Positions 1 through 64,000 of a stretch of DNA of 64,000 nucleotides are shown in pieces. Source of the DNA: a virus. Both the position numbers and the translations under genes were made by a program. The stretch is taken from positions 1 to 64,000 of IMG/VR virus record IMGVR_UViG_3300021171_000012, one strand, 5' to 3'. A model generated the notes under the pieces. It did not search any database. It was not told the origin of the DNA and saw only the letters and a list, made by a program, of their open reading frames with translations. How positions within the stretch are numbered: the stretch's first letter is position 1; the number at the start of each line of letters is the position of its first letter.

Positions 1-962
1 TAAACTGCCGAGAGGGGTTGGCCCGTCGAAGCAGGGACTTTGGTGAAGATCGCCTGATTCGACGGCGTAAGGCCGGCTAGGTACATTGTCGAGGGCGATC
101 CGGCAGTGGAGCCGACAAACCATGCATAGGCCAGGGCTCCAGGGACAACAGTAACCGCCGCCGTAGCGCACTGAGTACCAGTCGGAGTTACGGTTGCAAT
201 GGCTGACGGTTGAGCAGAACCATTCCCGTAAGTGTCTGCTGAGCCGTCGGCGTTGATCTTCGTAAACTGGTTTGGAACGCCCCCGAGGCCCGTCGTTGCG
301 TTGTACGGGGTGTAGTTCAGGAAGCCGAAGCCCGTCAGAGCAACGCACGCGACATAGATCGCCCCCGTAAACGTTCCCGTCTTCCCAGTAACCGCGCCGG
401 CGGTCAATGTTGGCGTCGGAGTCGTACCGAGCCCGACTGATGCATTTGCGTTGATAAGGATCTTCTCTTCATCAATCATCAACGACCGAAGAGCTGATTG
501 GACGCTGATCCCGAGGGCCTCCGGGTTTAGATTCCGCGCGCCGAGTCGGGCCTCAAACGTCACACTTGACTCTAAACCGAGTGTCTTAAACGCCGCGACC
601 ATATCCTGTTCGGACACAGCAATGCGCGCACCGCGATTGCCTTCCGACACACCAGAGGAGATACCGTTGGTGTTGATCGCAACGATGCGTTTCCAGTGAT
701 AGGAATTGCCACCGTCAGCGCCAACCCGTGGGAGTCGGGAAATTCGCGGAATCAATTCCCTATACGGATAAAGCATCTGGACAACCTGGCTAAGGTCGTA
801 CCAGAGGAGGTTTGTCGCCTGTGAAACTGTATCGGCTTTTGAGAGAAATTCACTACCGAATTTCTTCATCAAAGATTCGCCGAAGCGCTCATTGGCTAGA
901 AGCGCACTGACAAACTCGTTGCCAATCCCGCCGTCGCCTGTGAAAGGAACCATCTCGGGCAT
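1..962 (-). CDS. Major capsid protein, HK97-fold type (C-terminus cut by window edge)
   Basis: Reading leftward from an ATG at 962, the frame stays open to base 1, giving about 320 residues without a stop. The N-terminus starts MPEMVPFTGDGG and continues with an amphipathic stretch (ANERFGESLMKKFGSEF), then LIPRISRLPRVGADG and an MIDEEKILINANAS segment, followed by an Ig-like Gly/Thr-rich part near the edge. This pattern, the size, and the place just downstream of the protease/scaffold gene fit a phage major capsid protein. It forms the shell after scaffold cleavage. The likely ribosome site is the aaaggacac run just before the ATG. The assignment rests on context and general resemblance; a tail-tube or decoration protein is less likely. 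Confidence 0.72.
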   Translation of the reverse strand, partial: MPEMVPFTGDGGIGNEFVSALLANERFGESLMKKFGSEFLSKADTVSQATNLLWYDLSQVVQMLYPYRELIPRISRLPRVGADGGNSYHWKRIVAINTNGISSGVSEGNRGARIAVSEQDMVAAFKTLGLESSVTFEARLGARNLNPEALGISVQSALRSLMIDEEKILINANASVGLGTTPTPTLTAGAVTGKTGTFTGAIYVACVALTGFGFLNYTPYNATTGLGGVPNQFTKINADGSADTYGNGSAQPSAIATVTPTGTQCATAAVTVVPGALAYAWFVGSTAGSPSTMYLAGLTPSNQAIFTKVPASTGQPLSAV

Positions 963-1013
963 TTGAATGTGTCCTTTAAAAGAATAAGGTTAAAGTAAAA
1001 TCAGATTTGGCTA

Positions 1014-3191
1014 TTAGCCGCCGACCGTTCCATGAAATGATGGGTCGAAGACATTCCGACCCTTACCGTTGACGATCATGTTGCCGATTAGCCGCCCAAC
1101 ACCAGCTTTACGAATCTCTTCGTCATTAGACGCAAGGGCATTGATACTAACGCCCTTCATAATGTCGGCATCTCCGAGGATTCCGCGGTTGTTCGCGGTT
1201 CCATCGCCGGCGAACTTTGCCGTGTCGAACAACGCAGGCCGGCGCCCATTGACAGGACCAGCGGGGAGTTTTTCGAGAACATCGACCCGCGCTTCAGCCG
1301 CCGCGGCTCGGACTAGAGCTTCAGCTTCCGTCGCTGATACATAGCCACGTTTTGCCATCTTTCCCGGAAAGCGAGCTTCAAGGGAGTGAAGCGGCGGCTC
1401 TGACCCACGCGCAGTCGAACCTGGCCCTGCCGTCGCAAGATCCCCCGGCGAAAGATCCTTAATACCCGGTGGAACCTCGTAGAACGAATCTCCGTCAGAG
1501 ACTTCCTGACCCCGCTGACCAGACCGCCCAGCAGCCTTCTTTAGCTGCATATTCGCTGCCTTGACAAACGTCTTTAATGTTGTCAAATTCCCGTATGCCT
1601 TCTGAAGCATCTTCATCGCTTCAGCATGGTCGAAATCGTCGGCATCCGGCTCAGCGGGCTTCTTAGCAGCTTTTGACACTTTTGCTAAATACGCCGCCTT
1701 GTGCATTCCATGAGCCGACTTAATCGCCGCCTCGCATTCCTTCATCTGTCCGCGAGCTTTCTTTAAGTTACCGCGGGCAATCTGGAGTCGCTGCATCCGT
1801 GAGGGCTGCTTACCAGCCTTAAGCATGTCTAAAACGGCCTTGCTAAGACCATCAGGAACAACTTCTTTCGTCGTCATATTCGCGCCCTTTCCATAGATTT
1901 GCATCAGAATTTCTTCAACACTTTCGCCAGTCTCAGAATTGTTACGCAATTTCATAAAATCATTGCCGTCCTTCCGAGACGGCCCCGGACGCCCAAGGTC
2001 GAACTCATGGCTTGATTCAACCTCGCCCTCGACAGAGGGAATCGAGAGTCCGCCTCTATCATCAGCATCGAGGGTCAGGAAGGACGGCGCTGCTGACACC
2101 TTTTCGGATTTAACCAAGTCGAATTGAGCAACGTCAATCGTGGCTTCAGCTTGGGCGATAAGACCTTTGGCGAATTTCTTCTTCCATTTATCAGGAAGCT
2201 GAACACCAAGTTCAGAGGCGCGGCGACGGATTAGCGCCCGCGCAGCATTAGGGTCTTTTGCCCGACCGATAGCTTGGCGAGCATTATCAAGATCGTTCTT
2301 ATTCTTAATTGGAAACCCACCACCTGGAAGCGCATTGCCTTGGGATGCCAGGTTCTGACGTTCTCTCGTACCAACGTCTCGCTTAGCTGCCATCTTGGCG
2401 CACTTTTTGCAATACATAACGCCGTGGGCTTTGCACGCGACCTTCTCCGGTCCAGCCGGTAGACTAAAACCGTCGTGGGCCGCTGGTGGGCCGGCCTTAG
2501 CTAACGTCTCGACAACCTGAGCCATCTTTCTAAGAGCGCGCGATTGCGGATCACGAAAGGGCTTTCTATCCGACTTTACTAGAAACGCCGCTGCATTTTT
2601 CGCCGACTTTTGAACCTCGAACTTACACTCCGGGTTCGCCGGGCGGTCGACAATAGACGTCTCGATCCACTCAATCTCGGTTATCGTATTGCCCGTTTTT
2701 GCGAGCTTCCGACCACCAATAGAGAATCCTTTATAGACCCCTTCAAGACACTTTTGCCACGCAGCTTCATCGACAATCTTCGCAGTAAGAAATAAACCCT
2801 TTGCATCAATGTTGGCTTCCTTACCAACACCAACTGCCGAGTTGGAGTGCATTTCGCGGACATTACGGTATTCCCAATACCCAGGAAGGGCTTTCTTAAT
2901 AGCATCTATTGCAATAATCTCACCGTCGAAATCGAGCGCGGGTGTTGATGCGTAGCCGGAAACAGTACGTTTTTCTTTGTCAATCTTTGAAATCGGAAGA
3001 AAGTAATTGAAATTCTCGGTCATTGAAATACCTTTCTGCACAACAGACCAAGCGCTGGCGAAAGCTCGCGACTCATCACCGTGTTTGTCATATTCAGAGT
3101 TCCAAACATGGAGCCATTGGCGGCGTTTTGTCTTATCTTTAATTTTTGCCTTAACATTCGCCGGAAGACTTTGAATGGTTGAATATGGCAT
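1014..3191 (-). CDS. ChaB / HK97-type prohead protease / scaffold fusion
   Basis: A 725-residue protein. Residues 1-55 (MPYSTIQSLPANVK..., ...AFASAWSVVQKG) look like a ChaB domain. Residues 60-210 look like an HK97-family prohead protease, with catalytic-type His in VREMHSNSAVGVGK, Ser in YKGFSIGGR, and the family signature SIVDRPANPE. A Cys cluster (CKAHGVMYCKKC) and a DUF6582-like stretch (GFPIKNKNDLDNARQAIGRA) follow, then a long Lys/Ala-rich helical region that probably acts as scaffold. I chose the ATG at 3191 because the frame upstream offers only a TTG at 3245, and the ChaB domain begins at MPYS. No Shine-Dalgarno lies just before it, because a hairpin sits there. The capsid gene follows downstream, as expected. 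Confidence 0.85.
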   Translation of the reverse strand: MPYSTIQSLPANVKAKIKDKTKRRQWLHVWNSEYDKHGDESRAFASAWSVVQKGISMTENFNYFLPISKIDKEKRTVSGYASTPALDFDGEIIAIDAIKKALPGYWEYRNVREMHSNSAVGVGKEANIDAKGLFLTAKIVDEAAWQKCLEGVYKGFSIGGRKLAKTGNTITEIEWIETSIVDRPANPECKFEVQKSAKNAAAFLVKSDRKPFRDPQSRALRKMAQVVETLAKAGPPAAHDGFSLPAGPEKVACKAHGVMYCKKCAKMAAKRDVGTRERQNLASQGNALPGGGFPIKNKNDLDNARQAIGRAKDPNAARALIRRRASELGVQLPDKWKKKFAKGLIAQAEATIDVAQFDLVKSEKVSAAPSFLTLDADDRGGLSIPSVEGEVESSHEFDLGRPGPSRKDGNDFMKLRNNSETGESVEEILMQIYGKGANMTTKEVVPDGLSKAVLDMLKAGKQPSRMQRLQIARGNLKKARGQMKECEAAIKSAHGMHKAAYLAKVSKAAKKPAEPDADDFDHAEAMKMLQKAYGNLTTLKTFVKAANMQLKKAAGRSGQRGQEVSDGDSFYEVPPGIKDLSPGDLATAGPGSTARGSEPPLHSLEARFPGKMAKRGYVSATEAEALVRAAAAEARVDVLEKLPAGPVNGRRPALFDTAKFAGDGTANNRGILGDADIMKGVSINALASNDEEIRKAGVGRLIGNMIVNGKGRNVFDPSFHGTVGG

Positions 3192-3205
3192 AATCAGTTG
3201 GGTGT

Positions 3206-3240
3206 TGCCCCCAAGAGAGTTATCATCTCTCCTGAGGGCA
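3206..3240 (-). promoter_or_regulatory. Strong hairpin in the protease gene leader
   Basis: Bases 3206-3219 pair with 3227-3240 (14 pairs including two G-U wobbles in the minus-strand RNA) around a 7-base loop. On the minus strand the stem contains AGGAG, and the hairpin ends 14 bases before the protease ATG. No T-run follows, so a rho-independent terminator is unlikely. It may sequester a ribosome site or protect the 5' end of an mRNA. Confidence 0.5.
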
Positions 3241-3686
3241 CCCAAGCGGGCTTATCTGATGCTCTTGCGCGCCGTGCTGCAAGCAGCAGGCGTGCTGACC
3301 AGCGCCGCACCCGTCGAGCGAGTCGGTGGGCAACCAGGGCCGACGAAGGATGCTTTGAATGGACCCTTCGCCCAGTCCTATCACCTCGGGTCTGCGGATT
3401 TCGATGCTCGACTAGGCTAGTCGGCTGGAATCTTCCCCCGATCCCACGAATATGCGCCTCGTTCAGTCGCATACTCTGACCAACAGAGCCGCCGAGCAAT
3501 TTTGTCCGAAGTTGCATGTTCAGATTCAACTAAATTGGAAATTCCAACCGAGCAGAAACAACATCCACTTTGGTCGACCGGTGCTTCGCTTATCCCCGCG
3601 CCGAGTTAGGGAGAACCAAGAGAAGTGCCGACGGATTTCAAGTGTCCAAGCCTGATCGTATGGTGGGGAGTGGCGATAAAACACCA
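3241..3686. other. 446-bp stretch without a confident gene
   Basis: It lies between the 75-residue gene and the protease gene, both on the minus strand. The only long frames are Arg-rich and resemble no known protein, including a minus frame that ends at 3194, two bases before the protease ATG. A GCTCTGTTGGTCAGAG run on the minus strand (3473-3488) resembles a tRNA D-arm, but no matching T-arm follows. A leader or promoter for the capsid module is possible. Confidence 0.4.
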
Positions 3687-3914
3687 TCATGGATTTAGGC
3701 CCTCTGCCCCGGCGCCGGGAATGACCCCGGTTTGAAGCTGGAGCATCATCTGAGACATGAGCGCCACGGCGTCCTTATAAACCGCGGCGCCAGAGAATTG
3801 AACTGTGAGGCCGGTGTTGGTTGCTGACACAACCATCGTCGCGGCGTTGTTCGCCTGATCGGTGACGGTAAAGGTTGTCGTGGTTCCGCTAACCGACTTT
3901 GAAACTGATGCCAT
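3687..3914 (-). CDS. Small Thr/Ala-rich protein, unknown
   Basis: 75 residues, starting MASVSKSVSGTTTTFTV. The composition (Thr, Val, Ala) and alternating pattern suggest a beta-rich N-terminal half, then a short helix with DAVALMSQMMLQLQ. I do not recognise a family. It sits 11 bases downstream of the coiled-coil membrane protein and upstream of the gene-poor stretch before the protease. A ribosome site, aggag, precedes the ATG. A small virion or assembly protein is plausible from position only. Confidence 0.6.
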   Translation of the reverse strand: MASVSKSVSGTTTTFTVTDQANNAATMVVSATNTGLTVQFSGAAVYKDAVALMSQMMLQLQTGVIPGAGAEGLNP

Positions 3915-3925
3915 TTGAAATTCTC

Positions 3926-4612
3926 CTAGTGATGAATTGCAGTAACAATAGCTGTAGCGACGGCGACGAAGAACATACCCGCCGCAAACATCCAGGCGAT
4001 CATCTCACTCCGGCCACCGACATGACCTTTCGTTGTATCTTCAGATGCTCGTAAATTTACAACAGCTTTAGTAAGGGTTTCCAGGGCTTGCGAAGTAGCT
4101 GGGTCGCTAACGCTAGCCCGACCAGCGTATTCATAACGAAACTGCTCAACCCGATTTAGGCGTTCATTAAGCGGAGAAGATACCGCAGTCAATTGATCAT
4201 TGAAACTCTTGGTTAACGCAGCGATTTGATCTTGGGTTGCCTTCGTCAGGGTCGTTATCTGATTTGACAAGCTGGTTGTCACTTTGTCTAACTGCGTTGA
4301 AATCAACTCGGAGGTTGTCTTGACTTGGGTTGTGAGTATAGCCGAAATCTGTTCATCATTCTTCGATCGCAATTGTGCAAGATCATCAATTCGTTTCGTT
4401 TCTGCTAAACGCATGGCATTTTGGTATCTAGTTTCTGCGTCACGTAAACCATCTTGGCGTCTTGATTCCGCATCAACTAGGGCAAGAACATTCTCAGTCG
4501 GATCAATGACCGGCGCCCCGAAACGATCGACACCCAAGCCGGAGCCGGCTGTACCATTAGTAGTAGTAGTAGTAGCCCTAGGACGGCGTATTTGTCTAGT
4601 AGCAGCGGCCAT
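3926..4612 (-). CDS. Coiled-coil protein with C-terminal membrane segment
   Basis: 228 residues. The N-terminus is Thr/Arg-rich, including a five-Thr run encoded by repeated triplets. Residues 35-60 (ENVLALVDAESRRQDGLRD) match a segment seen in many phage proteins that begin with DPTxNVLxLV and RQDxLR. Residues 60-175 are a long Gln/Thr/Leu-rich coiled coil, and residues 200-224 form one transmembrane helix (MIAWMFAAGMFFVAVATAIVT). Phage homologues of this architecture are mostly unannotated. It may anchor a rod-like domain in the inner membrane. Stop and the upstream methyltransferase gene are adjacent, so the genes are probably translated together. Confidence 0.78.
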   Translation of the reverse strand: MAAATRQIRRPRATTTTTNGTAGSGLGVDRFGAPVIDPTENVLALVDAESRRQDGLRDAETRYQNAMRLAETKRIDDLAQLRSKNDEQISAILTTQVKTTSELISTQLDKVTTSLSNQITTLTKATQDQIAALTKSFNDQLTAVSSPLNERLNRVEQFRYEYAGRASVSDPATSQALETLTKAVVNLRASEDTTKGHVGGRSEMIAWMFAAGMFFVAVATAIVTAIHH

Positions 4613-5185
4613 CTAGGGAAGCCGGTGCATGGTGTCGGGAAAGCAATCAGCCACAAACGCAGTACGCTCCGAGAATGGCTGTTTCCCGAAAACTGCTACG
4701 AAATCTTGCCAACCTTCTGGCCCTGGCGGCCGGAGGAAGCTCTCGATTAGGTCAATTTCATGTCCATTAAACCTTGCCCAAGATTCTAACGCCCTTCCGG
4801 CGTCGGGATAAAACCGCCAAGCATCAATTGGATGTCGATGAACTGGGCCGCCAACAGGGGCAGAGATATAAATAAAACCGCCGCGGCGAACGACTCTCGA
4901 CATTTCTATAAAAGTCAGCCAGAAGAACTGATCGTGCTCGAAGCAGGATGTTGAGACTATTAAGTCACAGTCACCCTCGGCAAAAGGGAAATTGTATGGA
5001 TTCGACAAGACGATATTCACGTTCTTTCCGTCGAACAAGTCCGCGCCACAATAGTTCATTCCCGATGGAACAAAATCTTTCAGGGTTCCATTAATATCCA
5101 TAGAGCCGATGTCGAGGACTGTCCCCGTCTCTCGGCCATAGATTTTGAAGAACGCCTGACCTGTTTGCCGCGCGGTGTCGTGCAT
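4613..5185 (-). CDS. SAM-dependent methyltransferase (class I fold)
   Basis: 190 residues. The motifs expected of Methyltransf_11-type enzymes are visible: motif I as VLDIGSMDINGT near residue 24, a later acidic CDLIVSTSCFEHD (motif IV region) and VVRRGGFIYISAP (motif V/VI region). The substrate cannot be read from the sequence. Its neighbours are glycosyltransferase-like genes, so modification of a sugar or of a surface protein is more likely than DNA methylation; no DPPY-type DNA-methylase motif is present. Cytosolic. The gene ends directly before the coiled-coil membrane gene. Confidence 0.78.
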   Translation of the reverse strand: MHDTARQTGQAFFKIYGRETGTVLDIGSMDINGTLKDFVPSGMNYCGADLFDGKNVNIVLSNPYNFPFAEGDCDLIVSTSCFEHDQFFWLTFIEMSRVVRRGGFIYISAPVGGPVHRHPIDAWRFYPDAGRALESWARFNGHEIDLIESFLRPPGPEGWQDFVAVFGKQPFSERTAFVADCFPDTMHRLP

Positions 5186-5190
5186 CTAGG

Positions 5191-5454
5191 TTACTTCTGG
5201 CGTATTGAAATTGTAATCATGTCGTTTGCCCAACCCTCTCGCGGTTCGTGATTGGGGTTTGAATGTCCACTCATCGAGACATAGAATTGCTTGCTCTGGT
5301 CTCCAACTGTGCCGCTAGCAATAATTGTGGACATTGCAGCTAGAGCAGCATCGAATTGGTCGCTGCATTCGGGGTTTTGACTGAGTGCAGATTCTTTCAT
5401 CGTATTAACGTCGGAACTCGGGTCAGGCAATGTTGCACTAACTGACCAACTCAT
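5191..5454 (-). CDS. Small protein of unknown function
   Basis: 87 residues, MSWSVSATLPDPSSDV..., with a central helix (DQFDAALAAMSTIIASGTV) and a C-terminal strand pair (QFYVSMSGHSNPNH and DMITISIRQ). I do not recognise a named family, though short proteins of this layout occur near phage tail and decoration genes. The ATG has aggag at a good distance. It lies between the DUF5672-like glycosyltransferase and the methyltransferase and is probably co-transcribed with them. Confidence 0.62.
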   Translation of the reverse strand: MSWSVSATLPDPSSDVNTMKESALSQNPECSDQFDAALAAMSTIIASGTVGDQSKQFYVSMSGHSNPNHEPREGWANDMITISIRQK

Positions 5455-5466
5455 ATCAGGACTCCT

Positions 5467-6168
5467 TTAGTTAGCTTCCGGCAATTCGCGCCACTCAGGT
5501 TTGGATCGTAGATAGTCCGTCGCGAGGTCCATCCGAGCTATTAGATCACCATAGCAAAGCATTTTGGGCCAGTTGAATATTCCATGGAACCCGAATGTCG
5601 GTTGTGAGGGCCGTGGGCCGCGCTCAAAGCTAAATTGCTCTGCTGTTCTTTCTGGTGCCCATTCAAACCCGCAGCGAATTTCTAGGTCCATTCTATAGCG
5701 TCGGCAGAGGGTATCATCTTCCGGTGTTTGAACGGGAATCGACTCCTGGTGTCGGGCGATATAGTTCATTAACCGCGTCGAGCGCAAACTAAAGCCGCCA
5801 TTTCCAACCCGCAGACCGCGGTGCCAGGGCCACTTAGCTCCGATATAGTCGAACCGTTGCCAATCATCCCGCCACATAGCGCCATCTGTGACCCATCCAT
5901 CGTATTGAATGATGAGTGCAAAGTGAGTCCCTAGATGCTTCGGTACAAGATACCACAAAACGCGCTCAACCTCTTGCATGTTCCGAATTGCGGGAACTTC
6001 AATCTCCTGGACGTCTAAATCGCCTGCAATTCTCTCCGGGGTATCGCTAATGATCATAACGTCGCCTGGAGTTATCTGATTTAGCGTATCGACAAGTGCA
6101 AGCCGTGACAACTCATGCTCAACCGCGTCGATGATAACAACCGTAACATCGGGCAGAGCAGTTGTCAT
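5467..6168 (-). CDS. DUF5672-like glycosyltransferase-related protein
   Basis: 233 residues from the ATG at 6168, which overlaps the TPR gene stop as ATGA. It shows the DUF5672 layout: a strand-loop start (VTVVIIDAVEH), then HFALIIQYDGWVTD, FDYIGAKWPWH, GNGGFSLRSTRLM, PEDDTLCRRYR and FGFHGIFNWPKML. In bacteria DUF5672 often sits next to or within glycosyltransferases and has a GT-A-like core. The phage copy probably helps attach sugars to a virion protein or to a host surface. No signal peptide or membrane segment. Confidence 0.78.
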   Translation of the reverse strand: MTTALPDVTVVIIDAVEHELSRLALVDTLNQITPGDVMIISDTPERIAGDLDVQEIEVPAIRNMQEVERVLWYLVPKHLGTHFALIIQYDGWVTDGAMWRDDWQRFDYIGAKWPWHRGLRVGNGGFSLRSTRLMNYIARHQESIPVQTPEDDTLCRRYRMDLEIRCGFEWAPERTAEQFSFERGPRPSQPTFGFHGIFNWPKMLCYGDLIARMDLATDYLRSKPEWRELPEAN

Positions 6169-7559
6169 GCGACTTTCAGCTCCTCCGCGGGTGGAACATA
6201 CTCTTGAACTCGGCGCCGAACGCGGCGCATTACATTCTTCCAATCCTTTGGCTCCGTCTGCCAGAAGATTTCCATACTATTATACCACGGTCGCCCTGTG
6301 CCGTTCTGAATATCCCACCAGCGCCAGCACTTACAGTAGCCGGAAAGCATTATAGTCGGCTTACCGAGCGCCGCGCTAAGGTGCGCGACTGCGGTATCGA
6401 CAGTCACAACCAGATCAAGCGCGGCTACAAACGAAGCCGTATCAGACCAATCGCTAAGATGTTTAGTCGGATCTTCAATAAGCGCCGAAACTCCCAAGGT
6501 CTCAATCGCCTTTGCATCTTCGCTAACTTGGAGGGACCATAGTTTAACATGTGGAAGAGCAGCCAGCGGCAAAAATAGCTCTAATGGAACATTCCGTCGG
6601 CGCCAATCAGTATTTATGTCATTCCTATTCCCAGAGGACCAACAAATTCCAACATTGTAAAAGCCCTCACCAATAGTGCCGAGAACGGTCTTTTTTGTCG
6701 GAACTAAATACGCTGCGCCGCTTATATCGTCGGGAACTGTTCTGAGCCATCGCAGAGCGGAGAACATTGGTGAATGGAAATCGAACTTCTTAGCGTCCTC
6801 ATCGGTAATTCTCTCAACGTCAATAACATCCACTCCTTCCCACCGTTGCGCGGCGATAAATTCGCACATAGAAACGGGCAAACCGAGCGTAACCCGCTTC
6901 GCCCCTATATTAAGAAGGTTCTTCGCGAACCGAACGCACATAATTGCGTCCCCGTAACCCTGCTCAGAATGAAGCAGGATATTCTTATTTTGTAGACTCT
7001 CGCCTTTCCACTCGGGGATGTTGAAGTCCCAAGGAAGAAGATGCTTGAGCTTATACCATCGGCTTTCATAGTCTTCCCAAGAAGAGGGGAAGTTTTTTCC
7101 GTCGGCCATGAGGAAGTAACACCTGTCAGTCAGCGCACCAATGTTATTCGGCCCTAATTCGAGTGCCCGATCAATACACTCTAGGGCTTCTTTATTTCTC
7201 GACATCCTGCCGTATAGTAGCGCCAGGTTGTGCCAGATAGCTGGATCGTCGGGGGACATATCCGCTGCTTTCTTAAGCGCCGCCTCGGCCTCGATAAAGC
7301 GAAACGAGCGCATTAGGATATTACCGTAGTTACTCCAATGCAACGGGATATCTGGTCGGATGTTAATAACTCGCTCCCATAAGGTCGCCGAGGCTATTAG
7401 TTTTTCTTGATTATCCAATACAACTGCGAGGCTCGACATTGCGGGCCAAAAATTGGGCGCCTCGCGCAGAGCAGCTTGGAAATACATCGACGCACTGTCG
7501 AGATTTCCCTTGGAGTAGAAGTCCGCTCCGGTCTGAAGAAGCTCAACGGCGGTTGGCAT
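6165..7559 (-). CDS. TPR repeats fused to a glycosyltransferase-like domain
   Basis: 464 residues. Residues 1-170 hold about four tetratricopeptide repeats (for example GNLDSASMYFQAALREAPNF and MSRNKEALECIDRALELGPN). Residues 195-440 look like a GT-B fold of the GT9/heptosyltransferase kind: LLHSEQGYGDAIMCVRFAKN, YNVGICWSSGNRNDIN, and DLVVTVDTAVAHLSAALGKP, the usual nucleotide-sugar-binding C-terminal motif. Bacterial proteins with this fusion are O-GlcNAc-transferase-like or adhesin glycosyltransferases. With the DUF5672 gene it forms a sugar-transfer pair in the decoration island. Acceptor unknown; a virion protein is a reasonable guess. Confidence 0.8.
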   Translation of the reverse strand: MPTAVELLQTGADFYSKGNLDSASMYFQAALREAPNFWPAMSSLAVVLDNQEKLIASATLWERVINIRPDIPLHWSNYGNILMRSFRFIEAEAALKKAADMSPDDPAIWHNLALLYGRMSRNKEALECIDRALELGPNNIGALTDRCYFLMADGKNFPSSWEDYESRWYKLKHLLPWDFNIPEWKGESLQNKNILLHSEQGYGDAIMCVRFAKNLLNIGAKRVTLGLPVSMCEFIAAQRWEGVDVIDVERITDEDAKKFDFHSPMFSALRWLRTVPDDISGAAYLVPTKKTVLGTIGEGFYNVGICWSSGNRNDINTDWRRRNVPLELFLPLAALPHVKLWSLQVSEDAKAIETLGVSALIEDPTKHLSDWSDTASFVAALDLVVTVDTAVAHLSAALGKPTIMLSGYCKCWRWWDIQNGTGRPWYNSMEIFWQTEPKDWKNVMRRVRRRVQEYVPPAEELKVA

Positions 7560-7564
7560 CGGGT

Positions 7565-8257
7565 TTAGATGTCCGCAACAAGGAATGTCGCTTGGAAACC
7601 GTAGGTGTGGGTTCCATTAGGCGCGGTTGACGGCTGAACACACCCGCCTGCCGCTTGCGCTGCTGAAACGACCCAGCCTGTATCCGCCCCGTCGACATTA
7701 GCTTTCACAATAGCGAAGGACTGGAAGCCAGGGCTAACAGGGAGACCGAAGATATTCAGCGTGTCGGATTGCATAACCGGCGAGGCGCCGCCCACGAGTC
7801 CTGACACAACAATCGAATTCACATGCGAAACGCCCTTCGACGTGTTCTGGCTTAAGACAGTGGCGGCGGTAACGAGCGAAAGGACATCGGTTGTAACCGT
7901 TCCATCATTAGCAATATAGCTGATCGCAGCTTGGCCGGCAGTGATTGTCCCCGTCGTTGGATCGACCCGGAAGGAGATCATCCGAGGATAATCGGGTTGG
8001 TTTGCAATCGTCGCGGAGCCGTTTGCTAGTGTTGCTGAAGCGACAATTCTACCAACAACTCCTGCTGCTGGGGCCGGCGTTAGTGGATACCAGATATTCA
8101 CATTGTTAACGAAAATCCCACCTGCGCGAAGAATATCCAATGCATCACGACTGTCGACAGTAACATTCCCTGCGGCATCTGCGGCAAGGACTCCAGAGAA
8201 TCCTGTCTGAATCGTACCGCCAATGGCGGAAATGTTCATCTTAACTAGTGTTGCCAT
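7565..8257 (-). CDS. Probable virion decoration or fibre-associated protein
   Basis: 230 residues, Ala/Gly/Val/Thr-rich with many predicted beta strands and no motif I can name. It begins MATLVKMNISAIGGTIQTGF and ends in FLVADI. Residue composition and a strong aggag ribosome site match the neighbouring structural genes. A capsid or tail decoration role is inferred from position between a Pro-rich repeat protein and the glycosyltransferases; the latter might modify it. Confidence 0.6.
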   Translation of the reverse strand: MATLVKMNISAIGGTIQTGFSGVLAADAAGNVTVDSRDALDILRAGGIFVNNVNIWYPLTPAPAAGVVGRIVASATLANGSATIANQPDYPRMISFRVDPTTGTITAGQAAISYIANDGTVTTDVLSLVTAATVLSQNTSKGVSHVNSIVVSGLVGGASPVMQSDTLNIFGLPVSPGFQSFAIVKANVDGADTGWVVSAAQAAGGCVQPSTAPNGTHTYGFQATFLVADI

Positions 8258-8272
8258 TTAAAATCTCCTTAA

Positions 8273-10807
8273 TCAAGCGGGTGCATAACAGGGAAATCTA
8301 GTAGATGCTTCGGCAATATCGGGATCGGAGCGGGCGCAGGAAAGCTCAACAATGTAGAAAACATCAGGAAGACAACCCTCAACCTGCCAAATAATCGAAG
8401 TGTTGGCTAGTCCCGTCCCGTTGAGCGCAGGGCTTATAGTTCCAACAACAGGACCAGCAGAAATTCTAGACTGTGGGTTAGGGTCATTTCCAAAGGATGT
8501 AGTTAGCTTCACCGTCGGAGTTCCAACTAATGTCACACCTGGTGGTAGGAAGTTGCCAAAGTCCACTCCCATTGTCTGGGCTTGGTTAACACCAACTGCG
8601 GGTAGCGCGGCGATGGCGGGCATTGATCTACTTCCCGGGTTCGATGGGACTTTGACAACATAGTAGGTCGCGGGAACGGCTATGTTGTAGGAAATCTTTT
8701 GAACTTGCTGAACATAGCGCCGGGTGATATGGAGAGTCGGAACACTGGGCGGAGGGAAAACAACTGGACGCTGGAACCGCCCACCCTCTGGCTGATACCA
8801 CGCCATAAGGCCGGCGGGCATCGAACTACGAAGTGGTGGAATTGACGAAACTGGGCCGGAACTCGGCGGTGTCTGGTGTCGGGAGAATGTAATATCGTAG
8901 GCTGAAACTGCCCACGAAAGGGCGATTCCAGGTGGTAGAACAGTCGCGGGAACAAACGCCGATGGCTGTGGTAGAATGGGTTGTGTTGTTGACGGGGTCC
9001 AAGCTGGCTGCTCGTACCAGGATAGAACTGTCGTTGGGACACTAGCTGCGACATTAGATGGAGGAACTTGTGCTGAGGGACCGCTGATCGGCGGGGTTAG
9101 TAGCGTTGGAGTTGGTAGTTGATAGGTCTGTAGACTGCCCCACGCAACTTCAATCGCTAAAACTGGTGCAAGGCCGAAGGGTGGATTCGTTGATGTCGGA
9201 AGTAGAGCAACGACATATGATGGCAGCTGGGGCTGCGCTGGTAAAGCGAGCCACGATTGTAGTATTACGTCTGGCTTGTTTCCAAATATTGGTGGATTTT
9301 GCGGAACTGGTCCTGATTGCGGTGGCTCGAGAATCGACGCTGATGGAGGCCTCGGAGGCAGCGGGAGCCATGCAACCTCAACCGCTAGCGGGACAGTAGC
9401 GCCGGTCGGTAGATAACCTGGTGGCGGAGCAGAAATTGGCGGAACAAGATTCCTAGCAGTCTGAAATCTCGGATCGGATGGTAGCCACGAAATCTCGATC
9501 GAGACCTGATACGGTGGTGTTGGTATAAATGCCGACGGCGCGGAGATCGGGGGATTTAGATTTATTGTCGACTGGTACGTTGGGGGTGCGATTATCCAGT
9601 CGGCTAAAACTGCTTCAGGAACAGACGCGCCACCTACGAAGGGTGGGTTCTGCGGAACTGGGCCGGCGATCGGGGGGCTTAGATTGTCCGCAACAATGGG
9701 CGGAATTGGCGGTGGGGGAAGCCAACTGACTAAGACCGACTCAGGAACTTGCGCGCCGCCAGAAATTGGAGGATTCTGCGGAGTCGGACCGCTAATGGGC
9801 GGCGTTAGCTGTTGTAAATCTTGCCATTGCCAGCTACCGAACGATTGCCAAGAGATTTCAATGGCAACTGGATATTGATTCGCGGGTAAATAACTGGGTG
9901 CCGAGATTGGCAACAACGGAGCGATATTTCGGGGAAGAGTCGGGAGACTTCCAGGATCTAACCAACTGATCTCAAGTCCACCGGGGAACGGAGGATTTTG
10001 TGGCGCAGGGCCACTGATTGGGGGATTTAAATTGACCGCAGTAATCGCCGCTGGCTGAGGCGGCAGCCAAGAAACTGAAACGGCTAAGGGCTCGACTGCT
10101 CCGGTTGGGACATAGCCAGCTGCCGGACCGGAAATTGGGACTGGAATTAAGTCGACAGTTATCGCCGCCGGTTGTGGAGGTAGCCACGCAACAAGAACCG
10201 ACTCAGGAACCCCCGTCCCCGCGAAGGGAGGATTTTGGGGAGTCGGACCTGAAATTGGAACAGGAATTAAGTCTGTAGTTTGATACGCGGGTGGGGGCGG
10301 AATCCAGGCGTCTAAAACCGCTAACGGAACTTGCGATCCAGTAAATGGGGGATTCTGCGGAGTTGGACCCGCAATAGGTGGATCAAGGTTTATTGCTACC
10401 GGCGGTAACGGGGGTAGCGGCAACCAGGCAACTAAAACTGACTCGGAAACTTCCGCCCCACCCGCGAATGGCGGATTAGTCGGCGGCGGGCCAGACTGCG
10501 GTGGAACTAGCTGTTCCAGAGTCTGGATCGGCGGTGCCGTCGAAGCCCAAGCCGATAGAATGGTCTGAAGGGCCGTGTTATTTAATAAGGGAGGACCGCT
10601 TACGACTGCTTGGGGAACTAGCTTAGGTGATGTCTGCGGCGCGGCACTAGCTGGCGCCCACCCGGACAATATAATCGCCAGCGTCGCCGCTGTGAGCAAC
10701 ACTGGCGGACTTTGCGGTAACGGACCCGAAGGCGGAGTCAGCTTTTTACCTTCTAGTGGCTGACTCGCGCCAATGTGCGGGGGTTGTGGGTTGTAGTAGA
10801 GACCCAT
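8273..10807 (-). CDS. Proline-rich tandem-repeat protein, putative fibre
   Basis: 844 residues. From about residue 10 to 690 it consists of roughly 17 degenerate repeats of 35-42 residues. The consensus is near NLxPPISGPxPQNPPF, then GGxxVPxxVLVxWLPPPP; the Trp and the PPISGP core are best kept. Residues 700-844 are a different, beta-rich globular domain (KISYNIAVPATYYVVKVPS, ending in a Cys-containing segment). No signal peptide or membrane segment is seen. Repeat arrays with a C-terminal domain are typical of extended fibres or adhesins, so a virion surface fibre is plausible. Repeat copies differ by substitutions and small indels, so the array is old or fast-evolving. Confidence 0.7.
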   Translation of the reverse strand: MGLYYNPQPPHIGASQPLEGKKLTPPSGPLPQSPPVLLTAATLAIILSGWAPASAAPQTSPKLVPQAVVSGPPLLNNTALQTILSAWASTAPPIQTLEQLVPPQSGPPPTNPPFAGGAEVSESVLVAWLPLPPLPPVAINLDPPIAGPTPQNPPFTGSQVPLAVLDAWIPPPPAYQTTDLIPVPISGPTPQNPPFAGTGVPESVLVAWLPPQPAAITVDLIPVPISGPAAGYVPTGAVEPLAVSVSWLPPQPAAITAVNLNPPISGPAPQNPPFPGGLEISWLDPGSLPTLPRNIAPLLPISAPSYLPANQYPVAIEISWQSFGSWQWQDLQQLTPPISGPTPQNPPISGGAQVPESVLVSWLPPPPIPPIVADNLSPPIAGPVPQNPPFVGGASVPEAVLADWIIAPPTYQSTINLNPPISAPSAFIPTPPYQVSIEISWLPSDPRFQTARNLVPPISAPPPGYLPTGATVPLAVEVAWLPLPPRPPSASILEPPQSGPVPQNPPIFGNKPDVILQSWLALPAQPQLPSYVVALLPTSTNPPFGLAPVLAIEVAWGSLQTYQLPTPTLLTPPISGPSAQVPPSNVAASVPTTVLSWYEQPAWTPSTTQPILPQPSAFVPATVLPPGIALSWAVSAYDITFSRHQTPPSSGPVSSIPPLRSSMPAGLMAWYQPEGGRFQRPVVFPPPSVPTLHITRRYVQQVQKISYNIAVPATYYVVKVPSNPGSRSMPAIAALPAVGVNQAQTMGVDFGNFLPPGVTLVGTPTVKLTTSFGNDPNPQSRISAGPVVGTISPALNGTGLANTSIIWQVEGCLPDVFYIVELSCARSDPDIAEASTRFPCYAPA

Positions 10808-10818
10808 TTAGAGAATCA

Positions 10819-11016
10819 CTACTTCCACGGAACCGCAACAACTAGGGTCGAAGCGGGATCGAGAGTGTCCAGCTTCTTCCCCGTTTCGGGATTCGATAGA
10901 TCATACATTGACCAACCCCGATCTAGAAGATCGTCGAAGACTTTCTGGGTAGTCATACCCTCCTCGACCACTACAACCCCGTGGCCTCCCGGTGCTAATT
11001 TATAAATAACGGCCAT
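10819..11016 (-). CDS. Small conserved-looking protein, unknown
   Basis: 65 residues from the ATG at 11016 (MAVIYKLAPGGHGVVVVEEG), with gggag upstream. A longer form starting with TTG at 11073 is possible because gaagg precedes it and it lies right after the previous stop. The sequence has a strand-turn-strand start, a helix with TQKVFDDLLDRGWSMYDLSN, and a terminal strand. Function unknown. It lies just upstream of the Pro-rich repeat gene. Confidence 0.6.
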   Translation of the reverse strand: MAVIYKLAPGGHGVVVVEEGMTTQKVFDDLLDRGWSMYDLSNPETGKKLDTLDPASTLVVAVPWK

Positions 11017-11075
11017 AGTTCCGTGCTCCCATAAAGTCGTAAGCCGCTTAACGAATTCACTTCCTATCGTCAAGT

Positions 11076-11573
11076 TTAGCTACCTTCGCCGTAGTTGATG
11101 CCGCAGGCCCAGTTAGTAAGCGAAGCCGCTGCAGCGGGCAGGAATAGTCCAAATCCCGACGCATCACCCGCAGTGAGTTCGATGACCTCTCTAGGTGTTG
11201 GCACCCACAAATATCCGTTCAAGACGTTGAAGTTATCTCCAAACATCACAGTTTTTGACCCGGCACCTTCCGCAGATGCGTTAATTCCACAAGTACCGGC
11301 GGCGCCGGCCGTACCACCGACAATGAGCGAAGCCACCGTGTCGGATCGTTTGAGATGTCGCGGTGTGGCGGAAACTAATGTCGGAAACGCGGTCACTTGC
11401 GTCTCCGCCTCGATCCTCTGTTGCGCCGAGGTCGCTGAACCCTGTTGACTTGCCCACATACGGAGCAAGTTCAACATCGGTGTCACGGCCGCCGCTGGGT
11501 TGATGAAAACTAATGTCACCGCTTGGTTTGCAAGTGTAAGGCCGTCACCGCCAACCGAATATTCCTTTGCCAT
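11076..11573 (-). CDS. Putative virion protein, unknown
   Basis: 165 residues, Ala/Gly-rich, starting MAKEYSVGGDGLTLANQAVT. It has a helical LRMWASQQGSATSAQQRIEA segment and a C-terminal stretch with VPTPREVIELTAGDASGFGLF. The style resembles minor capsid or decoration proteins, but no family is recognised. Ribosome site aggag is present before the ATG. It belongs to the run of minus-strand structural-type genes between portal and protease. Confidence 0.6.
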   Translation of the reverse strand: MAKEYSVGGDGLTLANQAVTLVFINPAAAVTPMLNLLRMWASQQGSATSAQQRIEAETQVTAFPTLVSATPRHLKRSDTVASLIVGGTAGAAGTCGINASAEGAGSKTVMFGDNFNVLNGYLWVPTPREVIELTAGDASGFGLFLPAAAASLTNWACGINYGEGS

Positions 11574-11591
11574 CTAAATTCTCCTAGAGGT

Positions 11592-11897
11592 TTAAATAAA
11601 CGATTTACTCGACCAACGCTTTTTTCCGTTAACGCCGTATATTGTCACAACACCTTTCTGATACTCGATCTTATATGCCACTTCCCCGGTGTCGACATCA
11701 TTCCTGAGAACATTAAACTCGAAAATCCAACCGTGCTTAATATACTCAGGCCCGAAGCTCCACATTCCACCGTCGGCATCTGTAATTAGAAACGCGGGAG
11801 GAATTGTGACGTAATTTTCCGACTTATTTTCCCGCTCATATCGAAGACCTCCAACAGTCCCCGCTAGAATTTCCTTGTCGAAGAGAAAGTCAACCAT
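11592..11897 (-). CDS. Small protein of unknown function
   Basis: 101 residues, MVDFLFDKEILAGTVGG..., with alternating hydrophobic residues (YVTIPPAFLITDADGG, EVAYKIEYQKGVVTIYG) that suggest a compact beta-sandwich. No motif or family recognised. It starts 3 bases after the stop of the 277-residue protein and so is probably translated from the same mRNA. Position suggests a virion accessory. Confidence 0.58.
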   Translation of the reverse strand: MVDFLFDKEILAGTVGGLRYERENKSENYVTIPPAFLITDADGGMWSFGPEYIKHGWIFEFNVLRNDVDTGEVAYKIEYQKGVVTIYGVNGKKRWSSKSFI

Positions 11898-11900
11898 CGC

Positions 11901-12734
11901 TCATTGTGCCAAAACGGGTGCCCATTGGGGCCACGGATTATATGGGGTTGCTCCAGCCGCTACAGCTGCAACTAGATCGACGCCAGCTATTGCACAATTA
12001 CCGATTGCTGTCACTGCGCCGCTGACTGATACTGACGCTGCCCCGCTAGCATATTCAGCAGCGCCGTCGATGTTAGCGCCGCCGTTGTCAATGAATAGAT
12101 TCGTATTTCCGGTCGAGCTTATGGTCCCCGGCGCATCTGTCGTAAATGCTCCGACAACCGCATTACCAGTGGCACTCGTAATAGCTACCGATGGTGCCGC
12201 GGTTGCGGTCGCTGAGGAACCAAAATGTGCAAATGAGGTCGTACCGCCAGTTTGATTAACACCACTGAACGAAACTCCATAAAGCATAGCCTGACAGGAT
12301 GTCGTCAGCCACGTTGCTACGAGAGAGTGATTACCGGAGGCAGGGTTTACCAGTCCGTAAAGATCAACACGCCCATTATTTCCACTGGCTGTATTGATCG
12401 TGCCGATTAGTGGGCAATTCACTCCATTCCAAGTTACCGCGGCGCTCGCCGGAAGATGATTGTCTAGAAGAAGGATCGCTATTAGCGCCCCGTTGCTGAT
12501 AGTTCCAATCGTCAGGTTAGCATTTGTGACCGTGAGAACCGATGCGCCCGAAAGCGTATCAGCCGTACTCTTGGCGTCGAACGCGACAGCGCTAACAATC
12601 GGTTCGCGGTCGAATTTATACCGAAATCGGCAATGGGGTATAAATGGACGATAGACAGGAATTTCTAATTTAGCACGCGGGACTTCGACAGTCCGTCGGC
12701 GGGGTAGCAGCGGTTTATGTCGGAGCGTTATCAC
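11901..12734 (-). CDS. Putative beta-rich virion surface protein
   Basis: 277 residues with a GTG start at 12734 that overlaps the upstream stop as GTGA. After a basic N-terminus (ITLRHKPLLPRRRTVEVPR) it turns into Ala/Ser/Thr/Gly-rich beta sequence resembling jelly-roll or lectin-like domains. Examples are VTWNGVNCPLIGTI, GRVDLYGLVNPASGNHSLV and the C-terminal YNPWPQWAPVLAQ. No catalytic motif is visible. With its neighbours it likely forms part of an external appendage. Function is inferred from composition and place only. Confidence 0.58.
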   Translation of the reverse strand: MITLRHKPLLPRRRTVEVPRAKLEIPVYRPFIPHCRFRYKFDREPIVSAVAFDAKSTADTLSGASVLTVTNANLTIGTISNGALIAILLLDNHLPASAAVTWNGVNCPLIGTINTASGNNGRVDLYGLVNPASGNHSLVATWLTTSCQAMLYGVSFSGVNQTGGTTSFAHFGSSATATAAPSVAITSATGNAVVGAFTTDAPGTISSTGNTNLFIDNGGANIDGAAEYASGAASVSVSGAVTAIGNCAIAGVDLVAAVAAGATPYNPWPQWAPVLAQ

Positions 12735-14050
12735 GGAGTGACCGTGCCGCCGGTGCTCATGTCGACGTTGCCGCTATTTGTCCAACCAACTAAATCGCCC
12801 GAAAGCGGCGTACTGCTAAACGAGTTCGGGTAGTAGAAAATATAAAACCCAAGTGCAGCGTTGCAGCTAGCTACGGCACCGCTGGTCGCGCCGAAGTAGT
12901 TATTCTGATTCAGCAGCGGGCTCGACCCAGACACGTGCGTTGGAAAGTCCGAGCTTGTCGTACCGTGATAGCCGGCACACATCTCTCCAGACGTATCCAG
13001 CATCGTGTTGTTGGAGATCGTCATCGGAGTGGCTTGAGTACTAAGACCGTTTGAATATAGCTGATAGCCTTCGTTTCCCGCCGTCGGGCTCTGGTACATA
13101 TATTCGGTGTTGTAGGAGATCGTGGTCGGCCCATTGTTTTGACCAAATTGTGACCAGTTCATATGGGCACTGGATGCAAGACCGTTATTCGGGTCATCCA
13201 GTAAATTGTATTGTATAGTGACTCCTGTCGAATTTGCCGTCCCTATTTGCTCATATGTATGGTCGCAATAGTGCGCCAACCAATTATACTTCATCACCAA
13301 CGACCCATTGGTCTGGGTAATGATGCTTAGTCCGGGTTGGCCAACTGTCTGGCAATTTGCCCCAACGGAACTACAAGGGGAGAAGTCTAATGTACTATTA
13401 GTAATAGTTAGATTCGTCCCGCCTTGATCGTGAACGAACCATGACAGCGCGCCGGAAGATGAACTAGCCTGGCAACCGATCTTATTCTTGTCTAGTGTAA
13501 TACTAGCGCACCCACCCGTATGATAGATATTCCCTGGGCTACCTGATTGTGTAAACGTCCAATCAATTGCTGTTAAGACTGCATTACCGCTAGTGCATTG
13601 AAGGAATATGCTGGATGAGTTGTAAGTCCAACTAGCCCCACCAACTGTACAGCTTCCACCACTGATGCAAGTTGCGAATGCGGTTCGCCAATCAGTTAGA
13701 GTTGTTCCAGTTGGAATACCAACTGAATAATCCACGCCAGCCACATTCCAGGGCTGACAATTAGTCGCGCTAGCAGCGCCGGTTGATTGGATAATAACAA
13801 AGCCTGGAGCACTCGTTCCTCGACCTGAGCAAATCGGGTGGGAATTTGAGCCCTGACTTACTGTCAATAGGTTAGGGTACTGAATTGTCGCAATTGGTGC
13901 ATTTGGGCAACCGTCGCCTAGTGACGACCCTTGTGGACAGGTTCCGCCTGGGTTCGTTATTGTAATTGGTATATCGACTGGAGGACTGAGTATCTGAGCA
14001 GTAGCGACACTAGTAAGAAACAAAACACTAACAGCAAAATATCTAATCAC
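12731..14050 (-). CDS. Exported parallel beta-helix protein
   Basis: 439 residues with a GTG start at 14050 (GTGA overlap with the DUF4082 gene). The first 19 residues, MIRYFAVSVLFLTSVATAQ, form a clear Sec signal peptide with an ATAQ-like cleavage site. From about residue 150 on there are repeated short strand units rich in Asn, Ser and Thr (SITLDKNKIG, NLTITNSTLD, LVMKYNWLAHY, GVTIQYNLLDD, PTTISYNTEY). These are typical of right-handed beta-helices such as pectate lyases and phage depolymerases. It could cut or bind surface polysaccharide. A signal peptide is unusual for a virion part, so the protein may be exported by the infected cell instead. Confidence 0.74.
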   Translation of the reverse strand: MIRYFAVSVLFLTSVATAQILSPPVDIPITITNPGGTCPQGSSLGDGCPNAPIATIQYPNLLTVSQGSNSHPICSGRGTSAPGFVIIQSTGAASATNCQPWNVAGVDYSVGIPTGTTLTDWRTAFATCISGGSCTVGGASWTYNSSSIFLQCTSGNAVLTAIDWTFTQSGSPGNIYHTGGCASITLDKNKIGCQASSSSGALSWFVHDQGGTNLTITNSTLDFSPCSSVGANCQTVGQPGLSIITQTNGSLVMKYNWLAHYCDHTYEQIGTANSTGVTIQYNLLDDPNNGLASSAHMNWSQFGQNNGPTTISYNTEYMYQSPTAGNEGYQLYSNGLSTQATPMTISNNTMLDTSGEMCAGYHGTTSSDFPTHVSGSSPLLNQNNYFGATSGAVASCNAALGFYIFYYPNSFSSTPLSGDLVGWTNSGNVDMSTGGTVTP

Positions 14051-15168
14051 TGCTGGGCCTCTAGTGTAACATGCTCAGTAGTTGGAGTCGATCCAACTCC
14101 CGGGCCAGATGGATTAACGATCAAATTTCCAGAGCCGTTAGCATTTAATATGACGGAATAAATACTACCGTCGCTGAAATTCGGCGCAACGAACGGATAT
14201 GAACCTGTAAACGCCGCGCCATTGCTCCATTGACCTTGAATAGTTGTTACTATGGTTCCCGGCGGTGCGTTTGTTGGTAAGGCTGGATTCGGGTTTGCAA
14301 CGTTGAGAGTCAAAGTTGGCGCCGCTGTAACAGTAATAGACTCACCCTGGGTAAAGGGCGAGTTATTGATTCCGCTTTGCGTTGCGACGATTGAGGTATT
14401 GTACGTCCCTGCCCCTAGCGGTGTTTTCGTTGTCAGAATCGCCCCTGACATCTGAAAATAAGCATCGGTAGTGGGAGTTGCAAGGGCACCTGAAAACGTC
14501 GGCGCTGTTGGCGACATCACTACGCTAGCTTGTCCAACAATCGTCCCTGCTGGCTGGTTTGCGGCGATTGTCTTATTTGACAAATTGATTGAGGAAATTA
14601 CTTGCTGAGGCGATATCGTTGGGGTGAAAACTATGTCGACGAAATAGTTGCTAGCGTTCCAACTGCTCGTTGGAAAAGCGATGCCTGATCCGTATCGGTA
14701 TACGCCATCTCCCCCAGAAGACCCGTTTGAGAGCGCCGTTAGCGGAACATTGGTTATGTTACTAATTAGTGCGTATTGGTCGTCGGGATAGCCGCCGTGT
14801 GGTGTCCAATATGCTGCAACGTAGCGCGTGTTCGCATTGATTGAGACCGGTGCTGAGAAGCTAACCTGTTCCCAGCATGGCACCGTGCAGGTGTCCTGTG
14901 CAGTACTAGTCCGTGCAAGTCGAGTACCCGTTGCACTGTACAAAGCAACCGAATAGCCACTAGGACTCGATTGCGCTCGATAGAATCTTATTCCGCTAAT
15001 TTTACCTGCTTGCGTCGAGGTGAACTTAACACCTAACGTCACCGCTGCGGTATCTGGGTCAATGGGGGTCTTTGGTATTGAACTACCAAAGATAGTATAT
15101 GTCGTCTGAGCTGGACAGACAGTAGTGCTCGATAGTAGAAATAGGAAACTTAAGGTTAACTTCTTCAT
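14047..15168 (-). CDS. Exported DUF4082 protein with cadherin- and Ig-like modules
   Basis: 373 residues. Residues 1-21 (MKKLTLSFLFLLSSTTVCPA) are a signal peptide. Residues 25-185 match the DUF4082 pattern: GVKFTSTQAGKISGIRFYR, SATGTRLARTST, WEQVSFSAPVSINANTRYV and the closing SSWNASNYFVDIVFTP. A cadherin-like stretch (IVGQASVVMSPTAPTFSGAL) follows. The last 85 residues form a module with QGQWSNGAAFTGSYPF and NPSGPGVGS that reappears in the next gene. DUF4082 is common in large secreted, carbohydrate-linked bacterial proteins. A role in surface sugar binding is inferred. Confidence 0.78.
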   Translation of the reverse strand: MKKLTLSFLFLLSSTTVCPAQTTYTIFGSSIPKTPIDPDTAAVTLGVKFTSTQAGKISGIRFYRAQSSPSGYSVALYSATGTRLARTSTAQDTCTVPCWEQVSFSAPVSINANTRYVAAYWTPHGGYPDDQYALISNITNVPLTALSNGSSGGDGVYRYGSGIAFPTSSWNASNYFVDIVFTPTISPQQVISSINLSNKTIAANQPAGTIVGQASVVMSPTAPTFSGALATPTTDAYFQMSGAILTTKTPLGAGTYNTSIVATQSGINNSPFTQGESITVTAAPTLTLNVANPNPALPTNAPPGTIVTTIQGQWSNGAAFTGSYPFVAPNFSDGSIYSVILNANGSGNLIVNPSGPGVGSTPTTEHVTLEAQQ

Positions 15169-15171
15169 CAG

Positions 15172-15498
15172 CTAGCTTCTCGCCTCGATTGTAACGTGTT
15201 CGATAGTTCCACCAGCACTACCGACTCCGGGACCGTTAGGGTCGATTATCAAATTCGCGCTATGATCGGAATTTAATGTCATTGCATAAACACCACCATC
15301 GTTGAAGTTTGGCGACGCAAAAATATAATCACCCACGAAGGCTGACCCATCATCCCAAGTACCTTGGAGTGTTGCAACTACCGTTCCTTTGGAAGTCGTG
15401 GATGGCCAAGATGGATTTGGGGGCGTGACGACTACTGTGAGTGATCGGGCGAATTTTCGTCTTGCCGGCCGAAAGGCCCATTGAACGCTGGTGTCCAT
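15172..15498 (-). CDS. Short protein made of one Ig-like module, paralogue of the neighbour's C-terminus
   Basis: 108 residues. Residues 22-108 align with the last 85 residues of the DUF4082 protein: LQGTWDDGSAFVGDYIF against IQGQWSNGAAFTGSYPF, SPNFNDGGVYAMTLN against APNFSDGSIYSVILN, and DPNGPGVGS against NPSGPGVGS. Both end in EHVT[IL]EA. The first 20 residues are basic (FRPARRKFARS) and not a normal signal peptide. This is a partial duplication or an independent copy of the module, sitting 3 bases upstream of its relative. Confidence 0.65.
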   Translation of the reverse strand: MDTSVQWAFRPARRKFARSLTVVVTPPNPSWPSTTSKGTVVATLQGTWDDGSAFVGDYIFASPNFNDGGVYAMTLNSDHSANLIIDPNGPGVGSAGGTIEHVTIEARS

Positions 15499-15500
15499 CG

Positions 15501-15569
15501 TTAGATATAATAGCTAGCAACGGCTAAAACTAGGGCACAAATTATAATCGCTAAGACAATCGCCGCCAT
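15501..15569 (-). CDS. Possible 22-residue membrane peptide
   Basis: An ATG at 15569 opens a frame that encodes MAAIVLAIIICALVLAVASY and two more residues before a TAA at 15501. Almost the whole peptide is one hydrophobic helix. It fills the gap between the portal stop and the Ig-module gene with tight spacing. The ribosome site is weak. Short phage membrane peptides are common but chance frames this small also occur. Confidence 0.35.
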   Translation of the reverse strand: MAAIVLAIIICALVLAVASYYI

Positions 15570-15590
15570 AGCATTCTGCTGGAAACTCAA

Positions 15591-17996
15591 CTAAGCTGCT
15601 CCCAATTGAAGCCACCGAGGGCCGCGACTCGGTCTACGACGTTTCTTTTTCGGCTTCGGCACCGCAGCGCCCTGGCTATACCAGTTTAAACCTGTTGCGG
15701 TTGAGATTGTGTCGGCCTTTTCGATGTCGTTCTGGCGAAGAACGACGGTCCCAACCCGCTGGTCTGCGATTGGCTGTTTCATGTCACCCGACTTTAGCCA
15801 AGATTTGAAATCACCGATGCTGATCTCTGTAACGGCCCAAATTCGCTCATGGCCATGACCGTCGAAATGCGACTTTAGATAGTCTTTGAGGGCTTTTTTA
15901 AGGCTATTATATCCGAGCATGACCTTGTGTTCGTCGAAACCTTTATTCGCACCTTGTGGGGTTACTTTATCCTGGTCTATAACCCAGACGGTTGTAGACT
16001 TTGGGTGCTTGCCCAAGTAGACGTCGACTTGCATATTGTCGGCGCCGAGGGTTCCTCGAATATAACCGTAGGCGGTTGGCATTTTAACTTGCCACTTCTT
16101 CCCACTTTGATCTTTCTCACCTCGGTAGGAGCCTTTTTCATTCTCGATAGAGATGTTCAATCCTTGAATCCAGATATGACCCTTCTTATAGTTCCCAACG
16201 TGCTGAACAAGGTGGCTTACCCTGTCTATATCGCCTTCAGATTCCGCAGCTGCGTGCCGAACGTCGCTATAACTGACCTTGAATAGGAGGTCATCAATCC
16301 ATTTTGAGACTGTTGTCGGTGTCGGGGTTGCATTTCGCGGTTTTGGGGGACCTCTTTGCGGGACATTGTTCGCTGGCGGACCTTCAGTCTTGACATTTCC
16401 GCCTCCGTCGCCGGGTTTCGCAGCGCCCATACCGCCCTGAACAGGCATTGCGTCGCCCTGCGCTGCGTTTTTCAGGGGAATAACTGCATTGCCGACTTGT
16501 ATCGTATAAATGTCGCCATACTGAATTGGCTCTAGACCCTCGACCTCCCGCGCCTCGTTCCTCGACATCTCTCCCGACTTGATCTTTATGTCATGGATTT
16601 TGGCTTGTTTCTCCAAATCGGGTTCCGGTCTTGGTAGGAAGACGAACTCGATGTCATCGTAACCAAATCTATCTTGGATAATTGGATCAATTATGTCGTC
16701 CTTCCAGAACGACATAAGCGGATAAAGACCCTCTTCCTCTGCCATCTGCTGAGCATTCTGCGCCGTCGAACGATTGAGCATCCGAACAAACGGTGCTGGC
16801 GAAACTGAATAGGCATAGCAGGCAAGTCGGATAAGAGTTTCATCGCGCTGAGACCACAGACTCTCACCTGAAGAGTTCTTAATGTCAAAAGGCTTCATTC
16901 CACCAGGAAGGAACCGAACTTTCGACTTTAGACGCAGATTACCGCTCAACATTGCGTCGAAATGGGCCTGAAACATCGCAATTTGGCGCGGCGACCATTG
17001 ATCTGGTACAGTGACTACTAAGTCGGGGATCGTTCCCTCGGCCCAGAAGTTCAGCTGATAGAAGGTCTTCCGAACCGCTTCCGACGCTTCAACGAGAATC
17101 TGCTCCGTCGCTGGATAGCCGAACATTGGCATCTCTGGTCGGGGCCGCATCGGACAATAGAGGATCTCACTCTCGTCGAGATCCACCATCGGAAGGCCCT
17201 TGATTATCTGTTGGAAGGCCGGCTGTCGTTTGAGGTATTCAATCCCGTTTGAGTCGATTTCGACAATAGAATCAGGCCGTCTACCGGCGTCGTCGATAAG
17301 GGGAAAGATAGTTTGTCCAGATAGCACTTCCGCGGTAAGAGGGCGTCCAGCACGGTCCCTTGCAAAATAGATGCAAGGAGCATCGAGTATGAGCAAGTCA
17401 TCGGTTAGCTTTCGGCTCCATTGACTATAAGACAATTTACCGTCGGGTTTCCTGAAGAACTTTCGCATTTCGTCGACGGCTTTCGACGACTGTCGAGGTT
17501 TATCGCGACGCTGAATGGTCCAGGGGATTCGTAACAACTGATCTTGGCGTGTTGCGATGATCGTAGCCAACACCCCCCACGTCCGAGCCATGCCCTTAAG
17601 CATAGCCATAAGTTCCATTCGAGGCTGGATATAGTTTAAGTTATATCCAACTGGAAAATCCCACTCCCTAGGCCGATTGACATAGGGCGGTCCAAAGGGC
17701 CAAATAGGTTGAAATGGACTGTACCAATTTGCACCCATATCAACGTCGTCGATCCAAGGATCGGGTTGATCGGGGCGCTCATTTGTGTATTTGGAGTTAG
17801 ATAGTCCGCCAGTGTTACCAGGCGCAGGGAGGCCAATATTACCGCCAGGACCGTATCCGGGTCGGTTAGCAGGGACTCCGGTATGACCTAGCATTCCCAT
17901 TCCAGGAGAAATTGGCGTCTGCGCCCCGCCGCGCGCGGGGGACTTCTTTAGCTCTTCCTGTCGTCGCCACTCATGGAAGGAGAGATCACGACTCAT
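15591..17996 (-). CDS. Portal protein with C-terminal InPase-like domain
   Basis: 801 residues. Residues 1-510 resemble HK97/SPP1-type portals: WGVLATIIATRQDQLLRIPW, PDLVVTVPDQWSPRQ, SWARLACYAYSVSPAPF-like helix (seen as LIRLACYAYSVSPAPFVRM) and EEEGLYPLMSFWKDDIIDP. The portal ring is the DNA gate and terminase dock. Residues 560-770 are a separate domain with ISIENEKGSYRGEKDQSGKK, YGYIRGTLGADNMQVDVYLG and GANKGFDEHKVMLGYNSL. This matches the phage inorganic-pyrophosphatase-like (InPase) family found in polyvalent and head proteins. A polybasic tail (KPKKKRRRPSRGPRW) ends the protein. The gene overlaps its upstream neighbour as TGATG. Confidence 0.85.
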   Translation of the reverse strand: MSRDLSFHEWRRQEELKKSPARGGAQTPISPGMGMLGHTGVPANRPGYGPGGNIGLPAPGNTGGLSNSKYTNERPDQPDPWIDDVDMGANWYSPFQPIWPFGPPYVNRPREWDFPVGYNLNYIQPRMELMAMLKGMARTWGVLATIIATRQDQLLRIPWTIQRRDKPRQSSKAVDEMRKFFRKPDGKLSYSQWSRKLTDDLLILDAPCIYFARDRAGRPLTAEVLSGQTIFPLIDDAGRRPDSIVEIDSNGIEYLKRQPAFQQIIKGLPMVDLDESEILYCPMRPRPEMPMFGYPATEQILVEASEAVRKTFYQLNFWAEGTIPDLVVTVPDQWSPRQIAMFQAHFDAMLSGNLRLKSKVRFLPGGMKPFDIKNSSGESLWSQRDETLIRLACYAYSVSPAPFVRMLNRSTAQNAQQMAEEEGLYPLMSFWKDDIIDPIIQDRFGYDDIEFVFLPRPEPDLEKQAKIHDIKIKSGEMSRNEAREVEGLEPIQYGDIYTIQVGNAVIPLKNAAQGDAMPVQGGMGAAKPGDGGGNVKTEGPPANNVPQRGPPKPRNATPTPTTVSKWIDDLLFKVSYSDVRHAAAESEGDIDRVSHLVQHVGNYKKGHIWIQGLNISIENEKGSYRGEKDQSGKKWQVKMPTAYGYIRGTLGADNMQVDVYLGKHPKSTTVWVIDQDKVTPQGANKGFDEHKVMLGYNSLKKALKDYLKSHFDGHGHERIWAVTEISIGDFKSWLKSGDMKQPIADQRVGTVVLRQNDIEKADTISTATGLNWYSQGAAVPKPKKKRRRPSRGPRWLQLGAA

Positions 17997-18220
17997 CAGT
18001 TAATCACCAGCTCGACTTGGGCGTTGATCGTCTCTCGCTTTGCCCAAGACTTTATCTTGCGTTCTAACTTGCGAGGAATTTTCGGTAATAGACATTTGTC
18101 TAACGACACCGCAACGGGATGTGGGGCAAGGCCAATTACGATTGCTTGCGGACCATTCTTCCCCGGTCCATAACCGACTATCACTGCGGGCTGGCCATCT
18201 ATTTTGATATAGAGTTTCAC
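17996..18220 (-). CDS. Small basic protein of unknown function
   Basis: 74 residues with a GTG start (GTGA overlap with the Myb-like gene). The first half is strand-rich (KLYIKIDGQPAVIVGYGPG, GPQAIVIGLAPHPVAVS) and the second half is a Lys/Arg-rich helix (PRKLERKIKSWAKRETIN). No named family. The strict coupling on both sides, with Myb-like protein and portal, points to a packaging or head-assembly role. Confidence 0.6.
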   Translation of the reverse strand: MKLYIKIDGQPAVIVGYGPGKNGPQAIVIGLAPHPVAVSLDKCLLPKIPRKLERKIKSWAKRETINAQVELVIN

Positions 18221-18507
18221 AACATGCGCCGCTGGGTAGCGATTTTCGTAATATTTTCGTCCTTAAACCAAAGAGGTCGGGCGAATGGGGCAGAGAGCGG
18301 AATTGTCTGTCGTTCTACTGGCACCGTATATGCAGGTCGAGGGCCTTGCTTATAGCTAAAGGTTAGCTTGCCGATAAGCCTAGCTCGGCGCTCTTTGATT
18401 GACGAATAACTACGACCCAACTCTGCTGCGAGACCTTCACCGTTTCCGTGTCGCCAATTTAGAATTGCCCGATCTTCAGCTTCGGTATAAGCACGTCCTT
18501 TTGCCAT
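18217..18507 (-). CDS. Myb/SANT-like or HTH DNA-binding protein
   Basis: 96 residues from the ATG at 18507, which overlaps the TerL stop as TAATG. Residues 4-45 (RAYTEAEDRAILNWRHG, GLAAELGRSYSSIKERRARL) follow the Myb/SANT pattern: acidic first helix with spaced aromatics, then a helix-turn-helix. The rest is basic and unstructured. Such small proteins in phages bind DNA; next to TerL it could help packaging or regulate late genes. Confidence 0.65.
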   Translation of the reverse strand: MAKGRAYTEAEDRAILNWRHGNGEGLAAELGRSYSSIKERRARLIGKLTFSYKQGPRPAYTVPVERQTIPLSAPFARPLWFKDENITKIATQRRML

Positions 18508-19994
18508 TAGGCTGCTAACCTCCCACCACGAATGGTGCATTCTGGGTGCCAAACAGAGAAGCCGTCGCTGACTCTCGTTGGTCCTTTAATCTCAACACCG
18601 CAACGGGCACACTTTGTCGCCTGGGGTTCATATTGTTTCATGGTTTCATTATAGAGGTTTGTTAGTTCGTTGTCGAAGATTTCCTCCTTCGTTAGGAGGG
18701 CTCGTGCAAATTCACGTCCAATTCCTTGTTCGGGAATAGTAATGTCGGACTCGGACATAGCTTGAGCGCGCTTTGCCTCACCCGCGTAAAACTCCATCAA
18801 GTTTGCGCCGGGCGCGGTTGTCGACAATTGTTCGCGAGCGAGGGCAAGAGAGCAGACACAGTCATCAAATAGTCCTTCCGGCGCGGTATAGCGTACTCCG
18901 GTCCGTGTTAGCTCATACTCGAAGCTCTCAAGCTCGGACCGAATAACCCCACTAGGGAAGTGAATCTCTTGGCCCTGAATCGAAACCGCAAGACCCTCCA
19001 TAAGACGCTGCTTCGAGAGCGGAGAGAAGTGGTATCCGACGAAGTTACCATGCCCGACTTGGAGTTCTTCCAAGATTGGGTCGCCGATTCCAGTAGAATC
19101 GACTAGCGCAGGAACATCCTCTCCAATTATGTCCCAAATTCGTTTAATCGACTCGCGCCAGGGAATGTTGTTCCAGCGTTGAAAAACACAGACAAAACCA
19201 TCCTCATCTAGGCCGATCACAACTAGATAGTCGTGCTTCTTAGCGAGGTCGATTCCGAAGGCCACCGCCGGCTTTTCGCTAAGTCGATTAACCGTGCATT
19301 TAGCGATATGGTCTAAGCCAAACGGATTACCCGAGTCATCGCTTGGCTCGGCCATGTAGAGTTCTTTGAAGACATTCTCCGGGAGCGTCCTTCGGGCGTC
19401 CTCAAGCTCAGACTGTGGAATAACGCCAGCTTCGATTGCGTCAAGAACGGTTATCTTGACGTACTTCATGTTTGAGTTGGGGTTGTTCGCCATCTCGCTC
19501 TGGGCAAGGCGGCTAAGATCGTAGAACCAGTTCTTACGACCTTTAACGTTTCCAATGATGCGAACGGGGCCGCCGGTCGCGGTCAGGGTTGAGCGCAGGG
19601 CGTGCCAAGATTCGGCTTTGCAACGACTTGCCTCATCCACCACCGCCGCGAAAACATCCTCGCCGAATAGCGAATCGGGATTGTCGGCGCTCTTGAAAGA
19701 GATCGTAGCGCCAGTTATTAGACGAATAGTCGGAGTAGGAGATTCCCTCGCTACAAAGGAACCTACCGTTAAATTTGCTTTAATACGCCGAAAAGCAATG
19801 TCTGCTTGGGGAGCTATTGGTGCAACCCACCAATAGTTCATATTGTCCTTACCGGCAAAGGCTTGTTCGAGAATCCAGGCAATTGCCCCTACCGTCTTGC
19901 CCGATTTCGTGCTCGCCTCTGTCAGAACATACCTAATGGGAACGAAAAACGCATCATGTTGCTTTGGATAGAGATAAGGTCGAACGTATTCCAT
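18507..19994 (-). CDS. terL: Terminase large subunit
   Basis: 495 residues. ATPase domain: Walker A-like EASTKSGKT near residue 33 and Walker B VFAAVVDEAS near residue 118. Nuclease domain (RNase H fold): FGIDLAKKHDYLVVIGLD, PALVDSTGIGD and a final FDDCVCSLALA, giving the usual three acidic positions. The C-terminus adds a zinc-binding segment (CARCGVEI ... HPEC). It drives DNA into the prohead through the portal encoded next door. The ATG at 19994 follows two copies of a 17-bp repeat that supply a GGAG ribosome site. Confidence 0.95.
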   Translation of the reverse strand: MEYVRPYLYPKQHDAFFVPIRYVLTEASTKSGKTVGAIAWILEQAFAGKDNMNYWWVAPIAPQADIAFRRIKANLTVGSFVARESPTPTIRLITGATISFKSADNPDSLFGEDVFAAVVDEASRCKAESWHALRSTLTATGGPVRIIGNVKGRKNWFYDLSRLAQSEMANNPNSNMKYVKITVLDAIEAGVIPQSELEDARRTLPENVFKELYMAEPSDDSGNPFGLDHIAKCTVNRLSEKPAVAFGIDLAKKHDYLVVIGLDEDGFVCVFQRWNNIPWRESIKRIWDIIGEDVPALVDSTGIGDPILEELQVGHGNFVGYHFSPLSKQRLMEGLAVSIQGQEIHFPSGVIRSELESFEYELTRTGVRYTAPEGLFDDCVCSLALAREQLSTTAPGANLMEFYAGEAKRAQAMSESDITIPEQGIGREFARALLTKEEIFDNELTNLYNETMKQYEPQATKCARCGVEIKGPTRVSDGFSVWHPECTIRGGRLAA

Positions 19995-19996
19995 CA

Positions 19997-20033
19997 GACT
20001 CCAGGAACTTACTATCGACTCCAGGAACTTACT
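19997..20033 (-). repeat. Tandem 17-bp repeat before terL
   Basis: Two identical copies of GACTCCAGGAACTTACT at 19997-20013 and 20017-20033, a 20-base period. In the minus-strand mRNA each copy reads AGTAAGTTCCTGGAGTC, and the GGAG of the proximal copy is the likely ribosome site of terL. The GTAAGTTCC core recurs elsewhere in the window. Confidence 0.85.
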
Positions 20034-20054
20034 TTAGGAACCTAGAACACCGAC

Positions 20055-20092
20055 AAAAAATGGACGGAAGATCCTAGGGAACCTCCCGTCCA
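20055..20092 (-). terminator. Rho-independent terminator upstream of terL
   Basis: TGGACGG (20061-20067) pairs with CCGTCCA (20086-20092). On the minus strand the hairpin is followed at once by TTTTTT (20060-20055). It would end transcripts of the 20199-23176 group before terL, so terL and the capsid genes may have their own promoter in the 60 bases downstream. Confidence 0.55.
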
Positions 20093-20198
20093 AGTAACAA
20101 CCCCACCGAAAAGCCCCGGAGCGCCGCAGGGGCGCATCAAACGAGGCTATCGGAGCGTCCCATAAGGATTGAAAGAATGCAAGGGGTTTCTGCTCTGT

Positions 20199-20654
20199 TC
20201 ACGTTATGTTTTGGAGCGCGAAGGCTATCCGGCATACCTTTACAGGATCGGCTTTCGCTACGACTTCCCTAAGTCCTTTAGCGTGCCAATTTCGTACAGT
20301 TTGACGATCTGTATGGAGAAGTTCCGCGATTCTAGTCCATTTGTAAAGGTAGCGATGATTTACTGGGTGAACTAATGCGCGCACATGTAAAACGCGGCGG
20401 GTGTATATGTCCTTGCAGACACTTGGAAATGTAAGTATTTCGTCAACAAGAGGAATTTCGTCCTTAGATGGCGCCGAGGCACGAAGTGGGGCGATTTTAC
20501 GAAACTCTAGAACCTGAAATGTTTCTTGCGAGAACTCGGGCCAATAGACTTTATAATTCGCTGGGCCTATTCGACCTCCGGGCATTGCGATAAGTCGGGC
20601 GCCGGCCCACTCTAGCCATACTCGAAGCTCGTCGGGAGTTAACCTATAGCTCAT
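20199..20654 (-). CDS. DUF6362-like helix-turn-helix protein
   Basis: 151 residues from the ATG at 20654 (ATGA overlap with the nuclease gene). The order of elements resembles DUF6362: an N-terminal helix (LTPDELRVWLEWAGARL), a YWPEF patch, KDEIPLVDEILTF, a helix with YTRRVLHVRALVH, and a C-terminal HTH (WTRIAELLHTDRQTVRNWHAKG). The family is found in phages and prophages near packaging genes. DNA binding is likely; a small-terminase-like role competes with the upstream gene for that job. Confidence 0.7.
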   Translation of the reverse strand: MSYRLTPDELRVWLEWAGARLIAMPGGRIGPANYKVYWPEFSQETFQVLEFRKIAPLRASAPSKDEIPLVDEILTFPSVCKDIYTRRVLHVRALVHPVNHRYLYKWTRIAELLHTDRQTVRNWHAKGLREVVAKADPVKVCRIAFALQNIT

Positions 20655-21103
20655 AGAACCACCGAATTCGATTCGAGCCACTGGAATAGCGGGGAGGTTC
20701 CAGCCATCAGTAAGCCTAGGCGCGGTGAAGGGGCTTCCGGTGTTAGGCGCTTTACGACAACTAGAGGTTCTGTATCGCAGCCAAGGGCTTTCGATACAAC
20801 GGGGCAGTAGAGAGTCTTTAGCTTAACTAATGCTGCGGGAACCCAGGTGTATTTGACCTCGATCACATAGGTTATACAAAGCTCGTCGTCATGGAGAAGA
20901 ATGTCGGGCGCACACGCGGAGCGATTACCCTCCCCGTCGACATAGAAAAACCACGGTTGATATTCGACCTGGAACTTACTGCCGACTGTTTCGCGCAGCG
21001 TCTTAATGAAGCGGCGTTCGTAGCGAAGTCCAAGAACGATTCCAGGTTGCTGAGAGCGGGAAGGTCGGTGGATCTTCGGAGCACGGGTGGCTGATATAAT
21101 CAT
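20651..21103 (-). CDS. PD-(D/E)XK nuclease-like protein
   Basis: 150 residues from the ATG at 21103 (ATGA overlap upstream). The core reads APDILLHDDELCITYVIEVK, which holds the PD, 14 spacer residues and the E-x-K of the PD-(D/E)XK nuclease fold. It is preceded by a helix with LRYERRFIKTLRETVG carrying the usual early acidic residue. Size and position between the HTH and cysteine-fold genes suggest a small endonuclease, perhaps a resolvase used before packaging. Target unknown. Confidence 0.7.
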   Translation of the reverse strand: MIISATRAPKIHRPSRSQQPGIVLGLRYERRFIKTLRETVGSKFQVEYQPWFFYVDGEGNRSACAPDILLHDDELCITYVIEVKYTWVPAALVKLKTLYCPVVSKALGCDTEPLVVVKRLTPEAPSPRLGLLMAGTSPLFQWLESNSVVL

Positions 21104-21540
21104 GGCGGTGGAAACAGCTTGCCAATGTAGGTAACCCAGAAGTACCCGTCTGCCATTGGACCGATAATTCCACAATTATTCGGATGTGGGTCGTGAATTA
21201 TCTTATCGTTGTATCCAACAACCGTGTGGCCAGCGCCGCGACCTGCATCTCCTCCAAGTAGATAGTACGCATTAGGGCAATTATGGGCAATAGAAGCTAA
21301 CAAGGTATCTAGGCCGTCGGTGCCAACATATGGAACAATAATGGGAACATACCCTAGTGTGGCTAGAAACCCCCTCTGACGACGCTCAAATTCTTCACCC
21401 TCAAGCGGTCCGAGACCATCCATAAAGTGAGGAACGTCTAGAATTGGAAGATCTAGAATAGACGCTAAGGCAGCACGATGGCAATCGCCATAAAGTCCAT
21501 TAGCTGGACTATGTGGAAATAGCTGCTTCTGCGGTGTCAC
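21100..21540 (-). CDS. Papain-like/C39-like cysteine-fold protein
   Basis: 146 residues, GTG start with GTGA overlap. NGLYGDCHRAALASILDLP begins a helix with the nucleophile-type Cys. GAGHTVVGYNDKIIHDPHPN supplies a His and an Asp in the order Cys-His-Asp of papain-like and C39-like folds. A PHFMDGLG segment follows the Cys helix, as in many phage and bacterial homologues that remain unannotated. The protein has no signal peptide, so it would act inside the cell or virion. Peptidase or deamidase activity is possible, not shown. Confidence 0.6.
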   Translation of the reverse strand: MTPQKQLFPHSPANGLYGDCHRAALASILDLPILDVPHFMDGLGPLEGEEFERRQRGFLATLGYVPIIVPYVGTDGLDTLLASIAHNCPNAYYLLGGDAGRGAGHTVVGYNDKIIHDPHPNNCGIIGPMADGYFWVTYIGKLFPPP

Positions 21541-22139
21541 TCGACCGACTCCACTTTCGGCGTTATGTCCTTCGCATTATCGCCGAGTTCTTTCGGGCGA
21601 AGATCCTGTCTTCCGATGTTGAAGGTTATTTGCGTTGGTGGCGCGGAGGTCGGGGTTGCTTGTTTCGGTGGAGCGACTGTCCGATCAGCGCCGGCTGTAG
21701 CGAGCTGACGAAGTTCGCTTACAGGAATGGAGATCCTACCGTCCTCCGCCTTCTCAAGCTCACCGTCGATAAGGTCGAGCGCCCGCTCTGACATGTCGAG
21801 GAATTTTGCCTGAACGCGTTGGGCGTCAGAGATGTTCGCCTCACTGATTTGATCTTGGTAATAGGCTTTCAGGTGTTGAAAGGCAGGGTCTTGGCGGTCG
21901 AGGTCGCCGATGCGCTGCGCGGTGTAGCCTGTCGCGATAGCTGTATCTTCGATAGAGCGCCCCGCCGCTAACATGCGCGCGGCGGTGTGGTGAATTGACC
22001 GAAGCTTTTTCAAAACAGGCACACCGATGCGCTCCCGCGGTTCGGTTGCGAGTTTTAGAATATCCCCCGAAGTCAGTTCACGCTCGACGGACATTAGAAG
22101 AGTCACTCCGGGCCGACCGCGAGAGGGGAGAAAGGGCAT
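21537..22139 (-). CDS. Terminase small subunit-like DNA-binding protein
   Basis: 200 residues from the ATG at 22139, which has taggaac 5-6 bases upstream; an ATG at 22094 (MSVERELTSGD) is also possible. Residues 40-85 (LRSIHHTAARMLAAGRSIED, TAIATGYTAQRIGDLDRQDP) look like a homeodomain-like HTH seen in small terminases and phage regulators. A coiled helix (AQRVQAKFLDMSERALDLID) and a Pro/Thr-rich tail with TQITFNI follow, as in many TerS proteins. It would recognise phage DNA for packaging. The TFN-I tail motif supports this reading. Confidence 0.65.
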   Translation of the reverse strand: MPFLPSRGRPGVTLLMSVERELTSGDILKLATEPRERIGVPVLKKLRSIHHTAARMLAAGRSIEDTAIATGYTAQRIGDLDRQDPAFQHLKAYYQDQISEANISDAQRVQAKFLDMSERALDLIDGELEKAEDGRISIPVSELRQLATAGADRTVAPPKQATPTSAPPTQITFNIGRQDLRPKELGDNAKDITPKVESVE

Positions 22140-22151
22140 TAGAGTTCCTAA

Positions 22152-22382
22152 CTATGCTGCTAGAGAAGGAGTCCATTCATAGCTAATGGACTCTTTCCCT
22201 ATTACGACATGCTTCGCGTGGGCCTCCGGGAGAAGGGAACTCGGTTTGGTCTGCTCCGTCGAGAGAATGCCCTCGACGAACCAAACGAGCGCCGGGCGCC
22301 GAGTGCTCTTATAGGAAGTAACTGTTTTGACAAAAACCGAGCGCCATGCGCTGAGTTCCTTAAAGTCTGAAGTCTTAGACAT
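22152..22382 (-). CDS. Small protein of unknown function
   Basis: 76 residues from the ATG at 22382 (MSKTSDFKELSAWRSVF), chosen because aagga lies 8 bases upstream; the ATG two codons earlier is too close to it. Basic central part (VTSYKSTRRPALVWFVEGIL) and a C-terminal EAHAKHVVIGKESISYEW. Unrecognised. It precedes the small-terminase-like gene. Confidence 0.5.
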   Translation of the reverse strand: MSKTSDFKELSAWRSVFVKTVTSYKSTRRPALVWFVEGILSTEQTKPSSLLPEAHAKHVVIGKESISYEWTPSLAA

Positions 22383-22507
22383 TGCCATGATCCTTATACG
22401 GGTGAAGAACGATTGACAAAATAGTGAAAAAGTTTGGATTTTTCGGTAAGGGGGTGGTGCGGGACTCGAATACTTGAAGTCTGATTGAGGCTCCAACGGG
22501 GTGCGGG

Positions 22508-22553
22508 GGTGTTGCGACACGGGCAACGCTCTAGTCGCTCGCATCGCAACACC
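22508..22553. promoter_or_regulatory. Inverted repeat between two genes
   Basis: GGTGTTGCGA (22508-22517) is matched exactly by TCGCAACACC (22544-22553) with 26 bases between. It lies in the 194-bp gap between the 199-residue gene and the next minus gene. No T-run follows on either strand. It may be a binding site or an mRNA structure. Confidence 0.5.
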
Positions 22554-22576
22554 TATTGCGTTAGTCGTTACGCTCT

Positions 22577-23176
22577 TTACAATTCCATAACCGCATCGGT
22601 TTTCGGGGCGGCCTTGGCGCGCTTGCGCTCTTTCGCGGGAATTACGCTTTTCCCGTCTTCGATTGCCGAGGCGATGATCGCGTCGAACAGATCCTTTCGA
22701 CGCGCCTCACCCGTGGCGGTAACGGCCGTCGCACGTGCGGCCTTTTCTTCCTTGGTTGCCTTTTCCCCGAGCTCGCCATACCGCGCGGCGATCCGGTCGG
22801 CGATCTCATCGAAATATACCGACTCAAACGCATCCTTTTCCTTCGCGCTCGGTATGCTCGCGCCGCTCATCGCCTGAGCAACGCTTTCGACCAACGCCTT
22901 ACCGTCGGTGTTCTGCCCGACGCGGTTCACGGCAAATTCGTAGATCGCCTGAAACGCAAAGGGCTGAAACGGTTCGGCAAGGTGAGCGAAGCCAACGGGT
23001 GCAGGAATGGGATAGAGCCGACCATCGTTGGCTCCCCACACCTGTCCATTGTGAACGCCACACTTGCGAAGCGCAGCGGATTTCAACCACGCTTCGTGAT
23101 CGGCATTGGTATCGTTCGCATCCTTGCGAAGCGCGTCAACGTCGGTCAAGCGGCCAGCATGAACTGATTGTGCCAT
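22577..23176 (-). CDS. Acidic/alanine-rich protein, unknown
   Basis: 199 residues, MAQSVHAGRLTDVDALRKD..., first gene of the leftward group, with a strong gaggaac ribosome site. It has a Cys/Trp-containing middle (LRKCGVHNGQVWGANDGRL), a helical EKDAFESVYFDEIADRIAAR and a Lys/Ala-rich tail ending DAVMEL. The base composition is more GC-rich than most of the window. No family recognised. Its end resembles, with Leu instead of Ile, the C-terminal tail shared by several other proteins here. Confidence 0.65.
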   Translation of the reverse strand: MAQSVHAGRLTDVDALRKDANDTNADHEAWLKSAALRKCGVHNGQVWGANDGRLYPIPAPVGFAHLAEPFQPFAFQAIYEFAVNRVGQNTDGKALVESVAQAMSGASIPSAKEKDAFESVYFDEIADRIAARYGELGEKATKEEKAARATAVTATGEARRKDLFDAIIASAIEDGKSVIPAKERKRAKAAPKTDAVMEL

Positions 23177-23295
23177 GATCTAGTTCCTCGTTTGGGGTTT
23201 TCGTAAATCCGCAGTGCGCTGCGCCTCATTTAGGTATGGCAGTAAAGACCCTTGCCGCGCAAGCGCGTGAAGGGCTGCCCGCTTCTGCCTCGGAA

Positions 23296-23328
23296 CCTGC
23301 CTTGGGCAGGTGTTGGGGAGAACCCAAC
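23296..23328. promoter_or_regulatory. Two adjacent short stem-loops
   Basis: CCTGCC/GGCAGG (23296-23301 with 23305-23310) and GTTGGG/CCCAAC (23312-23317 with 23323-23328) lie side by side in the leader of the leftward transcript. Neither is followed by a T-run. An mRNA leader structure is possible. Confidence 0.4.
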
Positions 23329-23593
23329 GATCTAAATAATGCGCCCGCGCGCGAGGGATTGCAAGCGCGGCGAGAGGAAAAACGCGCTGCGAGCTACGCA
23401 AAGATTGCATGGCTCATTTGGCCTATCGCGCCCGGCGCTCGATCTCACGCATAGCTCGATGGCTTGCAAAGTCGGGAGAACGATCCCAGCGAGCTAAGGC
23501 GCGATAGTAAGTAGAATAGTAAGTACGACAATCGGGTTGATATGATTATCGGGGTGTGGGTGCGAGGTTGTGAGACGATCTAGTGGCTTTGAT

Positions 23594-23688
23594 GGGCATA
23601 CACTTTGCTTCTGACTATCTTCTTATATAGTATAAAAAAAAAATATATAAGAAGAAGAGTCTATAGTCAGTTCGATAAAGGTATGCCC
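23594..23688. promoter_or_regulatory. 95-bp nested AT-rich hairpin
   Basis: Three nested arms: GGGCATAC (23594-23601) with GTATGCCC (23681-23688), CTGACTAT (23611-23618) with ATAGTCAG (23663-23670), and CTTCTTATATA (23619-23629) with TATATAAGAAG (23644-23654). The loop contains a run of ten A. It sits between the divergent blocks and could be an origin, a two-sided regulatory element or an insulator. Confidence 0.65.
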
Positions 23689-23825
23689 CTTTAGGCTGAT
23701 CCAAATACAAATCAAACAAACCATTTGAAAACCAAACAAACACCCGTTACTCTACTTGCACACCACTTACCATATCACCCTGTTAATCCTACTCACAATC
23801 AAACTTACTAAAGGAAACCCAAGTC

Positions 23826-24212
23826 ATGCCAGGCAAACCAGCCCGCTTCATCCCCGGCGCGATCTTTGGACAATTACGAGTGCTGTCCCGCCGCATGAGT
23901 CCATACGGCGTTTTACAGAACAGAGTCACTGTTGAGTGCTCTTGTGGGAATGTCATAGAAGTAACAACGCCAGCGCTCGCCGCTGGTAAGACCGACTGCG
24001 GCTGCTCTAAGCGTGGAGCTGTTGTTGACGATGCCTTGAATTGGACTTGGAAGAACATAATGGACCGAAACCACGATCGAGTCTGTAGTAGATGGCAAGA
24101 CTTCAACAACTTCTATACTGACATGAATCCACGCCCAGAAGGAACAAAACTTTCTCTAAAGAATAAAGACGGACTATACGAGCCCGATAATTGCTTCTGG
24201 GAGGAAATATAA
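23826..24212 (+). CDS. Zinc-ribbon/HNH-like mobile-nuclease relative
   Basis: 128 residues. N-terminal zinc-ribbon pattern (FGQLRVLSRR..., CSCGNVIEV, GKTDCGCSK), then a region like the AP2/HNH endonucleases of phages: WKNIMDRNHDRVCSRWQDF, NNFYTDMNPRPEGTKLSL, and GLYEPDNCFWEE. Typical members read SLDRIDNxGxYxPxNCRW; here the DRID core is replaced by LKNKD, so nuclease activity is doubtful. It is the first gene of the plus block and ends in EEI. Likely a domesticated or decayed free-standing homing-type gene. Confidence 0.68.
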   Translation: MPGKPARFIPGAIFGQLRVLSRRMSPYGVLQNRVTVECSCGNVIEVTTPALAAGKTDCGCSKRGAVVDDALNWTWKNIMDRNHDRVCSRWQDFNNFYTDMNPRPEGTKLSLKNKDGLYEPDNCFWEEI

Positions 24213-24793
24213 TGCCCATTACACAAGCTCGAATGCTTGAGGTCGTAACGGCTGCATCAAAGATTCTAGACCATGCAAAATCTATAGCCGACGAGACTAA
24301 GTTCATTAGACAAAACCAAGTTCAACACGCAATCAATACTATGAGCGCCGAGGTCAACCTAGACATAGAAAACAATCCGCGCGACAAGATCATATACGAG
24401 CAATTCAAAAGCGTCTTAGACGTAATAGATCAGATAGTAGAGAAAACAAACAATATAATAGATTTTAAAACCCTATTGATAATCGGAAAAGAACAATCCC
24501 ATTTCGCCGCGCGAGGAAAAAGCAACGACTGGGCTCGAGAGCATCGAAGAAAAAAGCGTAACGAAACAGCAAGTTCCAATTCAGGACTACCATTAAATCT
24601 ATTCGATAACGTGCTAGAAGTTCTAGATGTAGAACCGCAAACCGCAGCAGAGATCATAAACAACATGGACGAGTCAGTCTCAATCACCCTAGACGAGGTT
24701 CAATACATTCTAAACGATCTCGCAACCCAAGGGCGAATTTCTAAAGTCGGTTCAGATTCTTGGAAGATCATGAGCGCAGCAGTCGAGATATGA
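24212..24793 (+). CDS. Helical protein with C-terminal winged helix
   Basis: 193 residues from the ATG at 24212, overlapping the previous stop as TAATG. Residues 1-110 are helical and charged. Residues 130-190 (LFDNVLEVLDVEPQTAAEII, ITLDEVQYILNDLATQGRIS, KVGSDSWKI) fit a winged-helix DNA-binding domain. A transcription regulator of the early block is a reasonable guess. It ends AAVEI. A short hairpin (24824-24838) follows the gene. Confidence 0.62.
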   Translation: MPITQARMLEVVTAASKILDHAKSIADETKFIRQNQVQHAINTMSAEVNLDIENNPRDKIIYEQFKSVLDVIDQIVEKTNNIIDFKTLLIIGKEQSHFAARGKSNDWAREHRRKKRNETASSNSGLPLNLFDNVLEVLDVEPQTAAEIINNMDESVSITLDEVQYILNDLATQGRISKVGSDSWKIMSAAVEI

Positions 24794-24902
24794 GATCCGA
24801 CACGCGCTGCGCGCCACCCCGCGTTGCGATTTTCGCAATTAATTAGGGGCTTAAAATTGCAACCCGCTGAAATCGCTCAAAACTCCATTGCGATCTCTCG
24901 GC

Positions 24903-24931
24903 TTGATCGAAGGCATACCTTGTGATACACT
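24903..24931 (+). promoter_or_regulatory. Sigma70-type promoter
   Basis: TTGATC (24903-24908), 17 bases, TACACT (24926-24931), in a 202-bp gap 65 bases before the next ATG. The spacer carries GGCATAC, a heptamer repeated at other intergenic sites of the plus block. Confidence 0.55.
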
Positions 24932-24995
24932 GAAAATAAAAATCGTAAAGCTTAAACCGACGTTGCGAACCTAAACCTCAGATGGGACGTGTAAC

Positions 24996-25373
24996 ATGCC
25001 CGCCCAATTAGTTCTTTTCCTCGACACCGTCGGCGTTCTCCACTGCGAAGCGCCTGGCGCTAACGGATCGCGGCGCAAGGTCGATCTACCGTTCGATTTC
25101 GCGCAAGTAAATCCTGAGATCATGACTGAACTAAACGGACAGCTAGAAGCCGAACGCGATCGCAAACGCGCTGCGCTGCGCGAAATACAAAATCAGAACA
25201 TCAACTATGTCGCGGTTGAACACGGTAAACACCTAGCTAAGAAAATCTGGAAAAATGGCGAGCTCGCCTTCAGTCGCGCAATTGCCCGCAAGCTCGCCCT
25301 AGTCGAGTCGGAAAAGCCAGTTAAGAAAAACGCACCGCGCCACACGGCACCGGGTGTCGTTTTGGAGATCTGA
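24996..25373 (+). CDS. Small protein with C-terminal VLEI tail
   Basis: 125 residues. It begins with a strand pair (AQLVLFLDTVGVLHCEAPG), then a charged helix (ELNGQLEAERDRKRAALREI) and a Lys-rich region with HGKHLAKKIWKNGELAFS. It ends PGVVLEI directly at the stop codon. That last heptapeptide is shared in type with six other proteins in this window. No family recognised. It is the first gene behind the promoter at 24903-24931. Confidence 0.68.
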   Translation: MPAQLVLFLDTVGVLHCEAPGANGSRRKVDLPFDFAQVNPEIMTELNGQLEAERDRKRAALREIQNQNINYVAVEHGKHLAKKIWKNGELAFSRAIARKLALVESEKPVKKNAPRHTAPGVVLEI

Positions 25374-25374
25374 A

Positions 25375-25638
25375 ATGCTAATCTCCACTCGCGAAATCGC
25401 CGGCGAAGTTTTCTATGTTTTGACCGACCCAACACGCGGCATCTATCGCCTCGCGTCGCAGAGTCGCGCCGACGCTCGACGCACAATCCCGAAAGCACTC
25501 GCCGCGCCAAGTTCCGACTGGCTATCAGCGAGTCAATACCAAAAGGCGGTCGGAGTTCTTAGTCACGAGCGCAGCGAGTGCGCAGGCCGAGAAGTCTGTC
25601 GAGGAGTCTACCGCAATAACCCGATCCTAGAGATTTGA
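25375..25638 (+). CDS. Small protein with C-terminal ILEI tail
   Basis: 87 residues from the ATG at 25375, one base after the previous stop. MLISTREIAGEVFYVLTDPT, then a basic region with YRLASQSRADARRTIPKALA and SERSE-like Arg/Glu/Cys positions, ending NPILEI. Function unknown. A longer frame from 25354 would overlap the previous gene and lacks a ribosome site. Confidence 0.62.
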   Translation: MLISTREIAGEVFYVLTDPTRGIYRLASQSRADARRTIPKALAAPSSDWLSASQYQKAVGVLSHERSECAGREVCRGVYRNNPILEI

Positions 25639-25668
25639 CGAGCGCAGCGAGCACCTAAGAGGCTTAGA

Positions 25669-25917
25669 ATGTCCATCTTCACCAAGCGCCACTACATCTG
25701 GCTCGCCAGCGTCGGTCGAGACCAGATGACAGAAGCGAGAGCAGTCGGTGGAGCTAGCGGAGCTAGCGCGGTACTGATAAGTCTACTGACTCTTGCCGAC
25801 GCCCTCGCGAACGAAAGTCCCGACGGTTTCGATCGAGACTTATTTCTCGAAAACTGTGGAGTCTTTTCCTCAAACCCGGAGATGAGAAATGTCCACTCCA
25901 AAGGCACAGCCGATTAG
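25669..25917 (+). CDS. Small protein of unknown function
   Basis: 82 residues, MSIFTKRHYIWLASVGRDQM..., with an Ala/Ser-rich helix (ASAVLISLLTLADALANES) and DGFDRDLFLENCGVF near the end. The FDRxxFLxxC ending resembles short phage proteins with no known role. It overlaps the next gene by 29 bases. A short GAGCGCAGCGAG repeat lies between it and the previous stop. Confidence 0.6.
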   Translation: MSIFTKRHYIWLASVGRDQMTEARAVGGASGASAVLISLLTLADALANESPDGFDRDLFLENCGVFSSNPEMRNVHSKGTAD

Positions 25918-26131
25918 ACTCAGCCTATGGCGCCTTGTCAACGGCGCGGATCAGGTTGAGTACGACTACGGAAGCAACAACCACGAAACCAGCGTGGCAA
26001 TCGCTAGTTTAAATCTCGACTATCTAATGGCCGAGTCGGATCTCGACGCCCACACTATTTGCGACCTCGTTCGCCCGATCATGCTCGACCTTCAGCGCGT
26101 TTGGCTGGACTCTAAACGGAGGACAGTCTGA
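25889..26131 (+). CDS. Small acidic protein of unknown function
   Basis: 80 residues. MSTPKAQPIRLSLWRLVNGA, a loop with EYDYGSNNHETSV, and a helix with LDAHTICDLVRPIMLDLQRV. No family recognised. The stop overlaps the ATG of the AAA ATPase gene by one base (TGATG), so the two are probably translated together and could act together. Confidence 0.6.
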   Translation: MSTPKAQPIRLSLWRLVNGADQVEYDYGSNNHETSVAIASLNLDYLMAESDLDAHTICDLVRPIMLDLQRVWLDSKRRTV

Positions 26132-27774
26132 TGATCGGCGACAACCCTGCCGCGGAATTGTGGGATCATATCACCATACTATTGGGTGATAGTAATCTAA
26201 ATCCTAATACTCTGCAAGCCTCGGACCTCAGAGTTCGCCTCACTCTAAAGTCTGCAATCCGCCAATGGATAATCGCCAAGGGCGTCTCCGAGCGCACCGC
26301 GGCTGGAATGGGCGACGTCGGGCTTGCCAAGTGCGTTTCGATCGGCAATGTCTATATCAATGGCATTATCCGCCGCGAGGCGGAGGAACAGGACGGCCGG
26401 CGTAAAGTCCGCGGGGGCGATCGCTTCGGACGCAACGATGTTTTAGACTTAGACAGCCCACCCAAAGTTTTTAAGCCGGACGAAACTCCGAAACTCGGCG
26501 ATCTCCTTGGAACTCCGAAAGTCGAAAATGAGATCGAAAAACCGAAACCCCAATTCGATCTCGATGACCTAGCAAAGGCCGCCGATGCCGTTATCGCTCC
26601 CCGTATTCACGCAGCGACAGCGGCGCTCACAGGTTCAGTCGCGGAGGCAGTTAAGACCTATACACGCACTGAGATCGAGAGAATCGGTCTAGGCAATAAC
26701 TTATCTAAAGAGATCGAAGATCTGGTCGAGCGGTCTACGATCGCTGCGGTTGAGAAGCTAATGCCGCGAGCGATCGACTTAAGAATGCCCCACGGCGAAA
26801 ACCGTATCCTAAAAGCCGAACCGAGGCATCGAAAGTTCGACGTGATTCTCAAGTGGCTCTCAACCGGACAGCATGTTTATGCCGTTGGGCCAAAAGGCTC
26901 CGGTAAGACCCACATGGGAGTGCAGTTAGCAGAGGCGCTCGATCTAAAGTTCTATCCGATAGCGCAAGCGTTGACAAAGTACGACCTCAGCGGCTATACC
27001 AGCCCCACCGGCGAGTATATCAAGACGCTGATGCGAGATGTGATCGAGCATGGTGGTCTAGCTCTGATCGACGAAGGCGATATGTGGGCAGCAGCGGCAT
27101 TAGGCTTCCTAAATAGCGCGCTCGCGAATAACTTCATCGCCTTCCCCGACAAGGTTATCGAGGTCCACAAGGACTTCCGATGCCTGTTAGCGGCGAACAC
27201 TTTCGGAACCGGCGCCGATCGCCAGTATGTCGGCCGTAATCCCCTTGACGCCGCATCCCTCGACCGCTTTGCTTTCGAGGTTATCGACTACGACCCCGAT
27301 ATGGAAAGGCAGATATTCGGCCCAAGTGCGTGGCTCGACTATGTTCACCGAGTTCGCTCAGCGTGCAGTCAACTCAATCTTCCGCACCTAATTCCCTCGA
27401 TGCGTGCGATCTCAAAAGGACTAAAGGGCTATTCTGTCGATATGGATGCGGACTCGATAGCAGCAAGTTCAATCTGGATGGGCGCCGCGCAGGACACAAT
27501 CTCTAAGATCAAAAACATCGCCGGTGAGCCACCACGGGTTAAGGAAAAGCAAAACGTCGAATCTCCTATCAATAACGACTATTATACAATGCGGGACTTT
27601 AGAGACTTCGTTGTAAAGGATCAAATGATTGATGCAATCAAAGTTCTAAGAGTCCAGTTCCCCAATCTTGGCCTCAAAGACGCTAAAGACCTAACCGAGA
27701 ACTACCGCGACGGCCTTAAGACTATCGGCGATGTCTGCATAATCGCCGCGGAGAAGGAAAGGGCCGTCGCATGA
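26131..27774 (+). CDS. MoxR/CobS-like AAA+ ATPase with L7/L12-like C-terminus
   Basis: 547 residues. Residues 1-230 are a charged, partly helical N-terminal region. The AAA+ core has Walker A VGPKGSGKTHMG near residue 255, Walker B GGLALIDEGDMW near residue 305, sensor 1 FRCLLAANTFGTG and an Arg-rich SLDRFAFEV, all as in MoxR/CobS proteins. Residues 490-535 (MIDAIKVLRVQFPNLGLKDA, then KDLTENY) resemble the C-terminal domain of ribosomal L7/L12. CobS in bacteria is part of cobaltochelatase, but phage copies are usually remodelling ATPases. The DUF7192-like gene behind it is probably its partner. Confidence 0.85.
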   Translation: MIGDNPAAELWDHITILLGDSNLNPNTLQASDLRVRLTLKSAIRQWIIAKGVSERTAAGMGDVGLAKCVSIGNVYINGIIRREAEEQDGRRKVRGGDRFGRNDVLDLDSPPKVFKPDETPKLGDLLGTPKVENEIEKPKPQFDLDDLAKAADAVIAPRIHAATAALTGSVAEAVKTYTRTEIERIGLGNNLSKEIEDLVERSTIAAVEKLMPRAIDLRMPHGENRILKAEPRHRKFDVILKWLSTGQHVYAVGPKGSGKTHMGVQLAEALDLKFYPIAQALTKYDLSGYTSPTGEYIKTLMRDVIEHGGLALIDEGDMWAAAALGFLNSALANNFIAFPDKVIEVHKDFRCLLAANTFGTGADRQYVGRNPLDAASLDRFAFEVIDYDPDMERQIFGPSAWLDYVHRVRSACSQLNLPHLIPSMRAISKGLKGYSVDMDADSIAASSIWMGAAQDTISKIKNIAGEPPRVKEKQNVESPINNDYYTMRDFRDFVVKDQMIDAIKVLRVQFPNLGLKDAKDLTENYRDGLKTIGDVCIIAAEKERAVA

Positions 27775-27962
27775 CCGACAACGCTAACAGCGCGGTAATG
27801 TGGCGAGTGAACTATCATGCACCGCGTAGCAGACTAGAAAAATACGGAAGCGTTCTAGTTCTAGCTGAGCGGGCAGATGAGGCTATAAGGCAGACCATCG
27901 GTATGACATTAGCCTTAAAACTGGGCAAGGTAAAAATAATAAGTGCCGAGGTAGAGCCATGA
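27771..27962 (+). CDS. Small protein between ATPase and partner
   Basis: 63 residues, ATGA overlap at both ends. MTDNANSAVMWRVNYHAPRS, then a helix with LAERADEAIRQTIGM and a strand VKIISAEVEP. The compact alpha/beta pattern suggests a stable small domain. Unknown function; the coupled frame implies a role with the MoxR-like ATPase or the following gene. Confidence 0.62.
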   Translation: MTDNANSAVMWRVNYHAPRSRLEKYGSVLVLAERADEAIRQTIGMTLALKLGKVKIISAEVEP

Positions 27963-29053
27963 CCACCGACTGGCCAATCTGGAAAACCCGCTTAGGCCTA
28001 GTCCCAGATCAAGATAAGGGTCTTAAGCCGCAACCGAATGACGAAGAGGATCTCGACTTTGAAGATCAAGATCCTCTAGATGAGGACGGTGATGATCTAG
28101 ACCCGGATCTTGACGAGCAACGCGAGCAGACACCGCAACGTGGACAGCTAGATGATCCCCTAGAATGGGAAACATCAGTTATACCGTTCCCGACTAAGGT
28201 CGCCCTCCCCCCGTGCAACGCCCGCGACTTCAATTCGTGGAGCGAGTTCGTCGAAAGCACCACGGACGAATCATTAGTTGGTTGGAAAGGTCGCCGCGCT
28301 AGTCGCGATGAGTCGGACAAAAATCAAAAATCAAACCCATGGTCCGGGACCGCAACCTGGCAGCAAGCCGTCGACATGGCAACTAGGACAGGCTGGCCCG
28401 AAGGACGTAAGCTCTTAAGCGAAATGCTCGTTGCGATCAGTCCACGACCGGAGCCCTACAGGACACTAGAATATAGTGTCGCCGGCGCGTTCCCAATGGT
28501 CCCAAACTATTGCGCCGGCGATCCCGAGTGTATGGTTATAGATCCGGGGTCGGATCTTAGACACGCTAAGCCAATTATTCGGATCGACTACAATCACTGG
28601 GTAAGTGCCTATGTAACCCCGAAAGACATGATGCTCCGCGGCGCCGCGATAATTAGTCTCGCCGACAGTCTCGAGCGAACCGGCTTCAGCGTTGAGCTTC
28701 GGATTGTCGGAAACTCTCGCAGCCATTATTCTAGCAAGGAGTTCCGCTACTCTATAGTCTATAAGCGCGCTGGGGAGATACTAGACCTCGACCGTGCGGC
28801 ATTTGCAATCGCCCATCCGAGTTCGATGCGAAGACTAGCTTTTGCAATCCTCGAACAACACTACGAATGCGAACAGGCATTCTCCGTCGGCTACGGCCAA
28901 CCCATGTACGAGTCGAACGACAAGTCAAGCGACGCAATCTTCGTCCCTGGAAGTCGCGGCGGAGAGACACCAGAGTCTGCAAAAGCAGCGGTTGAGAAAG
29001 CCGCAGAAAGACTCCTTACCGAGATCCAAGAAAACCGAGAAGTAGGAGACTAG
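27959..29053 (+). CDS. DUF7192-like partner of phage MoxR ATPases
   Basis: 364 residues. After an acidic, low-complexity segment (residues 25-60, many Asp/Glu) comes the DUF7192-type pattern: TWQQAVDMATRTGWPEGRKL, CAGDPECMVIDPGSD, MLRGAAIISLADSLERTGFS, VELRIVGNSR and DLDRAAFAIAHPSSMRRLAF. In other phages such proteins are found with AAA/MoxR and CobT-like genes. No metal-binding MIDAS is evident. The exact role of the complex is unknown. Overlap with the preceding gene is ATGA. Confidence 0.72.
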   Translation: MTTDWPIWKTRLGLVPDQDKGLKPQPNDEEDLDFEDQDPLDEDGDDLDPDLDEQREQTPQRGQLDDPLEWETSVIPFPTKVALPPCNARDFNSWSEFVESTTDESLVGWKGRRASRDESDKNQKSNPWSGTATWQQAVDMATRTGWPEGRKLLSEMLVAISPRPEPYRTLEYSVAGAFPMVPNYCAGDPECMVIDPGSDLRHAKPIIRIDYNHWVSAYVTPKDMMLRGAAIISLADSLERTGFSVELRIVGNSRSHYSSKEFRYSIVYKRAGEILDLDRAAFAIAHPSSMRRLAFAILEQHYECEQAFSVGYGQPMYESNDKSSDAIFVPGSRGGETPESAKAAVEKAAERLLTEIQENREVGD

Positions 29054-29159
29054 AAGTGACTAACCTTTACCGCGTATCCCGGATCAGGACTACGAAAGTC
29101 TAACCTTTGCTATCTACGACCCACCGATTGGAAAAGTATCTCGTTCTAGGAGAACAGAA

Positions 29160-29369
29160 ATGACCGACAAAGACACTGAATTGCTAAAGAAAGCTGTAAG
29201 AGCAGCATTAGACGCTACTCAAGGCCCACACACCGATGAAGAGTTCGAAATTAGATGGAAATTTAACCCAGATCCAGAGCACGTCAGACTTGGTGGTCCC
29301 TGGTATTTACTTCAAGTGGCACAGATAGTCCTTGAAGTCTTTAAGAAAGACCGCGGAGAAGCGCAATGA
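29160..29369 (+). CDS. Small acidic protein, unknown
   Basis: 69 residues, MTDKDTELLKKAVRAALDAT, followed by EFEIRWKFNPDPEHVRLGG and a C-terminal helix QVAQIVLEVFKKDRGE. A 106-base spacer separates it from the previous gene and aggagaacag precedes the ATG. Overlaps the HIRAN gene by ATGA. No family recognised. Confidence 0.6.
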   Translation: MTDKDTELLKKAVRAALDATQGPHTDEEFEIRWKFNPDPEHVRLGGPWYLLQVAQIVLEVFKKDRGEAQ

Positions 29370-29707
29370 CCAACAAAGTCGAAAAGGTCTATACCCTTCC
29401 AATCGTCGGAAGTAGGTTCCATCCTCCAGCTGATGATATTCTCGAGGTCATTGCTATCGGAACTCTGCTAATCCTCCGGGCCGATCCCCACAACCGTTTC
29501 GACGAAAACGCCATCGGCATTTGGATTGCTAAGATCGACTCCCCAATCAAGACCACTCTTCGTCAACCCGAATATCACCTTGGCTTCATTCCGAAAGACC
29601 TCGCAAAAGTTCTCCGAGAACGAGGCTTTCCCACTGACACCGACATCCCCGGTGAATTCTATTTAAAGTCCGACAGCAACCAACCCCACATTAGGTTCCA
29701 GCTATGA
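29366..29707 (+). CDS. HIRAN domain protein
   Basis: 113 residues. The HIRAN pattern is clear: LPIVGSRFHPPADDI, GTLLILRADPHNRFDENAIG and YHLGFIPKDLAKVLRERG. HIRAN domains bind DNA ends or damaged DNA in helicases such as Rad5/HLTF and also occur alone in phages. A DNA-repair or fork-binding role in replication is likely, by family. ATGA overlaps at both ends. Confidence 0.83.
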   Translation: MTNKVEKVYTLPIVGSRFHPPADDILEVIAIGTLLILRADPHNRFDENAIGIWIAKIDSPIKTTLRQPEYHLGFIPKDLAKVLRERGFPTDTDIPGEFYLKSDSNQPHIRFQL

Positions 29708-29925
29708 GACTTCGACTAACCAATCGCGACCGGCGAATAATCGCCGCCTGGAAGAAGGACTTACTCACTACCCCTGACGATCTACTATCCAAACCAAAGG
29801 AGACTAGCCATGAAACCAGTATCGAGGACTATCGTCGTCGTTGGCGCGGTACTAAGCAGCCTCGCCGCGTGCGCCCCGACAACCTACATCCGCCCCGGAA
29901 CACCCGTTCAGGTCGCAAACATTGA
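29704..29925 (+). CDS. Doubtful small basic protein
   Basis: 73 residues starting with the ATGA overlap of the HIRAN stop. The first 35 codons (MRLRLTNRDRRIIAAWKKDL) look plausible; the second half overlaps the lipoprotein gene in another frame and is Arg/Pro-rich like a shadow. It may be real because otherwise 102 bases remain empty. Confidence 0.3.
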   Translation: MRLRLTNRDRRIIAAWKKDLLTTPDDLLSKPKETSHETSIEDYRRRWRGTKQPRRVRPDNLHPPRNTRSGRKH

Positions 29926-30127
29926 CCGTGCTCAGTGTGCACTTTTTGCGCAGACGACCGACCCCGGCTACCATGACCCAAATACGGGAAACTGGAAAGC
30001 AAACGTCGCGCTCTCTGTCGTCGATGGCATAAGCCGCGGTCTTACGATCGCCGGGAACTTCCGACTTTGCATGGAGGCTCGGGGTTATGAGGCGGTTCAA
30101 GCAGGGGCAAACAATGTCCGACAGTGA
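29810..30127 (+). CDS. Small lipoprotein
   Basis: 105 residues. Residues 1-21 (MKPVSRTIVVVGAVLSSLAA) followed by Cys form a lipoprotein signal with lipobox LAAC. The mature part has ANIDRAQCALFAQTTDPG, VALSVVDGISRGLTIAGNF and RLCMEARGYEAV, similar in layout to small bacterial envelope lipoproteins with a final C-MxxRGY motif. It would be anchored in the outer membrane of an infected cell. Superinfection exclusion or envelope change are possible roles. aaggag precedes the ATG. Confidence 0.7.
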   Translation: MKPVSRTIVVVGAVLSSLAACAPTTYIRPGTPVQVANIDRAQCALFAQTTDPGYHDPNTGNWKANVALSVVDGISRGLTIAGNFRLCMEARGYEAVQAGANNVRQ

Positions 30128-30389
30128 AATCCCGGCTATCAACGAGGACCTAATTCGTCGCTATTTCGAGGCCGGCGACCTGAAGAACCTTCTCTCGATT
30201 TTTAACTTCCAACAACGATGCAAGAACCGAGCAGAAGAGCTTAGTCGGGCATATCTCGCCCAGATGGTCGTTCTCGGAAAGACTCTCGACGCTCTACGCG
30301 AGGGACTCAAGCCCGAAAGACCAGAGAAGTCTGAAGCGAAGAAACCGAAATCCGAAGCCCTGTCGAAGTCCCAAGTTCTCGACATCTAG
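30114..30389 (+). CDS. Small protein with C-terminal VLDI tail
   Basis: 91 residues from the ATG at 30114, which overlaps the lipoprotein stop. MSDSEIPAINEDLIRRYFEA, a helical middle (QQRCKNRAEELSRAYLAQMV) and a Lys/Glu/Ser-rich linker (KSEAKKPKSEALSK) that ends SQVLDI. The charged flexible linker before the shared tail suggests that the tail is exposed for binding. No family recognised. Confidence 0.65.
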   Translation: MSDSEIPAINEDLIRRYFEAGDLKNLLSIFNFQQRCKNRAEELSRAYLAQMVVLGKTLDALREGLKPERPEKSEAKKPKSEALSKSQVLDI

Positions 30390-30402
30390 AAGGATCAACC
30401 TC

Positions 30403-30936
30403 ATGACAACAGCCAACCCCACAACCCGCGAGTTCATGTCCCACACAATCGAACTCACCGACGATCTCAGGTTTAAAGTAACGGGAGAGGAGTTCGCTAA
30501 CAACCAGCCCCGCGACTGCATTTTCAACAGCCTAGTCGACGCCAAAGCTAGGATCGAGAAGTTAGTGTCAGAGACAAGTAAGGTTCGAGCCCAGAACATC
30601 GTTCTCGCTCTATCGGTTCTTCAAGAAGACGGAACAGTCGTTAGGGTAACGAAAATCAACCGCCGCGATGGAACTATGAATGACGTCTCGGGAAGATACG
30701 TTTACCCTAACACCGACTGGCTCAGAGGTATAATCCGTGAGCATACAAGACTCAACGTCGAGGCACGAAAACTCTATAATATAATGTCCTCAGTACAAAT
30801 AAGTGTGACGCGCAGATACGGCCGCATTGCAGCAGAGAGCTATGGCCAAGCTATCTCAGAACTCAAAAAGCAATACGACGAGATGCTCGCTCTCGCAAAG
30901 AAAATGGAATTCGAAGCAGCCAAAGTAAGTTCCTGA
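30403..30936 (+). CDS. Helical protein of unknown function
   Basis: 177 residues, MTTANPTTREFMSHTIELTD. A mixed alpha/beta first half (DLRFKVTGEEFANNQPRDC, IVLALSVLQEDGTVVRVTKI) and a long helical second half (YGQAISELKKQYDEMLALAK). An internal ATG at 30436 is a possible alternative start. Unrecognised. Its stop lies in a GTAAGTTCCTGA sequence, one of the repeated GTAAGTTCC sites. Confidence 0.6.
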   Translation: MTTANPTTREFMSHTIELTDDLRFKVTGEEFANNQPRDCIFNSLVDAKARIEKLVSETSKVRAQNIVLALSVLQEDGTVVRVTKINRRDGTMNDVSGRYVYPNTDWLRGIIREHTRLNVEARKLYNIMSSVQISVTRRYGRIAAESYGQAISELKKQYDEMLALAKKMEFEAAKVSS

Positions 30937-30966
30937 TCTAAGTTCCTAAAAGGAAAGTCCCAAATC

Positions 30967-31260
30967 ATGCCTACAATCACACCAGAGAACAACGACGAAG
31001 TTAGACTGGACCTCGTTATTCGGAAGCACTCGAACTTAGGAACGGTGATAGTTCCTATATCCGGTAGGATCTGCGAAACCGATGCTAGTCGCGAAGCCGT
31101 CTCAGTCACAATCGAAGTAAAGCCATATAAGCTCGTCGCACTCATTGCAATCGCAGACCTGGAATGGAACTCTGTCGAGTCTGTGTGGAAGGTCAAGACT
31201 CCAGTTCTCGACAAACCTCCAGGATCAGACGAGATAACCCCTTACCGCGTAGTCAGCTAA
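30967..31260 (+). CDS. Small beta-rich protein, unknown
   Basis: 97 residues. Strands alternate through LDLVIRKHSNLGTVIVPISG, AVSVTIEVKPYKLVALIAI and LEWNSVESVWKVKTP. The style resembles an OB- or Tudor-like barrel, but I cannot name a family. aaaggaaag precedes the ATG. A promoter-containing gap follows. Confidence 0.55.
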   Translation: MPTITPENNDEVRLDLVIRKHSNLGTVIVPISGRICETDASREAVSVTIEVKPYKLVALIAIADLEWNSVESVWKVKTPVLDKPPGSDEITPYRVVS

Positions 31261-31292
31261 ATTTAGTCGGATAGCTATTGTATGCCTCCTAT

Positions 31293-31355
31293 TCCACACG
31301 CCTATCCTGTGGATAAGTATGCCCCTTGACCCCTATATGCCTTCCATGCTACACT
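31293..31355 (+). promoter_or_regulatory. Sigma70-type promoter with operator-like dyads
   Basis: TTGACC (31326-31331), 18 bases, TACACT (31350-31355), 28 bases before the next ATG. Just upstream are the dyads TCCACA/TGTGGA (31293-31298 with 31308-31313) and TATCC-TGT-GGATA (31303-31315), plus two GTATGCC copies (31280-31286, 31317-31323). The arrangement resembles a regulated early promoter. Confidence 0.55.
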
Positions 31356-31382
31356 CTTAACTCAAAACAAAGGACTAGCCAA

Positions 31383-31625
31383 ATGCCAAAGTCGCTAGAC
31401 CAAATGACCCCCCAGGAAGCATATAAGAAAGCCGAAGAACTGCGCAAATTCGGCATCGAATTACACCATTATGCAAAAGAGATCATGGGTCTAACAGACC
31501 CTGAGATCCTAACCGCCTGCGTTCAGATTATAGACAAAGTTATCAGCGAGCTTGCTGGAAATCACCCTCTCGAAGCGATCATGCGAGTCGCAACTGCAGA
31601 GATAATCGTCCGAGGACATATCTAA
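31383..31625 (+). CDS. Small helical protein, unknown
   Basis: 80 residues from the ATG at 31383 (MPKSLDQMTPQEAYKKAEEL), with aaggac upstream. Three helices are visible, the last with DKVISELAGNHPLEAIMRVA. No family recognised. First gene of the transcript from the 31326 promoter. It overlaps the next gene by TAATG. Confidence 0.6.
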   Translation: MPKSLDQMTPQEAYKKAEELRKFGIELHHYAKEIMGLTDPEILTACVQIIDKVISELAGNHPLEAIMRVATAEIIVRGHI

Positions 31626-32023
31626 TGAATCGCGAAGCGGAACTCGCTAAACTCGCCGCAGATCCCGATCCTGCTGTCCGACGCTGGGCCGAGATCGACA
31701 TGCTACCCGATGAACAAGAAGCATGTTCCGTTATTCATAGCAACGGGACTATTAGGCTCGTTGTTCTAAGATCCAACAGAATTGCGATCTTCGGCCAGGA
31801 CGGTCAGCTCTATAAGATCCTCGATGACGCACCCTCGACTGAAGAACTTCGCCGGCTCTCGGAAGAGTTACGAATCAAGCTAAGCCAAAAAAGTGCCGCC
31901 TGGTTCTACGGAGAGCCATCAGACTCAGAGTTCAAACGCGATCTCAAACGGGCCGAACGCGCAGAGCAAGCACAGACTAGACGCCGAAACATACCATCAC
32001 CGGCTCAAGTTCTCGACATTTAA
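31625..32023 (+). CDS. Small protein with C-terminal VLDI tail
   Basis: 132 residues. MNREAELAKLAADPDPAVRR resembles the start of a HEAT-like repeat. A beta section (TIRLVVLRSNRIAIFGQDGQ) and a charged helical end (EFKRDLKRAERAEQAQTRRR) follow, ending PAQVLDI. The charged linker before the tail is like that of the 30114 gene; otherwise the two proteins are unrelated. Function unknown. Confidence 0.65.
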   Translation: MNREAELAKLAADPDPAVRRWAEIDMLPDEQEACSVIHSNGTIRLVVLRSNRIAIFGQDGQLYKILDDAPSTEELRRLSEELRIKLSQKSAAWFYGEPSDSEFKRDLKRAERAEQAQTRRRNIPSPAQVLDI

Positions 32024-32039
32024 CAAGGAACGAATTATC

Positions 32040-32309
32040 GTGCCCACTAAACATCTTCAGCTATCCGAGCTAATAGATCGTGAAGCTCGCTTTATCGCAA
32101 CCGAGATCCTCGAAGCTCGATTGACTAAATTCGATCTCCCACTACCGAAAGAGTCTGCACTCGACATTCATATTGATGCAATTCTAGCTGCAAAGCCGGA
32201 ACTCTATGAGCAGGCAAAAACTCGTGTCGAAGCTCGAAAGGACGCCTTTAGCGAGGCCCTTCGCGCGATCGACATAGAAGTCGAGATCGCCCAAGTGTTG
32301 GACATCTAA
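32040..32309 (+). CDS. Small protein with C-terminal VLDI tail, GTG start
   Basis: 89 residues from a GTG at 32040 with aagga 8 bases upstream; an earlier start would overlap the previous gene by more than 100 bases. HLQLSELIDREARFIATEIL and helical segments with AAKPELYEQAKTRVEARKDA, ending EIAQVLDI. The last six residues equal those of the preceding gene although codons differ (GTG TTG against GTT CTC). No known family. Confidence 0.6.
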   Translation: MPTKHLQLSELIDREARFIATEILEARLTKFDLPLPKESALDIHIDAILAAKPELYEQAKTRVEARKDAFSEALRAIDIEVEIAQVLDI

Positions 32310-32314
32310 GTTCG

Positions 32315-32542
32315 ATGACCTTATTGGCAGATTCTGCTCGAAACATCCTGCGCGAGGCAATAGTCTCGGAGTTAGGAATAGTCGTTCGAGTTCAACCAAC
32401 TTCTGACATGATCGCCCCCGCGCTAAGAGCGAAGCAAGTATTATATAGATTCCGACAAGAAGATTCGGATTTTGCAACATTACAGATCGTCCTATCCCCC
32501 ACAGACCCAGACCGAGAAATCTGGATCATTAAGAAGGACTAA
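32315..32542 (+). CDS. Small protein of unknown function
   Basis: 75 residues, MTLLADSARNILREAIVSEL, with a strand GIVVRVQP, a helix APALRAKQVLYRFRQE and a strand pair LQIVLSPTDPDREIWIIKKD. The compact alpha/beta pattern looks genuine. No family recognised. Six bases separate it from the previous stop. Confidence 0.58.
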   Translation: MTLLADSARNILREAIVSELGIVVRVQPTSDMIAPALRAKQVLYRFRQEDSDFATLQIVLSPTDPDREIWIIKKD

Positions 32543-32544
32543 GA

Positions 32545-32748
32545 ATGCCCACCGTCTCTAGCGAACCCCTCATTCGCGTCTGTATTCGAGTCCGAAAGGC
32601 CGACTACGATTACATCCGAACGGTCACTGAGACCGTTGACGCAGGTGGGATTAACCTAATAATCCGAACCGCCATTCACAGCTATGTGACCCAGCTAAAA
32701 GCCATCGAAAGACGGAATCTCGACAAACTAGAAAGCCCCACAAAATGA
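32545..32748 (+). CDS. Ribbon-helix-helix-like small protein
   Basis: 67 residues. The pattern of a strand (LIRVCIRVRKADYDYIR) followed by helices (GGINLIIRTAIHSYVTQLKA) recalls ribbon-helix-helix DNA-binding proteins, in which the strand contacts DNA. The match is by shape only. ATGA overlap with the next gene. Confidence 0.5.
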   Translation: MPTVSSEPLIRVCIRVRKADYDYIRTVTETVDAGGINLIIRTAIHSYVTQLKAIERRNLDKLESPTK

Positions 32749-33005
32749 AGAGCCAGGCCGAAACCCCACACGAACAACACAATAGACTAGCCTACGAATT
32801 AGGCTTAAGGATACTAACTGAAGTCCCCGACACAATTAACCAGATAATCATCCTCGAAAGTATAGTATCTGGTATCATTAGTATGTTTCCGTATAAAGAC
32901 GAAAAGAGCCGAGAGAAAGCTTTAGACTTTCTTCTAGACGAAATAACAACCGCAGTACGCAAGCGGGTTTTAGAAAAGCCCTTAGTAAGCAGGAAATCAA
33001 CATGA
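32745..33005 (+). CDS. Small helical protein, unknown
   Basis: 86 residues: MKSQAETPHEQHNRLAYELG, then a hydrophobic helix with NQIIILESIVSGIISMFPYK and a charged helix REKALDFLLDEITTAVRKRV. No signal or transmembrane segment is certain. It overlaps both neighbours by ATGA. Unknown role. Confidence 0.58.
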   Translation: MKSQAETPHEQHNRLAYELGLRILTEVPDTINQIIILESIVSGIISMFPYKDEKSREKALDFLLDEITTAVRKRVLEKPLVSRKST

Positions 33006-33256
33006 CCCACCGCAGAGCAGGTCTAATGACCCACCGCTTCATTACTCACGCGCGGAACATGGAAGAATTAAGGTCCGAGTTCATTTCGGACATCAACAGA
33101 CGACTGAACATCGTCATGCTCAGAATAAAGAACGCCCCATCAGCGCGCCGATCAGCTAGTCTAGTCCTCCTTCGTGAGGAACTCGAAAGTCAAAAGGAAT
33201 TTTGGGAAGACATCGAGTTCGCCGCGCTCAGGAAGAAGGGAGCTCCAGTTCCGTGA
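33002..33256 (+). CDS. Small basic helical protein, unknown
   Basis: 84 residues. Two possible starts, the ATG at 33002 (MTHRRAGLMTHRF) and an internal one at 33026. Helices with MEELRSEFISDINRRLNIVM and SASLVLLREELESQKEFWED suggest a coiled-coil hairpin. No family recognised. Overlaps the next gene by GTGA. Confidence 0.55.
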   Translation: MTHRRAGLMTHRFITHARNMEELRSEFISDINRRLNIVMLRIKNAPSARRSASLVLLREELESQKEFWEDIEFAALRKKGAPVP

Positions 33257-33432
33257 CAGAGGATCTATCAAGTTATCAATCGTCAGAGACAGCGTGGCGT
33301 TATGATTCTGCCATTTTCCGCGCCGAGTGTGATATCAAACAGGCTCGCCTAGACTTAGATAAAGCAGAGAAACGTCTAAAAGATTTAAAAGATAAACCGC
33401 CGCTCTATCATCTATTTAATTGGAGCGCATAA
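33253..33432 (+). CDS. Small coiled-coil protein, GTG start
   Basis: 59 residues starting with GTG at 33253 (GTGA overlap). TEDLSSYQSSETAWRYDSAI and a heptad-like helix (AECDIKQARLDLDKAEKRLK) followed by PPLYHLFNWSA. The start is inferred from the overlap pattern that is usual in this block. Function unknown. Confidence 0.5.
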   Translation: MTEDLSSYQSSETAWRYDSAIFRAECDIKQARLDLDKAEKRLKDLKDKPPLYHLFNWSA

Positions 33433-33435
33433 GAA

Positions 33436-33756
33436 ATGACCGACACCCCAAATCCAAATCTCAAAGCAGCTTTAGTCGGATCGCTGAGATTGATAGAGTC
33501 TGAGTCGGAACCGCAAAGTGGAACCGACGAATCCCCGCTTCGCGAGGCTACAGTCGACAGTGTAGACTATTTCCTCGACCGGATTAATCAAAAGCTCATT
33601 GACGGAATGCCAGTTCCGAATCAGGACTTAGAGCAGCTAGCGAACTTCTATCGAGCACAAGCTCTAAAGTGGGCTCAAGAGGAGGACATTAAGAAGACAA
33701 AGTCCCAAACCAAGCGCGAAAAGAAATTCGCCCCCGGAGAGATTATGGACATATAA
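33436..33756 (+). CDS. Small acidic protein with C-terminal IMDI tail
   Basis: 106 residues. An acidic flexible first part (RLIESESEPQSGTDESPLRE), a helix with SVDYFLDRINQKLIDGM, another with DLEQLANFYRAQALKWAQEE, a Lys-rich linker (KKTKSQTKREKKF), and the ending APGEIMDI. The tail belongs to the [VI][LM][DE]I group. No family recognised. Confidence 0.63.
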   Translation: MTDTPNPNLKAALVGSLRLIESESEPQSGTDESPLREATVDSVDYFLDRINQKLIDGMPVPNQDLEQLANFYRAQALKWAQEEDIKKTKSQTKREKKFAPGEIMDI

Positions 33757-33771
33757 AGGAAATAGACTAAA

Positions 33772-34023
33772 ATGAAACCCCTCACCGTAGAAATACGCCA
33801 CGCGGACAGTGACACAGTATTAGTTAAGCAGTCAGCCCTGCCTCCGCATTCCACCGACAAAGGTATATACTACATAAAAATCGAGGTAAATGATACATCA
33901 GTTGCATGGAGTGCATCTCCAGTAGAAACTCTACAGGGACCACTCACTTTAATTGTCAACATTCCAGACTTACATCCCGAGTCTGGCTTTGGAAAATTCC
34001 TAGACCAAGAAATCGGCGCTTAG
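33772..34023 (+). CDS. Small beta-rich protein, unknown
   Basis: 83 residues, MKPLTVEIRHADSDTVLVKQ, strands GIYYIKIEVNDTSVAWSASP and LTLIVNIPDLHPESGFGKFL. No family recognised. A GAGCGAAGCGAG repeat follows the stop and precedes the Cas4-like gene, similar to the element at 25641. Confidence 0.55.
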   Translation: MKPLTVEIRHADSDTVLVKQSALPPHSTDKGIYYIKIEVNDTSVAWSASPVETLQGPLTLIVNIPDLHPESGFGKFLDQEIGA

Positions 34024-34061
34024 CGAGCGAAGCGAGTTGTCTTAGACATTAGAGAGTTCCA

Positions 34062-35189
34062 ATGTCAATGTCTGATCTAATTTCGACCATCGAAGAAGTA
34101 AAAACCGAAACAGACTCGGCTCTTCGGCCCGTAAACACCGCATTCTCAACCAAGGTGCCGAATTTGCAGCTATATCTAGACTCAACAAGCCTTGGTGATT
34201 TCAAAAGCTGCGCCCAACTTTATAAATATAGGATCATAGACGGTTATTCCTCACCCTATAGCTCGACCGATTTATTCTTCGGAATTTTATTCCACTCTGC
34301 AACCGAGGTCTATGAACGCTCTCGCGCGTCGGGCATCCCTCACGACGAAAGTGTTATTGATGCTCTCCGTCACGCGGTCATGGCAACCTGGGACAACGAA
34401 AAAAAGCGCCCTTGGACTTCAGATGTCACAGACAAGAGCAGGAACACGCTCCTACGAACTATAGTTTGGTATTTAGACACCTTTAAGGACGAAAATCTTA
34501 AGACGGTAGTATTTCCCAATGGCGATCCTGCAGTCGAAGTCTCGTTTCGCTTCGATACCGGGATTCGTACAGAGGCTAAATTCGAGTGTCCAGTTTGTTT
34601 TGGAGCTGGTGCTGCCAAAATTAGTGGAGCTCGGAAGTCCGAAGATAGTCCTGGCGACATCGAATTTACTATAGAGCAATGTACTGAATGTAACGGAACC
34701 GGAGCTGTTGGTGAACCGTTTTACCTCTGCGGGCATCTCGACCGTGTAGTCTACTGGAACTCCGAACTATGGATCATGGACAAGAAGACAACGCGATACG
34801 CACTTGATGATAACTACTTTCGCCAGTTCTCCCCCGATAATCAGATGAGTCTCTATAGTGTCGCCGGCGCCGTGACACTGGAGTCTGAAGTCGGTGGGCT
34901 TATCATTGACGGATGTCAAGTGTTAGTCACAGGATCTCGCTTCCGACGCAAAACCATCCCACGCTCCCCCGAGCAGCTTGAGGAATGGCTCGTTAGTCTA
35001 AAACATTGGCTCCACTGGCTTGAGTATTGCGCCAAGAACGATTATTGGCCGCAGAACGAACGAAGCTGCGGCTACGGTAATCGCCAATGCCAATTCCGAC
35101 CCGTCTGCTCTAGTGACCCAAGCACTCGGCAAGAAATGCTCGACGGGATGTACGTTAGAAGGACTTGGGATCCCCTAATTCCGAGATAG
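34062..35189 (+). CDS. Cas4/RecB-like PD-(D/E)XK exonuclease with DnaJ-type zinc insert
   Basis: 375 residues. The RecB-like fold shows an early SLGDFKSCAQLYKYRI, a helix with LFFGILFHSATEVYE, and the active-site strands LCGHLDRVVYWNSELWIMDK followed by KTT (GxxD ... DxKT). Cysteines in SCAQLY and in CGYGNRQCQFRPVC give a Cas4/AddB-type iron-sulfur cluster. Between strands, residues 175-225 insert two CxxCxGxG motifs (CPVCFGAGAA and CTECNGTGAVG) like the DnaJ zinc finger. Such phage nucleases work with a Sak4-like ATPase, which is encoded 212 bases on. Confidence 0.83.
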   Translation: MSMSDLISTIEEVKTETDSALRPVNTAFSTKVPNLQLYLDSTSLGDFKSCAQLYKYRIIDGYSSPYSSTDLFFGILFHSATEVYERSRASGIPHDESVIDALRHAVMATWDNEKKRPWTSDVTDKSRNTLLRTIVWYLDTFKDENLKTVVFPNGDPAVEVSFRFDTGIRTEAKFECPVCFGAGAAKISGARKSEDSPGDIEFTIEQCTECNGTGAVGEPFYLCGHLDRVVYWNSELWIMDKKTTRYALDDNYFRQFSPDNQMSLYSVAGAVTLESEVGGLIIDGCQVLVTGSRFRRKTIPRSPEQLEEWLVSLKHWLHWLEYCAKNDYWPQNERSCGYGNRQCQFRPVCSSDPSTRQEMLDGMYVRRTWDPLIPR

Positions 35190-35198
35190 GAAAACCTA

Positions 35199-35399
35199 AT
35201 GCAAATAGAAATCGAACCCCACGAACTAAGCCCGTTTATAAGCGGGGCAACTAGAGTAGTCGACAATAAAACGGGACCAATAAGACTAGAAATCTCTCTA
35301 AGAGAAGAAGGAACGTTGGTTCTTCAGTTCGATGACTATCATGCCTTAGATGGCTTTACAAACCGTCTGGTAAACGCCGTTAGAAATAGGAAATCCTAA
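35199..35399 (+). CDS. Small protein of unknown function
   Basis: 66 residues, MQIEIEPHELSPFISGATRV, strands in GPIRLEISLREEGTLVLQF and a final helix LDGFTNRLVNAVRNRK. It sits between the Cas4-like nuclease and the Sak4-like ATPase with 2- and 9-base gaps, so it may belong to the recombination set. No family recognised. Confidence 0.58.
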   Translation: MQIEIEPHELSPFISGATRVVDNKTGPIRLEISLREEGTLVLQFDDYHALDGFTNRLVNAVRNRKS

Positions 35400-35401
35400 A
35401 G

Positions 35402-36451
35402 ATGCCCGGACTAATCGACCCCAGTTCCGAACTCGCAAAGATTCTCCTTATTGGCGATCAGGGCGACGGAAAGACCGGAGCAAAAGCGGCGCTTATAGCG
35501 ATGGGTTACAAGCTCTTAATGATAGACACAGATCGTGGCTTCAAGATCCTCAGGAGCCTATTAACCGACCCACACTATCCCTACGCCGCGTTTATGAAGA
35601 AGCACGGAATCAACCCCGCTGAGCCTGGTAGAATCTCCTACATCCCCATCGACGTTCCGATCGACTTCACTGATGTTAGCGTAAACCGCAAAGGCCGTGC
35701 AGTAAATTACTCCGTTCTCGGCCCAACCTCCTCCGCCGCGTGGGAGACCGTAACAAAGCTTCTCAAAGAATGGAAAGACACCTCCGACGGAAAAGCGATC
35801 TCCCTCGGCGGGATTAATGACTGGGGACCGGATACGGTTTTAGACTTCGACACGATGTCTACTCTCGCCGAGCTTGCCAAATACTGGATGCAAGACATGA
35901 ACGGACATTTAGGTGCGTTCGAGGACGATCACGGTCGAGACAGCGGCGGCGCGCAAGAACTAATCATGAGGTTAATGACAAAGTTAACCAACGACGCCGT
36001 GAAGTGCAACGTGATAGTCACAGGGCACATTAAGTGGGTTGACATGTCGAACGACGTTCCCCAAGGTATCGAGGAACGAATTAGGGAAAAGAAAGCCATC
36101 GACGCTCAAGGCTTCCCGGCAGTAATTGGCAAAGCCACCTCTCCGTATATCGGCAAGAAGTTCAATGACGTCTTTATCGTTAAACGGGAGGGAAACGGAA
36201 GCAGTTTAACCCGAAAAATCTACTCTGTTCCAACAAACAACACAAGCGCAAAAAACTCTGTATGGCTCGAACCATCCTATCCACTATCCACGGGCTTAGG
36301 CGAGATTTTCTGCGCTCTGCAATATAAAGATCCACCCGTTGAACTCATAAAGGCCATCCGTGGCACAACCTCTACTGGGAAGGACACTGACGTAGCTACT
36401 TCGGGTTCTTCCCCCGTAGCGAAATCCGGCTTCGGATTTCGACCTAACTAA
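35402..36451 (+). CDS. Sak4-like RecA-fold ATPase
   Basis: 349 residues. Walker A LLIGDQGDGKTG near residue 20, Walker B-like region VLDFDTMSTLAEL, a later VIVTGHIKWVD with the polar residue of the RecA core, and a Ser/Gly-rich tail. The size and features match the Sak4 group of phage single-strand annealing and recombination ATPases. Neighbours upstream (Cas4-like nuclease) and downstream (SSB-like) form the usual Sak4 neighbourhood. Confidence 0.8.
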   Translation: MPGLIDPSSELAKILLIGDQGDGKTGAKAALIAMGYKLLMIDTDRGFKILRSLLTDPHYPYAAFMKKHGINPAEPGRISYIPIDVPIDFTDVSVNRKGRAVNYSVLGPTSSAAWETVTKLLKEWKDTSDGKAISLGGINDWGPDTVLDFDTMSTLAELAKYWMQDMNGHLGAFEDDHGRDSGGAQELIMRLMTKLTNDAVKCNVIVTGHIKWVDMSNDVPQGIEERIREKKAIDAQGFPAVIGKATSPYIGKKFNDVFIVKREGNGSSLTRKIYSVPTNNTSAKNSVWLEPSYPLSTGLGEIFCALQYKDPPVELIKAIRGTTSTGKDTDVATSGSSPVAKSGFGFRPN

Positions 36452-36479
36452 CCTTTAAACCCTAAAGGATCTTACAACT

Positions 36480-36974
36480 ATGGCAAACGAAACAGTCGAT
36501 CTTCGCGATCTCCTCACCGCACCACTGTCGAACTTTCCCGACAAACCCAACCTCCCCGCGAACAAGTCTTTCTACGGGAAGATCCTCAACATGGAGGCAA
36601 CACATAGCAAGGTCAAAGGAACTCCGGGTTTTCACGTTTCGGTTCGTCTGACCGATCCCGGAAGCGATGTCACCCCGAGCGACCTCCAGAAACTCAGCGA
36701 CGCCGGGCTGAGTCTCGCCGACTATGAGGTCGGTTCGGACTTCTGGCTCACCCCCGGATCAATGACCTTCCTTCGCCGGTTCCTGACCTCTATCGGAATC
36801 TCGGAGAATGTCTCAACAGCGGAGGCCCTTCATCTCGACGAGCACTTTAACCCGACTTCCGAGACCCGCGACATCGTTCGCGGGCTCGACGTGGCGATCA
36901 AAACTCCACCAGCAGACGCCGAAGGCCGCGTCTTCACAAACAATCTCGACATCATCTACGGCGTTAAGCGTTAG
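36480..36974 (+). CDS. Putative single-stranded DNA-binding protein
   Basis: 164 residues: LPANKSFYGKILNMEATHSK, TPGFHVSVRLTDPGSDVTPS, YEVGSDFWLTPGSMTFLRRF and a C-terminal strand FTNNLDIIYGVKR. The beta-barrel-like start and place directly behind the Sak4-like ATPase resemble the phage SSB or DUF2815-like partners. No acidic SSB tail is present. The call rests mostly on context. Confidence 0.58.
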   Translation: MANETVDLRDLLTAPLSNFPDKPNLPANKSFYGKILNMEATHSKVKGTPGFHVSVRLTDPGSDVTPSDLQKLSDAGLSLADYEVGSDFWLTPGSMTFLRRFLTSIGISENVSTAEALHLDEHFNPTSETRDIVRGLDVAIKTPPADAEGRVFTNNLDIIYGVKR

Positions 36975-37052
36975 TCTGTCCGAATTCCTGAAGTAAGTTC
37001 CGGCAGGTGTATCATGTAAAACTGCCCAAGCTCTCGCGAGCATCAAGGACGA

Positions 37053-37119
37053 TAGCACTATACTCGTTACGGGAGGGACTGGGAAATGCAAACGGAAGTG
37101 CCAAACTCCCTCCCGTAAC
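37053..37119 (+). promoter_or_regulatory. Possible promoter and 13-bp hairpin before the primase gene
   Basis: GTTACGGGAGGGA (37066-37078) pairs exactly with TCCCTCCCGTAAC (37107-37119) over a 28-base loop. A TATACT (37059-37064) inside the 12-mer TAGCACTATACT lies just before it and might be a -10 element without a clear -35. The whole lies in the 191-bp gap before the primase-like gene. Confidence 0.5.
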
Positions 37120-37165
37120 ACCCTTTCGGATCTTAGATCACTCGGGTCTCGGGGACAAGGTGATA

Positions 37166-37753
37166 ATGGAAGAAAATCCGAAAACTAGATCCAAGGAAGA
37201 AATAATAAACGATCTAGATTTACTACGCAAAGTAGTAAAGAGCCATTTGAATTTGAATTCTTCCGACTATGGACTTTGCCCGTTTCACGAGGAGAAGACT
37301 CCGAGTTTCCATATTTACAAGGCCCGCTCTGGAAAAGCTCGATACCATTGCTTTGGTTGCGAGGCGAACGGGGATGCAATAAACTTCGTCTCAATAATCG
37401 AAGGACTTTCATTTAAGAGTGCCCTTGAGAAACTAGGTGGGGTATTCCTATTATCTTCCACCCCCGAGCACCCGAGTGGAGTAAGTTCCTCTTGCGAGCA
37501 AGGTTGCCAAAAATATATAAATCTTCGAGAGGACTACGATTTCGTCTCGCAGGAGAATAAGCTCTTTAGACTATATCTAAATCTTGGAGAGAAAGATCCC
37601 GGTTCAGTAGGTTGGACAGTAGCTAGAGCCAGCCTGGAGAAATGGTTTACTACGGAAGCCGAGGCACTAGCATATTCTCTAGGACTTCGAGACGCCCAAG
37701 GCGAGTCTATAGTTCTAGGTGATATAACGATTTGGTCAGGAAAAACTAGATGA
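37166..37753 (+). CDS. CHC2-type primase zinc-domain protein
   Basis: 195 residues from the ATG at 37166 (aaggtg upstream); longer frames to 37007 run through the hairpin. Residues 10-100 have the CHC2 zinc-binding pattern: GLCPFHEEKTPSFHIY, ARYHCFGCEANGDAINFV and LSFKSALEKLGG. The second half has LYLNLGEKDPG and no TOPRIM catalytic core. So it is a zinc-binding DNA-recognition part that needs a partner, perhaps the P-loop protein at 42635. It starts the replication gene row. Confidence 0.8.
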   Translation: MEENPKTRSKEEIINDLDLLRKVVKSHLNLNSSDYGLCPFHEEKTPSFHIYKARSGKARYHCFGCEANGDAINFVSIIEGLSFKSALEKLGGVFLLSSTPEHPSGVSSSCEQGCQKYINLREDYDFVSQENKLFRLYLNLGEKDPGSVGWTVARASLEKWFTTEAEALAYSLGLRDAQGESIVLGDITIWSGKTR

Positions 37754-38139
37754 CCGAGCTTTTAGACCCAACCTGCCCATATTGTGGATCTAAAGTCGGG
37801 ATAGTCCCTGGACTGACAATCTACCCATCCCGTTTAGACTTAGCGGATAGAATGTTTTGGGCCTGCTCTAGATTCCCTATTTGCGATTCCTATGTCGGCT
37901 GCCATTACGGTACAAGTAAACCTTTAGGTCGATTAGCCAACCCAGAGCTGCGCCGCGCAAAGATGCAAGCCCACAGGGTATTCGACCCACTATGGAGAAG
38001 GTTGCCTCGAACACGACGCGAATGCTATAAGTGGTTATCGGAGCAGATGGGGATATCCGTTGAGCAATGTCATATAGGAAAGTTCGACGTCGAGCAATGC
38101 AATCGAGTTGTAGATATTTGTTCTAGAGAGACCATGTAG
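37750..38139 (+). CDS. DUF3268-like zinc-finger protein
   Basis: 129 residues. PTCPYCGSKVGIVPGLTIYP, MFWACSRFPICDSYVGCHYG, TSKPLGRLANPELRRAKMQA, RECYKWLSEQMGISVEQCHI and GKFDVEQCNRVVDI follow the DUF3268 pattern found in phages. A zinc ribbon with two Cys pairs is visible. It probably binds nucleic acid. ATGA overlap upstream; its stop abuts the ParB-methylase gene. Confidence 0.8.
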   Translation: MTELLDPTCPYCGSKVGIVPGLTIYPSRLDLADRMFWACSRFPICDSYVGCHYGTSKPLGRLANPELRRAKMQAHRVFDPLWRRLPRTRRECYKWLSEQMGISVEQCHIGKFDVEQCNRVVDICSRETM

Positions 38140-39510
38140 ATGGCTGAGCTTCTAGACCCAAACTCGATTGTCGTACAACATCGCCAGCGCGGGGAGCTTG
38201 GTGACCTATCTAGTCTTGAGACTTCGATCAAAGAGATCGGCCAGATTCAGCCCATCGTAGTTCGTCGAGAGAACGACTTAGTCGTCTTGATGGTCGGTGG
38301 AAGGCGCTTAAAAGCCTGTGCGAATTTAGGCATAGCCGTTCGGGCAGAATTTTGGGAAGACCTAGATCCTATTTCGGCAAAAATAATCGAACTAGAAGAG
38401 AACATTCGTCGAGATGACATTTCTTGGCGCGACCGAGCAAAGGCAACGGATGAGATTCACCGGCTATTCAAGCTAACCGAACCCGACTGGACCTTACAAA
38501 AGACCGCAAAAAGACTAGGTGAGACTCCAACCTGGATCTCGAGAATCCTAACAGTGTTTAAGAACCTAGACTCACCGCTCTTAACTAACTCTACTGGAAT
38601 CGATAACGCCTTCTCTATCCTACAGACTGCCGCCGAACGCCGCGCCGCGAGTATCGTCAACGATATCATCCAGGCTGGGACGAATATCTTTAAGCAGGAA
38701 CCCGAGAAGGAACTAGTCAATGTCCCTATGGGAGATAACCCTGTTATTGAACTCGATAAACCTGATCGCCCAGATAATGATCCTAGCCCTATTAATATAC
38801 AAACGTCACCGCAACCGATACAGGTAATTCTAAATATAGACTTTACGAAATGGATTTTAGAATACACCGGACCTAAATTCAACCTAATTCACTGTGATTT
38901 CCCCTTCGACGTCAAATACGACAGCTACGCAAAGAGTGTAACATCGAACAAGACTGAGGACTATGATTTCAGTGGTTTCTGGCCCCTTTTAGACTGCCTC
39001 TGCGACAATCTAAACACAATCTGCTCCTATTCAGCACATATAATGTTTTGGTTCTCAATGAAATTCTACAGCGAGACAAAGTCAAGACTAGAGCGCGCCG
39101 GTCTCTATGTGCATGACCATCCGCTAGTTTGGCACAAGACCGACAATTCTGGCATAATCCCCGGTCGCGATAACGCATTTCCTCGAAGGACTTACGAAAC
39201 CGCGTTCCTATGTAGTCGCGGCAAGCGCCCGCTAATCCGATCTCAGTCTAACATCTACGGCGCGCCGATGGCATCCGGCTCACTTCATCCAAGTCAAAAA
39301 CCGGAGCCAGTCTTAAACCACTTCCTCTCGATGCTTATTGACGAAACAACCGACTTCCTCGATCCAACCTGTGGAAGTGGAACGGCGATTCGCTCTGCGG
39401 AATACTGTGGCGCGAGATCCGTTCTCGGACTGGAACTCGACCCTAACTACGCTGCAAGTGCTGAGGCGGCAACTCAGAACGCAAGAAGACTGCGAGGACT
39501 AAAATTATGA
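38140..39510 (+). CDS. ParB-like domain fused to a beta-class DNA methyltransferase
   Basis: 456 residues. Residues 10-190 are ParB/sulfiredoxin-like and HTH: SIKEIGQIQPIVVRRENDLV, MVGGRRLKACANLG, LEENIRRDDISWRDRA, TAKRLGETPTWISRIL. Residues 245-450 are a DNA methylase of beta order: motif IV NLIHCDFPF first, then LVWHKTDNSG and SLHPSQKP, and motif I FLDPTCGSGT last. Motif IV is DFPF rather than DPPY, unusual but it still has Asp and an aromatic. It would methylate adenine or cytosine amino groups, perhaps protecting phage DNA from host restriction. Confidence 0.85.
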   Translation: MAELLDPNSIVVQHRQRGELGDLSSLETSIKEIGQIQPIVVRRENDLVVLMVGGRRLKACANLGIAVRAEFWEDLDPISAKIIELEENIRRDDISWRDRAKATDEIHRLFKLTEPDWTLQKTAKRLGETPTWISRILTVFKNLDSPLLTNSTGIDNAFSILQTAAERRAASIVNDIIQAGTNIFKQEPEKELVNVPMGDNPVIELDKPDRPDNDPSPINIQTSPQPIQVILNIDFTKWILEYTGPKFNLIHCDFPFDVKYDSYAKSVTSNKTEDYDFSGFWPLLDCLCDNLNTICSYSAHIMFWFSMKFYSETKSRLERAGLYVHDHPLVWHKTDNSGIIPGRDNAFPRRTYETAFLCSRGKRPLIRSQSNIYGAPMASGSLHPSQKPEPVLNHFLSMLIDETTDFLDPTCGSGTAIRSAEYCGARSVLGLELDPNYAASAEAATQNARRLRGLKL

Positions 39511-40706
39511 GAGCCGTCTTAGTCGGCGAAGCCTATGGACGACATGAAGCTCAATTCCAACACGCTCTCGTTGGTCCGTCGGGAAGAGAACTCACCCTCG
39601 AAATGGGAATCGCCGCGCTCGCCCCGTATATGAAAGTTCTCTGTCGACGTTGTAAGACCAACACGGAGTTCATCGACGGCTTTTGCCGACACTGTCGCGA
39701 GCGGATTTGGCCAAACGAATTTGACTTAATGGAACATTGGAAGCTACTAAGATCCGATCTCAAGATCGCAGTTACGAATGTCTTCAACACACAGCCCCCA
39801 AATAATGACCTAGGAAACTTTTTCGGCTATGAAGCACAGACTGAAATGCCAGGATGGAAGGCAAGTCGAAAGACCGGAGGAAGCCACTTACTCGCAGAGC
39901 ACTTTCACCATTTAAAGCGACTATGGAACGAACTCGAAGAGCTTGACCCGAACCTAATAGTCTGCCTCGGTAACGCCGCGTGTTGGGCGGTCTTAGGACA
40001 AACTAAAATCACCGCGCTACGCGGAACGGTGACTTTCAGCGAGCGGTTGAAGAAAAAGGTGTTGCCGACATTTCACCCTGCTGCCGTTTTGCGTCAGACT
40101 CCGATGCGTGTTTCGGTAATAGCGGACCTTCAGAAAGCCTCTCGCGAGATCGAGTTTCCTGAAATAGTTCGACCTAAGCGCTGGATTACAATACCTGCAC
40201 CGAACGAATCTGGACTAATCGAGATCCAAGAGTGGCTCGCTAGAAATGCCTTTTCCTATTCAAACGACATTGAGACGATTCGCAATCAGATTTCCGTAAT
40301 TGGTTTTAGTCTATCAAATAGCGATGCGCTAGCCATTCCGTTCCGTGATGCAAAAATGGACAAAGGAAAGATAGTTGATGTTGGAAAAATCGCTGCCTCG
40401 ATTGGTTTTCCCGATAATGGAATAAACTATTGGCCTACGTCAGAACTCGAAGTCAAGGCATGGAGCCTTGCTAAGGCGGGAGTAGAGTCTAATAAGGGAA
40501 AAATATATCAGAATGGGGTGTTTGATATTTCTTACTTTCTACAGATGGGAATCATCCCGCGAAATGTTAAAGACGATACAATGCTTTGGCACCATTCTGA
40601 GTATTTAGAACTGCCGAAAAGTCTTGGCTTCCTCGGTTCGATATATGCAAACGATATTCCGTGGAAGCAGATGAGTCGAAGTGAGAGCTTGAAGAGGGAT
40701 GAGTAA
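39507..40706 (+). CDS. Uracil-DNA-glycosylase-like domain fused to the 5' part of a PolA exonuclease
   Basis: 399 residues. Residues 1-215 have the UDG fold: VGEAYGRHEAQFQHALVGPS near the start, a zinc ribbon (CRRCKTN ... CRHCRER), NLIVCLGNAACWAVLG and LPTFHPAAVLR. Residues 235-399 hold the 3'-5' exonuclease: Exo I FSYSNDIETIRNQISVIGFS and Exo II QNGVFDISYFLQMGI. The gene ends LKRDE, before Exo III. The rest of the exonuclease and the polymerase lie at 41099-42613. ATGA and TAATG overlaps bind it to its neighbours. Confidence 0.82.
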   Translation: MRAVLVGEAYGRHEAQFQHALVGPSGRELTLEMGIAALAPYMKVLCRRCKTNTEFIDGFCRHCRERIWPNEFDLMEHWKLLRSDLKIAVTNVFNTQPPNNDLGNFFGYEAQTEMPGWKASRKTGGSHLLAEHFHHLKRLWNELEELDPNLIVCLGNAACWAVLGQTKITALRGTVTFSERLKKKVLPTFHPAAVLRQTPMRVSVIADLQKASREIEFPEIVRPKRWITIPAPNESGLIEIQEWLARNAFSYSNDIETIRNQISVIGFSLSNSDALAIPFRDAKMDKGKIVDVGKIAASIGFPDNGINYWPTSELEVKAWSLAKAGVESNKGKIYQNGVFDISYFLQMGIIPRNVKDDTMLWHHSEYLELPKSLGFLGSIYANDIPWKQMSRSESLKRDE

Positions 40707-41095
40707 TGCGCGACGACTGGCTTCACTTAGAATTTTACAGATTCAAGCATAAGCTACCAGACTATCAAAGTCAATTCGGAGATAAACATGGATGTTTTAT
40801 ATTACAACATCCAAAGACCAAAGCAATGTTGAGAATGATAGTATCAAATGGAGACTATAAAGCCGCTAGGGTAGGTCCAGAGTATGCTTGGGAACATGTT
40901 TCAGTCTCTATAGAGAATCGCTGTCCAACATGGGAAGAAATGGACTACGTTAAGGATTTGTTCTGGAAACCAGACGAGTGCGTGATGCAACTGCATGTTC
41001 CTAAGGCGGAACATAAGAATTGTCATCAATATTGCCTACACCTTTGGCGACCACTAGAAACTACAATACCTCGGCCACCAGTTGGGGCTGTATAA
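40706..41095 (+). CDS. DUF7694-like protein inserted in the polymerase
   Basis: 129 residues. Residues 65-125 match the DUF7694 pattern: WEHVSVSIENRCPTWEEMDY, VKDLFWKPDECVMQLHVPK, and LHLWRPLETTIPRPPVGAV. The family is usually small and stands alone in phages; its function is unknown. Here it separates the two parts of the DNA polymerase and overlaps the first part by one base (TAATG), with a 3-base gap to the second. No homing-nuclease motif is visible. Confidence 0.78.
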   Translation: MRDDWLHLEFYRFKHKLPDYQSQFGDKHGCFILQHPKTKAMLRMIVSNGDYKAARVGPEYAWEHVSVSIENRCPTWEEMDYVKDLFWKPDECVMQLHVPKAEHKNCHQYCLHLWRPLETTIPRPPVGAV

Positions 41096-41098
41096 ATA

Positions 41099-42613
41099 AT
41101 GCCCGTAATTGCCTTTCACGAGACTGAAATTCGTGATGCAAATCAGGCGATCTACAACGGCGGAGATTGTTGCCTAACGTTTGAAATCGACGAGGCAAGA
41201 CAAAGGCTTCGACAAAACGACACTCTGATCTACGACTTCGAGCGGGCAATGCAGGCTCCAGCAATGGAGATGATGCTACGCGGATTTCGTGTCGACATAG
41301 CAGAGCGTGAGAAAGCAATTCTAGCAACCCATTCTAGAAAGGACTCAAATGAAGAAGTCATTAAAACTATTATAACCGCCATAATGGGCTCATATAACGA
41401 AAAACTCCCGAACTCCCCAACACAATTACAGCATCTTTTCTACGACATAATGAGAATCCCCCCAATAGAACGACATATAAATGGCGAAACAAAGCGCCCG
41501 ATGAACCGCGAGACGCTAGAGCGACTAGAGACCCGAGACAAGTGGGCCGCACCGATTATCAACGCAATATTGCGTCATCGAGATTGGACAAAAACCCTCC
41601 AAGTTCTCGAAACCGAAATCGACTCCGATTGGCGCTGGCGCTGCTCATACAACATCGGTGGAACTTCGACCGGAAGGTGGAGTAGTTCCAAATCCCCATT
41701 CCTGTCCTATAATGAAGAGACGCAAAAATGGAAGCAAGTAGGAAATAACTTTCAGAATATAAACGAGGAACTCCGTCGAATCTTCATTCCCGATCCAGGA
41801 TTTAAACTCTATGGAATCGACAAGGCTCAAAGTGAAGCCCGCGACGTCGGATGGTTCTGTGGCACAATATTGGGAGACTGGAGTTATCTTGACGCTTGTG
41901 AGTCAGGAGACTTACATACATACGTTACTCGCCTTGTCTATCCAGAATGGTCGTGGACAGGAGATATTAAAAAGGACCGTCAGTTATCTGAACGGCGCTT
42001 CTATAGACTATTCACTTATCGTGATGCCAGTAAGCGCCTCGGACATGCAACGAACTACCTTGTCACCCCTAATGAAGCCTCTCGCCAAATCCGAATCCCC
42101 CTAAACCTGGTTGAAGACTTCCAACGTCGCTACTTTGCCGCCTTTCCCTGTATTCAGCGAATGCACCAATGGGTGAGTCAGCAACTTCAACGAAGCCGTT
42201 TCCTTGTCAATTCCTTTGGTCGGCGCCGCGACTTCTTTGACCGACCAGAAGACCGTGAGACACTAAAATCTGCCATTGCATATTTATTCCAAAGTGCCAC
42301 CGGAGACTGTCTAAATCTGGGCCTATGGCGCCTTTGGCGAAAGATGGAAAGCAAGATCCAGATCCTAGCACAGCTTCATGATGCAGTTTATTTCCAGGCT
42401 CCAATATCGAACGATAGCGAGGAGCAAAACCTACTCCGGGAATCCCTTAAGCTTGTCGAAATAACACAGCGAGATCCGAAGTCGGGAAGAACGATGACAA
42501 TTCCCGGAGAGATAGTCGGGGGTTTTAATTGGGCACACCGCTTTAGACTCCTAGAAGATGGTACGAGAGATGAATGGAACCCGCGTGGCTTAAGTGAAAT
42601 AAAAATAGCATAA
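41099..42613 (+). CDS. Family A DNA polymerase, C-terminal part
   Basis: 504 residues. The start carries Exo III of the exonuclease: NQAIYNGGDCCLTFEI. The polymerase domain follows: motif A FKLYGIDKAQSEARDVGWFC (DxxQxExR), motif B YRDASKRLGHATNYLVTPN (RxxxKxxxxxxxY type with a Lys/Gly pattern), and motif C LAQLHDAVYFQAP (HDxxY). Thumb and fingers are of the T7/PolA kind. It needs the UDG-exonuclease product of 39507 for proofreading. It is the main candidate replicase. Confidence 0.88.
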   Translation: MPVIAFHETEIRDANQAIYNGGDCCLTFEIDEARQRLRQNDTLIYDFERAMQAPAMEMMLRGFRVDIAEREKAILATHSRKDSNEEVIKTIITAIMGSYNEKLPNSPTQLQHLFYDIMRIPPIERHINGETKRPMNRETLERLETRDKWAAPIINAILRHRDWTKTLQVLETEIDSDWRWRCSYNIGGTSTGRWSSSKSPFLSYNEETQKWKQVGNNFQNINEELRRIFIPDPGFKLYGIDKAQSEARDVGWFCGTILGDWSYLDACESGDLHTYVTRLVYPEWSWTGDIKKDRQLSERRFYRLFTYRDASKRLGHATNYLVTPNEASRQIRIPLNLVEDFQRRYFAAFPCIQRMHQWVSQQLQRSRFLVNSFGRRRDFFDRPEDRETLKSAIAYLFQSATGDCLNLGLWRLWRKMESKIQILAQLHDAVYFQAPISNDSEEQNLLRESLKLVEITQRDPKSGRTMTIPGEIVGGFNWAHRFRLLEDGTRDEWNPRGLSEIKIA

Positions 42614-42634
42614 AATGGGAGTGGAAACCACCTT

Positions 42635-43822
42635 GTGTCAGATTGGATTGAAGAATTTATCGCCAAGACGACTTCGATACGGAGCCCTGAGATTTTCCGT
42701 CTTTGGTCTGCTATTGGAACCGTCGCGGCAGCACTCGAACGCCGTGTTTGGACTTCGACGGACGTTGCACCACTCTATCCGAACCTCTTTACGATCTTAG
42801 TAGGACCGCCAGCTTGTGGAAAGACTAATTCGGTTAAGGAATCACGAAAGATGTTAGCCCCCATAACGGGTATGAAGCTCGGACCGGACAACCCAACTCC
42901 GGCCTCGTTTATGGACGAATTAAGCAAAGCAACAGTCTTTGGTCTGAACGGTCAGAATAGCGGCCCAAGCGCGGCGATGACCGTCTTATGCGAGGAATTT
43001 GGGGTTCTAATTCCAAAGTATGATGACTCTTTCTTTGCAACATTAAGCAAACTCTATGACAACCCTTCAATGTACACTGCTCCACGGCGGACCTCAGTGT
43101 CGATTAAGATCGAAAACCCGACAATTAATATCCTTGGCTGTGCAACGCCGCCAGCTATAGGTAGTCTGCCCGAAAGTGCTTGGGGCGAAGGTTGTACGTC
43201 GAGAATAATATTCCTCTATGGAACCAAGCCAAACTCCCACCGTGATGCGTTTAAGAAGCGCATAGACTCCGATATGAAAGAGCTCCAAAATCGAATCTCC
43301 GAGATTTTCTCCGATATTCATGGTGAGTTCGAGTGGGAAGAACCAGCGCGCTTAGCCTATAATCATTGGTATAATGACGAACAGATGGCCCCAGTCCCAA
43401 CCTACGGTCGCCTAGTAAACTACAATGGTCGTCGCGATACCCATGTTATGAAACTCTCCATGATTTCCGCAGTTAGCGCGGAGCACGGACTTACGATTAC
43501 CCTAGACGATTTCATCCGCGGGCGAAAGTGGCTTTTAGACGCGGAGCAGACTATGCCCGATGTCTTCCGAGCTATTACACAGAAGTCTGATGCGCAGCTT
43601 CTCCAGGATCTACACTATTGGATGTACACGGAATATTCTAAAGTCGCCCGTGACAAGCGAAATCCAATTCCCGACGGGGAGGTCTGGAAGTTCCTTGAAA
43701 ACAAGACAACTAGTGACAAAATCCCCGGACTCTTCAAGGCCGCGGAGTCCTCGGGTCGAATGAGAAAGAACTTTGGAACAAACTCCTGGATACCAAACCC
43801 GTTTAATGGGGTCGAGGAATGA
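42635..43822 (+). CDS. DUF3987-like P-loop ATPase, candidate replicative helicase
   Basis: 395 residues with a GTG start at 42635. Walker A LVGPPACGKTNSVKE near residue 55, Walker B-like MTVLCEEFGVLIPK, and later NILGCATPPAIGSLPESAWG, as in DUF3987 or VirE-like primase-helicase proteins of phages. C-terminal part with HTH-like KFLENKTTSDKIPG. With the CHC2 protein it could form the primase-helicase. The upstream in-frame ATG would add few codons and has a poor context. Confidence 0.75.
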   Translation: MSDWIEEFIAKTTSIRSPEIFRLWSAIGTVAAALERRVWTSTDVAPLYPNLFTILVGPPACGKTNSVKESRKMLAPITGMKLGPDNPTPASFMDELSKATVFGLNGQNSGPSAAMTVLCEEFGVLIPKYDDSFFATLSKLYDNPSMYTAPRRTSVSIKIENPTINILGCATPPAIGSLPESAWGEGCTSRIIFLYGTKPNSHRDAFKKRIDSDMKELQNRISEIFSDIHGEFEWEEPARLAYNHWYNDEQMAPVPTYGRLVNYNGRRDTHVMKLSMISAVSAEHGLTITLDDFIRGRKWLLDAEQTMPDVFRAITQKSDAQLLQDLHYWMYTEYSKVARDKRNPIPDGEVWKFLENKTTSDKIPGLFKAAESSGRMRKNFGTNSWIPNPFNGVEE

Positions 43823-43932
43823 CTTCTTCTTGGCACGTTAACCGAATCGGGGTCAATATCTGGCTAATGATCGCCGCGTCGCTCCTTCTCTGGTTCATCA
43901 TCTACGAAATCGCCATCTGGCTAGGAGTCTAG
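43819..43932 (+). CDS. 37-residue single-pass membrane protein
   Basis: ATG at 43819 overlaps the helicase stop as ATGA. The peptide reads MTSSWHVNRIGVNIW, then a helix LMIAASLLLWFIIYEIAIWL, then GV and stop. One transmembrane helix fills most of it. The next gene starts 2 bases on. The coupling and hydrophobic pattern support a real gene. Function unknown. Confidence 0.55.
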   Translation: MTSSWHVNRIGVNIWLMIAASLLLWFIIYEIAIWLGV

Positions 43933-43934
43933 AG

Positions 43935-44294
43935 ATGAAATACTCTGTTAAAGAGACCCAGACAGCACTCGGTAAAACTTGGCAAATAACTCTCAATGGT
44001 ATGCCAGTCTTTGTTGTCCAGAGTGCCGACGACGAAGCTGGAACAGTCGAGGCGCCGCTCATTAAGCCAGACGGTAGAGCTGTGTTCGACCATGGTAGAG
44101 GCAGAGACGATACAATGGGCGATTATGCAATAGTATCTAGATCTGGAAAAGTCGAAATAACCTTGGTTGATTTCGACGGGAAAATAGACTATCCTAAATC
44201 GTATCCCAATGCCGACCATCCATTCCGAATTGAGAACGCGAAACCCGGCGAACTTTCTAGCAATTGGGACAAACCACGGTTTAGATCGTCATGA
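43935..44294 (+). CDS. Small beta-rich protein, unknown
   Basis: 119 residues, MKYSVKETQTALGKTWQITL, NGMPVFVVQSADDEAGTVEA, GDYAIVSRSGKVEITLVDFD, ending in a Ser/Arg-rich tail. The alternating pattern suggests a beta-sandwich. Overlaps the next gene by ATGA. No family recognised. Confidence 0.58.
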   Translation: MKYSVKETQTALGKTWQITLNGMPVFVVQSADDEAGTVEAPLIKPDGRAVFDHGRGRDDTMGDYAIVSRSGKVEITLVDFDGKIDYPKSYPNADHPFRIENAKPGELSSNWDKPRFRSS

Positions 44295-44605
44295 CTTGGC
44301 TCGTTTTTCAAGTCCTACACGCGCTTATCTGGTGCTCAGTTGCATATGTCTTTTGGGGCTATGTCCGAGCCCATAATAGACAGCGGACTTACTATGTAAG
44401 GGGACAACATACGATGATCTACAAACAGCATGAGAACGAGCTAACTGACATTACTGGGGAAATTCGAGGAGAGACTGAAAGAGCATGGCGCTTCTTCGAC
44501 GGAAAGATCATAGTTTGGCTTCCAAAATCACAATGTGAGTGGGACGAAAATGACAAAACAATGACCCTGCCAGTTTGGCTCGCGAAAGACAAGGAGCTAA
44601 TATAG
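44291..44605 (+). CDS. Membrane-anchored small protein
   Basis: 104 residues. An N-terminal transmembrane helix (TWLVFQVLHALIWCSVAYVF, then WGY) is followed by a cytosolic-type domain with ITGEIRGETERAWRFFDGKI and IVWLPKSQCEWDENDK, which resembles a small nucleotide- or DNA-related fold seen in phages without a known role. Stop abuts the zinc-ribbon gene. Confidence 0.58.
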   Translation: MTWLVFQVLHALIWCSVAYVFWGYVRAHNRQRTYYVRGQHTMIYKQHENELTDITGEIRGETERAWRFFDGKIIVWLPKSQCEWDENDKTMTLPVWLAKDKELI

Positions 44606-44944
44606 ATGTCGGATAGACTATCTAACGCTGATACTCTAATAAAGAGACAGCGAGCAGTAGAATTGGGTATTCGCATTGCCCGGCGTAGGGATATAGACAA
44701 TTTAGCACGCCAACGATTTGGAAGGCTTACAGTAATATCATTAGCTCCTAAAGAGAATAGTGGCGACTTTAATACTAACTGGTTATGTATATGCGACTGT
44801 GGAAAGACAAAAATTATTAGAGGAATTCGATTAAAAACAGGTGAAACTAAGAGTTGCGGATGTCTTAAGAGTAAAAACGGACGAATCCAGGCATTACACC
44901 TACATCAACTTGGATATAAAGGAAGGAAACCTAGATGCGCCTAG
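44606..44944 (+). CDS. Zinc-ribbon part of an AP2/HNH-like nuclease, truncated
   Basis: 112 residues. RQRFGRLTVISLAPKENSGD, NWLCICDCGKTKIIRGIRLK and TGETKSCGCLKSKN form the zinc-ribbon that precedes AP2/HNH endonuclease domains in phages. The following domain with its conserved W..M and RP..LDRI.N..Y patterns is absent, so this is a shortened, probably inactive relative. The same class opens the plus block at 23826. Confidence 0.72.
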   Translation: MSDRLSNADTLIKRQRAVELGIRIARRRDIDNLARQRFGRLTVISLAPKENSGDFNTNWLCICDCGKTKIIRGIRLKTGETKSCGCLKSKNGRIQALHLHQLGYKGRKPRCA

Positions 44945-45300
44945 TCATTCTAGAATCTCCCTTCGCCGGCGACTTTCGTCGAAACGAAGACTATCTAACC
45001 CGCTGTATTCGAGACTCTGTTCTTCGCGGCGAGGCGCCGTTTGCGAGTCATAGAATGTACCCCGGTGCGTTGAGCGAAGCCACCGAACGCGACCTAGGTA
45101 TTCGCGCAGGATATTCCTGGTGGAAAGTCGCAGCAGCAATTGTTTTCTATACCGACTATGGTTGGTCGCCGGGAATGCACAAAGCTAAACAGCGGGCAAA
45201 GACTATGCAAATTCTAATTGAAGAACGTCGACTCCAACGAGAAGATCCTGCTGACGAAGCTCATCGTAGAAGTTTACGGCAGTGGAGGCAACCTGAATGA
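44935..45300 (+). CDS. DUF7768-like nucleotide-metabolism protein
   Basis: 121 residues. VILESPFAGDFRRNEDYLTR, CIRDSVLRGEAPFASHRMYP, ATERDLGIRAGYSWWKVAAA and VFYTDYGWSPGMHKAKQRAK match the DUF7768 pattern, which is distantly like nucleoside 2-deoxyribosyltransferases. A role in nucleotide processing fits its place before the dNMP kinase and RNR. It overlaps both neighbours. Confidence 0.75.
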   Translation: MRLVILESPFAGDFRRNEDYLTRCIRDSVLRGEAPFASHRMYPGALSEATERDLGIRAGYSWWKVAAAIVFYTDYGWSPGMHKAKQRAKTMQILIEERRLQREDPADEAHRRSLRQWRQPE

Positions 45301-45842
45301 CAAAAATCATTGCCCTCTGCGGCCCTGCCGGTGTCGGTAAGACGACCCTTGCAGAACTATTAGTAAAGCATCACAACTACACGCGACTAAACTTCGCCCG
45401 CCCAATCAAGATCATGCTCGGAGCACTCTTAAAGTGGCAGGGTGCTAGTGATCTCCAGATTCGTCGGATGCTAGATGGGGATTTGAAAGAAGAACCGACC
45501 GGACTACTAGACGGTCAAACCCCACGCCGCGCGATGCAAACTCTCGGAACCGAGTGGCGCGACTTAATATCGAAAAACCTGTGGGTCAATGTTTGGCAAA
45601 ATACCGCAGAGCAGCTCAGAGCACCTAAAATCGTCATTGACGATATGCGCTTTCTTCACGAAGCCCAAAAAGTCAAAGAATTAGATGGAACTATAATCCG
45701 CCTAGAACGAAGCGGCTTCTCTATAAACATGGGCCATCTGTCGGAACACGAGTATATGGAAATCCAGTACGATTTTGTTTTGGTAAATCACACGACTCCG
45801 ATCGACATGCTAAATGAATTAGCAACTAGAACTTCTCTATAG
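45297..45842 (+). CDS. Deoxynucleoside monophosphate kinase
   Basis: 181 residues. P-loop CGPAGVGKTTLAELL at the start, a helix with NFARPIKIMLGALLKWQG, the T4 gp1-like TPRRAMQTLGTEWRDLI, and WQNTAEQLRAPKIVIDDMRF with LDGTIIRLER. These are typical of phage dNMP kinases, which phosphorylate dNMPs including modified ones. Directly upstream of the RNR gene. Confidence 0.88.
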   Translation: MTKIIALCGPAGVGKTTLAELLVKHHNYTRLNFARPIKIMLGALLKWQGASDLQIRRMLDGDLKEEPTGLLDGQTPRRAMQTLGTEWRDLISKNLWVNVWQNTAEQLRAPKIVIDDMRFLHEAQKVKELDGTIIRLERSGFSINMGHLSEHEYMEIQYDFVLVNHTTPIDMLNELATRTSL

Positions 45843-45847
45843 GAGAC

Positions 45848-47677
45848 TTGAGCATGGAACACTATGGCCCCCGTACTCTCTTCGGACAAACAATTCATGC
45901 AACAAAATACCGCGCGCCAGAAGAGAAGTTCGATGACTATTGCGTCCGTTGGTCCCGTGCAACTACGGACAACGATAAGGACTTTCGTCGGGCGCTGCGC
46001 TACACCCGCGATCAGTCGTTGCTTCCAGCTGGGCGCCAACAACACTCAATGGGAAGGCCGTTTCTAACGACAGCCTATAACTGCTTTGTGAATGGTCAAA
46101 TTCCCGACAGCTACGAAGGTATAATGGAATCGCTAAAGCTCGGTGGTATGACTCTACGAACTGGTGGCGGTGTTGGATGGGACTTTTCTACTCTGCGTCC
46201 ATCTGGCGAGCCGATACGCGGTCTAGGTCACGGTAGTTTCGCCAGCGGCCCAGTCTCGTTTATGCGAATTTGGGACGTTAATTGCGACACAATCTTAACC
46301 GCTGGTCATCGGCGCGGCGCAATGATGGGAGTTTTGCGGGTCGATCATCCCGACATTTTAACATTCATAAACGCTAAACGGGCAACAGGCTTGCTAAAGA
46401 ATTTTAATATCTCCGTTGCCGTTACTGACGAGTTTATGGAAGCCCTAGAGAAAGATGGCCTTTATTCACTCAGGTTTAATAACACAACCTACACTACTGC
46501 CCGCGCCGTCGATGTCTGGGCAAAGATCATGGAGTCAAACTGGGACTGGGCAGAGCCAGGTGTTCTATTCATTGATCGAATAAATCAGCGCAATCCGCTA
46601 TACTATTGTGAAGAAATCTATGCAACGAATCCTTGTGCAGAGCAACCACTTCCACCGTGGGGAGCATGTCTACTTGGAAGTGTAAACATAGTCAAAGTTT
46701 TAACTCCCTCTCGCATTGGTAATGTGGTTGGACTGAAACAACCTGAAAGTTATGGAATTTCAGTTAGCCACAAAATCGTCGATCCTCACGCATCTAAATG
46801 GGATATTGATTGGGAACTACTTACCGATATAGTCGATACTGCTGTCCGATGTTTCGATAATGTTCCAGAACGTACAGTGTTTCCCTTAGCCGAACAGCGT
46901 AACGAGGCACTGAATAAACGTCGAATGGGTCTTGGCGTAACGGGTATGGCAAACGCCCTAGAGATCATCGGACATCGTTATGGATCATCAAGTTACATTG
47001 AACTCCAAGACCAGATTTTAGAGCATATCGCCAATCACGCATACAGAACCAGTATCGAACTTGCAAAAGAAAAGGGTTCGTTTCCGTGTTTCGACGCTGA
47101 GAAATACCTAAACGGCTGGTTCGTTAAAAACTCTCTTACCGAAGACATTCGAGACGGAATTTCAAAATATGGTCTGCGAAACGGCGTATTACTGTCCATT
47201 GCCCCGACTGGAACCATCTCAATGGCCGCGGATAATGTATCGTCGGGAATCGAGCCGCCGTTTGCGATGAAGGGTAAGTTTACAATCTTCATGCCGGATG
47301 GAAAGCGCGATTTCGACACTATAGATCATGCCTTTGAATTTTTCGGAATAACTGGACAGACCGCAAACGAAACAAGTGCAGAGGAGCATGTCGATGTTCT
47401 TTGCGCCGCGCAAAAGTGGGTCGACAGCTCGATTTCAAAAACCTGCAATGTGAATGGACAAATTGCTGGACAGGGACCGGGAGTCACGTTCAATGATTTT
47501 AAACAACTCTACCCACGAGCTTATCAAAATGGGGCGAAGGGTTGTACGACGTATAACCGAAACGGGAAATTGGAAGGTGTTCGTAAGGAGGAACCTGATG
47601 AAGGACTATTAGTAGAAAATGAAGGTCTAGCTTGTCGAATCGACGGAACAACAGGACGTAGAACTTGTGACGAATAG
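45848..47677 (+). CDS. nrdJ: Class II (adenosylcobalamin-dependent) ribonucleotide reductase
   Basis: 609 residues. LLPAGRQQHSMGRPF, TTAYNCFVNGQIPDSYEG, the LRTGGGVGWDFSTLRPSG loop, GHRRGAMMGVLRVDHPDIL and NPCAEQPLPPWGACLLGS with the active-site Asn-Pro-Cys-x-Glu. The C-terminus ends with a Cys pair (ACRIDGTTGRRTC) for thioredoxin-linked turnover. No NrdB-like partner lies nearby, as expected for class II. It makes dNTPs for replication and needs vitamin B12 from the host. Confidence 0.92.
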   Translation: MSMEHYGPRTLFGQTIHATKYRAPEEKFDDYCVRWSRATTDNDKDFRRALRYTRDQSLLPAGRQQHSMGRPFLTTAYNCFVNGQIPDSYEGIMESLKLGGMTLRTGGGVGWDFSTLRPSGEPIRGLGHGSFASGPVSFMRIWDVNCDTILTAGHRRGAMMGVLRVDHPDILTFINAKRATGLLKNFNISVAVTDEFMEALEKDGLYSLRFNNTTYTTARAVDVWAKIMESNWDWAEPGVLFIDRINQRNPLYYCEEIYATNPCAEQPLPPWGACLLGSVNIVKVLTPSRIGNVVGLKQPESYGISVSHKIVDPHASKWDIDWELLTDIVDTAVRCFDNVPERTVFPLAEQRNEALNKRRMGLGVTGMANALEIIGHRYGSSSYIELQDQILEHIANHAYRTSIELAKEKGSFPCFDAEKYLNGWFVKNSLTEDIRDGISKYGLRNGVLLSIAPTGTISMAADNVSSGIEPPFAMKGKFTIFMPDGKRDFDTIDHAFEFFGITGQTANETSAEEHVDVLCAAQKWVDSSISKTCNVNGQIAGQGPGVTFNDFKQLYPRAYQNGAKGCTTYNRNGKLEGVRKEEPDEGLLVENEGLACRIDGTTGRRTCDE

Positions 47678-47691
47678 CGAAAGGATAAAAA

Positions 47692-48045
47692 ATGACTGAC
47701 ATCGAGCGCGCCGCGCAGGCGCCGGAACGCGTGTCGGTGCGGGAGCCGACAATGACTGACGCCCCTGTGCCGATCAACGAGCAAATCGCGTGGTTCCGCA
47801 TCCTGCTCGAAGAAGCCCACAAAGATTTATGGAGTGCCGACGAGTTCCCCAAAATGCGCGCAATCCTGGCGACGCTGGAGGCTCAGCCGGCGCTGCTGGC
47901 GGTTGTCGAGGCGGCTCGCAAACTGGAGTTCAGCGCATATCCGGCACATGGCAGCGGCTTAGTGACGATCGTTACCGCTGGCGATATCGGCGAGCTGCAA
48001 GCGTCCCTCGGCGCGCTGCCGCCCGCGCCGGACAAGGAGGGGTGA
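47692..48045 (+). CDS. Small alanine-rich protein, GC-rich block
   Basis: 117 residues, MTDIERAAQAPERVSVREPT. A second ATG at 47752 is a possible start. A charged helical middle (WFRILLEEAHKDLWSADEFP, KMRAILATLEAQ) and an Ala/Gly end. GC content and codon choice (GCG, CTG) are clearly higher than in the preceding genes. Stop overlaps the next ATG as TGATG. No family recognised. Confidence 0.58.
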   Translation: MTDIERAAQAPERVSVREPTMTDAPVPINEQIAWFRILLEEAHKDLWSADEFPKMRAILATLEAQPALLAVVEAARKLEFSAYPAHGSGLVTIVTAGDIGELQASLGALPPAPDKEG

Positions 48046-48380
48046 TGCCAACGCTCAAAACTGCCGTGTTCTCGAAAGACGGACGCGAGTTCATCCTGCC
48101 CGGATTACAGTATGTGATGGGAAGCGATTTGCCGGCGGACGAAGATGGCGATCCGATTCAAATAACCTGGAAGGCCATTAACTGCAGTGTGATGCTACAA
48201 GCAAAACTTGAGTGGCGAGAATATCAGACCAGCGCCGAAGAACCATTTACGGCGGAAATTCCGAGCGTTACCGGAAAGATCATCGGCCGCCAATTTGAGC
48301 ACGGAGCGGTCAATGTATGGCTCATATCGGGGCCAGAATTTGACGCAATAGCCGATACGGGAGACAGCGATGCCCGATAA
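48045..48380 (+). CDS. Small protein of unknown function, GC-rich block
   Basis: 111 residues from the ATG at 48045. MPTLKTAVFSKDGREFILPG, WKAINCSVMLQAKLEWREYQ and a C-terminal NVWLISGPEFDAIADTGDSD. Beta-rich. A strong ggagg ribosome site precedes it. Unknown family; the coupling suggests one transferred cassette with its neighbours. Confidence 0.55.
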   Translation: MPTLKTAVFSKDGREFILPGLQYVMGSDLPADEDGDPIQITWKAINCSVMLQAKLEWREYQTSAEEPFTAEIPSVTGKIIGRQFEHGAVNVWLISGPEFDAIADTGDSDAR

Positions 48381-48714
48381 CGAACCGAGTGCCGAGGCGC
48401 CATTATGGCAGCGGCAATTCTGGACCGATTTGTGTGAGAAGGATGATCGAACCAGCCCCGAAGAATATCCCGATATGGCGCTGATAGCGCAGGACGAGTT
48501 GTGCTCCATTCTCGACGCCGCCTACCGCCGGGGCATCGAGGAGGCGGCACCGCTTATCGCCGCAGTTATCGCTTGGTCAGAGGCTGGCGATCGGCTCACT
48601 GCGACCAAGGGCGATCGATTACCAGCTAACCGCGCATTCAGCGCGGCTCATCTTGCGCTTCACAAGGCGGCCAAAGAATACCGCGCCCTCGCCCCACCAC
48701 GGGAGGGATCGTGA
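48370..48714 (+). CDS. Small protein of unknown function, GC-rich block
   Basis: 114 residues, MPDNEPSAEAPLWQRQFWTD, with AQDELCSILDAAYRRGIEEA and a helical Ala-rich end (AFSAAHLALHKAAKEYRALA). The DAAYRRGIEEAA segment resembles short phage or prophage proteins of unknown function. Overlaps both neighbours. Confidence 0.55.
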   Translation: MPDNEPSAEAPLWQRQFWTDLCEKDDRTSPEEYPDMALIAQDELCSILDAAYRRGIEEAAPLIAAVIAWSEAGDRLTATKGDRLPANRAFSAAHLALHKAAKEYRALAPPREGS

Positions 48715-48914
48715 CCGACGCAGAATTGGCGAAATATCTCGGCATTGACGACGATCCACGTTGGCCGCGTGCAATTGCCAAACTAGACCCGCAGAAGCGC
48801 GCGACTTACGAGCGTATGGCCAAGGTCGAGATGGAACTGAAACTGCATGACGCTGGGCTGGGGCCGATGCCGAAAAGTGTTATCGTCTGCCGACCTCATC
48901 GGAGGCATCTGTGA
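48711..48914 (+). CDS. Small protein, end of the plus block
   Basis: 67 residues with a GTG start (GTGA overlap). TDAELAKYLGIDDDPRWPRA and a helix with LDPQKRATYERMAKVEMELK. The last GC-rich gene. A further 17-codon GTG frame follows (48911-48964, TDTPPPGQAKRGLEHC) but is too short to judge. Confidence 0.5.
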   Translation: MTDAELAKYLGIDDDPRWPRAIAKLDPQKRATYERMAKVEMELKLHDAGLGPMPKSVIVCRPHRRHL

Positions 48915-49050
48915 CCGACACACCCCCGCCCGGCCAAGCCAAGAGAGGACTAGAACATTGCTAATCCACAACACGTCCAATCCGCGAGTGCTTTCAATAG
49001 TAAAAAGACTAGCACTATACTAATACATAGTAGAAACACAAGTAGTCGAG
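48915..49050. terminator. Convergent gap with weak terminator-like sequence
   Basis: The plus block ends at 48914 and the minus block ends at 49051. On the minus strand ACTATGTATTAGTATAGT forms a short hairpin (near 49015-49035) and TTTTT follows at 48997-49006. The 12-mer TAGCACTATACT (49010-49021) is shared with 37053-37064. A weak terminator of the late block is the simplest reading. Confidence 0.35.
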
Positions 49051-49752
49051 TCAAATCTTGACCCCCGCACGGCGCGCGTTGCGGCCGACACGGGTTGCAC
49101 GCCACGACTGGTGACCATTATTTTGGCGAGCAGTTATTTGAGTCCACTGGCCGTTCAGGTCGATAATGCTCTGGTATCCACCTGAAAGCAATGCAGGACA
49201 CGGTCCCGGTAAATGATTACCAAAGTCGTACTGTATTGCTGACGAAGTAGTCGGAATACCGAAATACGGCGGCAACACGAAGTCGCTAAGCTTGAAACCC
49301 TGCCAATCAATCGCATAGAGATCATCTTCGCAGGGATCGCATAATTCTCGCGCAGCAATGCGACCATCCAGTAACGTAACAGTCACATTAATGTTTGGAT
49401 CGCCGCGCATCTCCCACGCCTCGTGCGTAAGGTCGACCAGCGGGCTTACCTTATATGCAATGCAATCCCCGACGAAGCAACGCGAGAACACCTTGCTACT
49501 CTGATCGTCGTGCCAACCTAGCGCACCGGGATCGGTCGAATGCTTGTTGAGGAAGATCGGCCACGACGTATCGGGGATCGACGCGATGGCCGGTGAGCCG
49601 TCGTTCCACGGCATGAACGAGTAATTCGCCGGCTCCAGGCCATAAGCCGGCGCTATTGCCTGTGCGTCGAACGATTGGATCGCCGTAAGCCATGACGAGA
49701 CTTCGATGTCCGTTAGAACGTCACAGGCATTGACAATGACAATATCGGGCAT
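49051..49752 (-). CDS. Conserved phage protein with HExxE-type motif
   Basis: 233 residues. LGWHDDQSSKVFSRCFVGDC, LVDLTHEAWEMRGDPNINVT, RIAARELCDPCEDDLYAID and FKLSDFVLPPYF match a widespread unannotated family with a HDD ... THEAxEMxxDP ... CDPxEDxxYxI pattern. The HEAWE motif recalls zinc hydrolases but metal binding is not shown. No signal peptide. It is the last gene of the lysis/tail block. It may be a structural or host-takeover protein. Confidence 0.62.
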   Translation of the reverse strand: MPDIVIVNACDVLTDIEVSSWLTAIQSFDAQAIAPAYGLEPANYSFMPWNDGSPAIASIPDTSWPIFLNKHSTDPGALGWHDDQSSKVFSRCFVGDCIAYKVSPLVDLTHEAWEMRGDPNINVTVTLLDGRIAARELCDPCEDDLYAIDWQGFKLSDFVLPPYFGIPTTSSAIQYDFGNHLPGPCPALLSGGYQSIIDLNGQWTQITARQNNGHQSWRATRVGRNARRAGVKI

Positions 49753-50049
49753 CTATCGAACCCCTCTACGCATCGCTGCTTTCTGTTGTCCAGACGAGAC
49801 AGACTTAATCAATGCCTGAACGGCGTCGGCAACAAGGGCTTGACACGCAGACGAACCGAGCGCCGCGGTACCTAGAACCGTTGGATCAGTGCTCCCTGTA
49901 GCAACCAGTGCTTCGACACAAACTGCGCCGTCGCCGAGTGGGGTTGTAGTCGTTGCTGTAGATGTAGCACCCCCTGTCGAACCTGCGCAACCCCCAAGCG
50001 AGCACGATACGACAATAATAGTAGCCCGAAGCGAATATCGCATATTCAT
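49753..50049 (-). CDS. Small lipoprotein near the lysis genes
   Basis: 98 residues. MNMRYSLRATIIVVSCSLGG followed by Cys is a lipoprotein signal (SLGGC). The mature part is Thr/Ala/Gly-rich and ends in a basic helix (KSVSSGQQKAAMRRGVR). Overlaps the next lipoprotein gene by ATGA. As one of two lipoproteins after the endolysin, it is a candidate spanin part, although no paired inner-membrane i-spanin is obvious. Confidence 0.62.
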   Translation of the reverse strand: MNMRYSLRATIIVVSCSLGGCAGSTGGATSTATTTTPLGDGAVCVEALVATGSTDPTVLGTAALGSSACQALVADAVQALIKSVSSGQQKAAMRRGVR

Positions 50050-50243
50050 GGACTTTCTCCCATAGGAAGGATTTGCTTTAACGGAGTCTTACCAGGTGTA
50101 TTCTGCATCAAGGCGGTGTCGAGACCGATGACATCTTTCGCAACAGTTATGATACCCCCCGCAACCGCCCACGCTGCGGCAGAGCAACCACTTAGCAGTA
50201 GAGCAAGCAATAGAGCTGCAAGGCAGTTGGCTACTTTAGCCAT
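50046..50243 (-). CDS. Small lipoprotein, possible spanin component
   Basis: 65 residues. MAKVANCLAALLLALLLSG followed by Cys gives the lipobox LLSGC. The mature part has AWAVAGGIITVAKDVIGLDT and a Pro-rich end (GKTPLKQILPMGESP). Short Pro-containing lipoproteins after an endolysin are typical o-spanins, but the small helical segment makes this uncertain. Overlaps the LysM gene by 8 bases. Confidence 0.6.
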   Translation of the reverse strand: MAKVANCLAALLLALLLSGCSAAAWAVAGGIITVAKDVIGLDTALMQNTPGKTPLKQILPMGESP

Positions 50244-50493
50244 TCGACACCGCTCCCCAGCTTTTCGGAATATTCAACGTCTCGCCGACTTGGAGCGTAT
50301 AATCCGCGTCGAATTTCCGTTCTGGGTTCGCTGTGACGAGTTCTTGCCAACGATTTTCGTCGCCAGTCATATCTTTTGCTAGAGACGACAGAGAAGCCCC
50401 CTTACTTACAATAACGACATACTGACTTTCCTCCTTCCTAACATGAGAGAACCAGGAAAAGAATTTGTGGAAGATATCCGTTGATATGTCCAT
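50236..50493 (-). CDS. LysM domain protein
   Basis: 85 residues. The second part is one LysM repeat: SQYVVIVSKGASLSSLAKDM, NRWQELVTANPER and DYTLQVGETLNIP. LysM binds peptidoglycan. No signal peptide; the first 20 residues are amphipathic (MDISTDIFHKFFSWFSHVRK). In other phages LysM proteins like this are found as tail hub (gpX/gp53-like) or lysis-associated. aggagaattaaa precedes the ATG. Confidence 0.78.
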   Translation of the reverse strand: MDISTDIFHKFFSWFSHVRKEESQYVVIVSKGASLSSLAKDMTGDENRWQELVTANPERKFDADYTLQVGETLNIPKSWGAVSNG

Positions 50494-50555
50494 TTTAATT
50501 CTCCAAAATGGCAGACGCCAGAGGCGCCCACCAAGGTTGAATGTTCATTATAAGT

Positions 50556-51392
50556 TTACGCCGCCGGCGTATTCGCCGTAACCGCCGCCGCAAGAGTGGC
50601 TGTGTCGGTGTCGAGTTTTGCCGACAATGCCTGAAGCCGCGGTGTGTCGTTCGCCGCCAGGGCATCTTTAAGCTCCGTTGCAATGGTCTGCAAGAGCGTA
50701 ATCGCTGACGCTTCAACAGTCTCTTCTGCAGTTACTTTGGCTTCCAAATCATCAATCGCTGCCATGATCTTCTCCAAGGTTGAGTCGAGTTTGTCGAACT
50801 GACTAGTCATATCGACCTGGGGGTTCAACTGACACCAGGTCCATATCTTGTTTAGGATTTCTATTTGAGCATCAACCACGACGGGAGTAGGAATAGGAGC
50901 TGGAACTGGAACAGGCTCCGGTGGAACGATCGACCCAGCAATCGCCTGTCGAGCAAACGCCGTTCGCGCTGCGAGCCCGCTTTGTAAATTCGCTGGTCGT
51001 TCAAAAATAGCTTCAAATGTAAAAACTGCCGCTTCAACTGTCGTTGTCTTCTGTAATTGGGCAATAGCATGAAGCTGCGTTGTGTGAAGTTCAACAACTA
51101 AATAGCGATAATTCGCCTCATCGGAAGCTACGTCGAGATTCTGCGCCGCGCACCAATTTTCAAACGCGACGCGACGAGGTCCGGTCCATTGAGCCCAGCC
51201 ATAACCACCCCGATCGCCACGGTTTTCAATCTCTTGAACGGCCTTCAAGCCGCTTTCGCCGCCCAAGTTTCCGACAATTCCGCTAGCCTGCTCCGTAGTT
51301 AGGGTAAATTCCTTTGCTAAGTGCGTTAGAACCCACCCACCCCGTGCCTCGAACGATGCTGTTAGCCCCGGCATATTGAATGTATCGGTCAT
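50556..51392 (-). CDS. Endolysin, phage tail lysozyme-type domain
   Basis: 278 residues. Residues 15-150 have the pattern of Phage_lysozyme2: EQASGIVGNLGGESGLKAVQ (catalytic Glu in GES), GYGWAQWTGPRRVAFENWC and VFTFEAIFERPA. A Pro-rich linker (PPEPVPVPAPIPTPV) separates it from a C-terminal coiled-coil part (residues 190-275). It has no signal peptide, so the holin next door would release it. It cuts peptidoglycan at the end of infection. Confidence 0.82.
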   Translation of the reverse strand: MTDTFNMPGLTASFEARGGWVLTHLAKEFTLTTEQASGIVGNLGGESGLKAVQEIENRGDRGGYGWAQWTGPRRVAFENWCAAQNLDVASDEANYRYLVVELHTTQLHAIAQLQKTTTVEAAVFTFEAIFERPANLQSGLAARTAFARQAIAGSIVPPEPVPVPAPIPTPVVVDAQIEILNKIWTWCQLNPQVDMTSQFDKLDSTLEKIMAAIDDLEAKVTAEETVEASAITLLQTIATELKDALAANDTPRLQALSAKLDTDTATLAAAVTANTPAA

Positions 51393-51395
51393 CGA

Positions 51396-51701
51396 CTAAA
51401 CGACCTTCACTGGCGTTGCAACGCCATTAGCCAATGTCGCTTTTGCCGACGCCACGTTACCCGCATGATCCCTCTGCGCCGCACGAATTTTCTGGTAGAT
51501 AGACCATGCTACAGTTCCAAGGATAACCAACGGACCAGCAAGACCAAGAATTGCTGCTTCGCTAGGATTACAGAAACTGCACGTCAAACCAAATAGCGTC
51601 ATTCCCCCACCAATAGCTTGAAGAATAGACCTAATAATCGCCGCCGTATATGTAACCAACTGTGGATTTGGTGTGCTCGGAATTGTTAAGTCATCAGCCA
51701 T
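51396..51701 (-). CDS. Holin-like protein
   Basis: 101 residues with two membrane helices: TYTAAIIRSILQAIGGGMTL (then FGL) and AAILGLAGPLVILGTVAWSI. A short loop with CSFCNPSEA lies between, and a charged tail (QKIRAAQRDHAGN) follows. Size, topology and the endolysin directly downstream fit a holin. It would pierce the inner membrane at a set time. Confidence 0.75.
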   Translation of the reverse strand: MADDLTIPSTPNPQLVTYTAAIIRSILQAIGGGMTLFGLTCSFCNPSEAAILGLAGPLVILGTVAWSIYQKIRAAQRDHAGNVASAKATLANGVATPVKVV

Positions 51702-51725
51702 GATGAAGTCTCCCTGTTTTAGGAT

Positions 51726-52124
51726 TTAGATTTCCGCCACAGTTACACCCAACTTAGAAACGGATGCAATACCACCTGCGGCGGCAAGGACGAGATCGAC
51801 CCAATATGTAGTTCCTAGAGTCAAGCCGTTTGCAACGGCGGATAGAGAAAACGGAATCCGACTTCCTGCAACACCCCAAGTCAGGACTGGGTTCGCTGAC
51901 AGTTGAGACCCGCTTGGTCGGTCGCCATTTGCCGGCGCTGCGCCAGGACCGCCAAAGATCGCTAGCTCGACACTAGCACCGTTAGTATCAACAGAAACAG
52001 ATCCATCAATTAGGATAAGGACTTCTCCAGTCTTATCCGGTGCGAATGTCACATTGAGCCCCATGCAGACTCCAATAGTGTCCGAAGTACCCGTCGGATC
52101 CGTTGGCTTTACTTGCTTAAGCAT
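51726..52124 (-). CDS. Putative virion protein, unknown
   Basis: 132 residues, beta-rich, MLKQVKPTDPTGTSDTIGVC, GEVLILIDGSVSVDTNGASV, YWVDLVLAAAGGIASVSKLG. The pattern is that of small tail fibre or decoration proteins with jelly-roll-like domains. Ends TVAEI. Ribosome site aggag. Lies between the fibre-like genes and the holin. Confidence 0.6.
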   Translation of the reverse strand: MLKQVKPTDPTGTSDTIGVCMGLNVTFAPDKTGEVLILIDGSVSVDTNGASVELAIFGGPGAAPANGDRPSGSQLSANPVLTWGVAGSRIPFSLSAVANGLTLGTTYWVDLVLAAAGGIASVSKLGVTVAEI

Positions 52125-52154
52125 TAGATTTCTCCTTTAGTTAGATATGTAGAC

Positions 52155-52535
52155 CTAACACGTCTTAACAATCCCTCGCACTGTTGCAAAGAGAGACGTA
52201 GGCGTTCCTACACAAGTAGCCCCACTTGTATCAATCGTCACATTCGTTGTCCCTGATAGGGAGATTGTCGTCGTTCCTGTTAAAAGGTTCGATATAGACT
52301 CCCACATAGATGAGGTTGGCCCAGTAGCAACAATTAAAAACCCCGTTAGTGGTAAGTTCGTCACCGCAACGGTATTTATCCCTCCAACAGACACTCTTCC
52401 ATTCGTATCCACGGATAGGTCTGGAGACGCAAATACTATCGGTCCCGAGATTGTTGTATCAGCGTAGACTAGACCGATACTAAGTAGAAATGCCAGAGTT
52501 AGTAGCAAGAGCTTACGCAATATTATTTTCTTCAT
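52155..52535 (-). CDS. Exported small beta-rich protein
   Basis: 126 residues from the ATG at 52535. MKKIILRKLLLLTLAFLLSI followed by GLVYAD is a Sec signal peptide. The mature part is Thr/Ser-rich (ISGPIVFASPDLSVDTNGRV, TISLSGTTNVTIDTSGATC). It is placed between the tail-tip and the holin, so it may be a fibre-like or envelope protein. A GTG at 52547 is an alternative start. Confidence 0.62.
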   Translation of the reverse strand: MKKIILRKLLLLTLAFLLSIGLVYADTTISGPIVFASPDLSVDTNGRVSVGGINTVAVTNLPLTGFLIVATGPTSSMWESISNLLTGTTTISLSGTTNVTIDTSGATCVGTPTSLFATVRGIVKTC

Positions 52536-52540
52536 CTGTC

Positions 52541-53617
52541 TTACCACCGCCTATACCAGGTTGTAGTTGCAGCGTTGTAGCGATAACTGACTCCACCGTG
52601 AGCAGAGAGCAGAAACGGTCCACCCCCGTCAATCGACTGAAGAGACGTAACGGTTAGAGACGAAATAGTTTGGGTCGTCTCGATGTCGAATGTCTGGCCA
52701 TCTTGCGGGATTCCCGGTAGGGCAACCGTTAGCGACGCTAATGTTCCCGCTGGAGTTAGCGTATAGCCCTGCTGAACAGTGGTTGGCGTAAGGGTCACTC
52801 CCGAAATCGGTGACGCAACCACCCACAAGGCACCATTCCCCGGCCCTTGAAGCCCAGCGCCGACGATTGCATACGACGTGGCAGATACCAGTGAGATGTC
52901 TTGAATTTCTTGACCGAAGATGTTAAAACTAGTGAGCTTAATATGTACTGTCTGCCCGACCATATTTATCGGATACTCGAAAGAGAATATCTGATCGACT
53001 ACGACTCGTCCAAACGTTCCTCCAATCGAGTGTGGCTGAATCGGGGTTCCATAACATCCACGACGAAGTAGTGTTAAATCGTAGGCAAATGGCCCAGTTA
53101 AGGTTGCCGTTTCATAACTTATCAACTCTCCATCGACAATGCAGAGGGTGATAAAGTTATCTTTATCCGATGCAGAGCCCGATAGCAACTGACCTTGACT
53201 TAGGGCGATAACAACCGAAAGAGTATTAACATTATCCGGGTCAGCATGGCTCGCTAAATTCGCCGTTAATTGTCCCTGTCTATTACCACGATATATAGCT
53301 CCAACATTCCTATACGTGCTTCCGTCATTAGACACCCAAACAAAGCAACCACCCCAATTAATCGACCCACCCGAAGCTATCATCCAAATTAGCGGCGCAC
53401 CCTGACTAAGCGGCGGGAACGGCTCAAAGATAATCGGCGGGTTTGTAATCCCCGGATCAACCAACATATTATACGGAATAGCACCCATAGTCGCTTGACG
53501 AACTAATGGAACATTCGGCGCAACTGGAACAGGGATTTGTCCACCCGAAATCGACGGTGGAACCCCTGGCCAGTTAAACCCTCTTCCCTGTTTCGATCTC
53601 CGTGGTCCAACAATCAT
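52541..53617 (-). CDS. Distal part of the tail-tip/host-recognition protein
   Basis: 358 residues. An N-terminal Pro-rich stretch (VPPSISGGQIPVPVAPNVP), a phage-tail module (PPLSQGAPLIWMIASGGSIN, DGELISYETATLTGPFAYDL and TLLRRGCYGT) and a C-terminal beta segment with GPFLLSAHGGVSYRYN. The RGxxGT signature is known from the central tail-tip protein of gene transfer agents and siphophages. It overlaps the 440-residue gene by ATGA and probably forms one complex with it. Confidence 0.7.
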   Translation of the reverse strand: MIVGPRRSKQGRGFNWPGVPPSISGGQIPVPVAPNVPLVRQATMGAIPYNMLVDPGITNPPIIFEPFPPLSQGAPLIWMIASGGSINWGGCFVWVSNDGSTYRNVGAIYRGNRQGQLTANLASHADPDNVNTLSVVIALSQGQLLSGSASDKDNFITLCIVDGELISYETATLTGPFAYDLTLLRRGCYGTPIQPHSIGGTFGRVVVDQIFSFEYPINMVGQTVHIKLTSFNIFGQEIQDISLVSATSYAIVGAGLQGPGNGALWVVASPISGVTLTPTTVQQGYTLTPAGTLASLTVALPGIPQDGQTFDIETTQTISSLTVTSLQSIDGGGPFLLSAHGGVSYRYNAATTTWYRRW

Positions 53618-54936
53618 GTTGTAATTCCAGGAATTTCTTCAGCCGTTATTGTCAGTTCCCAGTTATCATCCTCTTCAATTGATGTTATTCGGAAGGCAGA
53701 TTGACTTAGACCAGAGTAGCTATCGGTTATTAGAATAATATCCATTGGTTCTAAGAGCGCAAACCTCCAGCCAACTTTGAACTTAACCGTCGTACGGACA
53801 TAGGCTTTCCGCTGAAGTAGATATGCGACGGAGGCATTCGCGCACGCGGGATTTGTAAATTCATGTCCGGTAACAGATGCCTCAGTTCGGAGACCATACT
53901 GGTCAATTAGACTCTGATCCCAAGTCGGAACTAGGGCAGTATTAAAGCTGTTTCCACTATCATAATATTCTAATGCTAACCAATTTGTCATCGTAGCTGG
54001 ATCGAGCCGAGTGACGATAACCGGGTCTGATGTTGGACCGAAGTTGATATAATCCGAGTCGGTAAATGAATATTGCCAAGTGAAATTCGATACCCAAGAG
54101 GTTCCGTTATTGCTTATAGATCCAATAGTATATGGAATAATCTTTAAAGTTGATCCCGACCAAACAACAGCCGCGTTTGTTAGAGTCGTAATCTCCTCAA
54201 GCCAGCGCGCCGCCGGCTGCTGACGGTCCATTAAGAGCGACATACCTAGGGTCGCCGCTTGACAGTAGTTTCCATAATCAGAGATCGTCCCGCTAACATC
54301 GAGGTTGCCCAGGGGAAACCCTGCCCCGTAGCGGGAATTGCAAAGCATATCAATAATTATTAAATCCGGCCGCGCATCGTCTGGAAGATTAGTTCCAGTT
54401 GTTCCTCTAAGGAATCCTGCGATCTCGAATTGAATGTTGGGCAGGGCCGGCGATTGACCTAGCTGAAGCGGAGTTCCGGTCACGTATGCGAGTCCCGAAT
54501 AGCCGATAACCGGAGTGTTCGGATCGGTCGACACGAATGTTCCATCTGGTGCCTGACCGTCATCTCCTTCATAGAAATTCATTCCAATCTGATTAAAGAA
54601 TGCAATTCCACCATTTGACCAGACTCGATTATACCCTCCAGTTCCATGAACAGACCCAGTAACCTGCACCGGGCCTTGGCAGATTGCAAAGGCAACATCG
54701 ACGGTGAAGGTCTGGTTACTTTGTTTCTTTCCTCCGCCGCCGCCGAGTCCTTTTCCTCCTTTTGACCCACCTTTGGAGCCAACAAAATTGAAATACTCTA
54801 ACAGATTAACCGAAACCCGCTGAGTTCCGTAAACGATAAAAACCGGCGACCCATATTGGGACGTATTATACCGAAGCGAATTAAGCGTGGGGTCAAAGAA
54901 CGCATTCGAGAACGGTGATGGGGTGTGGCCGGACAA
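53614..54936 (-). CDS. Tail-tip protein, phage-tail_3-like
   Basis: 440 residues starting with TTG at 54936. After a Gly/Lys-rich linker (GSKGGSKGGKGLGGGGGKK) the sequence shows FTVDVAFAICQGPVQVTG, RPDLIIIDMLCNSRYGAGFP, LLMDRQQPAARWLEEITTLT and NAAVVWSGSTLKIIPY, typical of the central hub protein of siphophage tails (GTA gp15 or lambda J type). It binds the tail to the receptor-binding parts. The TTG start is inferred because no ATG fits near the N-terminus. Confidence 0.8.
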   Translation of the reverse strand: MSGHTPSPFSNAFFDPTLNSLRYNTSQYGSPVFIVYGTQRVSVNLLEYFNFVGSKGGSKGGKGLGGGGGKKQSNQTFTVDVAFAICQGPVQVTGSVHGTGGYNRVWSNGGIAFFNQIGMNFYEGDDGQAPDGTFVSTDPNTPVIGYSGLAYVTGTPLQLGQSPALPNIQFEIAGFLRGTTGTNLPDDARPDLIIIDMLCNSRYGAGFPLGNLDVSGTISDYGNYCQAATLGMSLLMDRQQPAARWLEEITTLTNAAVVWSGSTLKIIPYTIGSISNNGTSWVSNFTWQYSFTDSDYINFGPTSDPVIVTRLDPATMTNWLALEYYDSGNSFNTALVPTWDQSLIDQYGLRTEASVTGHEFTNPACANASVAYLLQRKAYVRTTVKFKVGWRFALLEPMDIILITDSYSGLSQSAFRITSIEEDDNWELTITAEEIPGITT

Positions 54937-54956
54937 GGCTCTAGGTTCCGTCTAGA

Positions 54957-55424
54957 CTAATTACCTTCTTGCCAATTTATGAAGTAGTTGCTAAGTCCGT
55001 TATCCACCCCGGCGAGATTCCTACATGATACTGAGCCTTGCAGAATACCATTTATAATCGTCCATTGTGAGTCGTCAGCTAGAATAATATAGCCATTCCC
55101 ACCCTGGACATTCCAGTTCTGATAATGTAGATTTCCTACATTCTCTGTTGGTAGTACCGGCGGTGTGGAATAGGACGAGACAAATGCCATACCAGGAGTT
55201 GCCAAATCAGGTGTTCCAACTACTATCGCAGTAGATGTAATCCCTTTTGTCGTTGGCCGAACCCATCTTGTACGATAACCGATGCTTGTTGTTCCCGACC
55301 CGCCCCAAGAAAACGCCGTAACTTTACCAACTAAGCCTAATGGCGTTACACTAGCATCGAGGGTAAAGTTATCCGCCGATAGTGATGGAGTAAAATTTGC
55401 AACTCCATTAGAAAAAGCTGCCAT
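54957..55424 (-). CDS. Small tail-associated protein, unknown
   Basis: 155 residues, MAAFSNGVANFTPSLSADNF, strands in LGLVGKVTAFSWGGSGTTSI and GYIILADDSQWTIINGILQG. Beta-rich, like proteins that decorate tail tips. Gene order between the zinc-ribbon protein and the tail-tip protein suggests a tail role. No family recognised. Confidence 0.6.
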   Translation of the reverse strand: MAAFSNGVANFTPSLSADNFTLDASVTPLGLVGKVTAFSWGGSGTTSIGYRTRWVRPTTKGITSTAIVVGTPDLATPGMAFVSSYSTPPVLPTENVGNLHYQNWNVQGGNGYIILADDSQWTIINGILQGSVSCRNLAGVDNGLSNYFINWQEGN

Positions 55425-55437
55425 AATTTAAGTCCCT

Positions 55438-55731
55438 TTATATTCCGAGAACCCTTGCATTCTGCTCAATTCGATAGCGGCGCGCCAGTTCTTGGTCTAT
55501 AAACCGCTTAAACGACTCACAAACGCCACCAACTTTCATCTTCTCGGCACAATTTAGACAGAGCGGCTTGTCACAATTGCAACAGTAACCACCACTCTTG
55601 CGCCAAACAGACTTCTTTATCGTTGCCTGGCAATGACTACAGCCAAGAATATCATCTTCTTCCAGACTATTCCAATCCGAAGCACGGTTGTCGGAAAACA
55701 AATACCCTGCGCCGTTGAATCGGCTTCGCAT
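55438..55731 (-). CDS. Zinc-ribbon tail-module protein
   Basis: 97 residues. Eight-Cys/His zinc pattern: LGCSHCQATIKKSV, SGGYCCNCDKPLCLNCAEKM and GGVCESFKRFIDQELARRY. Small zinc-binding proteins of this type sit next to the NlpC/P60 gene in many siphophages of Proteobacteria. The role is unknown; an assembly factor is possible. Overlaps the NlpC/P60 gene as TAATG. Confidence 0.75.
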   Translation of the reverse strand: MRSRFNGAGYLFSDNRASDWNSLEEDDILGCSHCQATIKKSVWRKSGGYCCNCDKPLCLNCAEKMKVGGVCESFKRFIDQELARRYRIEQNARVLGI

Positions 55732-56180
55732 TAGAGCTTGTCCTTAAACGGGCTCATGTATTTAACTTCGCGGGGTTTACCCTGTTTGTCTAATAGGGGT
55801 TGCTTACCAATATCAGCGTAGACAACCTCATTCTGGGTCCAATAGGCATGAATGATTCGGGGATACTCGATCACAATACCTGCATGGGAAAATACCCGAC
55901 CAAATTTGAACAGCGCCACGTCACCCGGTAATGGCGACGTAACTTCATGAGCAACCTCTAATAGTCCCATCAAATACCGCTCTGCATCACGATGAAGATG
56001 CCAATCGGGAGGATAGTAGCCAATCTCTTGATGCGGTAAGACTCCAGCGCGCTCATATACTTCCGCGAGTAACATGACGCAATCAACTCCAACTTCCTTC
56101 AGTCTAGCTTGATGATGAAACGGCGTACGGAGCCAAGTTAGTGCCTCTATAACGACCTGCTCTCGCGGAGTCAGTTCCAT
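55731..56180 (-). CDS. NlpC/P60-type cysteine peptidase
   Basis: 149 residues from the ATG at 56180. GVDCVMLLAEVYERAG has the catalytic Cys; LPGDVALFKFG and FSHAGIVIEYPRIIHAYWTQ carry the His and the last polar residue. This matches the tail peptidase of gene transfer agents (gp14). It would cut peptidoglycan cross-links during DNA entry. No signal peptide. Confidence 0.85.
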   Translation of the reverse strand: MELTPREQVVIEALTWLRTPFHHQARLKEVGVDCVMLLAEVYERAGVLPHQEIGYYPPDWHLHRDAERYLMGLLEVAHEVTSPLPGDVALFKFGRVFSHAGIVIEYPRIIHAYWTQNEVVYADIGKQPLLDKQGKPREVKYMSPFKDKL

Positions 56181-56181
56181 A

Positions 56182-57537
56182 TCAGTTAATAATCTCCACA
56201 AGAAACTCATTAAGTGCAATGTCAGCAGCGACGGTAGTAGAATTGCCTGTTATTGCAACTAATATAGCTCCGCTCTCGGTTGCGGTGGTCAGTGTCGGAG
56301 CCTGATAGCCTAAATGCGCTACGCCAGCGCCTTTGCCATTCGAGGTTGCTATCTGGGTATTCGACGCTGCTGCGCCGTATTTGAAAACATCGGCAGAAAT
56401 AAACCAACCCCCAGTCGCACCGCTAGTTGTAATGGTTCCAGTGTCTTCGACAGTCGTTCCCCCCGTAACGGCGCTACCAAGTACTGCTGTTGTCGCATTA
56501 AAGATTATTTTAATTCGCTTATTGTTCGCATTCGACCCCAGAGATCCCTTCGCTGATATACAAACGCCGCGCCCTGCAACGTCGAAAACATTCGCCGGAA
56601 TGCTATATACAGCGATAACGTTGTCATTACCTGTCGACCCTGGAACAACGCCGGCGCCGCTGATCGAGCGCGCCAAGGTTCCGATCAACGATACTGGCGC
56701 TACTCCTGACGAGCCAGCCCCTGGCAACAAGGAAGATGCTAATAGCCTAATCGAGATCGCCCCAGGTCCGGTGTAGGTAACTAAGAATAGACTGGTGCTA
56801 TTTCCAGGAAATACACTTGCAACACCGGATAGCGTTACCCCGGAACCCGCTGCAAGAGTTCCATTATACGGAGAAGTGTTTATATATGTAAGTATCCACG
56901 ATTGTCCGATTGACGGATTCGGTATTGCAGCAATTATATTCGCAGCAGTGTCTGTTGTGTCAGTAAATGGTCCGTTTGGCCCCGATCGAGTAATAACTGC
57001 TCCAACTATAGCAGCGGCAGTCAAAGTCCCAGCACCGACAGTAGTAATAGCCGTATTCATATCCGCCGCGCCAACGGTATTAGCCGCAATGGCCATTCCC
57101 GTCATTGAAACTGCGGCGGCGCCAGTATAGGACAGCAGGAAAATTCCGGTCGAATTTGCAGGAATTACTGAAATACCCGCAAGAGTGACTCCCGAGCCTC
57201 CAACTATGGTTTGGTTAAACGGGGTCGTGTTATTGATAAAAACAAGCCAAGCGGTGTTAAATGGGGACTCGGGAGCTAGAGTTCCAATAATATTGGTCGC
57301 ACTGTCAGTCGTATCAGTAAAGGCCGCCGATGGGCCGGTTCGAGTTATGAAACCCCCTACTATTCCCGCCGCCGACAATGTTCCATTAGACCCCGTTGCG
57401 ATAAACGTATTAACCTGTGGTGGGAATGAATCCGCCAGCGCAGCGATCTGTTTTGTCGTTATCATAGACGGCGAGATAACGCCGCCGCTGGCGGTTTCTG
57501 AGATAGTCTGTTCTGTTCCGAGTAATGGTCCGGCCAT
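56182..57537 (-). CDS. Fibre-like protein with a duplicated ~95-residue domain
   Basis: 451 residues from the ATG at 57537 (gggagaag upstream). Two related segments stand in tandem: FITRTGPSAAFTDTTDSATN with GSGVTLAGISVIPANSTGIF, and VITRSGPNGPFTDTTDTAAN with GSGVTLSGVASVFPGNSTSL. A C-terminal beta domain (GNDNVIAVYSIPANVFDVAG) follows. The tandem domain layout fits a tail fibre or a decoration protein. Immediately upstream lies the homing cassette. Confidence 0.68.
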   Translation of the reverse strand: MAGPLLGTEQTISETASGGVISPSMITTKQIAALADSFPPQVNTFIATGSNGTLSAAGIVGGFITRTGPSAAFTDTTDSATNIIGTLAPESPFNTAWLVFINNTTPFNQTIVGGSGVTLAGISVIPANSTGIFLLSYTGAAAVSMTGMAIAANTVGAADMNTAITTVGAGTLTAAAIVGAVITRSGPNGPFTDTTDTAANIIAAIPNPSIGQSWILTYINTSPYNGTLAAGSGVTLSGVASVFPGNSTSLFLVTYTGPGAISIRLLASSLLPGAGSSGVAPVSLIGTLARSISGAGVVPGSTGNDNVIAVYSIPANVFDVAGRGVCISAKGSLGSNANNKRIKIIFNATTAVLGSAVTGGTTVEDTGTITTSGATGGWFISADVFKYGAAASNTQIATSNGKGAGVAHLGYQAPTLTTATESGAILVAITGNSTTVAADIALNEFLVEIIN

Positions 57538-57553
57538 GTTAGGCTTCTCCCGA

Positions 57554-57580
57554 CTAAAGAGCAAACTCAGGCGGCGGAAT
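57554..57580 (-). repeat. Relic of the 3' end of the DUF2163-like gene
   Basis: These 27 bases encode IPPPEFAL and a stop, the same peptide as the end of the tail gene at 58143-58169. They lie behind the homing endonuclease gene instead of the tail gene. The nucleotide differences are at third codon positions. Confidence 0.85.
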
Positions 57581-57581
57581 T

Positions 57582-58127
57582 TTAAATGTCTAATACAATG
57601 CCGGGTATGGCCTTGCTTATACGTACTCGTGAAGATTTCGTAGTAGCTAATACATTATCAATCTCATCGTATTCTCTATATAGGCGAATAGTGGTTAGAG
57701 CCTCCGCTAATTGTGCAACATCTGCCCACAACGCAGGATTACTCTGCTTCAATCCACCATGTATGTCCCTACTGCAACATGCAAGTACCGCCAGTCTCCA
57801 TATAGCAAAATCTGAAGCCTTTTTTGCACGAAGCGGGTACTTATCAAATATATCTACTAGAACTCTGCAATCTTCCCGGGCGCTAACTGCATACACAACT
57901 GTTGGATTCAAACGACTATGATCTCTATCTGCGTATATATTGCCTACCCCCACTTTATTACGTACTTCCACTAAAATCTTATAATCGTCTGCGCGCAGAC
58001 GAAGTTGAAAACTACATGTATATCCATATCTATTCTTTCCACGCTCAACGCGTCGAGTTATACTGAAACTACCTTCTCCATCGGTAAATCCTGCAAACCA
58101 ATGAAAAAATGCATCATCTTCAGACAT
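57582..58127 (-). CDS. LAGLIDADG homing endonuclease with VLDI tail
   Basis: 181 residues. FHWFAGFTDGEGSFSI is a LAGLIDADG motif with both catalytic-type acids. YTCSFQLRLRADDYKILVEV and LVDIFDKYPLRAKKASDFAI are typical of the single-motif, homodimeric bacterial and phage type. It ends PGIVLDI. The gene is free-standing and is flanked by two copies of the 3' end of the DUF2163-like gene, so its target is probably the end of that gene. It would cut phages that lack the cassette and so spread it. Confidence 0.88.
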   Translation of the reverse strand: MSEDDAFFHWFAGFTDGEGSFSITRRVERGKNRYGYTCSFQLRLRADDYKILVEVRNKVGVGNIYADRDHSRLNPTVVYAVSAREDCRVLVDIFDKYPLRAKKASDFAIWRLAVLACCSRDIHGGLKQSNPALWADVAQLAEALTTIRLYREYDEIDNVLATTKSSRVRISKAIPGIVLDI

Positions 58128-58142
58128 ATCAATCTCTCTCGA

Positions 58143-58169
58143 CTAAAGTGCAAATTCGGGCGGGGGTAT
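58143..58169 (-). repeat. Active copy of the gene end duplicated behind the homing endonuclease
   Basis: ATACCCCCGCCCGAATTTGC and the last bases to the stop encode IPPPEFAL. The copy at 57554-57580 encodes the same peptide with five synonymous changes. The similarity continues a few bases past the stop (TCGAGAGAG against TCGGGAGAA). Confidence 0.85.
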
Positions 58170-59096
58170 GTAGGGCATTCCGCCGAACCGAGCTAGATTT
58201 TGAAACGTCCCATTACAGGTTGCAGTTGTATGGTCACAGCCAGGTAGAATGTAGAATGTATCACCGGCAGTGACTAAGCTCAGCCACGGTTTAATCAGAT
58301 AGACAAATCCAGGTTGAATAGAACTAATCGTCCGTGTCTGGCCAGCGTTTGCGCCGGTTAGACACACAATAGTTCCATCATTATAAACCGTTGCCGGCGA
58401 TGGGCTGAAGCTAGTAGCAACAGCACCGCCCCCACTACTGGACAGAGCAGTAATATTAACCAAACCAATCCCTGTCGACGTTCCATTCGCCGCGGTGCCA
58501 GTTACTCGATTATAGCCGCATCCAACATCACCGAAGACATGACTACACGATGACATGAACATCCTTCGAGGCATCTGCTGAATCTGAAGCAGATTCATCA
58601 TTGATTTTACTTTTATCATTACTTTCGATCGCCCAACGTCGCAATCAGCAACCCGACCATAGAACCAGATTAAACAACCTAAAGCTCCTGTGTCGATATG
58701 ATCTCCAATCGGGGGCGGGGCAAACAGACGGTCTAGTTCAATCGTTGCGCCATCGAACAACCCGATCCTAACTGCCTCAGCGAAAGGCGTTTGTCCGACT
58801 AAGTCATTAATACTCGGATAAACTTCAATATCAAGTTCCGCAGGTTCAATCCCAATCTTTACTGTCGCTTTTGTTGGTCCGAACTTCGGCCCCGCGGCGA
58901 AAAATGACACAGGAAATACAGTTAACAAACTCCCCGCTGGGAAACTCGAACTAGGCACGGCTAGGGGCGATGTCCAAGACGTGTAGAACAGGGTAGGGGA
59001 ACCAACCAGATCAAATGTATACAGATCCACAATCGCCGCGGCTAAATTCGCTGGATTCGCCAAATATGCTTTAAGGGCCGGCGTACAGGGTCTCAT
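58143..59096 (-). CDS. DUF2163-like tail protein
   Basis: 317 residues. MRPCTPALKAYLANPANLAA, IVDLYTFDLVGSPTLFYTSW, ELDIEVYPSINDLVGQTPFA and, near the C-terminus, CSHVFGDVGCGYN followed by GCDHTTATCNGTF, as in DUF2163/phage_BR0599 proteins (GTA gp13). Such proteins are part of the tail tip. It ends IPPPEFAL. ATGA overlap with the gene before it. Confidence 0.85.
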   Translation of the reverse strand: MRPCTPALKAYLANPANLAAAIVDLYTFDLVGSPTLFYTSWTSPLAVPSSSFPAGSLLTVFPVSFFAAGPKFGPTKATVKIGIEPAELDIEVYPSINDLVGQTPFAEAVRIGLFDGATIELDRLFAPPPIGDHIDTGALGCLIWFYGRVADCDVGRSKVMIKVKSMMNLLQIQQMPRRMFMSSCSHVFGDVGCGYNRVTGTAANGTSTGIGLVNITALSSSGGGAVATSFSPSPATVYNDGTIVCLTGANAGQTRTISSIQPGFVYLIKPWLSLVTAGDTFYILPGCDHTTATCNGTFQNLARFGGMPYIPPPEFAL

Positions 59097-59995
59097 TGAA
59101 GAACACTCTGTAGCTTAATTGCCTTGGCTTCCCAAATTTGCCAAAGAAAATTAGAAAAATCTGTTGAATCCTCAGCAAAGCGAACGTAGAAGTAATATGA
59201 AAATGACGCGGTGACGGCTGAACCGGGCATCGGAAGCGTGCTCCCACGGAACGTGAGACGTTGGTTGAGTGCCACATTATTATCTACAATAAAATTAAGC
59301 GGATCAACCGGCAGTCCGTTTACTTGAACAACCGTCGGGACTCCTGGTAAATTACCCGTTACGAACCCTACGTTTTCTGTTGTTAGTAGAAATGTCCTTT
59401 GCATCACTATTGGCCGCTGCCAAGAAATAATATCATTCGGCCCTGTTGGAAGGACAATAGGAGGGTTTATAGAAACAGTGAACGGAGATGGGAATCCGGT
59501 TACATATGTCGGAAAGGTAAATGGCTGAAATCCACCTATTATCGTTTCATCTTGTATCATATCTCCGATCTGCATTCCCACAACGGGAGCAGGAAGTGAA
59601 AGTACATTTTGTCCAGGAAATGCTGGCCCTGAAAGCATACCAATTCCGCTGATGGTATTCGCCAATGGCTGACCAAATACGTGATTATCACTTGTGTCCC
59701 AGAAGGCAAACCCACCAAACTGACCCTGCATAAGGGTGAATGTGCCCATAAGGGTTCGTAATTCGTCGAAATTACCGAACTGACCACGCCCGCCATTAGA
59801 ACCACGAACGTCCCACATATCACGAAGAAATTCAAATGGGAGGGTCCAGGTCCAGACAGGAAGAGGACGGTCTAGGATTCGGAGTTCTCGACCAGATACA
59901 GATGTTTGAATCCGAGTTCCAAACTTAGGAACCTTCATGACGGGAAAGCCTACTCCCGGAAGGAATGGGAATTTTATATATGGGTCGATCGCCAT
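59093..59995 (-). CDS. DUF2460-like distal tail protein
   Basis: 300 residues. KFGTRIQTSVSGRELRILDR, PLPVWTWTLPFEFLRD and TLMGTFTLMQGQFGGFAFWD follow the DUF2460 pattern (GTA gp12), a distal tail protein that links the tube to the tip. The last 80 residues (PGSAVTASFSYYFYVRFAED, FLWQIWEAKAIKLQSV) match the closing part of the family. ATGA overlap with the DUF2163-like gene. Confidence 0.82.
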   Translation of the reverse strand: MAIDPYIKFPFLPGVGFPVMKVPKFGTRIQTSVSGRELRILDRPLPVWTWTLPFEFLRDMWDVRGSNGGRGQFGNFDELRTLMGTFTLMQGQFGGFAFWDTSDNHVFGQPLANTISGIGMLSGPAFPGQNVLSLPAPVVGMQIGDMIQDETIIGGFQPFTFPTYVTGFPSPFTVSINPPIVLPTGPNDIISWQRPIVMQRTFLLTTENVGFVTGNLPGVPTVVQVNGLPVDPLNFIVDNNVALNQRLTFRGSTLPMPGSAVTASFSYYFYVRFAEDSTDFSNFLWQIWEAKAIKLQSVLQ

Positions 59996-59996
59996 T

Positions 59997-62900
59997 CTAA
60001 TACGCCATGCTTCGCAGAGAGTTCGCTCGGAACATGTCTCGGAACACGTTCGAGTTATTACTTATTATACCCTTAAACCAGCGGTCTATGCTAGGTCCGT
60101 CAGCTGGACCGTGGAAGTGCATATGGACTTCAGGAGACGAACCGCCAGCATTGCCGGAGTTTATCATATTCTGCATTCCAGTTGAGAGATGCTCTGGGAG
60201 GACCATCTCTCGGGGATGAAGGATACTAAGAGAACCTCCAGTAAGTCCCCCAGACGCAAAACTAGGGACAACCATTCCCTTCTCGGCAAATGCCAAAGCA
60301 AGTGTCGCAGCTTCCCCTATCGCACTGGCACCGCCGCCTCCCGCGCCACCCGCTGCCATTGCCGCTGACAAAATTGGCGCCGCCTCGACAGCGCCGGCAA
60401 CAATTCCTGCACTGAGAATTGGTGCTCCCGCTGTCGCTCCAGCAACCTCCGCTGATGTTTTCGTAGCAGTTTCTGTTCCAACATCGAATAGTTTGCCAAC
60501 ACCTTTTGAGATAAGATCACCAAAGACCTTGTCAAGTCCTTCACCAGCAGTATTATCGAACAAAGTTTTTGCTAAAGCTTTCGATGCTGTCGATGCAAAC
60601 GCCTTTAGAAGACCTTCGCCGATCGCGGTTGCAACCTGACCTTCAGCCTGTTTCCAGGTCGTTTTCTTCGACAAGACTCCAGTAATCGCGTTCTCAAGCG
60701 CCGAGGCAACGGAGTCGAATGCCTTCGTCCATGGCTCGGCCCACTTCTTCGTAATCGCCTCCTGCGCTGTTCGCATCTTTTCCAATAGTTGCTCGACTTC
60801 GGTTGTTTTCTTAATCCCGAGATCCCACTGTTGCCACCAGATTCGAGTCTGCTCAACGGAACCTTTAGTTGCATCCGCGATACCGTAGACGGCATCGGCG
60901 GCATCCATTTCTTTCTTTAAGACTTCAGATAAAGCCCCGTTGAGTCGTTCAACCTCTTGGATGTCGTACTTATATGCATCGACTTTAGAAATCCCCGGCC
61001 GCTTCTGAATATCAGCTTCAAAGCCGCGTAGAATGTCCGCAGCGGCTTTACTTTGCCCAGCATAGGACTCCTGATTTAGTCGAACCTGTTCTTTCAATAC
61101 GTCGTTCTGAGCCTGTTGTAGTCTAGTTTGCGCAGCGATTTTCTCGGCAGCGGACTTATATGGATCAGCTTGGATGATCGCTAGTTCTTCTTTGCGAATA
61201 TTGACGATCTCAGCTAAATCGTCCCTAGCCCGAGCTGCGGCCTCCCGCTGCTGAAGCTGGGCCATTGTAGATTGCTGAGTATAATTAAATTCTTGTTGTT
61301 TGAGTCTAACACCATCCTCAACAGTCTTTATAATCGCCACTCGCTGGTCGGCTTCAACCTTTCCCAGAGCAACATTCTGACTATTTACGACATTAACCTT
61401 TAGAAATGCCTCTTTCTGATCCGCGCTCATAGACGCAAATTCAGTCTCTTTCTCCCGAAGACGATTCAAGGCTTCATAATCATGCCTCTCTTCAGCAACT
61501 AGCTTTCGTAGACGCAGCTCGGCTTCATAAGCTTTCTCTGACGCTCCTAAGTCAAATGGTGACATTTCCCCAGAAGTCGACGGAGCACCTGGAACTGCTG
61601 TAGCCGCGCCAGTACCTTGTACAACACCGGACGTATCATACGGACCGCTCTTGGCCCAAGATTGCGATGCGTTCGGACCATACTTACGAAGTAAAGCTAG
61701 GGCATTTACGTCTTGCGACGCTGGGGATATGTCGTACTTGCCAGTTATCGCCCCCATTTCGCGATAAGTCCCTGGCTGAAATCCATACGCGCCGAAGGCG
61801 TGAGACTTAAAGCCCTTTAATGCCTCGATTTCCTCTAACGAGGAGACAGTCTGTCCAGTTGCGTGGAAGGTATCGTAGCGTCCACCACCTTCTCGTTGAC
61901 GTACTTGGGCTAGAATAGCACTCTCGCTCGCAGTTGCGCTAGGTATATTAACTGCTCCAGACCCGTATGGATCAGCATAGCGCCACGCATTTCCCTGATC
62001 CATACGGCGCTGAATAGCGTCGGGAACTTTGACCGCCGCCTCGCCAGCGCGATCTAACATAACAATTAGAAGTTCAAGACCCTGTATCCAATTACGGAAA
62101 TACTCTCCCGATGTAACCGACGCCTTGAAGCCCTCCCAGGCAACCGAAAGTTCGTTAATATCCTTATTTATAGAAACCAGTGCATCATGATTCGCAGTCA
62201 TGAACGGGTTAAGTGACTCCGATGCCGACATCAATTCGCGGAAGTTTTGGGAACCACCCTTAATTGCCGACATAATTTCCATAAACTGTTGTCGGCCACC
62301 AAAGGCTTCCATAATTCGCGAAGTTCTCTCCGCGTCGCCTCCAATTCGGACAATATAGTCCGAAATATCCATAAGCGTTTGCATCGCGCCCTGTGGATCG
62401 CGAAGGCGCTTTAGCATTTCGTCCCAAGTTAGACCCATGTCACGAAAGGCCGACATCGCCGGCCCTTGCGGCGCCATAACCGCTTCTTGCATTCGACGCT
62501 GGAGGGTTTCTAATGTCCGTGCAGCAGTTTCGGCAGAGCCTCCCGTTAAACGAAGGGCACCAGAAAATGCAATATACTGAGGAACCGAGATCCCAACCGC
62601 TGCCGCAACATTCTCTTGCCGCTCAGCAAGTTTGCCTAACTCTTCTCCCCACTTAGTTAAGTCGCGAGCTACAGCAGCCCCGATAGCGATGCCCGCTAGG
62701 CCGACTAAACCTGAAATTAGAGTTGAGGCCCCCGCGCCAGTATCTCTCAACATCGAGCCGAATGTCGAGAACATCTGACTGAAGCGGCCACTCTTAAATT
62801 CGTCAAAGAGGGCAACGAAATGCTTTGCCTCCCGTTGGGCAAAGGCAAAATTGTCTCCAGTGTCTTTGACTCCCTTACTCAATTGTGCATGTGCCGTTGC

Positions 62901-63452
62901 AGCTGCTTGAATCGACGCAACACTCTCTCGCTGAACGGCTTCATTCGCCTTGACTTGAGCATAGTAAAGTGCCGCGTCGCGCATCTGATTCTGTTCGAGC
63001 TTAGCACGCTCAGCAGCGAACTCTTGCTCCATTCGTAGTCGTGCAGATCCCTTGGCGACATCGGCAAGACCTGCTTGTCCAGCTGCAAACGATTGAGCAG
63101 ACTTTAACCGCGCTGCTAGTAACTCGGCTTCAGCAGTGGCTTGCTGTCGTACAATACTCGTCGAGTTTTGTCGTATCGTGTTTTGAGTCTCAAAAGCGCG
63201 AGTTATTTTATTAATTGCCGATAGCTCTTCTGGTAGAGCAATATTAAACTGCGCGCGTAGCGCATTCATCTGCGTTGTTGCACTTGTTATCTCAGTATTT
63301 ATTCGCCGTATAGCATCTGCCGCCCCAGCACCGCTAGTATTTAAAAGTGCAAGAAGAGTCTCACGCAGACCACTGATATTTCTTTTCAGACTCTCTACTG
63401 CATCTATAGCCTCATTACGAGCTGTTAGTCTAATTCTATATTCATCGGACAT
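59997..63452 (-). CDS. Tape measure protein with an embedded lysozyme-like domain
   Basis: 1151 residues, rich in coiled coils (residues 20-230, 650-900), with a hydrophobic segment (TLISGLVGLAGIAIGAAVAR) near residue 240. Residues 515-620 look like a lytic-transglycosylase or lysozyme-like domain: QVRQREGGGRYDTFHATGQT, FKSHAFGAYGFQPGTYREMG and ASQDVNALALLRKYG. The end has HMHFHGPADGP-type residues. Tape measures set tail length and often carry a peptidoglycan-cutting domain. It overlaps the gp10-like gene as TAATG. Confidence 0.9.
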   Translation of the reverse strand: MSDEYRIRLTARNEAIDAVESLKRNISGLRETLLALLNTSGAGAADAIRRINTEITSATTQMNALRAQFNIALPEELSAINKITRAFETQNTIRQNSTSIVRQQATAEAELLAARLKSAQSFAAGQAGLADVAKGSARLRMEQEFAAERAKLEQNQMRDAALYYAQVKANEAVQRESVASIQAAATAHAQLSKGVKDTGDNFAFAQREAKHFVALFDEFKSGRFSQMFSTFGSMLRDTGAGASTLISGLVGLAGIAIGAAVARDLTKWGEELGKLAERQENVAAAVGISVPQYIAFSGALRLTGGSAETAARTLETLQRRMQEAVMAPQGPAMSAFRDMGLTWDEMLKRLRDPQGAMQTLMDISDYIVRIGGDAERTSRIMEAFGGRQQFMEIMSAIKGGSQNFRELMSASESLNPFMTANHDALVSINKDINELSVAWEGFKASVTSGEYFRNWIQGLELLIVMLDRAGEAAVKVPDAIQRRMDQGNAWRYADPYGSGAVNIPSATASESAILAQVRQREGGGRYDTFHATGQTVSSLEEIEALKGFKSHAFGAYGFQPGTYREMGAITGKYDISPASQDVNALALLRKYGPNASQSWAKSGPYDTSGVVQGTGAATAVPGAPSTSGEMSPFDLGASEKAYEAELRLRKLVAEERHDYEALNRLREKETEFASMSADQKEAFLKVNVVNSQNVALGKVEADQRVAIIKTVEDGVRLKQQEFNYTQQSTMAQLQQREAAARARDDLAEIVNIRKEELAIIQADPYKSAAEKIAAQTRLQQAQNDVLKEQVRLNQESYAGQSKAAADILRGFEADIQKRPGISKVDAYKYDIQEVERLNGALSEVLKKEMDAADAVYGIADATKGSVEQTRIWWQQWDLGIKKTTEVEQLLEKMRTAQEAITKKWAEPWTKAFDSVASALENAITGVLSKKTTWKQAEGQVATAIGEGLLKAFASTASKALAKTLFDNTAGEGLDKVFGDLISKGVGKLFDVGTETATKTSAEVAGATAGAPILSAGIVAGAVEAAPILSAAMAAGGAGGGGASAIGEAATLALAFAEKGMVVPSFASGGLTGGSLSILHPREMVLPEHLSTGMQNMINSGNAGGSSPEVHMHFHGPADGPSIDRWFKGIISNNSNVFRDMFRANSLRSMAY

Positions 63453-63889
63453 TATAGTAATCCCGTTGCAATAAGATCGCGCAACTTCTCTGCGGCAAGT
63501 TCAGCTTCGTTTCGGATGTCACGAAATTCTCTAGACGGTGGGTGGAATACCGACGGAGTATGAACCAGTGCTCCGTCTTTCGTTCCGATAAATCGAAGTA
63601 GGTTTGCCTTCGTCGGTACGATCCAATAGTAACTCTTTCCCCCAAACTCTCTTGCGATCGCCTTCGGCTCCGCCGGCTCAAGATACCCGATAACCGTATT
63701 TCCGAGTTCCTCAACTCCATAGTCGATCTTAAACGACGGTAGGGCGCCGGCTAATTTCGTATGGGCCTCACCAATAACGAGGTTCATCTTCTCGACTAGA
63801 GCTAGCTGAAGTTTTCTAGGTAACTGATCTAGGTTAGCAATAACCTCAGATGAGTTATCAGAGAACGCTAGAGATATTAGATCCGTCAT
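63452..63889 (-). CDS. HK97 gp10-like head-tail joining protein
   Basis: 145 residues. FSDNSSEVIANLDQLPRKLQ, LALVEKMNLVIGEAHTKLAG and FGGKSYYWIVPTKANLLRFI follow the pattern of HK97 gp10 and related tail-completion proteins. PSREFRDIRNEAELAAEKLR at the end is the usual C-terminal helix. It normally sits between connector and tail genes. ATGA overlap with the gene to the right. Confidence 0.72.
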   Translation of the reverse strand: MTDLISLAFSDNSSEVIANLDQLPRKLQLALVEKMNLVIGEAHTKLAGALPSFKIDYGVEELGNTVIGYLEPAEPKAIAREFGGKSYYWIVPTKANLLRFIGTKDGALVHTPSVFHPPSREFRDIRNEAELAAEKLRDLIATGLL

Positions 63890-64000
63890 TGAATAGTTGC
63901 GGTTCCGGGTTGACCGGGGGTTAGGCCAAAACGACCTAGTAGGCTATCAAGACTCGACACTGAGGAACTTACACTAGCGGTCTGGTCAAAGGTGACCATG
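63886..64000 (-). CDS. 3' end of a head or tail gene cut by window edge
   Basis: 38 codons are visible up to a TGA at 63886: MVTFDQTASVSSSVSSLDSL, then LGRFGLTPGQPGTATIQ and stop. The first Met may be internal or the start. The stop overlaps the gp10-like start (ATGA). Connector or neck genes are expected here. Confidence 0.5.
   Translation of the reverse strand, partial: MVTFDQTASVSSSVSSLDSLLGRFGLTPGQPGTATIQ

Follow-up and report, generated by a model that had tools for sequence, protein, structure and literature searches.

In phage T4, the C-terminal tails of gp43, gp33, and gp55 are highly similar, combine hydrophobic and acidic residues, follow divergent linkers, and are interchangeable between carriers (PMC2988020). 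Together with DNA ligase gp30, these unrelated proteins carry their motifs for the gp45 sliding clamp at or near the C-terminus (PMC2988020, PMC7892883), the T4 tail sequences including SLDFLFG, SLDFLYEAND, and TLDFLL. Hydrophobic C-terminal peptides also bind the bacterial clamp, for example those of Pol IV, whose beta-clamp motif lies at the extreme C-terminus, and of Pol III alpha. The SSB tail (DDDIPF) and the acidic tails of T7 gp2.5 and gp4 place acidic residues before a hydrophobic-x-hydrophobic pattern at the carboxyl end. Finally, an LDLDL peptide is the docking strand in the EAR-type LxLxL motifs of plant repressors.

The soil phage analyzed here (a record of 70,983 bases with 115 called genes) and its relatives carry C-terminal tails that resemble each of these systems in part. 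The features of the T4 system, namely several unrelated proteins with an acidic-hydrophobic motif at or near the C-terminus and a flexible linker, are present here, and the T4 sequences are close in wording to SLDDLGL, TLEDLGL, and NIDDLFSE of this clade. However, unlike in T4, no gp45-type or bacterial clamp was found by profile in these phages, the replicative DNA polymerase lacks the motif, up to nine proteins per phage are carriers, homing endonucleases among them, and even near relatives have markedly different codes, whereas gp33 and gp55 of T4 and RB69 have a common code. The bacterial beta-clamp motif (QLxLF or QLxLxL) likewise has hydrophobic anchors with small or acidic neighbors, but its first-position glutamine is not conserved here, and tail sequences differ from one phage lineage to the next. 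The tails do not meet the definition of an SSB tail (terminal acidic run, I-P-F end, and an SSB OB-fold carrier): many carriers are not SSBs, the phage's own OB-fold SSB-like protein has no tail, the motif may be internal to the tail, and VLDI and LDLDL lack an acidic run. The initial annotation had stated that the peptide is not a known SSB tail or ssrA-type tag; this holds for the exact peptide and is qualified by the clade-wide tails, whose mix of acidic and hydrophobic residues recalls the T4 clamp-binding tails and of which some (DDLGL, EEIEF, NDDLDF) resemble the SSB tail. The likeness to EAR-type motifs, which belong to a eukaryotic co-repressor system, is taken as convergence only. In a limited literature search, we found no description for this clade of a C-terminal motif shared by unrelated phage proteins.

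A C-terminal peptide on eight proteins of one phage

Seven genes in the window (the whole stretch of DNA analyzed, 64,000 nucleotides) end in [VI][LM][DE]I just before the stop codon, as the initial annotation had claimed (GVVLEI, NPILEI, SQVLDI, AQVLDI, AQVLDI, GEIMDI, and GIVLDI). An eighth carrier, an HNH endonuclease ending in SSVLEI (genome positions 69382-70161), lies beyond the window in the same record. The exact motif is carried by six small proteins of the early region and by the two homing endonucleases; a ninth protein in the list below has a degenerate tail.

22577..23176, minus strand: family S/D protein, 199 aa; degenerate tail DAVMEL (motif codons 22580-22591)
24996..25373, plus strand: family A protein, 125 aa; tail PGVVLEI (motif codons 25359-25370)
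25375..25638, plus strand: 87-aa protein; tail NNPILEI (motif codons 25624-25635)
30114..30389, plus strand: family E protein, 91 aa, charged linker; tail KSQVLDI (motif codons 30375-30386)
31625..32023, plus strand: family C protein, 132 aa, charged linker; tail PAQVLDI (motif codons 32009-32020)
32040..32309, plus strand: family D protein, 89 aa; tail IAQVLDI (motif codons 32295-32306)
33436..33756, plus strand: family B protein, 106 aa; tail PGEIMDI (motif codons 33742-33753)
57582..58127, minus strand: LAGLIDADG homing endonuclease, 181 aa, domain at residues 12-112; tail PGIVLDI (motif codons 57585-57596)

The number of matches is far above chance, with 8 observed against about 0.005 expected for the 115 gene ends of this genome. 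The same pattern occurred at only 1 of 22,694 internal positions, so the internal four-residue windows that had been proposed as a refutation gave a far lower rate, and at none of the 399 ends of shadow (unselected) ORFs. Among the C-termini of 36 related contigs (2,594 proteins), 8 matches were found against 0.13 expected, all of them in this genome. Although the motif was defined after inspection of the data, the HNH endonuclease at 69382-70161 is an out-of-sample match. The motif codons vary among genes, as had been claimed, except for CAAGTTCTCGACAT, which is common to the genes at 30114 and 31625. Because the codons differ, an origin of the tails as a DNA repeat or ribosome-binding site was rejected.

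The tail linkers are charged and poor in hydrophobic residues. In family B, the only family modelled, helices at residues 40-51 and 62-92 are followed by a low-confidence tail, which is predicted to be disordered. Alignments of the LAGLIDADG endonuclease to its homologues in Rhodobacter and Mycobacterium phages stop at residue 153 or 120, and no homologue of either tagged homing endonuclease was found in the viral contigs searched. Family B had no match among annotated phages. The 25375..25638 protein, for which no homologue was detectable, is the least certain carrier. The proteins had been described as otherwise unrelated, which held only in part, as those at 32040 and 22577 share one distant profile family. 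Of the looser forms proposed initially, VMEL (22577) is supported, since relatives carry lineage tails on this protein, while AAVEI (24212) and WEEI (23826) are not.

Lineage-specific tails in related phages

Most related phages keep these protein families with other tails, each common to the phage's own proteins; thus, the second proposed refutation, that relatives would lack the tail, also failed. The tail is VLDI in this phage (G000), LDLDL in G003, ADESIL in G006, and [VI][EK]DLGL in G004, and the types across relatives comprise (LD)LDL, ADESIL, [VI][EK]DLGL, SDEDLGI, VIEIEIP, EEIEF, AADLL, and ELSPEDF. A generic C-terminal [DE][LIM][GDEN][LIF] was observed 44 times across the clade against 1.8 expected. 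Orthologous families retain a tail whose sequence is switched per lineage, as seen in family B (orthologues in 17 genomes, nearly all with the tail of their own lineage), family 20 (10/10), and families A, C, and E. The family A homologue in G003 (L017:2072-2785) ends in ILDLDL; family E homologues end in LDLDLDL, IDIDLDL, or VIEVEIGDI; those of family C end in LELDLDL or AIDIDLDSLL and carry AIEIEIP; those of family D end in AMDLDL or AIDIELG and carry VIEIEIP; and members of the merged S/D family end in SAADLL, TELDL, or IDIDDLF. Even an HNH endonuclease in G023 bears ELSPSDF, the tail of its own genome.

The pattern is not universal. No tail was visible in the distant relatives G008 and G009, which have the same replication genes. 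Some homologues lack it too, for instance an HNH protein and the family A representative of G017 and the family D protein of G006, whose C-terminus reads QLISL. In several relatives, the motif lies 3 to 20 residues short of the C-terminus (SVADLLTSEE, VIEIEIPEE.., and VLDLDDLDFDAPASEQ). A search of a phage collection found only one relative with a named host, Caulobacter phage Kuura, and a scan of genome contigs gave only distant metagenome-assembled matches and one distant cultured genome.

An earlier comparison of tails within and between genomes was partly circular, as the tails had been preselected, and was superseded by a scan of 702 family pairs in which tail similarity was not used for selection. 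One pair was found: the C-termini of families B and 20 track each other genome by genome (17.6 within the same genome vs 0.2 between genomes, p=0.002). At internal offsets, used as a control, at most two scattered weak pairs appeared. The tails of unrelated families do co-vary between genomes, as expected of a docking system. The tails are thus genuine and exceed chance expectation by far, they are concerted within each genome, and some of them are not terminal.

Three explanations without a docking partner in replication can be weighed against these data. (i) The tails could have arisen by chance or through common descent of a few of the gene ends. The post hoc definition of the pattern, the distant paralogy of families D and S, and the 14 nucleotides common to two tails (30114 and 31625) speak for this. 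Against it stand the excess of 8 over 0.005 with its independent eighth case, the different folds of the carriers (LAGLIDADG, HNH, and helical families), and the coordinated change of tails from genome to genome, which together leave it almost no room. (ii) The tail could be a signal of regulated stability, either a degron or a protective tail, recognized by a protease or an AAA+ unfoldase. Proteases commonly recognize hydrophobic residues at the C-terminus, and the phage encodes a MoxR/CobS-like AAA+ protein (26131-27774). However, this protein is missing from most tail-bearing relatives, the motif is not terminal in several relatives, and private codes per phage lineage are not expected from selection by a host protease, making this reading very improbable. 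(iii) The tail could be an encapsidation signal that directs its carriers into the capsid, from which they would be injected along with the DNA. Such signals exist in other phages, a lineage-specific scaffold or portal receptor could co-vary, and one tailed family (22577) lies near head genes. Nevertheless, most tailed proteins are in the early/replication region, and homing endonucleases and SprT-like proteases are atypical of virions; we regard this as equally remote.

Candidate hubs and a proposed docking mechanism

The initial proposal of a selected docking tag for a common partner is supported by these results, but the partner is unidentified. We lean, by a modest margin, toward the inference that the VL[DE]I tail docks on one common hub. 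The terminal peptide would act as a short linear motif on flexible C-terminal linkers, tying at least eight phage proteins to a single hub in the manner of the gp43, gp33, and gp55 tails on gp45. The hub's peptide pocket would differ by phage lineage and co-evolve with the tags, which is the proposed reason why the tails within a phage switch as a set. The hub would most likely be a phage replication or recombination protein, and homing endonucleases would benefit from being tethered to replicating or recombining DNA. Candidates are as follows:

34062..35189, plus strand: PD-(D/E)XK nuclease, nearly universal among tail-bearing relatives
35402..36451, plus strand: AAA_24 / Sak4-like ATPase
36480..36974, plus strand: OB-fold, SSB-like (DUF669-related) protein without an acidic tail
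39507..40706, plus strand: UDG-like / exonuclease part of a split DNA polymerase
41099..42613, plus strand: family A DNA polymerase
42635..43822, plus strand: DUF3987 primase/helicase-like protein

The SSB-like protein (AlphaFold pLDDT 92; best PDB match PrgE 8s4s, E 1e-4) ends in NNLDIIYGVKR, and the two polymerase parts end in GLSEIKIA (Pol A) and SLKRDE (UDG-exo). Sliding-clamp profiles gave no match (PF02916 and PF00712 in 22 records, PF02767 in 12 records). A phage-encoded clamp of bacterial or T4 type was therefore rejected as the hub, although a very divergent clamp is not excluded, and the hub remains unidentified because no phage clamp was found. The CobS/MoxR-like AAA+ protein was rejected because most tail-bearing relatives lack it, and the ParB-methyltransferase (38140) and ribonucleotide reductase because several do, some contigs being fragments. 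A crude test of tail type against core-protein divergence singled out no core protein as the hub; the 21537 family had the highest partial correlation, at 0.38, and Pol A reached only 0.14.

The main rival to a phage-encoded hub is a host replisome protein, chiefly DnaN or the clamp-loader tau, with differing hosts giving differing tails. In its favor, these phages rely on a family A polymerase, no clamp of their own was detectable by profile, bacterial clamps bind hydrophobic C-terminal peptides, and the host clamp is bound by transposases of mobile elements (PMC4549789), which would parallel the tagged homing endonucleases. However, the glutamine of the clamp motif is not conserved in the tails. 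The DnaN pocket is also well conserved across bacteria and is therefore an unlikely driver of differing codes in relatives as close as G000 (VLDI) and G003 (LDLDL). We consider this rival unlikely.

Returning to the phage-encoded hub, a bolder reading is that this soil-phage clade, with one isolated relative on Caulobacter, has a private peptide address code. A non-clamp hub would recruit unrelated proteins, the lineage-specific tags would be rewritten together as the pocket changes, and selfish homing endonucleases would adopt the resident code. We hold this reading with more doubt than belief. Its hub could possibly be the tail-less OB-fold SSB, which would reverse the usual logic of the SSB tail.

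For most small early proteins of phages, the function is unknown. If a common tail marks such proteins as clients of one hub, uncharacterized genes become nodes of an interaction network that can be tested, and further clients can be found in each phage from sequence alone. Near relatives in which up to nine tags have switched in concert offer a natural series for how a peptide-pocket code changes with many ligands, and the tagged homing endonucleases suggest selection on mobile genes to plug into the resident phage machinery.

A C-terminal peptide shared by eight proteins

The initial annotation had proposed that seven otherwise unrelated proteins end in [VI][LM][DE]I, and all seven peptides were present (7/7; genes at 24996, 25375, 30114, 31625, 32040, 33436 and 57582). 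The IMG/VR record comprises 70,983 bases, of which the window covers 1-64000, and an eighth tail was found in the 7 kb beyond, on a free-standing HNH-type protein (69382-70161, minus strand; ending IKHSSVLEI). At internal positions of this genome, the motif occurs once in 22,694, and 8 gene ends carry it versus 0.005 expected (115 called genes); none of the ends of 399 other ORFs of ≥40 aa does (0/399). Across 2,594 called proteins on 36 related contigs, the strict motif was seen 8 times against 0.13 expected, with all eight in this phage. Genes were called by a simple longest-ORF choice instead of a trained gene finder. The motif had been defined from the data before counting; the eighth case lies outside that reading.

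In the 20 residues preceding the eight tails, K, R, E, D, P, S, and Q account for 59%, versus 38% genome-wide, and hydrophobic residues are few. For the family B protein (33436), the AlphaFold model predicts helices at 40-51 and 62-92, with pLDDT dropping to ~50 at residues 93-106. Since three relatives place the motif 3 to 20 residues ahead of the C-terminus (G017, G032, and, in its family B protein, G003), a free carboxylate is not strictly required; this placement is consistent with a short linear motif.

Two neighboring features were also recorded. Gene 25375 has no homologue, and a GAGCGCAGCGAG repeat lies within and right after its 3′ end (25560-25665); its C-terminal part is possibly a repeat insertion. 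A stand-alone HIRAN-domain protein (29366-29707), present in 14 related contigs, lies among the clustered tailed genes.

Lineage-specific endings in related phages

Relatives were gathered by polymerase identity (30-71%), with larger contigs taken up to about 60 kb. VLDI was not found in the first relatives; each has another peptide common to several of its own proteins.

Endings shared within individual relatives
G003/G002: (LD)LDL, up to six proteins
G006: ADESIL, ADESVL, ANEDIL, four proteins
G004: VKDLGL, IEDLGL, VEDMGL, four proteins
G021: SDEDLGI
G015: LSDIGL, LADIGL, LEDIGL
G024: EEIEF, KDMEF, ADLEF
G030: LDLEI, TLELDI
G031: AADLL, AEDLI
G010: AIDIDLDL
G032: VIEIEIP, AIEIEIP, VIDVEIP
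G017: SVADLL, SVADIL
G023: ELSPEDFV, ELSPSDFLPD, ELSIEEFIK

Even close relatives differ in their code, as do this phage, G003, G010, and G032 in a tree of five core proteins. Orthologues of family B occur in 17 genomes, nearly all with their own lineage's tail; family 20, a tailed family in the relatives, is tailed in 10/10 genomes, and orthologous carriers of families A, C, and E likewise bear lineage tails.

Co-variation was also scored without pre-selection: for 702 family pairs with at least 4 genomes in common, the terminal six residues were compared between proteins of one genome and between proteins of different genomes. One pair, families B and 20, stood out, with a mean BLOSUM score of 17.6 for the same genome against 0.2 for different genomes and a permutation p of 0.002, the lowest value this test can give. 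The next pair had a difference of 7.9 (p 0.056), and control windows offset inward by 6 to 30 residues gave zero to two weak pairs each. Because families B and 20 are not homologous, selection on something they have in common must be preserving their shared lineage-specific ending.

Mobile genes are among the carriers. Both the LAGLIDADG and HNH endonucleases of this phage end in VL[DE]I; the LAGLIDADG domain (Pfam E 1e-19) ends at residue 112, and matches in other phages end at residue 120 or 153, short of the tail. An HNH endonuclease of G023 (HNH_3, E 1e-11) has the local form ELSPSDFLPD, and the G017 HNH relative examined has no tail, so the local tag is not universal on mobile genes. SprT-like metalloproteases end in LDLDL (G003) and VKDLGL (G004).

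Positions of tailed proteins on contigs of relatives
L016:15104-15493 and L022:6145-6696: phage SprT-like metalloproteases with the local tail
L153:2677-3096, L163:5678-5980, L131:3930-4430, and L011:1018-1338: small proteins without Pfam matches, with SSB-like ends (DDEIPF, NEIPF, DDEMPF, DDIPF), seen in some relatives

Candidate partners of the tails

This tailed phage has a split polymerase, with the Pol A-type protein and the UDG/exonuclease part encoded separately. It also encodes a Sak4-like ATPase, a PD-(D/E)XK nuclease, a DUF3987 primase/helicase-like protein, and a ribonucleotide reductase. Loci recorded in the window are as follows.

36480-36974: OB-fold, SSB-like protein (DUF669-related) without an acidic tail, adjoining the Sak4-like ATPase; closest structural match, plasmid protein PrgE
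38140-39510: ParB-like N-terminal domain fused to an N6/N4 DNA methyltransferase, kept in 26/36 relatives
26131-29053: MoxR/CobS-like AAA+ protein, one segment of which weakly resembles the ribosomal L7/L12 C-terminus, shortly upstream of a DUF7192 protein (63-aa ORF in between); the pair is present in only some relatives
39507-40706: UDG/exonuclease half of the split polymerase, terminal [KR]RDE kept in nearly all relatives

Among the relatives, G017 and L089 have this ending also on one or two small ORFs neighboring the UDG/exonuclease gene (GESLKRDD, SLKRER, PMKRDE; loci L111:9610, 9817, 10001 and L089:3576, 4519), which may reflect an insertion-made duplication of gene ends.

The simplest explanation for the tails would be one common hub whose peptide pocket differs by lineage. 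We lean modestly toward this reading, although docking and a single hub are inferred, with no binding data. The AAA+ protein is excluded as a general hub, being absent from most tail-bearing relatives, and the ParB-methyltransferase is absent in several. The non-structural proteins remaining in nearly all tail-bearing relatives are replication/recombination proteins, including the OB-fold protein, and a co-variation test of tails against core proteins picked out no single candidate among them. The main rival explanation is that the tails dock on a host replisome protein.

Comparison with clamp-binding tails of T4

For a common hub, the best mechanistic parallel, by analogy, is found in T4, where the DNA polymerase gp43, sigma factor gp55, and co-activator gp33 have interchangeable hydrophobic, acidic C-termini on divergent linkers that dock on the clamp gp45 (PMC2988020, PMC7892883). 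The T4 tails (SLDFLFG, SLDFLYEAND, and TLDFLL in the T4 record) are similar in style to SLDDLGL, TLEDLGL, and the Kuura endings LNIDDLFSE and LSIDDLLSTL of this clade. In contrast, the T4/RB69 code has shifted less than the code here, with RB69 gp33 and gp55 retaining LDFLL and LDFLY. Profile searches found no recognizable sliding clamp in these phages, and membership in the T4 system is therefore not claimed.

Docking tails common to several phage proteins are of an already known kind. The literature searched, which left out most subscription journals and all preprints, held no description of a lineage-private code that is rewritten jointly on up to nine proteins, includes homing endonucleases among its carriers, and has no known clamp.

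Follow-up and report, generated by a model that had tools for sequence, protein, structure and literature searches.

A homing endonuclease gene between two synonymous copies of a phage tail gene end, with counterparts at other phage genes

The tail gene locus

We examined a 64,000-nt stretch of phage DNA (hereafter the window), part of a 70,983-bp virus record in IMG/VR. On its minus strand a tail protein gene is followed by a LAGLIDADG homing endonuclease gene, by a second copy of the tail gene's own end and by a further gene (Table 1). The tail gene product scores for PF09931 (E 2e-18) and PF09356 (E 1e-17) in the Pfam profile search and matches PHROG 778, tail assembly. This bears out the DUF2163-like assignment made in a preliminary description, which was prepared from the letters and open reading frames of the window, and the positions given there for the nuclease gene and for both gene-end copies agree with our ORF and sequence check. 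The nuclease gene has its own start and stop, is preceded by the stop of the host gene, and lies in a different frame from the gene-end copy behind it. The first 8 nt of the spacer before it are copied from the host intergenic sequence. The next gene begins at 57537 if its ATG is used; the 460-aa version listed for it (56182-57564) starts from an upstream TTG inside the relic. Its product is repetitive, with only a weak PHROG match, and the gene stands between the tail hub gene and an NlpC/P60 gene, which are close neighbors in relatives; it may be another, later insertion.

Table 1. Features of the tail gene locus, in the coordinates of the window
Feature	Position	Strand	Basis
Phage tail protein gene (baseplate hub / DUF2163-BR0599), 317 aa, 3' end replaced	58143..59096	-	Pfam, PHROG
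Copy in use: gene end, putatively recoded and part of the cassette	58143..58169	-	recoded status from the capsid analogue
Short spacer before nuclease start, with GAGAG ribosome-binding-like sequence	58128..58142	-	
LAGLIDADG_1 homing endonuclease gene, 181 aa, single motif FAGFTDGEGSF	57582..58127	-	Pfam
Relic of the putative original gene end, one base past the nuclease stop	57554..57580	-	
Putative original intergenic sequence, with GGGAG ribosome-binding-like site still used by the next gene	57538..57553	-	
Next gene, structural-type, about 451 aa from ATG at 57537	56182..57537	-	

Both gene-end copies encode IPPPEFAL followed by a stop. The copy in use is ATACCCCCGCCCGAATTTGCACTTTAG (codons ATA CCC CCG CCC GAA TTT GCA CTT TAG) and the relic is ATTCCGCCGCCTGAGTTTGCTCTTTAG (codons ATT CCG CCG CCT GAG TTT GCT CTT TAG). 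Of the 27 aligned positions five differ, and each of these is a third codon position, as first described; P = 0.0013 for this under random placement over the 24 coding sites. The repeat continues for 8 nt beyond the stop (TCGGGAGA / TCGAGAGA) and holds one difference there before the match ends, and the two differences reported earlier for this part were slightly off; the whole repeat is 35 nt long with 29/35 identical. The match is not due to chance: this pair has 5 mismatches, and no other 27-mer of the 64-kb window comes closer than 9. Codon usage (lnL -8.4 for the relic and -11.0 for the active copy) weakly favors the relic as the original end.

Among relatives of the tail gene we found 25 with a readable end, at approximately 50–58% amino acid identity. 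All 25 have the C-terminus once, with no nuclease behind it, and are usually followed by NlpC/P60; the C-terminus itself is conserved through the family, the relatives ending in GGFPYIPPPE-x-A-x-stop. The repeat in the window was therefore copied from the gene. Searches of IMG/VR, GTDB genomes and GenBank phages returned no closer cassette-free relative of the window phage than 56–58% amino acid identity, a peptide search likewise gave nothing closer, and a degenerate DNA pattern for PYIPPPEFA found two distant contigs only. Since no close cassette-free relative was found, the direction of change in the window is argued by analogy: the capsid case below, together with the weak codon usage signal, speaks for the relic as the original end.

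The 181-aa nuclease scores for LAGLIDADG_1 (PF00961) at 71.8 bits against a cut-off of 23.1 (E 9.8e-20), in agreement with its earlier assignment; this is its single domain, and the Pfam search found no other. Within its motif FAGFTDGEG, residues D16, G17, E18 and G19 are invariant in 22 relatives. The AlphaFold model (mean pLDDT 88) has the alpha-beta-beta-alpha-beta-beta-alpha fold of LAGLIDADG_1 endonucleases, with I-TnaI (5gkk) as the best PDB match by Foldseek (E 7.5e-10) and the I-OnuI family also matched. By profile, conserved motif and predicted fold, the nuclease looks intact.

Recurrence among relatives of the nuclease

We collected 61 relatives of the nuclease. For 35 free-standing, non-redundant loci, including the window, the two flanks of each nuclease were compared with each other and set against mispaired flanks; five loci gave p < 0.01, against approximately 0.35 expected. 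For some 30 of these 35 loci the screen detected no duplication, which means that relics decay or that this mode of insertion is not universal.

By inspection, the same arrangement was found in at least five relatives, where the host is a capsid gene (three lineages), a terminase gene or a gene for a 241-aa protein. The capsid termini are AKGAA-stop (L057), VWAKGIG-stop (L060/L061) and, with its copies reading INGAS and VNGAA-stop, that of L143 (the contig of L079). The host at L065 encodes the terminase large subunit (YGGVFA/YGGVYA-stop); at all of these loci the nuclease gene is antisense. Cassette-free relatives of the L065 terminase have the terminus once only, and at L065 itself the original end behind the nuclease keeps the start codon of the next gene. 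The 241-aa case is L033 (terminus IEDP-stop), and a search for its relatives returned L033 alone. Insertion points are in coding sequence, 4–8 codons before the stop. Over six 3'-end cases, 21/25 differences between copies are at third codon positions. The L143 copies differ in protein too, and thus not all cases are purely synonymous.

One locus, L077 (2900–3500), is probably a 5'-end counterpart of the gene-end cassette, with a DNA methylase gene as host. A shortened copy of the methylase start (MKLVTRKLKSLKP and a stop) precedes the nuclease gene, which is followed by an intact methylase gene with a recoded start (MKLKTVSLKALKP...). Many other relatives of the nuclease are fused in frame within DNA methylases, as in Taj_79; gene-end duplications were looked for in these methylase-fused members and none was seen. 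Repeats at L058, L044 and L066 were judged weak or due to chance, and wide-window repeat matches at L063, L041 and L035 were judged low-complexity noise in GC-rich loci.

Group I introns (RF00028) were found in two contigs of the same nuclease subfamily, L055 and L062, and L071 fell just below threshold. At L055 a weak intron match encloses the nuclease gene. Further intron copies are present in the intron-bearing contigs.

Capsid genes with and without the nuclease

Using the L060 capsid as query we obtained 56 capsid loci, of which L097 is the same contig as L060. The preliminary description had predicted that the gene end of a cassette-free relative should match the relic, and at this homologous capsid locus it does: loci L099–L102 are free of the cassette, their capsids are 98–99% identical in amino acids to that of L060, and their gene end, GTGTGGGCCAAGGGCATTGGCTGA, agrees with the L060 relic at 24/24 nt and with the copy in use at 18/24. 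At L060, therefore, the relic preserves the original end and the newcomer is the copy in use.

The newcomer has relatives of its own. In the 364 nt that precede the end, L097 and L101 differ by 6.6%, but their last 33 nt are 24% different (binomial P 0.001). Those last 33 nt of L097 are close to those of L125, L121 and L114 (9–12%), which are 16–21% different upstream. L114 and L115 are in turn 7% apart upstream and have the following gene in common, and are 24% apart in the last 33 nt. The motif TCN TTT GGN GTA TGG GCC AAR GGN ATA GGN occurs in 6/56 capsid loci, accompanied by the nuclease in L097/L098 and L125, and not in L114, L141 and L121; the latter look like resistant alleles that lost the nuclease or never received it. 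The evidence on polarity and mosaicism, which comes from metagenomic contigs and one nuclease lineage, marks the recoded capsid end as a transferable module whose presence gives the capsid gene its mosaic structure.

In other phages, L112 and L113, the same capsid 3' end has an antisense remnant of an HNH/NUMOD-like nuclease between the capsid gene and the next (approximately 2508–2980). Homing nucleases from more than one family may thus favor this site as a hot spot.

Origin of the arrangement and known counterparts

Sequence comparison establishes the anatomy of these loci, the synonymy of the copies and the recurrence, and in the capsid lineage it further identifies an ancestral relic and an imported, mosaic end. 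The whole is very probably explained by a homing cassette, neither intron nor intein, that carries a protein-neutral, putatively cleavage-resistant replacement for the 3' end of its host gene. The preliminary description had proposed a cassette with a recoded host 3' end, and the capsid polarity test, the transferable recoded end and the recurrence elsewhere all support that proposal.

Three other explanations were weighed. Nothing need have been imported if insertion of the nuclease gene duplicated the target site and the two copies then drifted under purifying selection; at a single locus the same anatomy would be expected, and the window copies differ by only 6/35 nt. An untranslated relic should, however, drift at every codon position, whereas third positions account for all the coding differences in the window and most of those overall, and the capsid relic shows no change while the end in use there is common to distant phages. 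Duplication in place is thus unlikely. Most free-standing phage nuclease genes are intergenic, and the seg and mob genes of T4, like the ICP1 nuclease genes, are located between genes. An ordinary nuclease of this kind in an intergenic gap, beside an incidental repeat left by unrelated recombination, would suit the majority of surveyed loci with no detectable repeat; yet the repeat abuts the nuclease in the window and in several relatives whose hosts are unrelated genes, and what it duplicates is the terminus of the host gene itself, so that this account is very unlikely.

The poorest candidate, and one that we regard as scarcely credible, is a mobile intron or intein, in which the nuclease would belong to a spliced element and the relic would be the 3' exon. 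Insertion inside coding sequence is as expected for such elements, and the intron-bearing contigs of the subfamily (L055 and L062, with L071 as the near miss) point the same way. Yet RF00028 found no match at the window locus (L002), L033, L057, L060, L065, L077 or L143, in a search that does work since L055 and L062 were matched strongly in the same run. The host gene is, moreover, already complete with its own stop before the nuclease gene, which has its own start and stop, is out of frame with the relic, and at L057, L060, L065 and L143 is antisense. An intein is excluded because of the reading frames.

Under the cassette explanation, the mobile unit would consist of the recoded last 8 codons and stop, the short spacer and the nuclease gene. 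We infer that the old end is cut, that the recoded end resists cutting, and that homing proceeds by repair during co-infection. In a tail gene still free of the cassette, the nuclease would cut the conserved 3' end, and repair from the cassette-bearing genome would insert the cassette, using homology on both sides (the host gene upstream, the gene end and intergenic sequence downstream). The recoded end would complete the host gene with the same protein and should escape cutting, while the old end would become an untranslated relic on the far side of the nuclease gene, preserving the downstream homology and the ribosome-binding site of the next gene. Invasion would require neither RNA nor protein splicing, and because re-spelled codons are brought along an essential gene could be invaded without breaking its protein. 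The relic may reasonably be taken to predict the cleavage site, to within the insertion junction only. When the empty site is rebuilt, a 9-bp inverted repeat with a 7-nt spacer spans it (CGGCGGAAT-GCCCTAC-ATTCCGCCG) and resembles a homodimer target; it was set aside and is not used as evidence, because it arises mostly from Gly-Gly and Pro-Pro codons and its odd spacer is unsuited to the 4-nt LAGLIDADG overhang.

WHO elements of Torulaspora and Lachancea yeasts are neither introns nor inteins: the unit is a resistant FBA1 3' end with a nuclease gene, the host gene becomes a chimera, a fragment of the old 3' end persists beyond the nuclease gene, and 3' ends are mosaic (Coughlan et al., 2020; PMC7282813). 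In fungal mitochondria, mORFs (Allomyces atp6; Glomus atp6, atp9, cox2, and nad3) comprise a LAGLIDADG or GIY-YIG gene near the 3' end of the host gene, and carry a divergent, protein-equivalent C-terminus with the native one behind the ORF; the carried C-termini have been interpreted as foreign, acquired via horizontal transfer (PMC3630166).

The window resembles a WHO locus in that a nuclease gene has the complete host gene on one side and a 3'-end fragment of that gene on the other, and it resembles mORFs in the C-terminal duplication beside a nuclease gene with the putative native end behind. As in both systems, the native end at capsid L060 is that of uninvaded relatives and the end in use is imported. 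WHO elements, however, occupy a yeast nuclear gene, encode an intein-derived zinc-finger HO-type protein and have a 3' fragment of approximately 400 bp, whereas the phage cassettes encode a small single-motif LAGLIDADG_1 protein, have a gene end of approximately 27–35 bp, and use several host genes, often in antisense orientation. The intein-like region and zinc finger are absent, and the phage cassette would therefore function like a WHO element while not being one itself. Unlike it, mORFs reside in organelle genomes, have mostly longer duplications (51–238 nt) and include some in-phase host fusions. The window cassette is the WHO/mORF strategy in a different protein family and setting.

Among phage systems, the T4 Seg/Mob and ICP1 nucleases are free-standing beside essential phage genes and are thought to spread in co-infection (PMC10448857); a term search of the text of that ICP1 survey found no mention of host gene ends being recoded or duplicated. 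Taj_79 has a LAGLIDADG nuclease inserted in a phage DNA methylase (PMC9957025). It belongs to the same nuclease subfamily (39% identity), but unlike the window nuclease it is fused in frame inside the methylase, and no duplicated gene end was seen. A full-text literature search, with subscription papers outside its scope, returned no published phage example; priority is not proven by this.

The re-spelled gene end answers how a homing nuclease with neither intron nor intein can target essential phage coding sequence. Each locus is a matched substrate pair, with the old target kept in the relic and the protected version in the recoded copy. Phage capsid genes show sharp synonymous mosaicism at their 3' ends, which the cassette explains as well; recoded ends found without a nuclease would be drive-resistant alleles, in line with gene-drive theory. 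We consider it rather probable that phages hold widespread self-rescuing homing elements that put recoded codons in place of the last few codons of essential structural genes (tail hub, capsid and terminase), with resistant alleles that outlast the nuclease in populations. If so, these would be natural counterparts, in phages, of engineered "home-and-rescue" gene drives.
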